Source: Streptomyces oceani
GTDB lineage: Bacteria > Actinomycetota > Actinomycetes > Streptomycetales > Streptomycetaceae
Length of the DNA: 64,000 bases
Assembly (NCBI RefSeq): GCF_001751245.1
Contig: NZ_LJGU01000127.1
Location: 60,959-124,958, forward strand
Reading direction: 5' to 3'
Shown one piece after another: positions 1 to 64,000 of the stretch (its first letter is position 1; every line of letters starts with the position of its first letter). The translations under genes and the position numbers were made by a program. The notes under the pieces are model-generated. The model was not told the DNA's origin. It was given only the letters and a program-made list of their open reading frames with translations, and did not search any database.

Positions 1-31
1 GAACGGACTGCCCGACACCCCGGCGGAGGGG

Positions 32-811
32 GTGTCTGCCACGGCGGCCGCGCCGACGGACACTCCGGCGGACGCGCCGTCGCACGCCTCCCCGCCACGG
101 CCCGGCCACCCGACCCGACTACGCGACCTGTACGAGGACCCCGCCACCCCGGTGGCCTCCGGCCCCGACCGGAGCCGCCGACAGGCCGCGATCCTGCGGC
201 GCGCCCTGGGCAGCGCCCCGCAGACCGTCCTCGACATCGGCTGCGGTGACGGCAGCGCCGCGGCCACCGCCGCCCGTACGCTCCACCAGCACCGCATGAT
301 CGGCGTCGACTGGTCCCAGGACGCGCTGCGCCGGGCCTCCCGCCACCTCACCGCCGTACGCGGCGAACTCACCCACCCCGGCCTGCCGTTCGCGGACGGC
401 GTCGCGGACGCCGCGCTCTTCAGCGAAGTCATCGAGCACCTCGTCGACCCGGACGCCGCCCTGGAGGAGCTGCATCGGGTGCTGCGGCCCGGCGGCCATC
501 TGCTGCTCTCCACACCCAACCTGGCCGCCTGGTACAACCGCGGGCTGCTGCTGGCCGGGGTGCAGCCGGTGTTCTCGGAGGTCAGCATGCGCGGCATCCA
601 CGGCCGGCCCGGCTCCCAGGTGGTGGGCCACCTGCGGCTCTATACCGCGCGGGCGCTCCGCTCGCTGCTGCCCGCGTCCGGCTTCGAGGTGATGTCGATC
701 ACCGGGGCGCCCTATCACGACGTGCCACGGCCCCTGCGTCCCTTGGATCGGCTGGCCTGTCGCGCTCCGTCACTCGCCTCGATCCTGCTCGTCCACGCCC
801 GGCGGCAGTGA
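32..811 (+). CDS. Class I SAM-dependent methyltransferase
   Basis: The protein is 259 residues and has a class I Rossmann methyltransferase core. The SAM-binding motif I VLDIGCGDGS lies near residue 67, followed by an acidic loop (GVDWSQDAL) and a motif-IV-like stretch (FSEVIEHLVDPDAALEELHR), as in Methyltransf_11/25 proteins. The first 50 residues are Pro/Ala-rich and look disordered. The GTG at 32 is the first start inside the window, but the frame stays open to the left edge, so the true start may lie outside. Its stop overlaps the next gene's start (GTGA at 808), so it heads a coupled operon with an EamA-like protein, a Trm112-like protein and an FkbM methyltransferase. The substrate is unknown; a glycolipid or other envelope molecule is only a guess from the neighbours. 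Confidence 0.8.
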   Translation: MSATAAAPTDTPADAPSHASPPRPGHPTRLRDLYEDPATPVASGPDRSRRQAAILRRALGSAPQTVLDIGCGDGSAAATAARTLHQHRMIGVDWSQDALRRASRHLTAVRGELTHPGLPFADGVADAALFSEVIEHLVDPDAALEELHRVLRPGGHLLLSTPNLAAWYNRGLLLAGVQPVFSEVSMRGIHGRPGSQVVGHLRLYTARALRSLLPASGFEVMSITGAPYHDVPRPLRPLDRLACRAPSLASILLVHARRQ

Positions 812-1986
812 TGATCTGGGGGGTCGCCTCGGCCCTGCTGGCGAACGTCCTCTTCAGCGCGGGCTTCGTGGTCGAGAAGCGGGCGTTGGCCGGGCTGCCG
901 CCGCTGTCCGCCGCCCGACCCGCGCAGGTGGTGTTGTCGCTGTTGCGCAGCCCCCTGTGGATCGTCGGGGCCACCTCGCTGCTGCTGGGCTTCGCCGCCC
1001 AACTGGCCGTCTACCGGACGCTGCCGCTGATCGCGGCCCAGGGGCTGTTCGTCACCGGACTGGTGATGCTGCTGCTCCTGTCGGCGCGTTTCCTGGGTGA
1101 GCGGCCCACCGGGCGCGAGCGACAGAGCATGGTGGCGATCGTCCTCGCCCTCGTGATGATCGTCTTCTCCCTGCGCGGCAGCGACGAACAGATCAGCAGG
1201 CTGGCGCCGGTGCCGACCATGCTGCTGATCTGCGTCCCCTCGCTGGCGGTCGGCCTGGGCGTCTTCCTGTCCGCCGAGCGGCGCGCCAAACGGCGCCACC
1301 GGCTGCCGACGGCGGGCGTGCCGTACGGCGTGGCGGTCGGCTTCCTGTACGGCGTCAGCTCCCTGGCCATCAAGGGAGTGGCCGGGCTGCTGGACTTCGG
1401 CGACCTCGCCGGCACCGTGTCGGCCATCCTGACCTCGCCCTACCCGTACCTGCTGATGGTCACGGGCTCCACCGGGCTCGTGCTCTCCCAGACGGCGTTG
1501 CAGCGCTGTCGGGCCTCGCTGATCGTGCCGGTGTGCACCACAGTCACCTTCCTGTACACGGTGGTCAGTGGCACCGTCGCGTTCTCCGAGCCGCTGCCGG
1601 AGGAACCGCTGCGGTTCGGGCTGCGGGTGGGCGGCGCGCTGCTCGCGGTGTCCGTGCTGCTGGCCCTCCCCCGGCACGACGAGCCGAGCGAGCAACCGGA
1701 AGGCGACTCGGGCACGCCCTCCACTGGTACGGCCGCCACCCCGGCTGACCCCGCCACCGCCGGCGCCACCGAGGACCCGCCGGCCCCCCGCCCCGAACTG
1801 CCGCTCGCCGGCCCCCCGATCTCCGCCGCGGGCCGTACGACGCCGGTGACACCGGTCGAAGCCACCACCGCTTTCGTACGACCAGCACCGCCGCTGCCGC
1901 GCCGCCGCCCCACTGCCGCCGAACCCCCGGCCACCCGCCGTTCCGAGTCCGAATCCGACCCGACCCCCCTCCGGAAAGGGCGCTGA
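808..1986 (+). CDS. EamA/DMT-superfamily membrane protein
   Basis: This 392-residue protein begins with about nine hydrophobic helices in its first 290 residues, arranged like a drug/metabolite-transporter (EamA) permease, for example LLANVLFSAGFVV at the N-terminus and a helix pair around 40-85. The last 100 residues form a hydrophilic Pro/Ala/Thr-rich cytoplasmic tail with no recognisable domain. The GTG start overlaps the stop of the upstream methyltransferase, and the Trm112-like gene follows after one base. It could export or flip a small molecule or lipid-linked intermediate made by the two methyltransferases of the operon, but that is inferred from position only. Confidence 0.75.
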   Translation: MMIWGVASALLANVLFSAGFVVEKRALAGLPPLSAARPAQVVLSLLRSPLWIVGATSLLLGFAAQLAVYRTLPLIAAQGLFVTGLVMLLLLSARFLGERPTGRERQSMVAIVLALVMIVFSLRGSDEQISRLAPVPTMLLICVPSLAVGLGVFLSAERRAKRRHRLPTAGVPYGVAVGFLYGVSSLAIKGVAGLLDFGDLAGTVSAILTSPYPYLLMVTGSTGLVLSQTALQRCRASLIVPVCTTVTFLYTVVSGTVAFSEPLPEEPLRFGLRVGGALLAVSVLLALPRHDEPSEQPEGDSGTPSTGTAATPADPATAGATEDPPAPRPELPLAGPPISAAGRTTPVTPVEATTAFVRPAPPLPRRRPTAAEPPATRRSESESDPTPLRKGR

Positions 1987-1987
1987 C

Positions 1988-2215
1988 ATGTCTCCCGACG
2001 ACCCACTGCTGAAGATCCTGGCGTGTCCCCTCGACAAGGGGCCGCTCAGCCTCGTCCAGCCCGAGGACACGCTCTACAACCCTCGGCTGCGCAGGAGTTA
2101 CCCGATCGTCGACGGAGTGCCGCAGCTGCTGCCCTCGTCCGGGCAGCCCGTCACGGAGGAGGAGCACGCCCAGCTGCTGAAACGGCTCGCCGCCCCCGAG
2201 GAGCAGCCCTCATGA
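1988..2215 (+). CDS. Trm112-family small protein
   Basis: The 75-residue protein matches the bacterial Trm112/YcaR family in length and pattern: LLKILACPLDKGPL at the N-terminus and RRSYPIVDGVPQLLP in the middle. Only one Cys of the usual zinc ribbon is evident (ACPLDKG, with Asp where a second Cys often sits), so zinc binding is doubtful. Trm112 proteins often act as activating partners of SAM methyltransferases. Here the gene sits between two methyltransferase genes and its stop overlaps the FkbM start (ATGA), which fits a partner role. Confidence 0.8.
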   Translation: MSPDDPLLKILACPLDKGPLSLVQPEDTLYNPRLRRSYPIVDGVPQLLPSSGQPVTEEEHAQLLKRLAAPEEQPS

Positions 2216-2976
2216 CACTCGCCGCCCGCCTCGCCCCCCATCTGCCCCCGGCCATGCTGGCCTCCGCGACGGACCTGCTGTACCCGCGCTTCGAACCGGA
2301 GTTGCGGCGCCTCGCGGACTTCTGCCCGCTGGGCGGCACGGCGGTGGACATCGGGGGCTGGTACGGGCCGTGGAGCCGGCGGATGGCCGCGCGCGCCGAA
2401 CGCGTGGTGACAATCGAGCCGGTGCCGCACCTGGCGGACCGGCTGCGCGCCACCACCCCCTCCCACGTCGAGGTCCTCCAGGCCGCGGCCACCGACCACA
2501 ACGGCACCGCCACCCTGTGGCTGCCGCCGAACGGCCGTGGTGACCGAGGGGTCTCCTCCCTCGTACGCCGCGAGGTGCACGACGTGACCCTGGACGTCCC
2601 CTGCCTGCCGCTGGACGAACTGTCGCTGGCCGGAGTGTCGCTGCTGAAGGTGGACGTGGACGGCAGCGAACTCGCCGTACTACGCGGTGCGGAGGACACC
2701 ATCCGACGCGAACGACCCGCGTTGTTCATCGAGTTGGAGGTACGCATCCAGCCGCTGGGCCCGGTGCTGTCCCTGCTGCGGGAGCACGGCTACACCGGCT
2801 GGGTGCTGCCGGGGCGCGAGTGGCTGAAGCTGGACGACTTCGACCTCGCCACGCACCAGAGCCGCACGGCGCACGTCGCCGAGGACGGTCTGCTACGGCG
2901 CTCGCTGGCCCCACACCGGCGCTACGTGAACTCCGTGCTCTTCCTGCCGGACGGCAGCCGGCCGGGCGCGGTGTGA
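2212..2976 (+). CDS. FkbM-family methyltransferase
   Basis: This 254-residue protein starts at the ATG overlapping the Trm112 stop. The SAM site reads AVDIGGWYGPWSRRM near residue 45, with VVTIEPVPHLADRL after it and the family signature LLKVDVDGSELAVLRGAED near residue 145, typical of the FkbM O-methyltransferase fold. The upstream frame stays open but lies inside the Trm112 gene, so the 2212 start is preferred. It is the last gene of the four-gene operon. FkbM enzymes methylate hydroxyls on sugars and secondary metabolites; the acceptor here is not evident. Confidence 0.85.
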   Translation: MTLAARLAPHLPPAMLASATDLLYPRFEPELRRLADFCPLGGTAVDIGGWYGPWSRRMAARAERVVTIEPVPHLADRLRATTPSHVEVLQAAATDHNGTATLWLPPNGRGDRGVSSLVRREVHDVTLDVPCLPLDELSLAGVSLLKVDVDGSELAVLRGAEDTIRRERPALFIELEVRIQPLGPVLSLLREHGYTGWVLPGREWLKLDDFDLATHQSRTAHVAEDGLLRRSLAPHRRYVNSVLFLPDGSRPGAV

Positions 2977-2993
2977 GGCGTACGCGGGCGGCT

Positions 2994-3188
2994 CTACCGC
3001 GTGCCCACGAACGCCCGCCAGGCAGCGGGCGAGAACGCCAACGCCGCACGCCCCACCTCCTTGGAATCCCGCACCCGAACAGCGTCGGAAGCAGCGGCGA
3101 CCTCAACGCACTCGCCACCATCACCACCGCTGTAACTACTCTTGAACCACGTCGTTTCGGCGTCGTCGGCAAGTTGCCTGATATTCAT
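2994..3188 (-). CDS. DUF397 protein
   Basis: The 64-residue protein has the full DUF397 pattern: TWFKSSYSGGDGGECVEVA, then VRVRDSKE, and a C-terminal FSPAAWRAFV. The gene overlaps the stop of the Scr1-type HTH regulator by 4 bp (ATGA), so the two are translationally coupled. In Streptomyces such small proteins pair with WhiJ/AbaA-type HTH proteins to control development and antibiotic production, probably by direct binding to the regulator. That pairing is established for the family; the target here is unknown. Confidence 0.92.
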   Translation of the reverse strand: MNIRQLADDAETTWFKSSYSGGDGGECVEVAAASDAVRVRDSKEVGRAALAFSPAAWRAFVGTR

Positions 3189-4000
3189 GCCTCTCCCATC
3201 ACCCGGTCGACGAGGGCCAGCGACTCCTCGGGGTCCAGCGCCTGAGCACGGAGAATGCCGTACCGCTGTGTGAGCACGCTGACCTCCTCCTTCTCAGAGA
3301 TCAGGAAACTGCCCCGCTGGCCCTCGATATAGGCGAGGTTACGTCGCTCAGGCGTCTCAAGCAGCACCATGGGCCCCTCCAATCCAGCATGCGACTCCCG
3401 CTCGGTGGGCATGACTTGCAGCGAGATATGACGCATGCGGGCACATTCGGCCAGGCGCTCCAGCTGTGCCTTGAGCACCGTTGGGCCGCCAATGGGGCGC
3501 CGGATCACCACTTCCTCGAGGACGAAGCCGAGAACAGGCAGTGGCCTGCGCGTCAGCAGATTCTGTCGGTCGATCCGCGCCGCGATCCGACGATCGGTTT
3601 CCTCGTCGTCCGGTGGCGGACAACTGCCGGAGATCACCGCACGCGCGTAGTCCTGGGTTTGCAGCAAGCCAGGAATGATGTGATTGCTGTAGAGGTACAA
3701 GCTCACCGCGTCCGCTTCCAGAAGCGCGAAGTCCTGGAACCAGGACGGGAACCGAGCCTCCACCAAGTACGCCCCGCCGGCCCGCAACAACCCACCGGCG
3801 GCGAGCGCTTCGTCCACCCGCTCGATGAGTTCCTGCTGTGGCACGCGCCGGCCCTGCTCCACAGACGCGATCGTGGACTCCGAGTATCCCGCCCGGTCCG
3901 CCAGTTCGGCCCTGGACAGGCTGGCGCGGGTCCGTAGGAGCTTCAGCTGACTGCCGAAGTACTTGAGCGTCGTGGACGCCGAGTCGCTGTGTTGCCCCAT
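3185..4000 (-). CDS. Scr1-type XRE/HTH transcriptional regulator (WhiJ-like)
   Basis: With the start at ATG 4000 the product is 271 residues. The N-terminal HTH_31/XRE domain covers about residues 10-70 (RAELADRAGYSESTIASVEQG). The rest is the DUF5753/Scr1 domain, recognised by YLYSNHIIPGLLQTQDYAR and a Gly-rich centre, ending at LALVDRVMGEA. An open frame continues upstream to 4615 but runs over the divergent ATPase gene and has no family homology, so the 4000 start is taken. The gene is coupled to DUF397 downstream and diverges from an anti-sigma-like ATPase, the classic WhiJ-like cluster layout. Confidence 0.9.
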   Translation of the reverse strand: MGQHSDSASTTLKYFGSQLKLLRTRASLSRAELADRAGYSESTIASVEQGRRVPQQELIERVDEALAAGGLLRAGGAYLVEARFPSWFQDFALLEADAVSLYLYSNHIIPGLLQTQDYARAVISGSCPPPDDEETDRRIAARIDRQNLLTRRPLPVLGFVLEEVVIRRPIGGPTVLKAQLERLAECARMRHISLQVMPTERESHAGLEGPMVLLETPERRNLAYIEGQRGSFLISEKEEVSVLTQRYGILRAQALDPEESLALVDRVMGEA

Positions 4001-4172
4001 CCTCACCACCGTCTCCCGTGACGCGTCGCTCCGGCGACTCGCCAAGCTGCCCTCTGCGACGGGCAGGTGGTTACGGACCACCGCACGTACACGCCACAAC
4101 TGTCCGCGTACTTCGCTGCCCGTACACCCAGTGCCCATCCACACACTACGCAGCGTTGCCGAAGCTTGCGGC

Positions 4173-4661
4173 ATGACAGCAGAACTTCCCTCACCCAGAG
4201 TGATCCAGCACCGCCCGCACGACGAGTCCGCGCGGCGCGCGCAGTTCCGTATGCGCTTCTCCTCCACCGCTCGCGGAGCCCGGCTCGCCCGACGCCTCAC
4301 GACCGTACGGCTCGACGAGTGGGGCGTCCCGTACGACAGCGACGCTTCCCACACCGCTGCGTTGATCGTCGGCGAGCTGGCGACGAACGCCACCGTCCAC
4401 GGGCACACCTCGGGACAGGACTTCGCCCTGTCCCTCTCCCTCACGACCGTGGAAGGCACGCGCGTCCTGCGTATCGAGGTGTCCGACACTGTCGGCCGCG
4501 CTGGTCTCCCGGAAACCGTGACCCCGCCGGACCCCTCGGTCGAGACCGGTCGCGGTCTGCTCCTGATCTCGGCACTCGCCCGCCGATGGGGCAGCACCGA
4601 GCGCGCACACCCCACGGCCGCCGGTGGGAAGACGGTCTGGGCGGAGCTGGAAGTCGGTTGA
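4173..4661 (+). CDS. Anti-sigma-factor-like ATP-binding protein (HATPase_c_2)
   Basis: This 162-residue protein starting at ATG 4173 is a stand-alone GHKL ATPase domain of the RsbW/SpoIIAB type. The N box is IVGELATNATVHG, followed by a G1-type region (RIEVSDTVGR) and a G2 region (ETGRGLLLISALARRWG). Such proteins act as serine kinases or anti-sigma factors. The gene diverges from the Scr1-HTH/DUF397 pair with a 172-bp shared upstream region, a recurrent trio in Streptomyces, so the three probably form one regulatory module. No phosphatase or anti-anti-sigma gene lies beside it. Confidence 0.88.
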   Translation: MTAELPSPRVIQHRPHDESARRAQFRMRFSSTARGARLARRLTTVRLDEWGVPYDSDASHTAALIVGELATNATVHGHTSGQDFALSLSLTTVEGTRVLRIEVSDTVGRAGLPETVTPPDPSVETGRGLLLISALARRWGSTERAHPTAAGGKTVWAELEVG

Positions 4662-4717
4662 GCCAGCAGGGCAGCAACACACAGGCCAGTCGCCAGACGT
4701 GCACACCCGGGTCAGCA

Positions 4718-5803
4718 TCAGGCGGACTTGCGCGGCGCCCGCTTGGTCGCCGGCTGCTGCCCGGTCTGCTTCTTCCGGGTGGCGGGCTCCTCCGAAGCCC
4801 GCTTCGTGGCGCCCTTCTTCGCGGTCGTCTTCTTCGTGGCCGTCTTCTTCGTGGCCGTCTTCTTCGCTGCCCCCTGCTTCGCCGCGGACTTCTTCTCCGC
4901 CGTCTTCCGCTGTGCCGACTTGCGCGCGGCCCGCTTCCCGCCGGACCCGGCCTCCGCCGGTGCCTCGGCAGGCCCCTCCTGCTGCCGCAACTCGTGCACC
5001 GTCGCCTCGGCGTCCTCGGCATGGGACTCCTTCGCGGCCTGTACGGAGCTCTCCAGCACGGCCATCAGGTCCACCACCTTGCCCCCGGAGGCGGCCGGCG
5101 CGCCCGCGCCCTCCTCCCCCACCGGCTCGCCCTGCTCCTTGGCGGCGATCAGCGCCTCCAGGGCCTCCCGATACTCGTCCCGCAGCTCGGAGCGGTCCAG
5201 CTCGCCCAGCGTCTCCATCAGGGTGTCCGCGAGGTCGAGCTCCGCGTCCCGTACCGCCACGTCGCCACTCGGGGCCATGCCTTCCGCGGAGCGGATCTCG
5301 TCCGGCCAGAGCATCATGTGCAGGGCCAGCGTGTCCCCGTACACCCGCAGCATGGCCAGGCTCTCGCGACCACGCAGGGCGAGCTTGGCGATGGCGACCT
5401 TGCCGGAGCGGTTCAGCGCCTCGCGCAGCAGCACGTACGGCTTGCTGGCGCTCTGCCCGTCCCCCGCCAGGTAGTACGTACGGTCCAGCTGGATCGGGTC
5501 GATCTCCTCCGCCGGCACGAAGGACAGGATCTCCACCGTCTTGGCCGTGGGCAGCGGCAGCGAGGCCAGGTCCTCGTCGGTGAGCTGGATGCGCGAACCG
5601 TCCGCCGTCTCGTACGCCTTGCCGATCTCCTCGCTGGGCACCTCCTCGCCATCCAGGTCACACACCTTGCGGTAGCGGATACGGCCGCCGTCCGTCGTGT
5701 GTACCTGGCGGAAGGACACACTGTGGTTCTCGGTCGCGGACACCACCTTGATCGGGATGGAGACCAGGCCGAAGGATATGGACCCTTTCCAGATGGAACG
5801 CAT
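4718..5803 (-). CDS. ku: Ku end-binding protein for non-homologous end joining
   Basis: The protein is 361 residues. The bacterial Ku beta-barrel core spans about residues 1-255, starting SIWKGSISFGLVSIPIK with the conserved VHTTDGGRIRYRKVC. The last 85 residues form a Lys/Ala-rich basic tail with an AKKTATKK-type repeat, encoded by tandem 12-15-bp DNA repeats near 4820-4870. Ku homodimers bind double-strand ends and recruit LigD. Basic tails in some actinomycete Ku proteins aid DNA bridging. The gene diverges from a LigD polymerase gene only 30 bp away, which supports joint function in end joining. The core fold is complete. Confidence 0.95.
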   Translation of the reverse strand: MRSIWKGSISFGLVSIPIKVVSATENHSVSFRQVHTTDGGRIRYRKVCDLDGEEVPSEEIGKAYETADGSRIQLTDEDLASLPLPTAKTVEILSFVPAEEIDPIQLDRTYYLAGDGQSASKPYVLLREALNRSGKVAIAKLALRGRESLAMLRVYGDTLALHMMLWPDEIRSAEGMAPSGDVAVRDAELDLADTLMETLGELDRSELRDEYREALEALIAAKEQGEPVGEEGAGAPAASGGKVVDLMAVLESSVQAAKESHAEDAEATVHELRQQEGPAEAPAEAGSGGKRAARKSAQRKTAEKKSAAKQGAAKKTATKKTATKKTTAKKGATKRASEEPATRKKQTGQQPATKRAPRKSA

Positions 5804-5833
5804 CTTTTGTCCCTTCTATGGGACTCTCAGGGT
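5804..5833. promoter_or_regulatory. Short divergent ku/ligD intergenic region with inverted repeat
   Basis: The 30 bp between the two start codons contain the inverted repeat GTCCC-TTCTAT-GGGAC (5809-5824). The space is too small for two full promoters, so at least one promoter must overlap a coding region or transcripts may be leaderless. The repeat could be an operator, or simply reflect ribosome-binding sequences read from both strands. Confidence 0.35.
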
Positions 5834-6730
5834 ATGCCCACTGTGGAGATCGAGGGCCGTCGAGTGGCGCTCAGCAACCTCGACAAGGTGCTGTACCCGG
5901 CGACCGGCTTCACCAAGGGCGAGGCGGTGCACTACTACGCCGAGCTGGCCGGCAGCGTGCTTCCGCACCTGCGGGATCGTCCGGTGTCCTTCCTGCGCTA
6001 TCCGGACGGGGTGGAGGGCGACCGGTTCTTCGCGAAGAACGTGCCGCCCGGCGCCCCCGAGTGGGTGACGACCACCGATATCCCGCACAGCGGCGGCACC
6101 TCGGTGCGGCACGTGCTGTTGCAGGACCTGCCCTCGCTGGTGTGGGCGGCCAACCTCGCCGCGCTGGAACTGCACACCCACCAGTGGCGGGCCGCGACCC
6201 CGCGGCGGGCTGACCGCATCGTCTTCGACCTCGATCCCGGAACCGGCGCCGGCGTGCTCGACTGCCGTACGGTCGCGATCTGGCTGCGGGACCGGCTGGC
6301 CACGGACGGGCTGACCGCGCTGCCCAAGACCTCCGGCGCCAAGGGACTCCATCTGCTGGCGGCGCTGGAGCCCGCCGACTCCGCACGGGTCTCGGCGTAC
6401 GCCAAGCAGCTCGCCCGGGAAGCCGAACGGGCGATGCCCGAACTCGCACTGCACCGGATGAACCGGGCCCTGCGCGCCGGCAAGGTCTTCGTGGACCACT
6501 CCCAGAACTCCTGGTCGAAGACCACCGCCGCGCCGTACACACTCCGTGCCCGCGGCGCACCGACCGTCTCGGCACCGGTGAGCTGGGACGAGCTGGCCGC
6601 CGCCGGCACCGAGGACGAACTGACCTTCCAGGCCGCGGACATGGCGGAACGGGTCCGGCGGCACGGTGACCTGCTGGCCCCGCTGCTCGCCCCCGGGCGG
6701 GCATCGTCCCTGCCGGAGCCCGCCGGGTGA
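5834..6730 (+). CDS. ligD: LigD-type NHEJ polymerase/primase domain protein
   Basis: The product is 298 residues from ATG 5834. It is a stand-alone PolDom of bacterial LigD (an AEP primase fold). Diagnostic segments are LSNLDKVLYPATGFTKGE, RPVSFLRYPDGV, the catalytic-metal motif IVFDLDPG near residue 133, and TSGAKGLHLLAALEP. No ligase or phosphoesterase domain is present, as in split LigD systems of actinomycetes. It fills and extends ends bridged by Ku, whose gene diverges 30 bp away. A longer upstream open frame runs antisense to ku and is not credible. Confidence 0.93.
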   Translation: MPTVEIEGRRVALSNLDKVLYPATGFTKGEAVHYYAELAGSVLPHLRDRPVSFLRYPDGVEGDRFFAKNVPPGAPEWVTTTDIPHSGGTSVRHVLLQDLPSLVWAANLAALELHTHQWRAATPRRADRIVFDLDPGTGAGVLDCRTVAIWLRDRLATDGLTALPKTSGAKGLHLLAALEPADSARVSAYAKQLAREAERAMPELALHRMNRALRAGKVFVDHSQNSWSKTTAAPYTLRARGAPTVSAPVSWDELAAAGTEDELTFQAADMAERVRRHGDLLAPLLAPGRASSLPEPAG

Positions 6731-6801
6731 GCCGCGCCGACGGGCCCGGTCGGCGGCGTACGTGCGCCGTACGACCGACCCCGTACGGCGCGCTCGGCGC
6801 G

Positions 6802-7128
6802 CTACCGCGTGGTGCTGCTGCCCCGCCAGCCGTTCTCGCGCTCCGTCGCCCACTGGTCGTCGGCGTGCATGCGGTGCTCCCGCATCGCCTGGACCCGCTC
6901 GCTGACCGACTCCGGCAGTCGATGTCCGACCCGCTCGTTGACCTGGTCAAAGGCCTTGGTCGCCATCCCCATGCCGTTGTGCGCCGCGGACTCCGCCACG
7001 TTGCGCACCGCGGGATTACGGGCCATCTGCTGGGCGCTGCTGCGCAGTTGCTCGTAGCGCTCCCGGCCGGAACGGGTGCCCAGCACATAGCCGATCGCCA
7101 GTCCGGCGATGAATGTGAGGCGGTGCAT
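6802..7128 (-). CDS. Small YtxH-like membrane-anchored protein
   Basis: The 108-residue protein starts with one short membrane segment, LTFIAGLAIGYVLGTRSGRE, followed by a basic and amphipathic stretch (YEQLRSSAQQMARNPAVR) and a hydrophilic tail, as in YtxH-domain proteins. ATG 7128 places the membrane helix at the very N-terminus; an ATG at 7161 would add eleven residues. It converges on ligD from the opposite strand. YtxH-like proteins are common in Streptomyces and mostly uncharacterised; a stress or envelope role is only family lore. Confidence 0.75.
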   Translation of the reverse strand: MHRLTFIAGLAIGYVLGTRSGRERYEQLRSSAQQMARNPAVRNVAESAAHNGMGMATKAFDQVNERVGHRLPESVSERVQAMREHRMHADDQWATERENGWRGSSTTR

Positions 7129-7275
7129 GCCGCACGCTCCTTCCCTCGGTCCTTCTCGCATGATCGTTGAGACAGGCACGATACCGATTTCGGCGTACCC
7201 GCTGGCATGCGCTAATGTATGGCCGCAGCGCGGAAACGTCGCCCGGAAACCGGTCGGCGCGTCCGGGTCAAGCGG

Positions 7276-7348
7276 TCCCCTGTAGCTCAATCGGCAGAGC
7301 AGCCGGCTGTTAACCGGCAGGTTACTGGTTCGAATCCAGTCGGGGGAG
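7276..7348 (+). tRNA. tRNA-Asn (anticodon GTT)
   Basis: The 73-nt cloverleaf is complete. The acceptor stem pairs TCCCCTG with CGGGGGA, the anticodon arm is GCCGGCTGTTAACCGGC with anticodon GTT, and the T arm carries GGTTCGAATCC. The discriminator base is G at 7348. CCA is not encoded. Confidence 0.96.
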
Positions 7349-7356
7349 CTGTGCAC

Positions 7357-7378
7357 AGGGCCCCGACGGGGCCCTTTC
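7357..7378 (+). terminator. Rho-independent terminator after tRNA-Asn
   Basis: AGGGCCCC and GGGGCCCT form an 8-bp GC stem with a GAC loop, followed by a short T run, nine bases after the tRNA end. Confidence 0.75.
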
Positions 7379-7568
7379 GCATGACTGCCCCCTGTTGGCC
7401 GGGGTCCGGTCCGGTCAGCGGAGACCCGCTCCCCGCCGCCTCTCCGCACGCCACGGTGGCACGGGCACCACGAGACATCGGGCAGCGGGCACCCGGCCCG
7501 GGCAGGAGATCGTATGAGCGGCTATGCTGCGGCACACGACGCACACGCGGAGCGTGGCGCGCCGTACC

Positions 7569-7642
7569 GGGGCGGTAGCTCAGCCGGTTAGAGCAACGGA
7601 CTCATAATCCGTCGGCCGTGGGTTCGAGTCCCACCCGCCCCA
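7569..7642 (+). tRNA. tRNA-Met (anticodon CAT)
   Basis: The 74-nt cloverleaf has acceptor GGGGCGG paired with CCGCCCC, the anticodon arm CGGACTCATAATCCG with anticodon CAT, T arm GGTTCGAGTCC and discriminator A. Elongator Met is most likely; a lysidine-modified Ile tRNA with the same anticodon cannot be excluded by eye. CCA is not encoded. It is the last chromosomal gene before the Tn3 element and the polyketide cluster. Confidence 0.92.
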
Positions 7643-7778
7643 CCGCAGCACACCTGGCAGAACCGTCCTCACCTGCGACGGGGAGGAGCCGTCCGCGATC
7701 CCGGCGGCCTCTTGGCCCTCGTCAAGACCGTAGGCTCGCCCGACGCTCGCCCGAGATGCACGCACCGTGCTTCGACGG

Positions 7779-7783
7779 AGGTA
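7779..7783 (+). repeat. Target-site duplication AGGTA, left copy
   Basis: AGGTA directly precedes the left inverted repeat and is repeated exactly at 17830-17834 after the right one. Five-bp duplications are the hallmark of Tn3-family transposition. Confidence 0.93.
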
Positions 7784-7821
7784 GGGGTCTGAGGAACATC
7801 CGTGTCAGATCGTGCGCTAAG
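7784..7821 (+). repeat. Tn3 left terminal inverted repeat, 38 bp
   Basis: It starts GGGGTCTGAGGAACATCC and ends GCGCTAAG, exactly 38 bp, matching the reverse complement of 17792-17829 at every position. Start GGGG and end TAAG are typical of Tn3-family ends. Similarity with the other end continues several bases inward (GTTCGTCGG) with one mismatch. Confidence 0.95.
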
Positions 7822-7910
7822 GGTTCGTCGGACTGGTTGGTGCTTTGACCTGGGGTGATTGAGCGTCGGAGCCTTCGTGGGTCGTTGTTGTCGATCTTCG
7901 GAGAGCTGTT

Positions 7911-10256
7911 GTGGCGGTCGAGTTCCTGACGGATGAGCAGGCGGTCCGGTACGGGTCGTTCCACGAGGCGCCCTCGCGGGCGGAGCTGGAGCGGTACTTC
8001 TTCCTGGACGACGCGGACCGGGAGGTGGTGCAGGCCAAGCGGCGGTCGCACAACCGGCTCGGGTTCGCTGTCCAGCTGACGAGCGTGCGGTTCCTGGGCC
8101 GGTTCATGCCGGACCCGCGGCAGGTGCCGGCGGAGGTGGCGGAGTACCTGGCCGGGCAGTTGGAGATCGAGGACGCCTCGTGCCTGAAGCTGTACGGCGA
8201 GCGGGACGGTACGGCCCGTACGCACGCGGGGGAGATCCAGGAGGCCGGGGGCTGGCGGGACTTCGCCGAGGTCCGCGAGGAGCTGGCGGGCTGGCTGGAC
8301 GCGCGGGCGTGGACGACGGGGGACGGGCCGAAGGCGTTGTTCGACGCGGCGGCGGGGTGGTTGCGCGAGGGGCGGGTGTTGCTGCCGGGGGTGAGCCGTC
8401 TGGCCCGGCTGGTGGGGTCGGTGCGGGAGGCGGCGAACCAGCGGCTGTGGGACACCCTGTACAGGATGCTGAGCGTCGGGCAGCGGGGGGTGCTGGACTC
8501 CCTGCTGACTGTGCCGCCGGGTGAGCGGGTCTCGGAGTTGGACCGGCTGCGCCGCGGGCCGGTACGGATCTCGGGCCCGCAGATGAAGCGGGCCCTGGAG
8601 CGGGCCGAGGAGATCGCCGCGCTCGGGATGGGCGTCCTGGACGTGTCGGGGATACCGCCGCGCAGGTTGGCGGAGCTGTCGCGGTACGGGGTGGACGGCA
8701 AGGCGTCGCTGCTACGTCGGCACTCGGACGCGCGGCGGCTGGCGACGCTGCTGGCCACCACGGTCTACCTGACGTCGCGGGCGGTGGACGACGCCCTGGA
8801 CCTGCTGGAGGTCCTGATCGCGACGAAGCTGCTGGCCAAGGCGGAGCGCGAGAGTGCGAAGGAGAAGCTGAAGACCCTGCCGCGCGTGGAGCGCGCGTCG
8901 GCGAAGCTGGCGACCGCGTTCCAGGTCATGTTCGACACCACCTCCGAGCAGGTCGACACCGACACCGGGGAGATCGCCCCGCCGAAGGTGGCGAGCCTGG
9001 AAGCGATGTGGGCGGAGATCGAGCAGGTGGTGCCACGCCACGAGCTGGCCTCAGCGATCGCCGCGCTGTTCGAGCTGACCCCGCCGCTGGACTCCGACGC
9101 CGACGAGGCATGGCGGGCCATGCTGGTCAACCGTTTCGGCACCGTCCGCCCGTTCCTGCGGCTGCTGGTCACCGTGGTGGACTTCGACGCCACCCCGGAG
9201 GGCGAGGCCGTGCTGAACGCGCTGCGGTCGCTGCCGGAGCTGATGGGCCGCAAGAAGGTCGGCCCGGTCGAAATCGACACCGGTCTGCTGACCGGGTCGT
9301 GGCGGCGCCTGGTCCTGGCGGCTCCGCACCTGGAGCCGGGCACGGTGGACTGGAAGGCGTACACGTTCTGCGTGCTGGAGCAGCTGTACCGGATGCTGCG
9401 GAGCAAGCAGGTGTTCGCGAAGAACTCCTCCAAGTGGGGCGACCCGCGGGCGAAGCTGCTGGCCGGTGAGGCGTGGCAGCAGGCGCGGCCGACCGTGCTG
9501 GCCTCGCTGAACCTGCACGGCGAGGCGGGCGGGCACCTGGCGGCGCTGGCCGCGCTGCTGGACGGTACCTACCGGGAGGTCGCCGGCCGGGTCCCGGACA
9601 GCGCGCAGATCGTCTTCGACGACGGGCGGCTGCACTTCGCTGCCCTGGAGCCGGAGCCCGAACCCGTCTCCCTGCTGGATCTGCGAGCGGCGGTGAACGC
9701 GATGCTGCCGCGTGTGGATCTGCCCGAGGTGCTGCTGGAGGTGTTCTCCTGGACCGGCGCCGACCAGGCGTTCACCTCGGTCACCGGCGGCGAGGCACGC
9801 TTGAAGGACCTGCCCGTGACGATCGCTGCGCTGCTGGTCGCGCACGGCTGCAATGTCGGCTACACGCCGGTCCTGGGCGGCGTGGACGCGCTGAAGTACG
9901 GGCGGCTGAGCCACGTGGACCAGACGTATCTGCGGCTGGCGACGTACCGGGCCGCGAACGCCACCCTGATCGAGTACCAGGAGTCCATCGGTCTCGCCCG
10001 CGTATGGGGCGGCGGGCTCGTGGCCTCCGTCGACGGGATGCGGTTCGTCGTGCCGGTGCCCTCGGTCTACGCGCGGCCGAACCCGAAGTACTTCGGCCGC
10101 CGGGGCGGTGCCACGTGGTTGAACATGCTCTACCGGGCGGAATTGCGTTGGGTGCAACATCCGACGCAGTCCGTACAGGTAGCTGACCAGCAGCTCATGA
10201 AGGGGACCGGCCTCCGGCCGGTCCCCTTTGCTATGCCTGTGACCTGGGCGGCGTAA
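7911..10256 (+). pseudogene. tnpA: Tn3-family transposase TnpA, 5' fragment (interrupted)
   Basis: The GTG start at 7911 begins a Tn3 transposase with an N-terminal DUF4158-like DNA-binding region (VEFLTDEQAVRYGSF), running through to the catalytic core. The first catalytic Asp is in SHVDQTYLRL near residue 670. Family similarity stops after GGATWLNM at 10127 (codon 739); the remaining 43 codons to 10256 are nested-element sequence. The missing C-terminal part is found in the right frame at 14072-14905. Joined, they give about 1016 residues, the normal Tn3 transposase length. The break separates the first catalytic Asp from the second Asp and the Glu, so neither piece can work alone. Confidence 0.93.
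10201..10229 (+). terminator. Strong hairpin terminator at the left end of the nested element
   Basis: AGGGGACCGGCC and GGCCGGTCCCCT form a perfect 12-bp stem with a TCC loop, followed by TT. It would stop tnpA transcription before the nested operon at 10287. Confidence 0.8.
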
Positions 10257-10286
10257 CCGGTTCAACGATGTTGCGTTGAATGCATC

Positions 10287-11414
10287 GTGAGTCGAGCCGT
10301 TGATCTGCCGGGTGCCGCGCATCTGGTGCTTGCCGATGGGGTTGTACACCTCGACCCTGAACCGGCGGTTTTTCAGGCGATGTTGGACGGCTGGGCCCGC
10401 CAGCAGCGAACCCGCTTCCTGGACGAGGACGGGACGATCAAGCCGCGGATGTCGGTGGTACGACGCTTCGCGGAGTTCACCAACCAGTACCCCTGGCAGT
10501 GGGAGCCCGCCGAGGTCGAGGCGTTCATCGACTACCTGAGATCGCGGCGGAAGACGTTCGCGGTCTCGACCGGGCGGAACTACCAGAACGCGCTGCGCAT
10601 GTTCTGCGAGTACATCACCGACGCACGCTACGGCTGGCCCGTGCGGTGCTTGGAGCGCTTCGGCCAGGCCCCGGTCCAGATCCTGCACGAGTGGAACACC
10701 GTCACCCACAGCAGCGAGTACGAAGGTGAAGCCGACCGGCGCCCGCTGACTTACGACGAGGTTCAGGACCTGTTTGATGCGGCGGAAGCGCGGGTCGAAG
10801 AGATCCGGGCCCGGCACCGCAAGGGCTCACTGGCCGCCTTGAGGGACGCGATCCTCCTCAAGACCGTCTACGCCTACGGACTGCGCCGCCAGGAAGCGTG
10901 CGGACTGGACCTGGCGGACCTGCGGCGGAACCCGAAGATGCCGCACTATGGCCGGTTCGGCGGCCTGTTCGTACGCTACGGAAAGTCCTCCAAGGGCGGG
11001 CCGCCCAAGCGCCGCACCGTCCTGACGGTTCCCGAACTGGACTGGAGCACTGATCTCCTCGATCAGTACCTGGAGGAGGTCCGGCCGGCCTTCTCCCCGG
11101 ACAAGCACCCGGCGCTCTGGGTTACCGAACGCCGCGGCCGGATGTCGCTCCGACGCCTGGACGAGGCGTTCGAGACCGCCCGCAGGGCCGCTGACCTGCC
11201 GGAAGAGCTCGATTTGCATGGGCTTCGCCACAGCTACGTCACGCATCTCGTCGAGTTCGGCTACCCCGAGAAGTTCGTCCAGGACCAGGTTGGCCACGCC
11301 TACGCAAGCACCACCGCGATCTATACCGGGGTCTCCGACGAGTACCGCAACCGTCTGCTCCAGCAGGTGTTGAAGGAACAGCACGCCGAACTCTGGGAGG
11401 ACGACGAGACGTGA
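10287..11414 (+). CDS. Tyrosine recombinase of nested element (TnpA-like)
   Basis: The 375-residue protein is a complete tyrosine recombinase. A core-binding domain covers about residues 35-130 (RNYQNALRMFCEYI). The catalytic half has Arg in YGLRRQEACGL (about residue 200), HxxR in LHGLRHSYVTHL (about 311-314), His in VGHAYAS and the nucleophile Tyr in TAIYTG (about 346). GTG 10287 is the start and its stop overlaps the next gene (GTGA). Gene order and size resemble the recombinase that leads Tn554-like operons. It is the only protein of the trio with an intact active site, so it should do the cutting and joining. Confidence 0.92.
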   Translation: MSRAVDLPGAAHLVLADGVVHLDPEPAVFQAMLDGWARQQRTRFLDEDGTIKPRMSVVRRFAEFTNQYPWQWEPAEVEAFIDYLRSRRKTFAVSTGRNYQNALRMFCEYITDARYGWPVRCLERFGQAPVQILHEWNTVTHSSEYEGEADRRPLTYDEVQDLFDAAEARVEEIRARHRKGSLAALRDAILLKTVYAYGLRRQEACGLDLADLRRNPKMPHYGRFGGLFVRYGKSSKGGPPKRRTVLTVPELDWSTDLLDQYLEEVRPAFSPDKHPALWVTERRGRMSLRRLDEAFETARRAADLPEELDLHGLRHSYVTHLVEFGYPEKFVQDQVGHAYASTTAIYTGVSDEYRNRLLQQVLKEQHAELWEDDET

Positions 11415-11737
11415 TCAAGAAGATGGGCTACCACTGGCACCTGCGGCAGATCATGGCCACGCGGCAGATGTTCCAGACCACCGACCTGGTCGGGCCGCTC
11501 GCCGAGCGCGGCATCACTCTCTCCCGCGAACAGGTCTTCCGTCTGGTCACCCAGCCCCCGCAGCGGCTGTCGATGGATACCCTCGCGGCGCTCTGCGACA
11601 TCCTCGACTGCCAGCCCGGTGACCTCATCGAAGTCCGAGTCGTCAACGAAGAGATCCGCAAGACCGCAGATGAAGCACCGGTCCGGCCGCTGCCGACTGT
11701 TCGCCGGACCACGATCCGCCGCCCCGAGGGGCTATGA
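11411..11737 (+). CDS. Small Cro/XRE-type HTH protein
   Basis: The 108-residue protein has a Cro-like HTH (HTH_26 type) over about residues 10-78: LRQIMATRQMFQTTDLV, then a recognition region with LSREQVFRLVT and LSMDTLAALCDILDCQPGDLI. It overlaps its upstream neighbour by GTGA and its downstream neighbour by ATGA, so all three genes are translated in a chain. It may repress the operon or act as an architectural factor like Tn554 TnpC or Xis; the sequence does not decide between them. Confidence 0.85.
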   Translation: MIKKMGYHWHLRQIMATRQMFQTTDLVGPLAERGITLSREQVFRLVTQPPQRLSMDTLAALCDILDCQPGDLIEVRVVNEEIRKTADEAPVRPLPTVRRTTIRRPEGL

Positions 11738-14058
11738 CCCGCGCCCGCGACCGCCAACGAGCCGAACAAAGGCAGGCCGCCCTCGATCGCGTGATCATCG
11801 CCTTAACCGGCTCACTACCCGAGCTCGATCAGACGGAAGTTCTCCGAGCCGTCACCGAGGCTCGGGCCGACCGAGGTATCCCGCTCCGGGATCTCGACCA
11901 GCACCTCGCCGACCATCCCCAGGCCCTGGTCTCCGGCGATGCTCACTGCCCGGCCGTGATCGTCCGCCTCGCTCAAGTCCTCCATACAGCAGGACACACG
12001 GCCGTGATCCGCCCGGCCTGCACCGACTGCGGAAGATCCCACGTGGGCCTCCCACGCTTCGGACCCAATGGACGCCTCTGCATCAACTGCTCTGCCCGCA
12101 GCGGCAAGGGCACCTGTCGGCGGTGCGGCCGAACGGCCACCCGGCTCGCCGCCCGCCGGGCCGAGGGCCCCATCTGCTACTCCTGCTACCGCACCGATCC
12201 GGACGTCGTCGAAGAATGTGCCACCTGCGGCCAGCTCCGCATGCCCGTCACCCGGCGCCCAGATAACTCGCCGCTCTGCACGAGCTGTTGGTCCGGCCCG
12301 CAGCACACCTGCGTGATCTGCGGTGCCATCGGCCCGGCCAAGTCGCACGGCTCCGACGGGCCGCTTTGCGCCCCTTGCCATCACCAGCAGCGCAGGCCGG
12401 TCCGGGAGTGCGGACTCTGCGGACAAGAGCGACGCATCGCCCGCAGGGCCACCGGAGCACGGCCGGACATCTGCGAAGACTGCTACAACGGCCCCACCAC
12501 GGTCTGCTCGGCCTGCCGGGAATCACGCTCCTGCCAGCGCGGGCCGGACGGCGCATGGACCTGCCGGAGCTGCCGCCCCGGGCTCAACCAGGAATGCTGC
12601 CGCTGCCGGCGGACCCGCCGCGTTCACACCCGCTGGCCGATCGGCCCGGTCTGCTCGACCTGCTACACCGTCGTGCTGGACGCACCTGCGATCTGCCCGG
12701 GCTGCGGTCGCCACCAGCCCCTGATCGGCATCGCTGAGGACGGCACCAGGATCTGTGGCGCCTGCGCGGGCACCGCCTTCGACTACACCTGCCGCACCTG
12801 CGGACTCGGCGGCCGGACCTACGCCGATTCCGAGTGCGCCCGCTGCGTGCTCATCGCCCGCCTCCAGCAACTGCTGGCCGGGCCCGACGGGCGCATCCCG
12901 GCACAGCTCCAGCCGCTGCGGGACGCTCTCGCGCTGGCTGAGCGTCCCCGCGGCATCCTGCTCTGGCTCAAGCGCAGTCCGAACGCTGCCCTGTTCGCCA
13001 GTCTGGCCGCCTCCGGAGAACCGATCACCCATCAGCGGCTCGACCAACTCCCGCCCAGCCGTCACCTGCACTATGTCCGCCATACCCTCGTGCATCTCGG
13101 CGTCCTCCCCGAGCGCGATGAGGAACTGGACCGCATCCCTGCCTGGCTGGACACCGTCCTTGCTGGCCGCCCTGCCGGACACGTCCAGATGGTTCGCCCC
13201 TACGCGCACTGGTACTTGCTGCGACGAGCACGACGACGCGCCGCCCAGCGTCGCCGCCCAGCCGAGCCGGGTTCGTTCCTCCGCACCCGCGTCCTGCTGG
13301 CTCTGGAGTTCCTCGCCTGGCTCGACGAGCACGGCATCGCGCTGGACGAACTCCGGCAAGAGGACCTCGACCGCTGGCTCGACGCGGGCAACACCCGCAC
13401 CTACGCAATCCGCTACTTTCTGTCCTGGACCACCAGCCACGGCCTCACCAGCAGGCTCAAGGTTCCTTCCATCCCACGTCAGCAGCCCAGTCACTTGATG
13501 GATGAAGACGGCCGCTGGCAGCTGCTGAAACGGTGCCTGACCGACGAGAGCATGGCCCTGGACACCCGGGCCGCTGGCGCGCTGATCCTGCTCTTCGGCC
13601 TGCACGCCTCCCACGTCCGGCATCTGACCACGACCCAGCTCACCCGTCGCGACGGCAACAGCTACCTCACCCTCGACCAGCACCCGATCCTGCTACCGCC
13701 CCGGCTCGCCAAGCTCCTGCACCAGCTCGCCGAGGCACCGCACACCCGAGCCGGCCTCACCCGAACGAATCGCGGCGAGCCATGGCTCTTCCCCGGTCTC
13801 GTTCCCGGGCGCCCCACCTCGCAGACCGGACTCAGCTCGAAGCTCCTGCCCCACGGCATCGACACTCGACCCGCCCGCAATGCCGCCTTGGTCGCCCTCG
13901 CCGGCGACCTGCCCGCACCGGTCCTCGCGAGCATCCTCGGGCTCCACACCAACACCGCTGTCCGCTGGGCCGGGTTCGCCAAGACTTCCTGGGCCGACTA
14001 CGTCGCAGCTCGGGCCGCGGACCTCCAGCGAGAGAGGAATACGACGCCTCAGAAATAA
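11734..14058 (+). CDS. Zinc-ribbon-array protein with degenerate tyrosine-recombinase domain
   Basis: This 774-residue protein has three parts. Residues 1-90 are helical. Residues 96-371 hold eighteen CxxC knuckles (CTDC, CINC, CRRC, CYSC and so on to CRTC, CARC), enough for nine consecutive zinc ribbons. Residues about 480-774 look like a tyrosine recombinase fold with a SAM-like core-binding part and a catalytic-like part. In my alignment with its partner, catalytic Arg I is His (FGLHASHVRHL), the HxxR His is Arg (TRPARNAALVAL), the next His is Leu and the nucleophile Tyr is Trp (AVRWAGF). It therefore looks catalytically dead and probably helps bind DNA or select targets. It is coupled to the HTH gene by ATGA. 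Confidence 0.85.
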   Translation: MTRARDRQRAEQRQAALDRVIIALTGSLPELDQTEVLRAVTEARADRGIPLRDLDQHLADHPQALVSGDAHCPAVIVRLAQVLHTAGHTAVIRPACTDCGRSHVGLPRFGPNGRLCINCSARSGKGTCRRCGRTATRLAARRAEGPICYSCYRTDPDVVEECATCGQLRMPVTRRPDNSPLCTSCWSGPQHTCVICGAIGPAKSHGSDGPLCAPCHHQQRRPVRECGLCGQERRIARRATGARPDICEDCYNGPTTVCSACRESRSCQRGPDGAWTCRSCRPGLNQECCRCRRTRRVHTRWPIGPVCSTCYTVVLDAPAICPGCGRHQPLIGIAEDGTRICGACAGTAFDYTCRTCGLGGRTYADSECARCVLIARLQQLLAGPDGRIPAQLQPLRDALALAERPRGILLWLKRSPNAALFASLAASGEPITHQRLDQLPPSRHLHYVRHTLVHLGVLPERDEELDRIPAWLDTVLAGRPAGHVQMVRPYAHWYLLRRARRRAAQRRRPAEPGSFLRTRVLLALEFLAWLDEHGIALDELRQEDLDRWLDAGNTRTYAIRYFLSWTTSHGLTSRLKVPSIPRQQPSHLMDEDGRWQLLKRCLTDESMALDTRAAGALILLFGLHASHVRHLTTTQLTRRDGNSYLTLDQHPILLPPRLAKLLHQLAEAPHTRAGLTRTNRGEPWLFPGLVPGRPTSQTGLSSKLLPHGIDTRPARNAALVALAGDLPAPVLASILGLHTNTAVRWAGFAKTSWADYVAARAADLQRERNTTPQK

Positions 14059-14071
14059 GTGGTCTGCGCCA

Positions 14072-14905
14072 GTAAACGACCAGGCCGCGGGGCTGGGCGG
14101 GAAGGTCGTGGCCGGCACCCCGCGCGACTCGCTGTACGTGCTGGACGTGCTCTACGACCGCGACGGCGGCAAGCGTCCGGAGATGATCGTCACTGACACC
14201 GCGAGCTACAGCGACATCGTCTTCGGACTCCTCACCCTGGCCGGCTTCGCCTACGCGCCGCAGCTGGCGGACCTGCCGGACCAGAAGATGTGGCGCATCG
14301 ACCGCACCGCCGACTACGGCGCCTTCCAGGACGCGGCCCGTGGCCGGATCGACCTGGCCCGGGTCGAGCGGCACTGGGAGGACATCCTGCGCATCATCGG
14401 CTCCATCCACACCGGCGCCGTCCGCGCCCACGACGTGATCCGGATGCTCTCGCGTGACGGCCGCCCGACCCCGCTGGGGGACGCGATCGCGCACTACGGG
14501 CGGATCGCGAAGAGCTTGCACATTCTGCGGCTGGCCGACGAGCCCGGATACCGCCGCCAGATCAAGGCGCAGGCCAACCTCCAAGAAGGGCGTCACGCAC
14601 TCGCCCGGAAGATCTTCCACGGACGGGCGGGACAGCTCTACCAGCGCTACCAGGACGGCATGGAGGACCAGATCGGCGCCCTCGGCCTGGTCCTCAACGC
14701 CCTGGTGCTCTTCAACACCCGCTACATGGACGCCGCCGTCACCCAGCTCCGCGCGGACGGCTTCGACGTACGCGACGAGGACGTCGCCCGCCTTTCCCCG
14801 TTCGTGCGGCACCACGTAAACATGCTCGGCCGGTATTCCTTCCAGCTCCCGGACTTGCCCGGCGGCCTGAGGCCCCTGCGCGACAAGCACGCCACCGACG
14901 AGTGA
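14072..14905 (+). pseudogene. tnpA: Tn3-family transposase TnpA, 3' fragment
   Basis: Starting in frame at VNDQAAGLGGKVVAGTPRDS, this 277-codon piece holds the last part of the DDE domain. The second catalytic Asp is in TASYSDIVFGLL and the catalytic Glu in ANLQEGRHALARK. It ends with the typical VRHHVNMLGRYSF tail. It has no start codon of its own at the junction. It completes the fragment that stops at 10127. Confidence 0.93.
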
Positions 14906-15078
14906 GGGCTGGCCCGGGGGACGGTCGGCGGAAAGTCGCAACGGCCTTCCCCGCCAAGTGGGCGGTCAGCCACCCGCCCACCGACGGGCTGCGGTCTTGC
15001 ACGCGGCGGAGAAGAAGATGTGGCCGGGCGGGCGCGGACTGTCCGCGCCTTGCGCGGCGAGGGCTGGATGAGCGGGGT

Positions 15079-16338
15079 TCACCTTTCCCTGGCGCGAAGT
15101 TCGCTACGGCTGTGGCGGGCGGGTGAGGCTTGCCCCGTGTCCGCGCCGGAGGCCACCTGGCGCTGGCGCTCCTGGGGGCCGTGCCAGTCCAGGCACATCA
15201 CGGTGGAGTCGTCTTGGAGCCGTCCGCCGGCGGCGTCCCGGACCGCGCTGGTCAGCGTGAGCGCGGTCTCCCGCGGGTGCAGGTGGCCGGTGGCCTCGAT
15301 GAGGCTTGGCAGGTCGACGTTGTCCGCTTCCTGTTCGAGCATGCCGTCGGTCAGCATGACCAGGCGGTCACCGGGCTGCAGATCGAGGTCCTGGACCCGG
15401 TACGGGTGGGGCGCAAGGTCCGGTATGCCGAAGGGGTGGTCCACCTTCAAGCTGACCTCCTCAACGACGCCGGCGCGCATGCGCAGTGGCAAGGGGTGGC
15501 CGGCGTTGATCAGCCGTGCCTGGCCCGTGTTCAGGCTGACGCGCAGCAGCTGCCCGGTGGCGTGGGAGCCGTCATGGTCGGCCAGAGCCTGGCTGGCCTG
15601 TTCGGCCTGCTCGGCCAGGCCCGTTCCGTTGCGGCGGGCCCGGCGCAGAGCGTTGACAAGGACCGTGGCGGTCAGCGCGGCCTTGGTGTTGTGACCTTCG
15701 GTGTCGGTCACCGACAGGTGCAGGACGTCCCGGTCCAGGGCGTAGTCGAAGGTGTCACCAGCGAGGTCCTCCGAGGGCTCCAGATTTCCGCACACGGCGA
15801 ACTGCGCCGCCTCACACGAGAGCGCCAGCGGCAGCAGCTGGTACTGGATCTCCGCGGCCAGGTCCACGGGCCGGGAGCGTTTGCCCCAGGTGTAGAAGTC
15901 GGTGAAGCGCTGGTTGGCGATCACGATATAGGCCAGTACGTGAGCGGCCTCCTTGACCTCTTCGAGGGCGTCCTCACTGGGGCTGTCCGGCAGCTCCATC
16001 TCCAGCACACCGATGGCATCACCGCGGTTGGTGACCGGTGCGATCACCCTCTGCCCGCTGCCGTTCCCGTCCAGGTAGGTGGGCTGCTGGGTGCGGATCA
16101 CCTGCTCGTATTCGCTGCCGAACAAGTCGACCCGTTCGGCCTCTCGCCCGACCTCCACATCGGCGACCATCGCCAGCCGCACCACCGCTTTCCCCGTCAG
16201 GTCCACGATATGGAAGGAGACCCGGCTGGCGTTGAACCGTCGCCGCAGACTCGCGGCGACCACATCCACAGCCTCCACCGGCGCCGCCGTCTCCGCGGCC
16301 GTCAGCAGCCGGGGCAGCCGACCCAACCCATCACCCAC
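15079..16338 (-). CDS. GAF-domain PP2C/SpoIIE-type serine phosphatase (transposon cargo)
   Basis: The 419-residue protein has an N-terminal GAF domain (about 30-160) and a SpoIIE/PP2C domain (about 180-390). Phosphatase motifs are present: AGDTFDY, VTDTEGHNTKAAL, LINAGHPLPLRM, VMLTDGMLEQ and QDDSTVMCLDW, so the metal-binding Asp residues appear intact. The GTG start at 16338 is preceded by a GGGAAGGGAG ribosome site. In Streptomyces such enzymes dephosphorylate anti-anti-sigma proteins and so switch alternative sigma factors. No partner kinase or STAS gene lies inside the transposon, so it probably acts on host partners such as the anti-sigma-like ATPases. It is unusual Tn3 cargo. Confidence 0.9.
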   Translation of the reverse strand: MGDGLGRLPRLLTAAETAAPVEAVDVVAASLRRRFNASRVSFHIVDLTGKAVVRLAMVADVEVGREAERVDLFGSEYEQVIRTQQPTYLDGNGSGQRVIAPVTNRGDAIGVLEMELPDSPSEDALEEVKEAAHVLAYIVIANQRFTDFYTWGKRSRPVDLAAEIQYQLLPLALSCEAAQFAVCGNLEPSEDLAGDTFDYALDRDVLHLSVTDTEGHNTKAALTATVLVNALRRARRNGTGLAEQAEQASQALADHDGSHATGQLLRVSLNTGQARLINAGHPLPLRMRAGVVEEVSLKVDHPFGIPDLAPHPYRVQDLDLQPGDRLVMLTDGMLEQEADNVDLPSLIEATGHLHPRETALTLTSAVRDAAGGRLQDDSTVMCLDWHGPQERQRQVASGADTGQASPARHSRSELRARER

Positions 16339-16535
16339 GGCCTCGCTCCCTTCCCAGACCGAGCACAGGCACAGGCATCAGGAACAGAGAGTAATGGCAC
16401 CTAATCCCTGCGTTGGAAGAATGTCCTGCGTGGCCGCGATTACCGGAGCTCGTCCGGTGTGCGCCCGCTTCTCCTTCTCAGAATCCCTCGCACAACCGAT
16501 CCGTGCAAATAGTCCAATATGGGCAGATTCCACGT

Positions 16536-16721
16536 ATGGATCATCTTCCTGACCTGGCCACAGCCGTCGAACAGCTCGACTGCCCGACCTGTGCCGTGGC
16601 CGCCGGAAGCGCCTGCCGCACACGTGGAGGAGGGCCAGGACAGCTGACTCAGCGCCGCGCGTCTCCTGGCGCCAGCAGACTGGTCAGCTCCGAGATCACC
16701 TCCGGGGAGGGCTTGAAGTAG
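16536..16721 (+). pseudogene. Zinc-finger small-protein remnant
   Basis: A 61-codon frame from ATG 16536 begins DHLPDLATAVEQLDCPTC and continues AVAAGSACRTRGG, the knuckle of a small zinc-finger protein often seen next to recombinase genes in Streptomyces. The normal continuation is missing, and from about 16640 the frame runs into the opposite-strand recombinase gene with unrelated sequence. I take it as a truncated remnant, cut when the right part of the transposon was assembled. Confidence 0.45.
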
Positions 16722-17623
16722 CGGCGGACGTTCTCCGGCTTCTTGTGCCGGGACTTCGCCATCAGCATCAGCAGGCTCGCGCCCTGCTCACCGAGGTGCG
16801 ACAAGCTCGAATGCCGGTATTCGTGCAGGTCCCAGCCCGTCCCCGGCCCGCGCACGGCGGTGTGCTCATCGAGCAGGGCGCGGGCCTGACCGTAGGACAG
16901 GCGGGCGAAGCCGGTGTCCGGACACACATCCCGGGGGCTGACGACCTTTCCCGGCCCCGGGCGGCGGTGGGTGACGAACACCGGCCCGCGGGTGCGGCCC
17001 TTGAGTAGCCGCGGCAGCAGCCGGGCGGTGCCGGCGTCCCAGTAGACGGTCTCCAGCACGAAGTCCTCCCGCGCCTTGCCCCGTCGGCGCGACTTCGGCT
17101 TCGCGCCTTTGGCCTTGACGGGGCAGCGACGCGCGGCCAGGTCCAGGTCCTCGATGTTCACGCCGAGGATCTCCTCGGCGCGTCCGGCGGTCTCGTAGAG
17201 CATCCGGTAGAGCGTCTTCTCCCGCAGACGGACCTCGCGGCGGGCGATCAGCCGGTCGACGGCCATCTTCGAGCGGACCGGGGTCTCGCTGTCCGGTGTA
17301 CCGAGCCGCTTCGCCCATCCCGGCACCGCCGGGGCGTCGTGCCCGCGTTCACCGCACCAGGACAGCCAGGAGAGCACCGAAGCGCGGCGGGCATTCCAAG
17401 TGTTGACCGCCGCGGTGCCCCACAGCTGTTCCAGGGCCGCACCCACTTCGTCGTCCGCCACCGTCGCCAGCGGCCGGCCACCGCCGAGTCGTTCGGCGGT
17501 CTTGCCCACCCCGATCCCGTAGTTGCGGACCGTATTCGGGTTGCCGAGCGAGTCGAGGAAGACGTCAGCCGCCGCCTGGACGGTCAGCGCCTTCCCTGCC
17601 GGCAGTTGTGCGACGGTGGGCAC
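16649..17623 (-). CDS. TnpI-like tyrosine recombinase (cointegrate resolvase)
   Basis: With GTG 17623 as start (AAGGGG ribosome site just upstream) the protein is 324 residues; GTG 17704 would add 27 residues but would overlap the putative resolution site. It is a full tyrosine recombinase: core-binding domain at the N-terminus ([15 protein letters not shown]), Arg in [11 protein letters not shown] (about 148), HxxR in [13 protein letters not shown], then [11 protein letters not shown] and the nucleophile Tyr in RRYFKPS (about 302). Its place at the end of the transposon opposite tnpA, and the repeats upstream, fit the TnpI/IRS resolution system of Tn4430 and Tn5401. A captured integrase is the alternative. 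Confidence 0.85.
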
Positions 17624-17639
17624 CGTTTTCCCCTTACCA

Positions 17640-17727
17640 CAGATAACAGGGCCTCTTCGCGTAGGACCGGGACCAACGTAGCCGCAGGTGGCGTCAGCCG
17701 GCACCGCAGATAATAGAGCGTTATCTG
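17640..17727 (-). other. Candidate internal resolution site of the TnpI-like recombinase
   Basis: CAGATAA (17707-17713) and TTATCTG (17721-17727) form a perfect inverted repeat with a 7-bp spacer, the geometry of a tyrosine-recombinase core site. A third copy CAGATAA lies at 17640-17646 in direct orientation, as an accessory binding site would. The site spans the presumed promoter region of the recombinase gene, so the protein may also repress itself. Confidence 0.6.
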
Positions 17728-17791
17728 TAGGAAACTTCAGGCGGGCCCGGCCGCCGACGCCCAGTCAGCCGTCCACCAAGGCCGACGAACG

Positions 17792-17829
17792 CTTAGCGCA
17801 CGATCTGACACGGATGTTCCTCAGACCCC
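17792..17829 (-). repeat. Tn3 right terminal inverted repeat, 38 bp
   Basis: It starts CTTAGCGCACG and ends CCTCAGACCCC, the exact reverse complement of 7784-7821. It is the boundary of the transposon on the polyketide-cluster side. Confidence 0.95.
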
Positions 17830-17834
17830 AGGTA
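17830..17834 (+). repeat. Target-site duplication AGGTA, right copy
   Basis: AGGTA immediately follows the right inverted repeat and equals the left copy at 7779-7783. Confidence 0.93.
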
Positions 17835-18252
17835 CTGCCGCACAACTGCCAGTCAGCGGCTCGCCTGCCTCCGAGCCTTTCCTCGAACCTCCAGGCCGCC
17901 AAGAGTTGCGGTTCCGCGTTGACGAGCGAACTCACTCGATCAAGCCCGCAGAAGGTCCAGTCGCGACCCTCACCGCTGCCCCCAGCTACGCCGTCGCCGC
18001 GGGCGCCGTGGCTGTGCGGAGCGGTCGTGGGGGCTTTTCGCTGTTTCGACTCCGTAGGGAGGTTTGCGCACCATCTGCACCAGCAACACACCACCGGCCT
18101 GGGAGACCACCTCCGACGAGCCGAAGCGCACGCCGGACGACGCCGGACCGCCCGGCCCGGGACTCCAGGACGGGCGGTACGACTCGCCGCTCCGGAGTTC
18201 CCGTGCCGGCGTGGACCGCCGCGAGAGGCGCGCACGTTGGTCTCACACAGGA
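17835..18252. other. Noncoding gap between transposon and polyketide cluster
   Basis: I find no convincing gene in these 418 bp. Before the transposon arrived it joined the DNA after tRNA-Met (7643-7783), so the spacing between tRNA-Met and the monooxygenase stop was about 560 bp. It holds one candidate terminator (18147-18178) and is otherwise featureless GC-rich sequence. Confidence 0.6.
18147..18178 (-). terminator. Candidate terminator of the polyketide operon
   Basis: ACCGCCCG and CGGGCGGT form an 8-bp stem with a 16-base loop about 75 bp after the monooxygenase stop, reading on the minus strand. There is no clear U-tract, which is common in Streptomyces. Confidence is modest. Confidence 0.4.
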
Positions 18253-19392
18253 TCAGCGATCGTAGTACCAGCCCATGCTATTCGGTGTGGATCCGGCGGC
18301 GACGGCGGTCTGCGCGGCGCTGGTGACACGGCCGGCCGGCGGCGCGGTCCGGTCGCGCCGACTCGGTGCGGACGTGCCCACGAACTGGGCGCGCAGCCTG
18401 TCCAGTCCGGGAAGGGCGTCGAGGATCGTACTGAAGGGCAGCCCGAAGTCGACCATGCACGCGATCTCGTTGACTCCCGCGGCCTGGGCCCGACGGACCA
18501 CGGAGGCACACTTCTCCTGGGTGCCCAGCAACGAGCGACGCTGGTAGAAGTCCTCGGCGACCAGCTTGGTCATCTCCTCCTTCTCCGCGGGCGTCATCGA
18601 GGCGGAGGACGCGTCGTTGCTCTTCTGGTTCAGGAACGTGCCGAGATAGCGGCGCACCGGTTCGGCCACCAGGTCCCGGGTCTTCTCCTCGTCCTCACCG
18701 ACGTAGGTGTGCATGCCGGCGGTGACGACGCCCGCTTCCGGATCGTGCCCGGCCTCCTCTCTGGCCTGGCGGTAGCGGGCGATGTTGTCCTCCAGCCGCT
18801 CCCAGCTGTCAACCAGCGTGAGGACGTTGGTGCCCAGCTCACCCGCCGTGATCCAGGTCTGCGGGTTGGACGAGTGCACGATCCACAGGGGCAGTTCGGC
18901 GCGGTGCGGACGCGGATAGGTGCGCACCGGCAGCATGTCACCACCGGGCCCGGGAAACTCGACCCGCTCACCCGCCCACAACCTGCGCAGTACGGGAATG
19001 GTGTCGAAGGCCACGTCGCGCCGCTTGTCGTAGTTCTCCGGGTAGAAGACGAAGTCGCCACTGTGCCAGCCGGTGGCCACGCACAGCGCGGCCCGGCCCT
19101 GGGAGAGCTGGTCGACCAGTGCCCACTCCTCGGCGACCCGGACCGGGTGATGGTGCGGGAGGACCACGCTGCCCGCACGCAGTTCCAGCCGTTCGGTGGT
19201 GACCGCCAGGGCGGCGCTGAGGACCGAGGGGTTCGGGAAGCTGCCGCCGAACTCCTGGAAGTGCCGTTCCGGGGTCCAGATTGCCGCGAAGCCGAGCGAG
19301 TCGATGGTGCGTGCCACGTCAAGGATGAAGCGGTAGCGGTCGCCGAAGGAGTTGTCGTCGTTGGCGGAGAAGAAGTAGACGCTGAATTCCAT
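18253..19392 (-). CDS. Luciferase-like flavin monooxygenase (PKS-associated LLM)
   Basis: The 379-residue protein starts MEFSVYFFSANDD at ATG 19392, 17 bases after the last PKS gene. It is a luciferase-like FMN/F420 TIM-barrel enzyme with FAAIWTPERHFQEFGG, GSVVLPHHHPVRVAEEW and ALCVATGWHSGDFVFYPENY, which matches the subgroup found in PKS/NRPS systems as a domain or separate protein (MupA-like). Such enzymes hydroxylate carrier-bound chains. The C-terminal 40 residues are Ala/Arg-rich and probably disordered. It is the last gene of the operon. Substrate position and stereochemistry cannot be read from sequence. Confidence 0.88.
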   Translation of the reverse strand: MEFSVYFFSANDDNSFGDRYRFILDVARTIDSLGFAAIWTPERHFQEFGGSFPNPSVLSAALAVTTERLELRAGSVVLPHHHPVRVAEEWALVDQLSQGRAALCVATGWHSGDFVFYPENYDKRRDVAFDTIPVLRRLWAGERVEFPGPGGDMLPVRTYPRPHRAELPLWIVHSSNPQTWITAGELGTNVLTLVDSWERLEDNIARYRQAREEAGHDPEAGVVTAGMHTYVGEDEEKTRDLVAEPVRRYLGTFLNQKSNDASSASMTPAEKEEMTKLVAEDFYQRRSLLGTQEKCASVVRRAQAAGVNEIACMVDFGLPFSTILDALPGLDRLRAQFVGTSAPSRRDRTAPPAGRVTSAAQTAVAAGSTPNSMGWYYDR

Positions 19393-19409
19393 GGTGTCCT
19401 CTGCGCTCC

Positions 19410-21125
19410 TCACGAGATCAGGTCGCCGGCCGCACCGGCGGCTGGGCCGCCGAGCGCCGGAAGCATCAACTGGGCCATGGTTCGAAGGCCCTGATCGTGG
19501 ACGATCGTGAAGTGGTCGGCATCCACGTCGTGCACCCGTACGGGCTTGCCGATGAACCGGCCGAAGCCGTTGGTGCGGTCCTCGTCCAGGCGCCGCAGCG
19601 GGGACAGCCCGGACGGGTTCTGTGCGCCCACGAACCCCTGGGTGGCGTGGAAGAAGGTCACGTCCACGGGCTCCGGTAGCGGCTGCGGGACGTACTCGGT
19701 GAGCAGCCTGACGTTCTGGTTGAACGCCTCGTAGGTACGCTCCAGCAGCCGCAGGATGTTGTCGTACGCCAGCGTCACGGGCGCGTTGTCGACGACGTGG
19801 CGCGCGATCAGCCTCAGCTGCTCGTCCTCCTCCCTGCCCAGCAGCGATTCGAGTTTCACCAGCTCGGCTATGTTCCACCGGTGACAGTAGGAGTTGCCGA
19901 GCATCATCAGCGGCAGGCTCTCGGACTCCTCGTCCGTGAGTGAGGACCAGTCCACCCCGGCCCAGGCGGGTGTGGTCGGCATGATGCCGTCAGCGACGAT
20001 CATGGACTGGACCCGCTCGCCCAGGTGCAGGAGCTGACGCGCGACCTCGTAGGCCACCGTGCCGCCGAAGGACGAACCGCCCAGCACGTACGGGCCACCC
20101 GGACTGTCGGCACGTATGGCCGCGACGTACTCGGAGCACATCTCCTGGAAGGTGTCGAACCGGTGCAGGTGCGAGTCCACGTCGATCTGTTCGACGCCCA
20201 TCAGTGGGTAGTCGGCGCCCAGGAACCGCGACAGGTACAGTCCGTAGCTGACGTCACCGTACATGTGGTGCATCCAGTAGGAGCGGTACTTGTCGCCCGC
20301 CTGGTTGATGCGGGTGACGAACTGACGCTTCCGCAGCGGCTTCTCGGCACCCGAGCGCCACTCCCTGCGTAGGTCGACGGCGGCGCCGGCGCTGGTGAGG
20401 TACTCCGGACGGCTCGGCAGGTCGATGGTCCGCGGCGTGTCCGCCAGCCAGCGCTGCCAGTCCCCCGTCGCGGGCTGTCCGTTCGTCAGCGCGCGGACGA
20501 CGGTGATACGCGCCGGACCCGCAAGGGGCCGGGGCGAGTACTCCGCCAGGGCCGTGTTCAGCGCGGTGCGGTGGGTATGGGCCTCCCGCAGCCAGTCCGT
20601 CAGAGCGGCCTCGGGCAGCGGCGGACGCGCGTGCTCGCTGAGCACCCTGGTCGCGTCGGCGAAGTCCGCCTCGTCGGCGCCGCTGCCCGGCACGTCGGCG
20701 CCGAGCCACCGGTACGCGCCCCAGAGAGTGCCGAAGGCACCGGTCAGCGCGCCGAGTCCGCGTCCGATGGGCGTGCCGGGCTCGGGGGCGCCGAGCAGCA
20801 GCAGTTCCTCAACCTGGTGGCCGAGATCCGTCAGTCCTCGGGCAACCTCGAACGCGATCACCGCGCCCGCTCCCTGACCCGCTATGCGGTATGGCCCCTC
20901 GGGGCGGTCCCGGACGATCGCGTCCGTGGCGGTCGCGGCCAACTCCGCCACCGAGGTGAGCGACGCCCGGCCGGCGCCGAACCCGGGCGGCTCCACGCCC
21001 ATGACAGCGCCCCCGTCGGCGAGGGCGGACTGGAAGTGGGTGAGCCAGCTCAGTTCACCGGTGTCACCAGGCAGGCAGTAGACGGGGACACCGGCGACGT
21101 CTGGGACGAAGGAGATCACCTGGGA
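19410..21125 (-). other. Tandem thioesterase: inactive TE0 then active TE
   Basis: The first alpha/beta-hydrolase copy reads YRIAGQGAGAVIAFE at the elbow: Gly 4173 replaces the nucleophile Ser, and no catalytic His is evident. The second reads YVLGGSSFGGTVAYE near residue 4440 with His in DVDADHFTIV near 4623, so it can act. The active copy should release the chain by lactonisation or hydrolysis. Confidence 0.82.
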
Positions 21126-24100
21126 TTCGCTCGGAGGTTCCTCCTTCTCGGCGGACTCCTTCCCGGCGGGTGTCGTCGCCTCGTCCTCCGGAGCGGCGAC
21201 GCTCGCCCGAACCGAGGGCTGGGTGTGGCGCGTTGAGGCGTCAGACGGGTGGACGTCCGGAGTCTGGACGTCCGGAGTCCGGTGGTCGGGTTCCTGTGCG
21301 GGGGCGGGCCCGGTGACCGTCGCCGCCGGGTCGGGGCTCGTGGCGGCGATGTGCTCCACGAGGCGGTTCAGTGTCGGATACTCGAAGATCGCCGCCATCG
21401 GGATCTGGTCACCGAACTTTCCCTGCACCCGCTGCATGATCCGCAAGGCGACGATCGAGTCGATGCCGTACGCCGCGAAGTCCTTCGCGGGATCGACGTC
21501 CTCCGGTGGCAGCCCTACTCCCTGGGCCACCATTTCCCGGACTTGCCAGGCCACATCCGGCGCGTTACCGACCGTGTCCATCAGGTGGGTCTCCTCTCCT
21601 GTGTCCGTGTGCTGCCGCTGGGCCACAGAGACGGACGACGGCTCGGCGACCGTTGGCTCAGCGGCGGTCCTCACCAACTCCGGCTCCGCCTCGGCGACCG
21701 GTTCCTTCCGTCCCGTCGTGCCCTCGTCCGGTATCGCCGTGCGCTCGTCCGGCAGCGCGGTCTCGCCCCGTACCGGGTGTTCACCGCTCGCCAGGGGCTC
21801 GGGCAGCCAGTACGAGTCCGTCGCGAACGGGTAGGCCGGCAACGGAACCCGCCGCCCGGACACGCCCTCCGGTTCCGGCCACTCCGTCCCCTCCTGGCGC
21901 ACCCACCGGACCGCCGACTCCCGCATGGGGCCGTCGCCCTCGGGCTCGCGACCGACGTGCCCCTCGACGTACCCACGCAGCCGCCGCACGAGTTCGGGCA
22001 GCGTGCCGGCGATCACCGCGAGCCGCACCTCCATGGCGGGCCGCCCCACCCGCAGGGTGTACGCCACGTCGGCAGGCCGGTGGGAGCCTTCCTCCAAACG
22101 GTCCGCGAGGGACTCCGCGTACCGGCGTAGCCTCTCGTCGGTCCGGGCGCTCAGCACGAACAGGTGCGGGCCCGAGTCGCTGTGCTCCGGTTCCGGCTCC
22201 TGGGACACGTCCGGCTCGTACTCCTCAACAACCACATGGGCGTTGACACCGCCGAAGCCGAACGAGCTGACGCCGGCCCGACGAGGCAGTTCACCGCCCC
22301 GCCCGTCCGGGAGTCTGTCCCAGGGCTTCAGCTCGTCGAGGAGGTGGAACGGTGTGCCGGCGAGTTCGATGAGCGGGTTGACGCGCTCGACGTGCAGCGA
22401 GGGTGGCAGTTGCTGGTGCTGTAGCGCCTTGATCACCTTGATGAGGCTGGCGACGCCGGCGGCGGTCTCCAGGTGCCCGACGTTCGTCTTGACGCTGCCG
22501 AGCGCGCAGTAGCCCGTACGGTCACCGGCGCCCAGCTCACGGTACGCCTGCACGAGGCCGTTGACCTCGATCGGGTCTCCCAGAGCCGTACCCGTGCCGT
22601 GTGCTTCGAGGCAGGTGACGGTATCCGCCCGTACCCCCGCGGCACGATGGGCGCGCACGATGACGTCGGCCTGTGCCTCCGGGTTGGGAGCGGTCAGGGA
22701 GTTCGCACGCCCACCGTGGTTGATGGCGGTGCCGCGTACGAGGGCGTAGACGTGGTCCCCGTCGGCCAACGCCCGGCTGAGCGGTTTGAGCAGCAGCGCC
22801 GCGACTCCCTCACCGCGCACGTAGCCGTTGGCACGGTGGTCGAAGGTCTTGCACAGCCCGTCGGGCGCGAGCATCCCGGACTTGCCGAAGGCCAGAAACC
22901 CGGTGGGCGACAGGATCGCGTTGACCCCGCCGGCCAGCGCGGCGTCGCACTCACCGGACCGGATCGCCTGTACGGCCCGGTGCACCGCGGTCAGCGAACT
23001 GGAGCACGCCGTGTCCACTGGCTCGCTCGGGCCGCGCAGCCCCAGCAGGAAGGAGATCCGGTTGGCCAGCACGCTGTGCGCGTTGCCGGTCGCGGCCTGC
23101 CCGTCGACCTCGACACCGTTGCTGATCAGCAGCTGCGCGTACTCGGAGGAACCGACGCCGACGAACACGCCGGTGCCGGTGCCCTCCAGCGAGACCGGAT
23201 CGTGGCCCGCGTCCTCGACGGCCTGCCACGCCGCCTGAAGGAACAGCCGGTGCTGCGGGTCCATCGTGCGGGCCTCGCGCTTGGATATGCGGAAGAACTC
23301 GGGGTCGAAGTGGTCGATGCCGCTGAGGAAACCGCCCCAGCGGGACGGCACACGCTCGGGGTCCTGACGCGGGTCGCCGTAGATGTCCCGCCAGTCGAAA
23401 CGGTCCGCGGGAATCTCCTCCACCAGGTTCCGGCCCGCGGCCAGGTTGTCCCAGTACGCCTCCAGATCCGGTGAGCCCGGGAAGCGACCCGCCATGCCGA
23501 CGATCGCCACGGGGTCGTCGGTGACCGGCGCGGGCGAGTCCCCGGAGGCGGACGGTGCGCCGGCGATCCGTTCCGGCCCGGGCACACGCGCGGCGAGGGT
23601 CTCCACGAGCGAGTTGATGTCCGAGTGGGCGTACAGTTCCGGCGCCAGAACCTGTGTCCCCAGCCCCTCACTGAGTACTTCGGCCAGTTCGGTGAGGGTG
23701 ATCGAGTCGAATCCGAAGTCGCTGAGGTGGTCGTCGGGCCCCACCTCCTCTCGCGCCAGGCTGAGTACCGTGCCGATGGCGGAGGCCGTCAGGTCGTACA
23801 CCCGGTCACGGACCCGCTCGGCGACCCCGCCCCCGCCGGGCTCGGTCTCACTCACGGGCGCGGCCTCGCGTACGGGCGCGGCCTCGCGTACGGGCTCGGA
23901 CGCCTCCGGTTCGGGCAGCCAGTACCGCTCCCTGGCGAACGGGTAGCCCGGCAGCGAGATCACGGCCCCCGCGCCACCGTGCTCACGCCAGTCCACGTCC
24001 CCGCCGTCGGCCCAACCGCGGGCCGAGTGCGCCTGTCGCGTCGGCAGCAGATCGATGTCCGGGTCCACGTCCAGCACACCGCCCGCCAACCGGTCGAGCT

Positions 24101-27100
24101 TGGCCGCCAGTTCCGGCAGGTCTCGCGCGACCAGCACCGTGCGGACGCGTAGTGACTCACGCCCCCTGCGCAAGGTGTGGGCGACATCGGCGAGGTCCGA
24201 GCCACTCCCCGCGCCTTGCAGGAACTTCCCCAGCAGGGAAGCGAGTTCACGCAGAGCCTCGGGCCGGCGGGCGGAAAGCGGGATGAGCTGCGGGCCCTGG
24301 CCTCCCCGGGCCAGGGGATCCGGCTCCGCCGTTCCGGGCGGGCTCTCCACGATGAGCTGGGCGTTGGCGCCGCCCGCGCCGAAGGAGCTGATCGCCGCAC
24401 GCCGGACCCGCGTGCCGTCATCCCCCACGGGCCAGGGGGTCTCCTCCCGCACCAGTTCCAGTGCCGGGCCCCCGCCGCCCGACAGGGCCGCCGCGGGCGT
24501 GTCGACGTGAATGGTCGGGGTGATCACCCCGGCCCGCATCTGGAGCAGCACCTTGGTGAGCTGCGCGACGCCCGAGGCGGCCTCCAGGTGGCCGACACTG
24601 GGCTTGAGTGAGCCGACGAGCACCGGCCCGTGCCCGGCGTCCCGGCCGGCGAAGACCTGGCTCAGCGCCGTCGCCTCGACGGCGTCGGCCAACGGCGCGC
24701 CGGTCGCGGCGGCCTCGACGTACTGGATCGTATCGGGAGTCCGCCCGGCCCTGCGTAGCGCCCGGCCGAACAGCGTCGCCTGCGCGTCCGCGTCGGGTGT
24801 GGTGTACGTCGACTCGCCGGCGTTGTGGTTCACGGACGACCCGGCGATCACCGCGTGCACACGGTCGCCCGCGCGCCGGGCGGCGGAGAGCGGCTTGAGT
24901 ACGACGGCACCGACGCCCTCGCCCGTCACCATCCCGTCGCCGTCGGGATCGAAGGCGCGAGCACGACCGTCCCGGGACAGCATCTTGGCCGCCGACAGCT
25001 CCGCGTGGTGGCTGGGGTGCAGGATGAGGTTCACCCCGCCGACGACCGCGGCGCCGCAGTCGCCCCGGCGGACACTCTCGCAGGCGAGGTGAATCGCGGT
25101 GAGCGAGGACGAACAGGCGGTGTCGACCGCGATACTCGGGCCGGAGAAGGCGAAAGTGTGCGAGACCCGGTTGGCGAGTGACCAGCCGGAGGAGCTACCG
25201 GTCAGTCGTTCCCCACGGCCCCAGCGCTCAGCCAGCAGGGACTGGTACGGGGTGTGCATGGCGCCGGCGAACACGCCGACCCCCGCACCCGTACCGGAGA
25301 CCGCGTCGGCCTCAATCCGGGCGCGGGTCACGCCCGCGTCCTCCAGGGCCGCCCAGACGGTTTCCAGGAGCAGCCGCTCCTGCGGGTCCATGCCCGCCGC
25401 GTCACGAGGCGAGATGCGGAACAACAAGGGGTCGAAGCGGTCGACACCGTCCAGGAAGCCGCCCCAGCGGGTTTCCTCGCCGTCAGCGGCCGACTTCCGG
25501 GGGCCGTTCCGCTCCGGGACGTGCCAGCGGTCGGCCGGGACCTCCCCGATCGAGCATCGTCCCGCGCGGAGGTTGTCCCAGAAGGACCACAGGTCGTCCG
25601 CGCCCGGATAGCGCCCGGCGACACCGACCACGGCGATCGGGTCGTCGACGGGTGCGGCGTCGCCCGGTGTGGGCTGGCGGAGGTCCCCGGTGGCACCGGG
25701 TACCGCCACGGTGCTCCGGTCCGGCACGGTCGTCCCGGCGAAGTCGTGCGGACGGGTGTCCGTGGCGGGCCCCGGCCCGGCGCTCTCCTCCGGCCCGGAC
25801 ATGGACTCAGGCGGCGCGACGTCCATGTCCGTCAGTAGCTGGGCCACCTCAACCAGCGTCTTCCCGTCCAGGGCCTCGCCGAAGGTGACACGGCGACCCA
25901 GTTCACGCTCCAGGGAGTCCGTGACGTCCATGACGACCAACGAGTCGACGCCGTACGCCAGCAGTGGCACGGAGTCCTCGATCTCGGACTCGTCGAGCTT
26001 CAGTGAGCTGGCGAAGAGACCGCGCAGCAGACCGGTCAGCTGTCCGCGAGCGCGGCCCGCCCCGGCCGTGTCCGGGACGGGCCGCGGCGCCCGCTCCGGC
26101 GACGGTCCGATGTCCGGGCGCGACAGTACGGACTTGGTGGCGTCCTCGCGCCCGTCGGAGCCGCCGGTCCGCAGGTTGCCGCGTTCGGCCAGCAGCAGGC
26201 TCTGGTCCGCGTGCGCGTCCTCCTCCGCCGTGGCGGGGAGGGCGCGCACGTTCCGCAGGCCCGTGGCCGCGAGCACCGCGCCCCAGGTCTCGGGGCCGAG
26301 CAGCGGCGAGTGCGGCAGGCGCAGGTGCCCGTCGCCGTACAGCCACCAGCCCTCGGTGAGGCCGAAGATGAGGGTGACGGCGTCCAACACGGAGGTCGAC
26401 TCGTTGATGGCGAGCAGGGCACCCGGACGCATCAGCGCCGACACGTTGTGCAACGTGGCCCGCAGGTCGGGCGTGGCGTGCAGGACGTTGGCGGCGACCA
26501 CCACGTCGTACCGCCGGTCGGCGAGGTCCTGTGTACCGAGATCCGCTCCTATGTCGAGAGTCCGGAAGACCGCCTCGGGATACTCCGGGCCGAACCGCTC
26601 CTCGGCCTGTCGGACGAGCGCGGGCGAGAGGTCGGTGCAGACGTAGGACGGTGGGTCCCCGGTCTCTCGGAGAGCTTCCATGAGGGGGCGGGTGGTGCCT
26701 CCGGTGCCCGCACCCACCTCCAGGACGGAGACCGCCCTGCCCGGATCGCGCTGTCGCAGGTCGGTCACCCGGCGGACGACCGCGGCCGTGCACATCCGGT
26801 TGAAGTGCCGCGAACGTGGGTCGTCGTGGTAGAGAGCGGCGAGCCGGTGCTGGGAGCCGCCGGGGAACAGCACTTCCAGTCCCCGGCGCCGACCGGTGAG
26901 TACCTCGGCCAGGGACGCCGCGCAGTCGGCGATCAGTTCGACCGCCGGGGCACTGAACGGGTGATCGGCGGTCAACCGTTCGCGCAGTTCCGTCCGGTCG
27001 TGCCGTTCGTACGGATCGGCGGGGAAACGGAGCCGGCCGTCTTCCTCCTCGGCGAGGTCGCCGCCGACCAACGCGGCGAGCAGAGCGTCCCACAGCCGCC

Positions 27101-30100
27101 GCTGGGAGCCCGCGACGCCAAGGTCCTCGGCCAGTTCGGCCGGGGTACGGGCCTCGGCCGCGGCACGCGGAAGGCCTGTCTCCCGCAGCGCGGAAAGGAT
27201 CTCGCGGCGTGCGAAGTCGTCCAGGCGGGCCAGGTAGCCCCCCGGTACGGACGAGTCCCGCCGCGCCTCGGTGGCGCCGGCCCCGGCGACCCGCACCGCA
27301 CGGCCGTCGCCCGGCGACTCCAGGACGTCGGCGGCGCCGTTCACCACACCTTCCGGTGTCTCGTCCCCGGTGGTCTTCAGCACGGTCACCTGGGTCAGTG
27401 GCGAACCCATCGCGCCACGGAAGGCCGCGAGGCCCTCCGTGTCGGTGAGTCCCGCCACGCCCAGGCGGGCTACGCGGCGTCGGTAGTCCTCGGTGGCGAC
27501 CGATCCGCTGTTCCCCCACAGCCCCCAGTTGAGGAGCTTGACCGGCAGCCGCGTACGGGCGGCCAGGTACTGGGCGTAGGCATCCTGGAAGGTGGAGGCC
27601 GCGCTGTAGTTGCCCTGTCCCGCGTTGGCCCGGTGGGAGATCGCGGACGAGAAGAACGCCAGGAAGTCGAGCGGCTCGGCCGCCAGCGCGTCAGCCAGCA
27701 CGACGGTGCCGTGCGTCTTCGCGTGCAGCACGGAACGGAACGTCTCCTCCGTCATGCCGGCCAGCAGTCCGTCGGCGAGGGTGAAGGCGGCGTGAACCGC
27801 GCCGTTGACGGCACCGAACCGTTCCCGGACACGTGAGAGCAGCGCCCGGACGGCTGTGGGGTCCGCGATGTCCGCCCGCTCGTAGACGACCTCGGCTCCC
27901 GCCTCCCGCAGCTCGGACAGCAGATCGTGCGGGAGTTGGTCAGCGGAGCGGCGACCGACCAGCACCAGCCGGGCCGCGTACTCGTGTGCCAGCTGGCGGG
28001 CCACCGCACGTCCCAGCCCGCCGGCGCCACCTACCAGGAGATACGTACCGCCGTGCCGGAACGGCGGCGTCTCCTGGGCGGAATCCGGCAGGGTGACCGT
28101 GCGGAGTGTCCTGCCCAGCCGGGCTCTGCCGCGCAGGGCGATCTCCCGTACCGGGAAGACGGTCGGCTCGTCACGCACGGCCGCCGCGAGCCGCGGCAGC
28201 TCGGCCCCGCCGCGAGCCAGCGCCCTCCGATCCAGGTCGAGGCAGCTGACCGAGACGAAGGGCAGCTCCCGGGCTACCGTCTTGGCGAGTCCCGGGAGCG
28301 TGGCCGCGTACGGGTTCCGGGCCGCCACTCCCGGGTCGATCTGCTGCGTGTCGCTGGTGACGACGGACAACCGCAGCCCCTCGGGACGGACTTCGGCGAG
28401 CAGCTTGGCGAGCTGGAACAGCGCCACGCAGCCCTGGTCCAGCATGGTGTCGAGATGGTCCAGGTCGGCGGCGCTGTAGTAGCGCTCGTCCACCCCGCCG
28501 AGGAAGTGGATCTGGCTGTCGGCGGGCAGCGCCCGCACCGCCGAGTCCATCGAACGACCCGCGTCCGCCGCGTCGAGGCGCAGCGACCGGGCGCCGGGAT
28601 GGCGTGCCTCCAGAGCCGCGCCGAGGCCGAAGTCCCGCGCGGTGGTGAGGATCAGCGTGTGACCCGTGTGCGGCTCCGGGGCGGCGGAGGATTCGAGCGC
28701 CTCCCAGGCGGTACGCAGGTAGGACACACCGCCGCCGCCAGCGTCCGCAACCCCGGTGCCCGTGGTCGCGCCCGCGGGCCGGGCAATCCGAAGTTCGTGG
28801 AACGCCGCCACGGGCACGCCCCGCTCGTCGGCCAGTACCACGTCGACACAGGCGGTTCCCCGCGCCGGATCGCTGTCACGCAGTCGCACGTGCACGTGCC
28901 GGGCGTCCCGGACACGCCCGGGCAGGTCCACCCGGGCCACCGCCGCCGGCAGCAGTGGCGCGTCGCCCGGGTTCGGGTCCAGCACGCCGTGTACGGCGTG
29001 CAGGGCACCGTCCAGCACGCCGGCGTCCACGGCCCACTCGGCGGCACCGCTCGCAGCGTGCGGAGTCAGTTCGCCGTGCGCTTCGCCGCCGGGCGCTGAG
29101 CGTACGACCGCGAGCCGCCGGAAGAGCGGCCCGTAGGAGAGCCCGGCCTGCTCGGCGACGGCGTAGAAGTCGGAACCCTCGTGCCGCACGGTGCAGCGTG
29201 CCCGCAACGCGTCCAGGTCGACGGGGCCGGGAGCGGAGGGCTGCTCCTGGTCCGGGCTGAACCGTACGGTGCCGGTGGAGTTGGCCTGGGGAGCGTCGCC
29301 TTCCGCGGCGCCGATCTCGTAGGAGAGCCCGTCGGCGCACCGCGTGAGCGTGACGCGTACGGTCGTGCCCTCCTCGGGGACCTCGACCGGAGCGCGCCAC
29401 CGCACATCGGTGATCTCCCGCACCCGGCCGTGCCGCAGCGCCTCGGCCGCCGCCACCGCCATCTGGAGCTGTACCACTCCGGCGACCACGGCGCGCCCCT
29501 CGACGAGGTGGTCGGAGACGGCTGGCTCGTCCCGGCGCAGAGCGGCCTCGTACACCACTCCCTCAAGAGTCGGCACGACGCGGTCGAGTGGCCCGTACGT
29601 ATCTCGGCGCGTCGCGGTGTCCGCCTCCAGCGGTGGCGTCGTGGTGACCCAGTGCCGGCCCCCCGCGAAGGGGTACGAGGGCAGTGGAACGCGCCGGGCC
29701 CCCTCGAAGGCCCCCGCCCAGTCGACGTGTGCGCCCTCCGTCCAGAGCCGACCGAGCGCGATCCAGTCCCCGGCGTCGAGCAGCCCCCGGATGTGCTCCG
29801 GGCTGGACGAGGCCGCGGGCGCGGAGTCGGTGCTTCCGATGACCAGGCCGTTCGACGCGCCGGTCCGGACGTACTCCTCCAGACGGCGGCGGAGCTCGGG
29901 CACGGTACGGGCGGTGACGGCGAGCCGTCTCTCCAGCTCCTCACGCCCCGTCGCCAGGGTGAATGCCACGTCGGCAAGCGCGGGTTCGGGCTCGGCCTCC
30001 TCAAGGTGCTGGTGCAGCCGCCGCGCCACGGCTCGTAGACGCTCGTCGGTCTTCGCGGACAGGACGACGAGCCGCTGCGTGCCGGCCGGTGCCGGGGTGC

Positions 30101-33100
30101 CCCGCCGCGGTGCCCGCGGTGGTTCCTCCAGGATCACGTGACCGTTGGCGCCACCCGCCCCGAAGGAGCTGACCGCCGCGCGAAGCGGTGTGCCGGGCTC
30201 GACCGGCTCCCACGGAGCGCCTTCGCGCTGGAGCACGAACGGCGAACGCGCCAGGTCGATCTGGGCGTTGACCTCCTCGCAGTGCAGCGAGGGCACCAAC
30301 CGCCGGTGCGCGAACTGGAGCAGCACCTTGGTGATACCGGCCACGCCCGCGGCCGACTCGGCGTGCCCGATGTTGGACTTCACGGAACCGATCGCGCAGT
30401 AGCCGACGCGTTCGGTGTGCTCCGCGAAGGCTCGACGCAGACCCTCGATCTCGATCGGGTCCCCGAGAGCCGTACCGGTTCCGTGCGCCTCGACGTAGCC
30501 CACACTGTCCGCCGGGACCCCGGCGGATCGCAGTGCGGACGAGATCACGCTCGCGTGCGCGCGGGGGGACGGCACGGTGTAGCCGTTGGTCCGGCCGCCG
30601 TGGTTGACGCTGGTGGCCCGGATGACGCCGTGGACGTGGTCGCCGTCCTCCAGGGCCGCCGACAGCGGCTTGAGAACCAGCGCTCCGGCTCCCTCGCTGG
30701 GAACGAAGCCGTCCCCGCCGGCGCCGAACGCGCGGCAGCGACCGTCGGTGGACAGCAGCCGCATGTCCGCGAGCACCCCGTACTTGATGGGGTGTGTCTG
30801 GATGTGCGCGCCCCCGGTGACCGCCATCTCGCACTCGCCCCGGCGCAGCGACTCGACCGCCAGGTGAAGCGCGGTCAGCGACGACGAGCAGGCGGTGTCG
30901 ACCACGAGGCTGGGTCCGTGCGCGTCCAGCAGGTAGGAAAGCCGGTTGGCGACCGAGAAGTCCATGGAGTGGGCGATGATCGGGTTGTTCTTTCCCCACT
31001 CCTCAGCGCCGATGAGCTTGTAGGAGGTGGCGGTGACGCCGGCGAACACTCCCAGCGCGTGCTCGTCGCCCCGACGCGTGCGCTCGTGCAGCGAACGGCG
31101 GGAGTATCCCGCGTTCTCCAACGCCGACCACGCCACTTCGAGGAACACCCGCTCGGTCGGATCGGCACGTTCGGCGTCACGGGGCGAGACATTGAAGTAG
31201 AGCGCGTCGAAGCGGTCAGCGTCTTCGATGAAGCCGCCCCACTTCGCGTACGTCCTGCCATCGGTACGCTCTCCCGGCGCGTAGTACCGGGAGTGGTCCC
31301 AACGGCCGGGAGGCACCTCGGTGATGGCGTCCCTGCCGTCGCGCAGCGTCCGCCAGTACTCGTCGAGACCGTCGCCGCCGGGGTAGCGTCCGGCGACGCC
31401 GACGATCGCGATCGGCTCGTCCCCGGGGCGGTCGGGGCCGGAGTCGGATGACGCGCCGTCATCAGCGGGCCGAACAGCGGCCGGGAGTTCGTGCTGGCCG
31501 GGTTCCCGGTGCGTCGTCGCGGCCTCACCGGGTGGGGCGGGGGTGGACGTCTTCTGGAGGAGGTCACGCAAAGCCTCGCCGTGTTCCGCCACCAGATAGC
31601 GGGTCAGTTCGCGTACGGTGCGGTTGTCGAAGAGGAGCGTGGCCGGAAGCGGCCCGAGCCGGTCCTCGAGAACGACGCTGATCCGCTTGATCAGGACGGA
31701 GTCCACGCCGACCGTGGACAGTTCCTGGTCGGCCTGGAGCCGCCCGGCGGGCAGCTGGATGACCTCGCTGACCAGGCCGAGCAGATACTCCTCCGCGGCG
31801 GGTCCGACGCCGTCGCCCCGCTCGCCGGAGTCCTCGCCTCCGACCCCGACGGCGACCCCGCCTCCGCCGGCCGCCGTGCGGTCGGCGGTCTCCGGGTCCG
31901 CGTCCCGGTCGGCGAGATGCCGTGCCAGGTACGTACGGATACGTGAGGCGTCCCCGTACATGACGAAGAACTCGGGTCGCCCGGACGCGAGCGCCGCGCC
32001 GATGGTGCCCAGCATGTGGCTGCACGGCATGGCGACCATGCCGTGCAGGTCACGGGCGGCGCGCTGGTCGCGCTCGTCCAGCCGCATACCGCCGCCCGCC
32101 AGGAGCGGCAGCGCCACTGAGACGGTGTTCCCGCGCCGGGTGCCCGCGGCGGCGGCCTCGGCGCGACGTGCCGCGCACGCGCCGAGGGCCCGGTTCGCGG
32201 CGGCGTAGTCGCTCTGCCCCGGTCCACCGATGTACGCGGCGACGGAGGAGAACAGTACGAACATCTCCAGCGGTTCGGCCGCGGTGGCCTCGTCGAGGAG
32301 GGCCGCGCCGGTGACCTTCGGCGCCAGCACCCGACGCACCGCCCGCGCGTCCTGGTTCACGAGATACGCGTCCTCGTTGACGCCCGCCACGTGCAGGACT
32401 CCGGTGAGCGGACCGAACTCCTCGCGGGCTCGGGCGACGGCCCGCTCGACGTCCTCGCGGTGGGTGACGTCCGCCTGGACGTAGATCGCCTGGCCACCGC
32501 ACGTACGTACGCGGTCCAGCAGTTCACGTGTCGCGGTGTCCGGCGCCGAGCGACCGAGCAGCACCAGGCGTGCCGCGTAGCGGTCGGCGAGCAGTTCGGC
32601 GAGCTGTACGCCGACGCCGCCGGTGCCGCCGGTGACGAGGTAGACACCGTGCTCCCGCCACGGATCCGGGGTCTCCTCGGCTGTGGGAACGGGGGTGAGG
32701 ATCCGGGTGGAGCGCCCGTCGCCGCCGTGGCGTACCTGGGCTGTCCCGGGGACGGGCAAGGTGAGTTCCGCCCTGGCGAGCGCGAGGGACGAGCGGTCCC
32801 CGGCGGGCACGGCGGGTTCGGTGACGTGTACGGCGACGGCGCGGACGCGACGGTCCTCCTGGCCGGCGATCTGGCACAGGCCCCCCAGGGCGTCCGCCGT
32901 ATCGGAGTGCTCACCGCCCGCCGTCAGCACCGCCAGTGCGACCCGTTCCTGACCGTGTTCCGCTATCACCGCCCGCGCCAGGCCGAACGCCGCGTCGAGC
33001 ACGACGGGCCCGGGCACGTCCCGGGCGTCCAGGACGACGCGGGTCGTCCCCCGGCCCGTCGCGCGCACCGCGTGCCACACGCGGGGCCAGTCCACGGTCG

Positions 33101-33385
33101 TGGCCGTCGGCACCAGGTACTGCCCGAGGTGGTCCTGGCCCTCGGCGCCTCCGGAACGCAGCACGACGACGAGGGCGTCAGCGTCCGGGAGGGGCTGGGT
33201 CACACGCGTGGACGCGGCCCACCCTGACTGGTAGTGAACGATCTGGTGGTTGCCGGACGGGGTGGGTGTCGCGGCCGTCCGTGACATGGCGAGCCGCCGC
33301 AGAAGGACGGCCGCCTCGCGGGTGTCCAGTTCCCCCCGGCGTACCCGGTCCAGGATCTCCCGCTTCACCGCTGCTGGGTTGGCGT

Positions 33386-33389
<4 letters not shown>
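19410..33389 (-). CDS. Trans-AT polyketide synthase 3 (modules 7b-10, tandem TE)
   Basis: The 4659-residue protein starts at ATG 33389, overlapping the PKS2 stop (ATGA); an upstream frame extension is only antisense to PKS2's register. Order: helical docking segment (1-35), KR (about 250-400), ACP (Ser 564), KS8 (660-1085), DH (1270-1560), KR (1780-1930), C-methyltransferase (about 2090-2390), ACP (Ser 2483), KS9 (2580-3010), ACP (Ser 3229), KS10 (3292-3715), ACP (Ser 3978), TE0 (4090-4340), TE (4375-4659). No AT domain is present. KS9 lacks a catalytic His. The first KR-ACP completes the module whose KS ends PKS2. It receives the chain from PKS2 and releases the product. Confidence 0.95.
21340..23520 (-). 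other. PKS module 10: KS10-ACP
   Basis: KS10 is complete (DTACSSS, HGTGTALGDP, TNVGHLETAAG). The ACP has YGIDSIVAL. There is no reductive domain, so the last beta-carbon would stay a ketone before release. Confidence 0.85.
23590..25640 (-). other. PKS module 9: non-elongating KS9-ACP
   Basis: KS9 keeps Cys (DTACSSS) and SVGHLEAASG, but the HGTGT region reads VEAAATGAPLAD, so the first catalytic His is lost. It should only hand the chain on. Its ACP has FGFDSITLT. Confidence 0.83.
25830..31415 (-). other. PKS module 8: KS8-DH-KR-cMT-ACP
   Basis: KS8 is complete. The DH has SDHLVEGRAVVAG (the usual Pro is Ala) and VDAGVLDGALHA. The KR has VGGAGGLGRAV and GQGNYSAASTF. The C-methyltransferase has VLEVGAGTGGTTRPL. 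The ACP has YGVDSLVVM. The expected unit is an alpha-methyl enoyl, a possible substrate for the trans PfaD reductase. Confidence 0.85.
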
Positions 33390-46032
<12,643 letters not shown>

Positions 46033-46036
<4 letters not shown>

Positions 46037-49000
46037 GACAGCTCCTCCAGTTGCAGATACGGCCGGTGCGGGGACGTGGGGCCGTCGGCCGGGTGAGAGG
46101 CGACGGCGGGGGCCGGCCGGGATACCGGGTCGTCCGCGAGCAGTTCCAGGTAGCGGCGTCCCCCCCTCGGGCCGGTCACCGGCGCCGGTGGCTCGGTGAC
46201 GGGGACCGGTGGCTCGGTGGCCCGTGCCGAGGCGGGGGAGGGTGCGGCGGGCTCGATCCAGTGCCGCGCACGGTGGAAGTCCGCTGGGGGCAGCGCCACA
46301 CGGGTCACGTTGCCGCGCTCCTCGTCGAGGGGTTCGCGGAGGATCGCGTGGCAGTTGGTACCGCCGAAGCCGAACGAGCTGAGCCCGGCGCGGCGCAGCC
46401 CTCCCGACGGGGCCCAGTCGCGTAGCTCCGTGTTCGGGTAGAACGGCGAGGTGTCGAAGGAGAAGCGCGGGTTGGGTGTCTCACAGTGCAGGGTCGGTGG
46501 TAGCCGCCGGTGGCGCAGGGCCAGCACCAGCTTGTGCAGCCCGGCCATGCCGGAGGCCATCAGCAGATGGCCTATGTTGGACTTCACACTGCCGACCGCG
46601 CAGAACGCCGTCCCCTCGGTGGATCGACGGAAAGCCCTGGTCAGGGCGCGCAGTTCCATGGGGTCCCCGATCATCGTGCCGGTGCCGTGCGCCTCGACGC
46701 ACGAGACCGTCCGTGGATCCACGTTCGCGGCGCGCAACGCGTCGAGTACGACCCGTTCCTGGGCGTCCGGGTTGGGCGTGGTGAGGCCCATCGTGCGGCC
46801 GTCGTTGTTCATCGCGACGCTCTCCAGGACGGCGTGGACACGGTCACCGTCGGCGACCGCGGAGTCGAGACGCTTGAGCAGCACCCCGCCGACACCCTCA
46901 CCGGGCACGATCCCGTCGGCCCCGGTGTCGAAAACGCGGCACTGTCCGGAGGGGGACAGCGCCTGGGCGGCGCTGAGCTTGAGATACGGCCGCTCGTCGA
47001 GCAGCACGTCGGCGCCCGCCACCAGCGCCAGGTCACACTCGCCGAGCAGCAGCGCCTGACGGGCGAGGTAGAGCGCGGTCAGCGAGGACGAACAGGCCGT
47101 GTCCACGACCATGTTGGGGCCGCCGAAGTCGTATACGTGGGCGAGGTGGGCACCGATGAAGTTCGGGTTGAGGCCGGTGACGGTACCCCGGCGCGGCTCG
47201 GTGATCCGCGTGCCGTAGCCGGTCGTGCCCGCGCCCGCGAAGACACCTACCCGCCGGCCGGCCAGCTCGGAGCGCTCGTATCCGGCGTCCCGGAAAGTCT
47301 GCTCGGCGCACTCCATGACCAGCCGGATGACGGGATCGACGTGGGCGGCCTCCTCCTCCGGAACGCCGAAGAAGCCGGGGTCGTACTGCTCGATCCCGTC
47401 GAGGAAGCCGCCCCACTTGCTGATCGAGCGCCCGGGGGCGAGGGCGGGCGCGTAAAGCTGTCCCACGTCCCACCGGGAGGCCGGAGCCTCGGTCACCGCG
47501 CTGCGGCCGGTACGCAGCAGGTCCCAGTAGTCCTCGGTGGTGGGGGCGCCGGGGAAGCGGCTGGACATGCCGATGACGGCGAGTGGTCCGTGCGCGGTGG
47601 GCTCCTCGGCGGCGGGGCGCGTACGAGCTGGGACCGGGGGCTTCTCCGGTACGGCCGGGGTGCTTGTCCGCGCCTCCGGGGACTTCCACTCCGCCTGGGC
47701 GGACGACGACCTGTCAGCTGCCCACGCGGTCACGCCCCGCGCGTACTCCTGGAGCAGGTGGGCGGCGAGCCTGCCGGCGGTGGGGTGCTCCATGACCGCT
47801 GAGGGGGGCACGGGTTCGCCCGTCAGGGTCTCCAACTTCGCCATCACGCCGGCCAACAGGATGGAGTCGACTCCGAGCGCGGCCAGGTCGGTGTCGGGCT
47901 CCACACGCTCCCTCGGCACCATCACCTCTTCGGCGATCAGTTCACGGAGGGCCTCGGTTACCCGGGTCAGCAGCGGCTCAACGGGCTCGTCGCCGTCGTC
48001 CTCGCCGGTCTCCGGGGCGCCGGCCCGGGCCAGCGCCACCACCGTGGGGCCCACGTCCCGGCGCAGTGCCGCGTCCAGGAGTCCGACGCCCTCGGCCGGT
48101 GAGAGCGACGCGAAGCCCTGTTCGGTGTAGCGGGAGCCGCGCACCTCGCCCATGCCGATCTCGGACCAGCTGCCCCAGGCGACGGAGAGGTAGCGGGTGC
48201 GGGAGCCCCGCCGCGAAGCGTGCGCCGCGAAGGCGTCCAGGTACGCGTTCGCGCTGCCGTAGTCGACCAGCCCCACGGACAGGTCAGGCAGCACGGCCGA
48301 GAGAGAGGAGTAGAGCACCACGAAGTCGGGGGCGTCCTCGGCCAGCAGCTCGTCCAGTGTCGCGAGACCTTCACCCTTGGGTTCCCAGGTGGTCGCGATG
48401 TCCTTCCAGGTTTTCCGGACGAACACCGGGTTTCGCTGGTCCGCCGAACCCGCGCAGTGCAGGACGCCCGCGATGGCGCCGAGGCCGGAGCGCGTGTCGT
48501 CCAGGAACGCCCGGAGCGCCGCGCGGTCGGTGAGCGGCCCGCTGTGCACCCTCAGGTGCGCGCCCTGGTCGCGCAACGCGACCAGGTCCGGCATCCCGTT
48601 GGGGAGTCCGGGCGCGGTGGCGTCCGCGGCCCACTCCCCGACCGGGGCGACGGGCCGGCGGCCGAGCAACGCGAACCGCCGAGCCCCCCGTGCGAACAGC
48701 TCGCGGGCCACGGCCGCGCCGAGCCCGCCGGTTCCGCCCGTGATGACGTACACGCCCTCGGGGTCGATCGTGAACCCCCCGAAGCTGTCCCGGGAGGAGT
48801 GAGGCGCGTCATCCGGCGGCAGGTCGGCGAGCCGTGGGGCGTACCGCACCCTCCCCCGCAGGCAGACCTCCGGCTCCTCGCCCGCTGTCTCGGTCTCGCG
48901 AACCGCGTGGGCCAGGGCCGTGTCCGAGTCGGTGTCCCACTCCAGGTCGAGGGTGGTGGCGCGGACCGAGCCGTACTCGCTGCCGAGTCCCCGAACCACC

Positions 49001-52000
49001 GCCGCCATCCGCGCGCCGGTCAGACCGGGCCGCGGGTTACGGAGCGGGGCGAGTCCCCTGGTCGTGTGGACAAGGCGCAGTTCGGAGTCGGTGGTGTGTC
49101 GAACAAGGGCCTGTAGCAGGGCGACACGGCCCGCCTCATGGCCGAGCCCCGTCTCCCCGGCGGCACTCGCGGAGTCAGCGGAGTCAGCGGGGCCGTCGAG
49201 GTCAACGAGGTCGACCACGATATCCACCCGCGGGTGACGGGCCAGGATGGCGGCGGCGACCGCCTCGCCCTCCTCGTGATCGTCGAGGTCCAGCTCGTAC
49301 TCGTACTCCGGCGGCAGCAGCCGTGGCAGGTCGGAGCGTTCACGCAGCACGATCCAGTCCGTGCCGGAGTCGAGCGCGCCGACCAGACCGAGGCTCTCCC
49401 GGCCGCGGAGCACGAGCAGACAGGTGACGCGCCTGCCCGAGTAGCGGGGGGAGTCCGGCAGGGGGTCCCATCGGCGCTCCAGCAACACGGGGTGGCGGCC
49501 GGAGCCGGTGTCCGCCGTGGTGTGGCCGGTCCCGGCCGACCCGGTGGCCACGCTCGGGTTCGCTGGTGCGCTCTCGGCCCGCGGTGGCGAGCCGCTCAGG
49601 GGACCGTGTCGCCGCGAGTGGTCGAACGGGTGGGAGGGCAACGGCACTCGACGGCGCGCCTGCCCGTCGTGCACGGCGTTCCAGTCGACCCCGGCGCCCG
49701 CGGCCCAGGCCCGGGCCAGCTCTTCCGGGCCGGCCGTCGCGGGGTCGGGCGCGGTGGGCGGCGGCTGCCCGGAGCCGGACGTCGGGACGTCCCCGGTGTA
49801 CACGTCCGGGCCGCCACCGACGGCCAGGAACTCGGCCAACCGGTCGCGGAGTTCCTCGGCCGATTCGGCCACCAACGCCACCCGGCAGCCGAGGGAGGGC
49901 CTGCCCACCTGGGTGGTGTACGCGAGATCGGCCAGGGCGGGCACATCGTCGCCCGCGCGGGACAGCCGGTCACGCAGTAGCCGCGCGTACTCCCGCAGGC
50001 GTTCCGGGTCGTGCGCGGAGAGGGTGACGGCCTGCCGAGCGCTGTCCTCGAACGCGGAGACCGACATCAACGGCGGCTCCTCCAGGACCACGTGTGCGTT
50101 GGAGCCCCCGAAACCGAACGAGCTGACGCCGGCACGCAGCGGTGGCACGGTCCCGTCGGCACCCGTCGCGGGTTTCCAGGGCTCGGCCGTTCTCAGCAGC
50201 CGGAACGGGCTGCCGGTGAGGTTCAGGTGGCGGTTCGCGGAGTCGCAGTGCAGGTTCGGTGGCAGCGTGCGGTACCGCATCGTGAGCAGTACCTTGACCA
50301 GTGAGGCGATACCGGCCGCCGACTCCAGATGTCCGATGTTGGACTTGACCGCGCCGAGTGCGCAGCCGCCGGGGGTGTGGTCACCGGCACCCAGCCGGTC
50401 GAAGGCCAGTTGGAGGCCGCTGACCTCGATCGGGTCGCCCAGTTCGGTGCCGGTGCCGTGCGTCTCGACGAAGGTGACGCTGCCGGCCGGGACACCGGCC
50501 GCCCGGATCGCCTCGACGACCACGTCGGCTTGTGCGGACGGAGTGGGCGCGGTGAGCGAGTGCCCGCGTCCTCCGTGGTTGACGGCGCTGCCGAGGATCA
50601 TCCCGTGCACCGTGTCCCCGTCGCGTCGTGCCCTGGACAGCGGCTTCAGGAGCAGTGCGCCGACGCCCTCGGAACGCACGTAGCCGTCGGCGGCGTCACC
50701 GAAAGCGTGGCAGTGGCCGGTTGGTGAGAGCATGCCGGCACGTGCGAGTGACTCGTACGTCCCGGTGGAGAGCAGGACGTTGACGCCGCCCGCGATCGCG
50801 CTGTCACACTCGCCGGAGCGCAGTGCGCCGACCGCGCGGTGCAGTGCTGCCAGCGAACTGGAACAGGCGGTGTCCAGCGCCTCGCTCGGGCCCCGCAGGT
50901 CCAGCAGGTGGGAAACCCGGTTGGGCACGATGCTGTGCACGTTTCCGGTCACCGTGTGGGCGGCGGGCCGCTCGCCGTGCTCGCGCAGCACGTCGACCCA
51001 GTCGTGCAGCGTCACTCCGGCGAACACCCCGGTACGGCCGCCCGCGAGGGAGCGCGGGTCGTAGCCGGCGTGCTCCAGGGCGGACCAGCTCGATTCCAGG
51101 AAGAGCCGTTGCTGCGGGTCCATGCTGCGGGCCTCACGCGGTGAGATACCGAAGAACTCGGCGTCGAAGGCGTCGACGTCGTCGATGAACCCGCCGTAGC
51201 GGCAGGACTCGCCCGCCACCGTCGAGCGCCAGTCCCAGCGCTCGGGGTCCACCTCGCGCACCGCATCGTCGCCCGCCACCAGGTTGGCCCAGTAGGTCTC
51301 CAGGTCGGGAGCGCCGGGGAACCGTCCGGCCATGCCCACGACCGCTATGGGCTCGGCTCCCGTGGGAGGGCCGCCTCGTTGGTCGGGGCCTCGGCCTTCG
51401 GGGACGGGCGGCGTTCCCCGGTTCCCGTCCGCGGCTACCGGGCGGCGGGCCGCCACGGGGCCCGTGGGCACGGACGAGACCTCCGCCTTCACCTCCGGCT
51501 CCGGCTCCGGCTGCGGCTCCGGCTGCGGCTCCGTTTCCTCCGCTACGGCGCTTGTCAGCGCCCGACGGACCGTCTCGTTCCGCTGCAACGCCGTCGTCAG
51601 CCTGTTGAGGGTGGGGTGTTCGAAGAACATCACCGGGGTGAGGGACGTACCGAAGGAGTCGTTGATCCGGGAGCAGAAGTGGGCCAGCAGCACGGAGGTG
51701 AAGCCGTACGATCCCAGTTCGGCGTCCGCGTCGATCTCCTCCCCCGGTGTCTTGAGCAGCCGGGAGGCCATGCCGCGGAGCATGTCGTGCAGGCTCTCCG
51801 CCACGTTGACCGAGGGTGGTGGCCCGGCGGCCGAATCCGGGGTGTCCTGGGTGTCCGAGGGGTCTTCCGGGGGCGTACCGGCGAAGGCCGCGACGAACCG
51901 GTCCCGGTCCCCCACCCCCACGACCGTGCGGCCCGGTTCCCCCACCAGCACCTGGTCCAGGGCGCCCAGACCGGCCTCCGTGCCCATGGGCCTGAGGCCG

Positions 52001-55000
52001 GTGGTGGTCTCGGCGAGCGCCAGACTCTCCGGAGGTGCCGACATGCCGCCCTCGTGCCAGTGCGGCCAGGCGACCGACACGCTCAGCCCGTGGCGCTCCC
52101 CCCGCGCGGCACGGGCGTCACGCCACAGTGCGAAGGCGTCCAGATAGCGGTTGGCCGCCGCGTAGTCGCTCTGGCCCGCGTTGCCGAGAGTGCCGTTGAC
52201 GGATGACATCAGGCAGAAGAAGTCCAACTCACTGTCTGCCGTGATCTCGTCCAGCAGCCGGGCGCCGACGGTCTTCGGCGCGACCACCCGGGCGATCGAG
52301 GCGTCGGTCTTGTCCCGCAGCGAAGCGTCCTCGACGGTCCCCGCGGCGTGCACGACTCCGTGCAGCGGACCGAAACGCTCGACGCCCTCGGCGATGGCGG
52401 CGGTGAGCGCCCGCCGGTCACAGACGTCCGCGGACACGTACAGCGCCCGGCCACCCAGCCTCTCGACACGGTCCACCAGACGCCCGGTCTCCTCGTCGGC
52501 GGGGCGGCGGCCCAGGAGGATCAGCGAGGCCCGGTGAGTACGTGCGAGCCGTTCGGCCAGCAGCCCGCCGATTCCCCCGGCACCACCGGTGACGAGGTAG
52601 ACGCCCCGCTCGCGCCACGGCGAGACGGACGTCGGGGTCCCGTCGAAGGGTTCCAGGGCCCGTACCCAGCGGCCCCCCGCCGCGAGTCGTACCTCCGTGG
52701 CCGTTCCGGACGCCTCCGTGAGCAGCTCGGACAGGCCGGGAACAGCGGGACGGGCCTCGGTGCCGGCCACCTCGTCCGTGCCGTCCATCTCGATCCGGAT
52801 GCCACGGAAGCCGGTCATCTCGCGTTCCACGGACCGGGTGAAGGCGGCTACGGAGGCACCCGCGGGGTCCTCGGCGTCCGGGAGGCCGAGTGCCACGTAG
52901 GTGACCGTCGCCGCGCCGGTGGCGCGGGCCCTCGCCAGTTGGAGGGGCAGCCGCAGCGGATCCTCGTCGAGCGCGCCGGGGTCCAGCCGTCGGCCGTCGA
53001 ACACCACGACACGGTTGCCGCGTTGGGCATCCTCGACGGTGCGCAGCACGTCGGACTCGTCCCTGGCGGCCACGACGCGGGGGTCCCAGGGCTGCCAGCC
53101 GCCTCCGGGCAGCGCGACGACAACCGGGTTCCCCGGGTCACTGAGCGGTTCGGCGGGCGGGGCCTTCCGCCAGCCGGTGCGCAGGAACCACGGTCGTTCC
53201 TCTCCGCGGTCCGTGGCGGCACGGTCCGGGAGCGCCGCCGGGGCGGCCGCGGGCGTCGAGCGCTCTTCGGGCTGGCCGTCCCCCAGGGGCGCGCCTTCCA
53301 GCCAGTGCCGGGTACGACGGAACGGGTGAGCCGGCAGAGGCACACGCGACCGTCCGGCGCCGTCGAACAACACGTCCCAGCGGACGGCCCCGCCCCGGGC
53401 CCACACGCGTCCCACCCGCGACAGCTCGCCCGAGGCGACGAGGCCGGACAGGAACGCCGCCGTCTCGTCGCCGTCGGGGAGGACATCCGCCAGGGAGTCG
53501 CCGCCGTCGGCCCTACCGTGGACGACTCCGGGTGTCTCGTCCTGCTCGGCCAGCTCCGACAGGTACTCCGTCAGTTGCCCGCGGTCCCGCGCGACGAACG
53601 CCGCCCGGTGTGTGAGGGCTTCGCGTCCGACGCGCAGGGTGTGCGCGACGTCCGCGAGGCGCGCGGCACGTCCGGGGCCCGTCGTGAGGTGGGCGTACAG
53701 GGCACGGGCGTACGCGCGCATCCGCTCCGGGTCGGCGGCGCTGAGCACCACCAGTTCGGGAGACTCCACGACCTCCCGGTCCGCCGGGCTTCGTGCCTCC
53801 CTCTCGGCCACGGGTGACTCCTCGACGACGAGGTGGGCGTTCACGCCCCCCGCCCCGAAGGAACTGACGCCGGCGCGGAGCGGAACACGCGAGTCTCCCG
53901 GCCGCCACTCCGCGAGTTCCCGCTGTACCCGGAACGGAGTGCGGTCGAAGTCGATGTGCGGATTGAGAGTGTCGGCGTGCAGGGTGGGCACGAGCCGGCG
54001 GTGCCGCAGCTGTAGCAGCACCTTGGTCAGCCCGGCTATGCCGGCCGCCGACTCCAGGTGCCCGATCGCCGACTTGACGCTGCCCACGGCACACCCGCCC
54101 GACTCGTCCGGGTCCGTGCCGAAGGCGGTGGTCAAACCGCGGATCTCGATGGGGTCGCCGAGTTCCGTACCACTGCCGTGGGCCTCGACGTAGCCGACCG
54201 TACGCGGATCGACCCGGGCGGCGGCGAGCGCCCGCGAGATCAGCTCGGCCTGCGCCCGCGGGTTCGGCACGGTGAACCCGCTGGTGTGGCCACCGGAGTT
54301 GGTCCAACTCCCCCTGATCACGCCGTGGATGTGATCGCCGTCAGCGAGGGCCCGGGAGAGCGGCTTGAGCAGGACCGCGCCAACACCCTCGCCCATCACG
54401 AACCCGTCGGCGCCCGCGCCGAACGGGCGACAGACCCCGTCCCGGGAGAGCATGCCCATCTGCGCGTACTGAATGTGCCGGGCGGGGTGCAGGATCAGGT
54501 TGACGCCGCCGGCGATGCCCGCCGCCACCTCACCACGGCGGATCGCCTCACACGCCTGGTGCAGCGCGACGGCCGAGGAGGAACAGGCGGTGTCCACGGC
54601 CAGGCTGGGCCCGGTGAGGTCGAGGTGGTAGGAGACGCGGTTGGCGATCTGGTAGTTCTCGGCGTAGGGGAAGGGCGCGTGCCCGGTGACGGCCGCGGAA
54701 CGGCTGAGCGCCGCGTAGTCGTTGGCCATCACCCCGACGTAGACGCCGACGTCGGCGCCGAGACTGGCGCGGGTGTGTCCCGCGTCCTGGACCGCCTCGT
54801 GGGCCACTTCGAGGAAGAGCCGCTGCTGCGGATCCATCATCTCCGCCTCGCGTGGGGCGATGCCGAAGAACTGGGCGTCGAACCGGTCCACGTCCGCCAG
54901 CAGAGCCGCCCAGGCGGAGTACGTCGTTCGCGGGCCGCTGGCCGGACTCAGGTAGCGGCTGTGATCCCAGCGCTCGGACGACAGCTCCCGGACCGCGTCG

Positions 55001-58000
55001 CGGCCCTCGGTGAGCAGATCCCACAGTTCGTCGACCGTGTCGGCACCCGGATAGCGGCCGGCCAGCCCAACCACCGCGACGGCCTCGTCCACTACTTCCG
55101 TCGTGTCGCCGGACGGCACGGCGACGGCCGACGGCGGCGCCTGAGTCGCGCGCGTCTCCCGCGGGCTGTCCGCCAGGGAACGGGCCAGGTCGTCGATGCC
55201 ACGGTGCTCGAACAGCAGCGTCGTGGGCAGTTCGCGACCCAGCCGTTTCTCCAGCGCCACCGTGAGGTTGACCGTGTCGAGCGACGACAGGTGCAGCGCC
55301 TCGAACGTGGCGTCGGTGGTGACCGGGACACGCGGATGCGCCAGCGTACGCGCGAACACCTCCCGTACGGCGGTGCGTACGGCGTCCAGGTCGGTGGTGT
55401 CGGAGGAACCGCCGGCGGCCGGGCGCCGCCCGGCGCCCTCGGGAGACGGTTCGGAGTCGGTGCCGTGTACGCGTTGGTTCAGCGCCGCGAGGTCAGGTAC
55501 CCGTTCGGCCAGTTCGGTCAGGGTGGCGAGTCGCACCGGGTCAAAGGGTGCGCTGGCCAGCTCACGTTCACCGCCCGCGGCCTCCTCGGGGGCACCGGCC
55601 TCCTCCGGGCGGAAGGTGATGGCGGCGGTGTGCTCGACCGGCATCCGGTAGCACACGGAACCGTCGTCACGCCGCCGGGCGTGCTCGGCCGCCACGGACT
55701 CCAGGAAGGCGTGGGCCGGTTCGTTCTTCGGCGTGGGCCGGAACTCGGCCTCCAGGAAGCGTGCTCCGTCCGCGCGGGCCAGTGTGCCCAGTCGGGCCAG
55801 CAGCTGGTGTTCGACACCACGGCCCAGCACCCGGCAGCTCATCAGGAAGGTGTCGAGTACGACGGTGTCGCTGTCGCGGTCCTGCCGGGTGAGCGCCGCC
55901 CCCACCAGTCCGTAGTCGCCGAAGCGGTCGCGTACGTCGGCGACCCAGCAACGCGCGTCGGCACCGTAGTCGGTGAGCACGCCACGGATCTCCGCCTCGG
56001 TGCGCCGGATGGTGGAGAAGTTGAACTGGTTGGTGCGCTGCGTGAGTTGGGCGACCCGCGCCAGGTCGCTGTCCGTGGCCCTTCGCACGTCGATGGTCAG
56101 GTCGAGGTCCGCGATGAAGTCGGCGAAGCTGAGCGTCGTCCGTCGAAGACCCTCCCGCTGACGGTGCGCCGTGTAGGTGTCGGCACGCCTCCGGTCCTCC
56201 GCGGTGACCTCCGGGCTGTCGAAGGCCCAGATCCGCTCCAGTAGGCCGGGAACCTGACCTGGTTGGTCCGCGGGGAAGGTGAGGGCCAACACCTGGGGGC
56301 ACGCGGAGCGTACCGAGGCGACCTCCACCGGGTTGTCGTCGAGGAACACGAAACTGTCGAGTCCGAGACCGAGTTCGGCGGCGAGTGCGGCGAGACCCCG
56401 CGCCTTTGGCTCCCAGTTGATCCGCCAGGCGGCCAGGTGCTCCCAGCGCAGCGGCATCGTGGTCCGGCGTCGGAACACCTCGGCGACGCCGTCCTCGTCG
56501 TTCTTGCTGGCGAGGCAGATCAGGACGCCGCGCTCCCGCAGCCGCAGGGCCCACCGCTGGAGCTCCAGGTGGGCGTCGTCGAGGATGACGCCGTCCGGCC
56601 CGTCCTCCCCGCACACCCCACGCCACAGGGTGTTGTCGCAGTCGAGCACCAGCACCTTGAACGGAGCGGAGAGAAGGCCGTGCGCGGAGCGCGTCAGCGC
56701 GGTGCCCAAAGCGGTGTAGGCGGGGTCCGTGTAGGGGATGTGGGCGTGAGCGAGCCGGGCGGGGTCGTGGTAGTCATCCGTCTCGTAGCCGGCGCCCCAC
56801 CGGTCACCGCCGGTAAGGTGAACCCCGCTCAACTCGGCGAGTTCACGGTTCAGTGTCTCCCTCGCCTCATCGAGCGCGCGAGCACGGCCCCCGACCGCGG
56901 ACGAAGGCTCGGGGGGGCAGATGTGCACCAGCAGCGGGGCGCCTCGCGCGGCGGCGTAGGACCCGGCGGCGGCCACGAAGTCGTCGACGGTACGGGCGAG
57001 GTTCCCCTCAGCCGCCACCCAGTCCTCCGGGCGCAGCAGCACGGCGTTGCAGCCGCCGTCGTTGCGACGGAAGGCACTCCGCGGGTCGAGGAGTTCGCGG
57101 AACACCTGGCCGTACGAGGCGAATTCGAAGCGGAGCCCGAGGCGCCTGCCCCAGTACTCCAGTACGGGGGCCAGCGGGTCGGAGGTGAACGTGCCGGCGA
57201 TCACCAGGGCCGGACCCACGTCGTGGTCCGGTTCCGTATCGGGCGGCCCCGGTCTGGAGGTGGGAACGGACCGGGCCGAACTCGGCGGCGTCTCGTCGTT
57301 CGCGGCCCGCGCGTCAGCCCCCGCGTCCGCCGGCGCGTCGTCCCCCACGTCCGCCAACGCCTCGGTCCGCGCGTCCGCCGACGCCTCGAAGGTATCCAGC
57401 AGGTGTGCCCGGCCGGGTTCGGCCTCCTCCAGAACGCGGCCCACCACGGCGGCGGCGACCGGCTCGACCGGCGTGCCCCCGCGCTGCCCCGCGATGCCGC
57501 CCGACAGGGACGTCGCCAGCCGGGGCGGCCGGACGATGAGGAACCTCGCCGTGGGGTACTCGACGGCGGCGCCGTGCAGGAGACCCTCCACGGCGTACTT
57601 CGCGGTGACGTAGTGCGAGCGCCCGGCGGGTGGTTCGATCACCCACTGGGAGGACAGGGCGAGCACCCACCCATGGTTGTCCGCCACGTCCCTGGCGAAG
57701 GCGGACAACGGACCGCGGGTGAGGGCGAGGCTGTCCGCGACGTACGCGTCCGCGCGTTCGCCCGCCGCCGCGTCCAGGCCGAGGGTGTTCACCGGTGGGC
57801 AGGCGCTGAGCAGCAACACGTCGAGGCGTCCCTGCTCGTCGATGACGCGTTCGCGTGCCTCCGCGCACCAGGCGGGATCGGACCAGTCGCCCTGGAGGAG
57901 ACGCAGCCGCCCGGACGCCTCTCCCAGGCCGGAACGCACCGCCTCGGCTTCCGCGCGGCTGCGGTGGTATCCGCCGTACACCGTGGCGCCCCGCAGTACG

Positions 58001-58887
58001 AGTGCCTGGGTGAGGGCGGCCCCCAGTCCACGACTGGCGCCGACGACGAGTGCCACCCGCCCGCTGAGCGCCGTGTCGGAACGTCCCAGGTTCTCCAGCA
58101 CGCCCTGTGCCCGGGGGGCCGGTGGCTCGTCGCGTACCAGTGCCTCGGCGTCGACGGTCCCGGTGAGTCCCGGCCCGGACACCCGCCCGGTCAGCTCCAG
58201 GCGACCGAACCTGGCGTCCACGGTGGTGACCTCCGCGTGCGCCCCGGGTACGGACGTCGCCGCCCCCGACCGGAGGCTGACGGCGTAGCGGGAGGCGAGT
58301 GCGGGCCGCCCGGGCGCCTCCATCCCGACCAGGTAGCTGGCCCAGCCCAGGAGCGCCGCCAGCGGCACGGTGACTCCGGCGCGTGCCGCGCCGCTACGCT
58401 CCAGCAGTTGGTCGTACGCCACCTCGTCGGGGGCGAACGCGGCCGTGGTCAACTCGCCCGGCGTCAGGTCGTCGAGGGCGCGTACCGCGGCGACGCGGCG
58501 CGGCGTCCCGGATGCCGGTGGCAGCTGCCCGGTCGTCGGCGCCGCGTAACCGACCTCAAGGTCGAGGACGGGACGGGCTCCGTCCGTGATCCGCACCCGC
58601 GCCCGCCCCTCACCCGGTTCGGTTGTCGCGGTGTAGTGCTGTCCCGTGAAGATCGGGGCGTGGAAGCGGGCTTCGAGGGAGGCTGCCTCCTGACCTTCCG
58701 CCGGCTCGGGGAGGGTGGCCAGCGCCCGCAACACACCGAGGGCGCCGTGCACCACGGGCTGGCCGAAGGAGGTGTGCCGCGCGTAGACCTCGTCGGTGTG
58801 CAGCGGGCTGTGGTCGCCGCTGGCCCGCGCGAAGGTCTCGACGTCCTCGCCGACGACACGGAACGGGATCGCGGATGTGGTTGGCAT
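46033..58887 (-). CDS. Trans-AT polyketide synthase 1 (FkbH starter module to KS3)
   Basis: The 4284-residue protein starts MPTTSAIPFRVVG at ATG 58887, 20 bases after the AT gene; the longer upstream frame overlaps that gene and lacks homology. Order: MaoC-like hot-dog (1-125) with a second hot-dog-like stretch (about 130-265), SDR (275-500), FkbH-type HAD/GNAT domain (about 560-1110), ACP (Ser 1202), KS1 (1269-1690), KR (2097-2240), ACP (Ser 2398), KS2 (2513-2935), KR (3381-3545), ACP (Ser 3675), KS3 (3770-4180). No AT domain is present, so extender units come from the separate AT encoded just upstream. The protein ends soon after KS3, leaving its DH-ACP on PKS2. Confidence 0.95.
47740..51352 (-). 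other. PKS module 2: KS2-KR-ACP
   Basis: KS2 has the complete Cys-His-His set (DTACSSS, HGTGTELGDP, SNIGHLESAAG). The KR has ITGGTGGLGAAV and Tyr in LVDYGSANAYLD; its usual LDD-type loop reads SADQRN, unlike the other KRs. The ACP has LGVDSILL. Confidence 0.85.
51390..55086 (-). other. PKS module 1: KS1-KR-ACP
   Basis: KS1 has Cys in DTACSSS, His in EAHGSGTELGDP and His in SAIGHLESAAG, so it is condensation-competent. The KR has VTGGAGGIGG and GQSDYAAANRYL. The ACP Ser is in SYGFTSVLL. Confidence 0.85.
51493..51530. repeat. 6-bp repeat encoding Glu-Pro/Gln-Pro linker in PKS1
   Basis: CCGGCT and GCGGCT units in tandem encode alternating Glu-Pro and Gln-Pro after the module 1 ACP. Confidence 0.8.
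55138..58887 (-). other. PKS starter module: MaoC-like, SDR, FkbH, ACP
   Basis: The MaoC-like domain shows SGDHSPLHTDEVYA and FGQPVVHGAL. The SDR has VVGASRGLGAAL and the YxxxK pair in SHYVTAKYAVEG. The FkbH domain carries the HAD motif VLVLDCDNTLWRG near residue 744 and SKNDEDGVAEVF. The ACP has LHLSSLDTVNL. FkbH domains load a glyceryl group from 1,3-bisphosphoglycerate onto ACP. The hydratase and SDR fused in front could then dehydrate glyceryl to the pyruvyl tautomer and reduce it to lactyl. Confidence 0.8.
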
Positions 58888-58907
58888 TCCCTGAACCCTT
58901 TCTGCGG

Positions 58908-59780
58908 TCAGCTGGTGGCCATGGCCGGAACCGGCCGTTGGGCTCGGATTTGACCGATCAGACCGGTGAGTACCTGGCCGGGGCCGAGCTCGTGGAACTC
59001 GGGCTCGGGCTGGTCCAACAGGAAGTCGACGGAGTCGCTCCACCGCACGGGGCTGGTCAGCTGCCGAGTCAGCAGGTCGGGGATCTCGTCGTCCTCGTAG
59101 GGCCGAGCGGTGGCGTTGGAGATCACCGGGATACGGAGCCGGACGAAGCGGTATCCGGCGAGGAACCGCTCGAACTCCGTGGCCGCCGACGCCATGTGAC
59201 GCCCGTGGAAGGCGCCGCTCACCTTGAGCGGGAAGACGGCCTTCGCCTCGTCCTTCAGCAACACGCTGGCGGCGGCTAGGTCGTCCGCGGTACCCGAGAG
59301 GACCGTCTGCTCGGGCGCGTTGAGGTTCGCGACGTCGACTGGTGGAGCGTCGTCCCGCTCCAGGACGCTCCGCACCTGGTCGGCCGTCAGGCCGAGCACC
59401 GCGGTCATCCCTCCGGGAGCCGCCTCGGCCATCAGCGTGGCCCGGCGGGTGACGAGTTCGAGCCCGGTGACGAAGTCGAAGGCGCCCGCGGCGAACAGGG
59501 CTACGTACTCACCGAGGCTGTGGCCGGCCACGAAGTCCGGGGTGACACCGGACTCCCGGACGCGTTCGACGTACGACAGGGCACCCACCGTGTACATCGC
59601 GCACTGCGTGTAGCGGGTGTCCGCGAGCAGTTCCGGCGGGCCTTCGAGACACAGCTCCTCGATGGAGTAGCCGAGGACGGCGTCCGCCTGCCGCACGAGA
59701 TGCGGGTAGCTCTCGAAGAGTTCCTTTCCCATGCCCAAGCGGTGCGCGCCCTGGCCGGGGAAGACGTGGATGACCGTCAC
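58908..59780 (-). CDS. Trans-acting malonyl-CoA:ACP acyltransferase
   Basis: The 290-residue protein starts at GTG 59780 (MTVIHVFPGQGAHR). It is a stand-alone FabD-fold AT with the nucleophile Ser in GHSLGEYVALFAAG near residue 90, the oxyanion GQGAH, LVTRRATLMAEA and the malonyl-type GAFHGRHM loop, where the catalytic His sits. It should load malonyl onto all extension ACPs of the three AT-less PKS proteins. It is followed by PKS1 after 20 bases and preceded by the PfaD gene. No second AT or acyl hydrolase is present in the window, so it probably serves every module. Confidence 0.95.
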   Translation of the reverse strand: MTVIHVFPGQGAHRLGMGKELFESYPHLVRQADAVLGYSIEELCLEGPPELLADTRYTQCAMYTVGALSYVERVRESGVTPDFVAGHSLGEYVALFAAGAFDFVTGLELVTRRATLMAEAAPGGMTAVLGLTADQVRSVLERDDAPPVDVANLNAPEQTVLSGTADDLAAASVLLKDEAKAVFPLKVSGAFHGRHMASAATEFERFLAGYRFVRLRIPVISNATARPYEDDEIPDLLTRQLTSPVRWSDSVDFLLDQPEPEFHELGPGQVLTGLIGQIRAQRPVPAMATS

Positions 59781-59916
59781 ATCAGTCCTTTCTGCGGGAC
59801 TCGACCGGGTCGGCCAGGCGAGGGAGGCGTCCGGGGGTCTTCGTGTGGACTCGGACGGCCCGACACTCGCCAGCCGTGCGTGGTGCGGCCGCCGTGGCTG
59901 CCGCGGCTGCCGGGCG

Positions 59917-61380
59917 TCAGGGTGGGCCCTCGGTAGCCGGGTGTGCGGAGGCCGGCCCGGAGACACCGGGGAGTGCCGCGGTCTCGTCCAGCCGGCGCTG
60001 CCACAGCTCCGCCGCACCGTCCATGAGGAGTTCGGCCAGCTCGTCGACGTGCCGTGCCCGCCAGCTCTCCCGACTGGTGCCGCGCAGCATGCTGTTGAGC
60101 GCTCCCAGGGAGGGGCCGCACGCGATCTGGTAGTCGACGCGCTGTTCCGCGGATCCGTTCATGGCGAGCCGTGAGGAGTGCACGAAGTACCACTTGAAGG
60201 TCAGGATCATCCGCAGCTTCGGGTCGTGCTCGGCGGCGACCAGCTGGTCCGGGTCGCTTTTCCGCAGGTACTCGGAGGTCTCCTCCCACACCTCCTCGAA
60301 ACTGCGGTGGAAGTACTTCGTCTGGATCTGCCGGGCTGTCCTCTCGTCCAGATCCTCGAGGGAGTCGTGCCGCAGGGTCAGCTCGTACAGCTTGTTCGCG
60401 CGGGTCGGGAACAACAGGCCCTTGCGCAGGACCTGCGCCTTGGCCCCGATCTCCAACATGTCCCCGGCCGGCACGATCGCGGTGTCCTGTACGCCGGCCT
60501 GCTGGAGCATGTCCTTGACGGCGTCGCTGGTCCCCGCCTCGACGGTGCACTGGTTGATACTGCCGGTGAGGACGAAGTCGGCGTTCATCATGAAGGCGGC
60601 GGCGACCGCCTCCGGCGTGCCGATCCCGCCGGCGACGCCGATCCGTACGCTCGCGGCTCGCGGTACGGTCTCCGCGGCCATCCGGTCGCGGAGCCGCGCG
60701 ATGTCCGGGAGCAGGGTCACCATCGGTCGCTGGTCCGTGTGGCCGCCGGAGTCGGCCTCCGCGCAGATGTCGTCCGCCATGGTGATGTGGGTGGACAGCT
60801 CCGCCTCCTCGGCGGTGACCCGTCCGGCCCGCAGCAGGTCGCGGACGATCCCGGCGGGCGGGGGGCTGAGGAACGCCTCGGCTGTTTCGGGCCGGGACAC
60901 CTTCGCGAGCACCTTGTGGGGTGCCGTCACGCCGCCGTGCGGAGCGCGGGTCAGCCCGGTGACCCGGTAGCGCACCAGGGCGGGCGACATCTGGATGAAC
61001 GAGGCCGCCTCCAGACGGGGTACGCGGTGCGCGAGGAGGAGGTCGACCATCTCCTCCTCCTTGTGCGGGGCGCCGGGCGCGGACAGCAGGTTCATCCCGT
61101 ACGCCCGGTCCGGCCCCAGGGCACCGTTGAGGTTCCGGATCACCTCCTCGACCCTCTCGGTACGCACCCCGCCGGTACCGAAGTAGGCGAGCAGCCCGGC
61201 CTTGGCCATCCGGGCGACCATCGCCTGGGAGGCCGTCCCCTTGTACATCGAGCCGGCGACGTACGCGTAGCGCACGCCGTGGTCGCCCCGGAACTCCGCC
61301 GACCCCAGATACTCCGGCGGCAGTCGCCGCGCCGTCGGGGGCGCGGCGGTTATGGTGCCCTCCTGCTCCATGTGATTCAT
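59917..61380 (-). CDS. PfaD-type trans-acting enoyl reductase
   Basis: The 487-residue protein is a PfaD-family flavin enoyl reductase, a nitronate-monooxygenase-like TIM barrel. Typical segments are YVAGSMYKGTASQAMVARM, LLAYFGTGG, RIGVAGGIGTPEAVAAAF, FVLTGSINQ and the C-terminal KYFHRSFEEVWEETSEYL. In trans-AT systems PfaD proteins reduce ACP-bound double bonds at chosen modules. Here the candidate substrates are the enoyls formed at modules 3 and 8. It lies directly upstream of the AT gene in the same operon, 136 bp apart. ATG 61380 is followed by a second ATG nine bases on; either may be used. Confidence 0.95.
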   Translation of the reverse strand: MNHMEQEGTITAAPPTARRLPPEYLGSAEFRGDHGVRYAYVAGSMYKGTASQAMVARMAKAGLLAYFGTGGVRTERVEEVIRNLNGALGPDRAYGMNLLSAPGAPHKEEEMVDLLLAHRVPRLEAASFIQMSPALVRYRVTGLTRAPHGGVTAPHKVLAKVSRPETAEAFLSPPPAGIVRDLLRAGRVTAEEAELSTHITMADDICAEADSGGHTDQRPMVTLLPDIARLRDRMAAETVPRAASVRIGVAGGIGTPEAVAAAFMMNADFVLTGSINQCTVEAGTSDAVKDMLQQAGVQDTAIVPAGDMLEIGAKAQVLRKGLLFPTRANKLYELTLRHDSLEDLDERTARQIQTKYFHRSFEEVWEETSEYLRKSDPDQLVAAEHDPKLRMILTFKWYFVHSSRLAMNGSAEQRVDYQIACGPSLGALNSMLRGTSRESWRARHVDELAELLMDGAAELWQRRLDETAALPGVSGPASAHPATEGPP

Positions 61381-61469
61381 GTCCTGTCCGTGTCCTCGCC
61401 CGCGCGCCGCGCGGAGGAGTCGATGGTCACTTGGACTGGCGGAACCGGCCGTGGGCCGCGGACCGTTCG

Positions 61470-61967
61470 CTACTCGGCCGCTTTCTCGAACCGGTCGAAC
61501 ACGGCGGGGACCTCGGTCGCGAGATGGCTGTAGAGGTGTTCGAGCCGCACCAGCCGCTCACGACGCTCCTCGGAGGCGCCGTCGAGGACCTCCAGGCCCC
61601 GCTGGAGCACCTGGTGGAACTTGGGCATGTGGACGAGTGAGTGACGCACCGCCTTGGGCCAGTTGTGCTCCGGCAGTACGAGCCGGTAGTCGTCGCCACC
61701 GGGCTCCTCGTGCTTCTCGAAGACACCCGGGGTCGCCAGCAGTTTCGCCGCGTGGTCGACGTCTCCCGCGGTGACGCCCAGCGCTTCGACGATCTGGCTG
61801 ACCCGCTGCTCGGCGGGGTCGCAGATCATCATGTAGCCGAAGACGTAGCCGGTGTTCCAGGCCATGTTGTCGATGCGCCGGTAGTGCTCGGCCACCTTGT
61901 GGACGAAGGCGCGTTCCTTCTCGGTGAGGCTCGCCGCCGGTGGCGGCTGGTCCGCTTGCTCGGTCAT
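61470..61967 (-). CDS. GbsR/MarR-type transcriptional regulator, copy 2
   Basis: From ATG 61967 the protein is 165 residues. It has the GbsR-like layout: a helical start (KERAFVHKVAEHYRRIDN), a segment YMMICDPAEQRVSQIVEAL, the HTH around LGVTAGDVDHAAKLL, a wing with LVLPEHNW, and a C-terminal helix ending in LATEVPAVFDRFE. It is a clear paralogue of the next upstream gene, with the same length and shared motifs, so the pair arose by tandem duplication. It lies 89 bp upstream of the PfaD gene and so may control the PKS operon. The ligand is unknown. Confidence 0.83.
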   Translation of the reverse strand: MTEQADQPPPAASLTEKERAFVHKVAEHYRRIDNMAWNTGYVFGYMMICDPAEQRVSQIVEALGVTAGDVDHAAKLLATPGVFEKHEEPGGDDYRLVLPEHNWPKAVRHSLVHMPKFHQVLQRGLEVLDGASEERRERLVRLEHLYSHLATEVPAVFDRFEKAAE

Positions 61968-62022
61968 GGTCGTCCTCTCGCGTGGCGGGTCTGCGGGGCG
62001 CGGTCGCGTGACGGCACGCCCG

Positions 62023-62529
62023 TCAGGGGCTGACGGTGGTGGCCGGTGGTTCGTACCGGTCGAAGACCGCGGGAATCTCATCGCCCAGGTAGCGGAAGAA
62101 CTGCTCCATGTTGACCAGGCGGCGACGTCGCTCCTCGGAGGCGTCGGCGAGGGCTTCGAGCCCGTACCGCATTACGGAGTGAAAGGACGGCAGCGCGAGC
62201 ATGGCCTGCTGAACGGTCTGGGGCCAGACCTCGGCGTTCATGGCCAGCGAGTACTCACCGTCCGGCAGTTCCGTGCGCTCCAGCACTCCCGGGGGCACCA
62301 GGAGCTTGTCGATATGGTCGACGGCCTCGCGGCTGACTCCGAGCACCTCGCACAGCCGGCTGGCGGGCTGTTCGACCGGATCGCTGATCATCAGCCATCC
62401 GATGAGGAAGCCGTGCTCCCACGCCATCCTGTCGGTGTCCCGGTAGTGCTCCGCGACGCGGTTCACGTAGTCCCGCTCGTCTTTGGTGAGCCCAGGAGTC
62501 GCCGGCTTGTCATCGCTGAGTGCTGGCAT
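62023..62529 (-). CDS. GbsR/MarR-type transcriptional regulator, copy 1
   Basis: The 168-residue protein starts at ATG 62529 after an AAGGGGCG ribosome site; an upstream in-frame extension is unconserved. It shows the same layout as its neighbour: RDYVNRVAEHYRDTDRMAW, GWLMISDPVEQPASRLCEVL, HTH at LGVSREAVDHIDKLL and the end YLGDEIPAVFDRYE. The stop is 55 bp from the start of the second copy, so they are probably co-transcribed. GbsR proteins are dimeric winged-helix repressors, and two divergent copies could form heterodimers. A 15-bp tandem repeat lies about 22 bp upstream of its start. Confidence 0.83.
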   Translation of the reverse strand: MPALSDDKPATPGLTKDERDYVNRVAEHYRDTDRMAWEHGFLIGWLMISDPVEQPASRLCEVLGVSREAVDHIDKLLVPPGVLERTELPDGEYSLAMNAEVWPQTVQQAMLALPSFHSVMRYGLEALADASEERRRRLVNMEQFFRYLGDEIPAVFDRYEPPATTVSP

Positions 62530-62550
62530 GTAACGCCCCTTCACGGTATC

Positions 62551-62580
62551 CGGTGGACGAATCGTCGGTGGACGAGTCGC
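62551..62580. promoter_or_regulatory. 15-bp tandem direct repeat upstream of GbsR copy 1
   Basis: CGGTGGACGAATCGT and CGGTGGACGAGTCGC stand head to tail (13 of 15 identical), 22 bp upstream of the start codon. Direct tandem copies could be regulator sites for autoregulation. No symmetry within a unit is obvious. The surrounding 208-bp gap (62530-62737) holds no gene. Confidence 0.4.
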
Positions 62581-62737
62581 GTCTGAGCCTCGCGCGCGCG
62601 GCTCACTCGGACACCAGGGTTCACCCCCAGCATTCACCGCCTGTGACCCCCGGGAACGGGCCCCGGGATCGCGGGTACGTGCCGACAGCGGACCGTGCGC
62701 CTGGTCAGCGAACCCGCCCGGGTGGCGAGCCGGGGTC

Positions 62738-63592
62738 TCATTCCCAGCCGTCGAGAGCCTCCTGGACGGTGGAGACGATCCCGGCGTCCAGCGTCGTGGC
62801 CACGTCGATGTCCGTGGTGCGGCCGAGTCCCACGTCGCGCACCGCCGCGCTCATCCGGAACGCCACTCCGTGGACGTACCGGATGTCGCTCCGGAAGGAC
62901 CACTCGGAGCCGGTCGCGGGCGTCCCGTCCGGCCGGTGGACCCGCACGGGTTCCCCTTCCGGCCCGAAGCCGAACGCGTCGAACGGGAACCGCTGACCCT
63001 GGCCGATGGCCTTGGTGTACGACTCCTTCAGAGTCCACAGCCGCAGCAGCCCCGAGGCGCGTTCACGCGGTGGCAGCGCGTCGAGGTCCCCGCGTTCCCG
63101 CACCGTGCAGACACGCCTCTCCAACCCGGCCGCGCGGAGTCGCCGGTCCGCCGGTTCGGCGTCGACACCGATCAGCCCACGTGTGGTCAGCCCCACGAGC
63201 AGCAGGTCCGCGGTGTGACTGAGGCTGATGTCGATCTGGTCGCAGCCCCGCACCGCGGGACGCCCGGTCGGCCCGCGGGTGAGTTCTATCTCGGCTACGT
63301 CGGTGCACAGCGCCACGGCCACCGCGTGCCCGAGCAGCAGGTGGGAAGCGGCACGGCGCTCGCGTGCCGCGGCGTGTGCCAGCTGGCGTCGGCCGGTCCG
63401 GCCGCCACCGACGGCCGTCGACAGGGTCTCGTTGTCCGCCGCCTGTGGACGCCAGTCGGGGAGCCGCCCGTGGACGAGCACGCTGCCGTGCGCGTGCAGG
63501 GTCTCGCGCGCCTCGATCCACTCGTCCCGTCCATCGGCCGTCACCGCGATCGACGCGCCCAGCCCGGCGACGCCGTACGAACGCCGCCTCAC
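62738..63592 (-). CDS. Sfp-type 4'-phosphopantetheinyl transferase
   Basis: With GTG 63592 as start (overlapping the upstream stop, GTGA) the protein is 284 residues; a longer frame to 63685 would overlap that gene by almost 100 bp. The Mg-binding motif is LIGVDAEPADRR and the second signature is LWTLKESYTKAIGQG, with QIDISLSHTADLLLVG before them, the pattern of Sfp-type PPTases. It should convert the ACPs of PKS1-3 from apo to holo form. Its place at the head of the cluster, coupled to an acyl-CoA-dehydrogenase-like gene, supports that. Confidence 0.92.
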   Translation of the reverse strand: MRRRSYGVAGLGASIAVTADGRDEWIEARETLHAHGSVLVHGRLPDWRPQAADNETLSTAVGGGRTGRRQLAHAAARERRAASHLLLGHAVAVALCTDVAEIELTRGPTGRPAVRGCDQIDISLSHTADLLLVGLTTRGLIGVDAEPADRRLRAAGLERRVCTVRERGDLDALPPRERASGLLRLWTLKESYTKAIGQGQRFPFDAFGFGPEGEPVRVHRPDGTPATGSEWSFRSDIRYVHGVAFRMSAAVRDVGLGRTTDIDVATTLDAGIVSTVQEALDGWE

Positions 63593-64000
63593 CGGGGGTG
63601 GCCCGTCAACCTGGCGCCGTACAGGTCGTAGTGACGCCCGTCGGCGAACCGGGCCAGCACCTCCTGGTGCACGCGGGAGGAGCACTCACGCGGCAGTTCC
63701 ACGTCCCCAACCCCGAGCAGCCTGCCGATGCGGTGCAGCGCGGCCGTGGGCCACGCGGGATCAGCGAGGAACGCGTCGTCACCGCCATGCTGCTGTCGCC
63801 AGACACCGAGGACGGCGGCGGCGGCGAGTACCAGCGCGTAGCGCTCGGCCAGGGCGAACCACCGCGCACCGACGGGCTCCCCCGGAACGGACGACGGTAG
63901 CCCTAGCACACCGTCACGCAGAGCGGACAGCTCAACGATCATCCGATCGGTCAGGGTCCGCAGGGTCCGCGGCACCGGACCACGGCCGGGCAGGGCGACG
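63589..64000 (-). CDS. Acyl-CoA-dehydrogenase-like protein, C-terminal part (cut by window edge)
   Basis: The last 136 codons of a gene that begins beyond 64000 are visible. The segment WFALAERYALVLAAAAVLGVW followed by DAFLADPAWPTAALHRIGRLL and FADGRHYDLYGARL resembles the C-terminal extension of acyl-CoA dehydrogenases in actinomycete biosynthetic clusters. An in-frame GTG at 63975 exists, but the frame is open to the edge and homology suggests a longer protein. Its stop overlaps the PPTase start (GTGA). A role in making an unusual acyl unit is possible but unproven. The catalytic part is not in view. Confidence 0.5.
   Translation of the reverse strand, partial: VALPGRGPVPRTLRTLTDRMIVELSALRDGVLGLPSSVPGEPVGARWFALAERYALVLAAAAVLGVWRQQHGGDDAFLADPAWPTAALHRIGRLLGVGDVELPRECSSRVHQEVLARFADGRHYDLYGARLTGHPR

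What the first reader, a model, noticed from the sequence alone, without database searches (positions are those of the whole stretch)
18253..63592. Unrecognised trans-AT polyketide cluster with ten KS domains and two-plus split modules
Three AT-less PKS proteins, one trans AT, one PfaD reductase, one LLM oxygenase and a PPTase form a compact minus-strand operon. Combining an FkbH starter, two non-elongating KS domains, two split modules, two C-methyltransferases and a tandem TE does not match any pathway I can name. The predicted chain is C3 plus seven or eight acetate units with two methyl branches. Domain order is read from the sequence; the chemistry is inferred from family rules.
Basis: partly seen in the sequence, partly recalled or inferred. 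Interest (0 to 1): 0.85.

Follow-up and report, generated by a model that had tools for sequence, protein, structure and literature searches.

The report
Probable boron-macrodiolide antibiotic gene cluster
A Streptomyces-like bacterium carries a ten-ketosynthase assembly line whose module order, starter enzymes and tailoring enzymes fit the old boron-binding antibiotics boromycin and aplasmomycin at most steps, with a set of sugar genes alongside that may make a sugar-bearing version.

Summary
In detail: ten KS on three AT-less PKSs, with trans AT, PfaD, MupA-type LLM, PPTase, FkbH loading region, two C-MTs and two split modules. The first C-terminal TE-like domain lacks the catalytic serine. 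'Matches no pathway' is probably wrong. KS5 and KS9 have each lost an active-site histidine and KS3 sits in a split KS//DH bimodule, which leaves seven elongations on a C3 starter: a C17 chain methylated at C4 and C8, with C7 oxygen, C3 ketone and C2 hydroxylation, i.e. the boromycin/aplasmomycin half-molecule (structures recalled). MaoC-SDR and FkbH have homologues beside LkcE in a lankacidin cluster, where lactoyl-ACP comes from 1,3-bisphosphoglycerate. The cluster occurs in eleven other genomes and one S. anulatus plasmid, as a ten-KS form (type A, includes the window) and a nine-KS form without KS5-ACP (type B). Just outside the window, trideoxysugar and glycosyltransferase genes sit between transporter and regulator genes of the conserved cluster; they were not found in type-A relatives as far as searched. 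A glycosylated macrodiolide is plausible, unproven. Unresolved: no KR for C9, no DH for C11, no nearby adenylation domain for boromycin's D-valine.

The parts
46033..58887 (-). PKS1: MaoC (58084-58884), SDR (57364-58083), FkbH (55684-57246), ACP (55180-55371); KS1-KR-ACP; KS2-KR-ACP; KS3 (46300-47592) at the C-terminus
   Evidence: start M53
53785..55086 (-). KS1
50044..51357 (-). KS2
46300..47592 (-). KS3, end of PKS1, pairs with the DH-ACP that opens PKS2; Cys-His-His triad intact, no KS linker family after it
33386..46036 (-). PKS2: DH-ACP | KS4-KR-ACP | KS5-ACP | KS6-MT-ACP | KS7
43247..44581 (-). KS4
39389..40690 (-). KS5, NIGA replaces NIGH: probably non-elongating; module present in type-A clusters only
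37517..38830 (-). KS6, followed by C-MT (35972-36559) and no KR
33971..35314 (-). KS7, end of PKS2, pairs with KR-ACP of PKS3
19410..33479 (-). PKS3: KR-ACP | KS8-DH-KR-MT-ACP | KS9-ACP | KS10-ACP | TE-like (no Ser, 20370-21302) | TE (19440-20342)
30090..31421 (-). KS8
24309..25646 (-). KS9, EAAATGA: first active-site His lost; lost at this position in 7 of 7 clusters aligned
22188..23519 (-). KS10
18253..19392 (-). MupA-family FMN-dependent luciferase-like monooxygenase (candidate C2 hydroxylase)
   Evidence: TIGR04020 404 bits, cut-off 244; start; 36% identity to the MupA-family LLM on plasmid pTML1; nearest solved structure PuwE 6ket, E 4.9e-88
58908..59783 (-). trans AT (malonyl-ACP transferase); start approximate
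   Evidence: TIGR00128, translation
59917..61380 (-). PfaD trans enoylreductase
   Evidence: TIGR02814 615 bits
61470..61967 (-). small DNA-binding-type protein 1
   Evidence: no Pfam or NCBIfam family for the ORF; profile of the pair matches PDB 4nb5 DNA binding protein, E 1e-11
62023..62529 (-). small DNA-binding-type protein 2, 47% identical to the first
   Evidence: no family for the ORF
62738..63685 (-). 4'-phosphopantetheinyl transferase
   Evidence: PF01648

Best explanation
The cluster makes a boromycin/aplasmomycin-type boron macrodiolide. FkbH loads glyceryl from 1,3-bisphosphoglycerate; MaoC and SDR convert it to lactyl (C15-C17, 16-OH). KS1-KR sets C15-OH. KS2-KR plus KS3//DH gives the C12=C13 olefin. 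KS4-KR, with the extra KS5-ACP, processes C11. KS6-MT adds the C8 methyls. KS7//KR sets C7-O. KS8-DH-KR-MT with PfaD gives 4-methyl and saturated C5. KS9-ACP passes the chain on. KS10-ACP leaves the C3 ketone, and the MupA-type LLM hydroxylates C2, making the motif that closes to the C3/C7 hemiketal and binds borate. The TE joins two C17 chains. Shown: domain order, KS motifs, conservation. Inferred: the chemistry at each step, dimerisation and boron binding.
For: Domain order. Nine KS positions each form one clade across 7 clusters (support 0.993-1.0; 66 KS). KS9-position histidine lost in 7 of 7 and KS5 histidine in 3 of 3 clusters aligned, giving C3 + 7 x C2 if KS3 is also non-elongating. 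MaoC-SDR and FkbH are each about 40% identical to separate genes on S. griseofuscus pSGRIFU1, near LkcE (PDB 6f32 match) and beside an annotated ACP gene; PMC6162330 (passages) has lankacidin's starter as pyruvoyl- or lactoyl-ACP from 1,3-bisphosphoglycerate and proposes lactoyl. MupA hydroxylated only the beta-keto substrate (PMC10952193, passages), the state expected on ACP10. Type B lacks KS5-ACP but keeps the LLM in 9 of 9 records, so the LLM is not tied to that module. KR2 lacks the Asp that marks B-type KRs (motif rule recalled; alignment), compatible with a Z olefin. One type-B cluster lies on a linear plasmid of S. anulatus; aplasmomycin came from S. griseus (PMC13029266, passages).
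Against: The KS6 module has no KR although C9 carries OH in both antibiotics (structures recalled). No DH in the KS4/KS5 modules to remove C11-O for boromycin. KS3 keeps an intact triad, so eight elongations are possible. The KS5+KS3 grouping has support 0.996 but 0.343. No AMP-binding domain is near (only one on the contig, at C117:273959), so nothing local explains boromycin's D-valine. Five type-B records carry a homologous gene next to the LLM, annotated as a methyltransferase in S. anulatus, with no obvious use in aplasmomycin. The window's loading ACP itself gave no tblastn hit in the lankacidin stretch. No proven boron-macrodiolide cluster was compared by sequence.
Confidence: 0.68

Rival explanations
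1. An unrelated monomeric trans-AT polyketide (lactyl or glyceryl starter, seven or eight extensions) ending as a lactone, pyrone or free acid.
For: KS3 has an intact triad and could elongate; the C9 and C11 states do not fit the boron antibiotics without trans enzymes; P450 genes kept at the clusters have no clear role in boromycin or aplasmomycin.
Against: Needs a chance coincidence of starter, extension number, methyl positions, C7 oxygen, C3 ketone and alpha-hydroxylase with a known family.
Confidence: 0.22
2. The MupA-type LLM hydroxylates at the KS4-KR-ACP-KS5(0)-ACP bimodule (mupirocin-type alpha-hydroxylation bimodule) and not at C2.
For: PMC10952193 (passages) describes alpha-hydroxylation bimodules that often house a KS0; KS5 is a KS0 after a KR module.
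Against: Type-B clusters have the LLM without KS5-ACP (9 of 9 records); KS5 did not group with TML_K1, the histidine-lacking KS in the PKS gene next to the LLM on pTML1 (weak supports).
Confidence: 0.12
3. A tartrolon/hyaboron-type macrodiolide.
For: Same product class; tartrolon is treated as a trans-AT pathway in PMC7329324 (passages).
Against: The tartrolon cluster has a KS numbered 13 (PMC11260071, passages) against ten KS here.
Confidence: 0.05

Closest known systems
Boromycin (Streptomyces antibioticus)
   Same: Recalled: C17 half-chains from a C3 starter, C4 and C8 methyls, C7-O, C3 hemiketal, C2-O, C12=C13 olefin, C15/C16 oxygens; each maps to a module except the states of C9 and C11
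   Different: No adenylation domain near for D-valine; sugar genes next to the cluster; boromycin's own gene cluster not available to compare
Aplasmomycin (Streptomyces griseus)
   Same: Same half-chain logic (recalled); nine-KS type-B clusters, one on an S. anulatus plasmid, fit it better than the window does
   Different: Window has the extra KS5-ACP; assigning type B to aplasmomycin is inference
Lankacidin starter genes (S. griseofuscus pSGRIFU1)
   Same: MaoC-SDR and FkbH about 40% identical, for a lactoyl-ACP starter
   Different: Separate genes there; fused into the loading region here
MupA family LLMs (mupirocin; plasmid pTML1, recalled as thiomarinol)
   Same: TIGR04020 family; about 36% identity to the pTML1 protein
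   Different: Probable site is C2 on the last ACP, not a KS0 bimodule

Membership tests
trans-AT modular PKS | PKS modules without AT plus discrete AT | tested here: met
boromycin/aplasmomycin pathway | C3 glycerol-derived starter | tested here: met
   FkbH, MaoC and SDR in the loading region; lankacidin parallel; starter chemistry itself inferred
boromycin/aplasmomycin pathway | seven acetate extensions | tested here: inconclusive
   seven if KS3, KS5, KS9 do not elongate; KS3 triad intact
boromycin/aplasmomycin pathway | C-methylation at C4 and C8 | tested here: met
   MT in the KS8 and KS6 modules only; double methylation at C8 not testable
boromycin/aplasmomycin pathway | C3 ketone and C2 hydroxyl | tested here: met
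   last module KS10-ACP without KR; MupA-type LLM; site inferred
boromycin/aplasmomycin pathway | ketoreduction at C9 | tested here: not met
   no KR in the KS6 module; a trans or neighbouring KR would be needed
boromycin/aplasmomycin pathway | dimerisation to a macrodiolide and borate binding | not testable with these tools
   one TE with GxSxG
boromycin | D-valine ester | tested here: not met
   no AMP-binding domain near the cluster on C117; a gene elsewhere is not excluded

The most novel reading that the evidence does not exclude
The window's strain makes a glycosylated boron macrodiolide: a C17-dimer ionophore carrying a 2,3,6-trideoxy (probably O-methylated) hexose, attached by the activator-dependent glycosyltransferase encoded next to the cluster.
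Probability: 0.33. Interest if true: 0.7.

Novelty: new variant of a known kind. Interest (0 to 1): 0.5.

Why it matters
It gives a testable gene-to-structure map for boromycin/aplasmomycin-type antibiotics (activity on mycobacteria: PMC12339860, passages; on coccidia and malaria parasites: PMC7274485, passages), for which I saw no gene cluster in the listings and passages read. The ten-KS and nine-KS forms offer a test of what an extra KS0-ACP does, and the sugar genes point to a possible unexplored branch of the family.

Tried and rejected
Paper searches: (trans-AT, FkbH, MaoC, polyketide) none; four papers, listing only; four papers (3 listed), passages of one read (PMC10952193); nine papers, listing only; (boromycin, biosynthetic gene cluster) four papers, passages of two read (PMC12339860, PMC11555687), neither describing a cluster; (aplasmomycin) 22 papers, passages of two read (PMC13029266, PMC7274485); (boromycin, antiSMASH) none; (tartrolon, polyketide synthase) 13 papers, passages of four read in all (PMC11260071, PMC7329324, PMC8868522, and PMC13029266 already named); seven papers, passages of two read (PMC6162330; PMC7296167, which held none of the lactoyl or PQQ terms); (macrodiolide, boron, glycosylated) three papers, of which PMC13029266 was checked for sugar terms (no glycosylated boron macrodiolide in the passages shown). 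Comparing KS5 and KS9 with KS domains of pTML1 was uninformative: weak supports. Considered and rejected: lankacidin itself (different architecture); LLM acting at KS5 (type B keeps the LLM without KS5). Not done: structure prediction, MIBiG comparison, comparison with tartrolon or hyaboron clusters.
Full report
Observation. The window is C117:60959-124958 of a 6.31 Mb genome. Three minus-strand ORFs carry ten KS and no reported AT; AT, PfaD, LLM and PPTase are discrete. Order: MaoC-SDR-FkbH-ACP | KS1-KR-ACP | KS2-KR-ACP | KS3 // DH-ACP | KS4-KR-ACP | KS5-ACP | KS6-MT-ACP | KS7 // KR-ACP | KS8-DH-KR-MT-ACP | KS9-ACP | KS10-ACP-(TE-like)-TE. KS5 has NIGA and KS9 EAAATGA; the other eight, KS3 included, keep Cys-His-His. 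The loading ACP keeps its serine (SSL).

Conservation. PfaD as a query matched 91 of 392 same-genus genomes, own included, at E <= 1e-100; five besides the window had 59-79% identity over most of the query, and all five have the cluster. G073 (66%, but only 236 residues) and the matches of 53% identity or less were not fetched as clusters; HMMs on 29 short loci found the small DNA-binding-type genes only at the window (L021) and at those five relatives (L026-L030, one copy at L030). The MaoC-SDR region matched 11 of 394 family genomes, own included, at E <= 1e-40: the window, G217 again, six new genomes that were fetched and have the cluster, and three with open frames of 587-671 aa that were not examined. 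With the S. anulatus plasmid NZ_CP109126 that makes 13 clusters: ten KS (type A) in the window, G217, G342, G655; nine KS (type B, no KS5-ACP) in G269, G115, G145, G672, G560, G680, G674, G698 and S. anulatus. G115 and S. anulatus show the same architecture and a 99.8% identical P450, so they count as one; G217 and G342 are also close to each other. My single-sequence MaoC HMM did not report a MaoC hit in 4 of 13 (G672, G680, G674, G698), although the MaoC-SDR query aligned there from residue 7 or 9 on. The G217 contig ends near the end of KS10. PKS identity to the window is about 66-78% for G217/G342 and 41-58% for the G269/G115/G145 segments, apart from one 67% KS segment. A tree of 66 KS from seven clusters (the six left out) puts each of nine shared positions in one clade (0.993-1.0); KS5 is sister to KS3 (0.996), but in a smaller set with outside KS that grouping has 0.343. 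The KS9-position histidine is lost in 7 of 7, the KS5 histidine in 3 of 3 (G655 not checked).

Mechanism. If KS3, KS5 and KS9 do not elongate, the chain is C3 + 7 x C2 = C17. Numbered from the carboxyl end: KS10-ACP leaves C3 keto; KS8-DH-KR-MT (plus PfaD) gives 4-methyl and CH2 at C5; KS7//KR gives C7-OH; KS6-MT methylates C8; KS4-KR sets C11; KS2-KR with KS3//DH gives C12=C13; KS1-KR gives C15-OH; the starter is C15-C17. This is the boromycin/aplasmomycin half-chain. The structures and the outcome of the aplasmomycin labelling work are recalled; of Chen, Chang and Floss (JACS 1981, 103, 4565) I saw only the citation, in the reference list of PMC13029266. The LLM belongs to the MupA family; MupA hydroxylated only the beta-keto form on its ACP (PMC10952193, passages), which suits ACP10 and would give the 2-hydroxy-3-keto motif. 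Because nine of nine type-B records keep the LLM without KS5-ACP, the KS5 module is not its required site.

Starter. The MaoC-SDR and FkbH parts match, at about 40% identity, separate genes on S. griseofuscus pSGRIFU1, and at 38-41% on a plasmid of Streptomyces sp. NBC_01224; the window's loading ACP gave no hit there at E 1e-3. On pSGRIFU1 they stand beside an annotated ACP gene and near a gene that matches PDB LkcE over its full length, i.e. lankacidin genes. [quoted passage not shown] Its reference list cites He et al. [quoted passage not shown]

Termination. By eye, the first TE-like domain of the window, G342 and G655 has AGQGAG, AGQGCG and AGHAAG where GxSxG is expected; the second TE has GxSxG in 12 of 12 clusters checked (G217 lacks it, its contig ending earlier). 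An inactive TE-like domain plus an active TE is the reading for the window; dimerisation is inferred from the product class. The TE's best solved match is 7r0x 'Polyketide synthase', E 3.6e-14.

Tailoring flank outside the window. Upstream of the LAL regulator lie a glycosyltransferase of the activator-dependent family (TIGR04516, 472 bits, cut-off 440), a SARP, a P450, a NanM-family sugar O-methyltransferase, a nucleotide-sugar reductase/epimerase, an RfbH-type 3-dehydrase (661 bits, cut-off 423), a 2,3-dehydratase, a Gfo/Idh oxidoreductase, RmlB (by eye) and RmlA, then an ABC pair and a second P450. The set fits a 2,3,6-trideoxyhexose. The ABC permease is 58-62% identical in G115, G680, G674, G698, G672 and G217, 37-39% in G145, G655 and G560, present as a 64% C-terminal piece at a contig end after the LLM in G342, and without match in G269. 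In G115, G680, G674, G698, G672 and S. anulatus the order is ABC-ABC-P450-LAL-cluster, without sugar genes. In G217 the order P450-P450-ABC-ABC-P450 without sugar genes stands on another contig (C102), with P450s 56-79% identical to the window genome's, so its link to that cluster is inferred. The window genome's P450s are only 33-37% identical to the type-B P450 of S. anulatus. I conclude that the sugar genes lie inside the conserved cluster boundary in this genome. The glycosyltransferase had no match at E <= 1e-20 in G217, G342 (86% complete) or G655, and matches in 5 of the other 8 genomes, each at another place than the cluster; the other sugar genes were sought only in fetched flanks. 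No other KS lies between C117:116044 and 203553, so no other polyketide aglycone is obvious nearby; other kinds of aglycone were judged only from gene size and first residues. No protein in the genome exceeds the cut-off of the P450-derived activator family (best 188 of 343 bits), which weighs against the glycosyltransferase having its usual partner.

Open problems. C9 needs a ketoreduction and C11 (for boromycin) a dehydration that the modules do not show; no AMP-binding domain for D-valine is near. The identification rests on architecture, not on a sequence match to a proven cluster.

Noticed in passing
C117:129671-143676 (L001 5672-19677), outside the window: Trideoxysugar biosynthesis genes, activator-dependent glycosyltransferase, SARP and P450 lie between the LAL regulator and an ABC transporter pair of the conserved cluster.
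   Followed up: yes
window 63589-65388 (L001 548-2347): A 599-aa protein with weak acyl-CoA-dehydrogenase/DszC-type similarity lies between the PPTase and the LAL regulator; tblastn found no match in the clusters and flanks of the relatives searched.
   Followed up: partly
61470-61967 and 62023-62529: Paired small proteins without a Pfam or NCBIfam family, present (one or two copies by PfaD) at the 13 type-A/type-B clusters, similar to a solved DNA-binding protein.
   Followed up: partly
window 7911-17704: Tn3-family transposase pieces and two phage-integrase-family genes border the downstream side of the cluster.
   Followed up: no
window 4718-5803: Ku-family protein gene near two tRNA genes (7276-7349 Asn, 7569-7644 Met).
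   Followed up: no
NZ_CP109126.1 165211-167943: Ketoacyl-ACP synthase III family protein, alpha/beta hydrolase and a methyltransferase sit beside the type-B cluster of S. anulatus; a homologue of the methyltransferase follows the LLM in four further type-B records.
   Followed up: no
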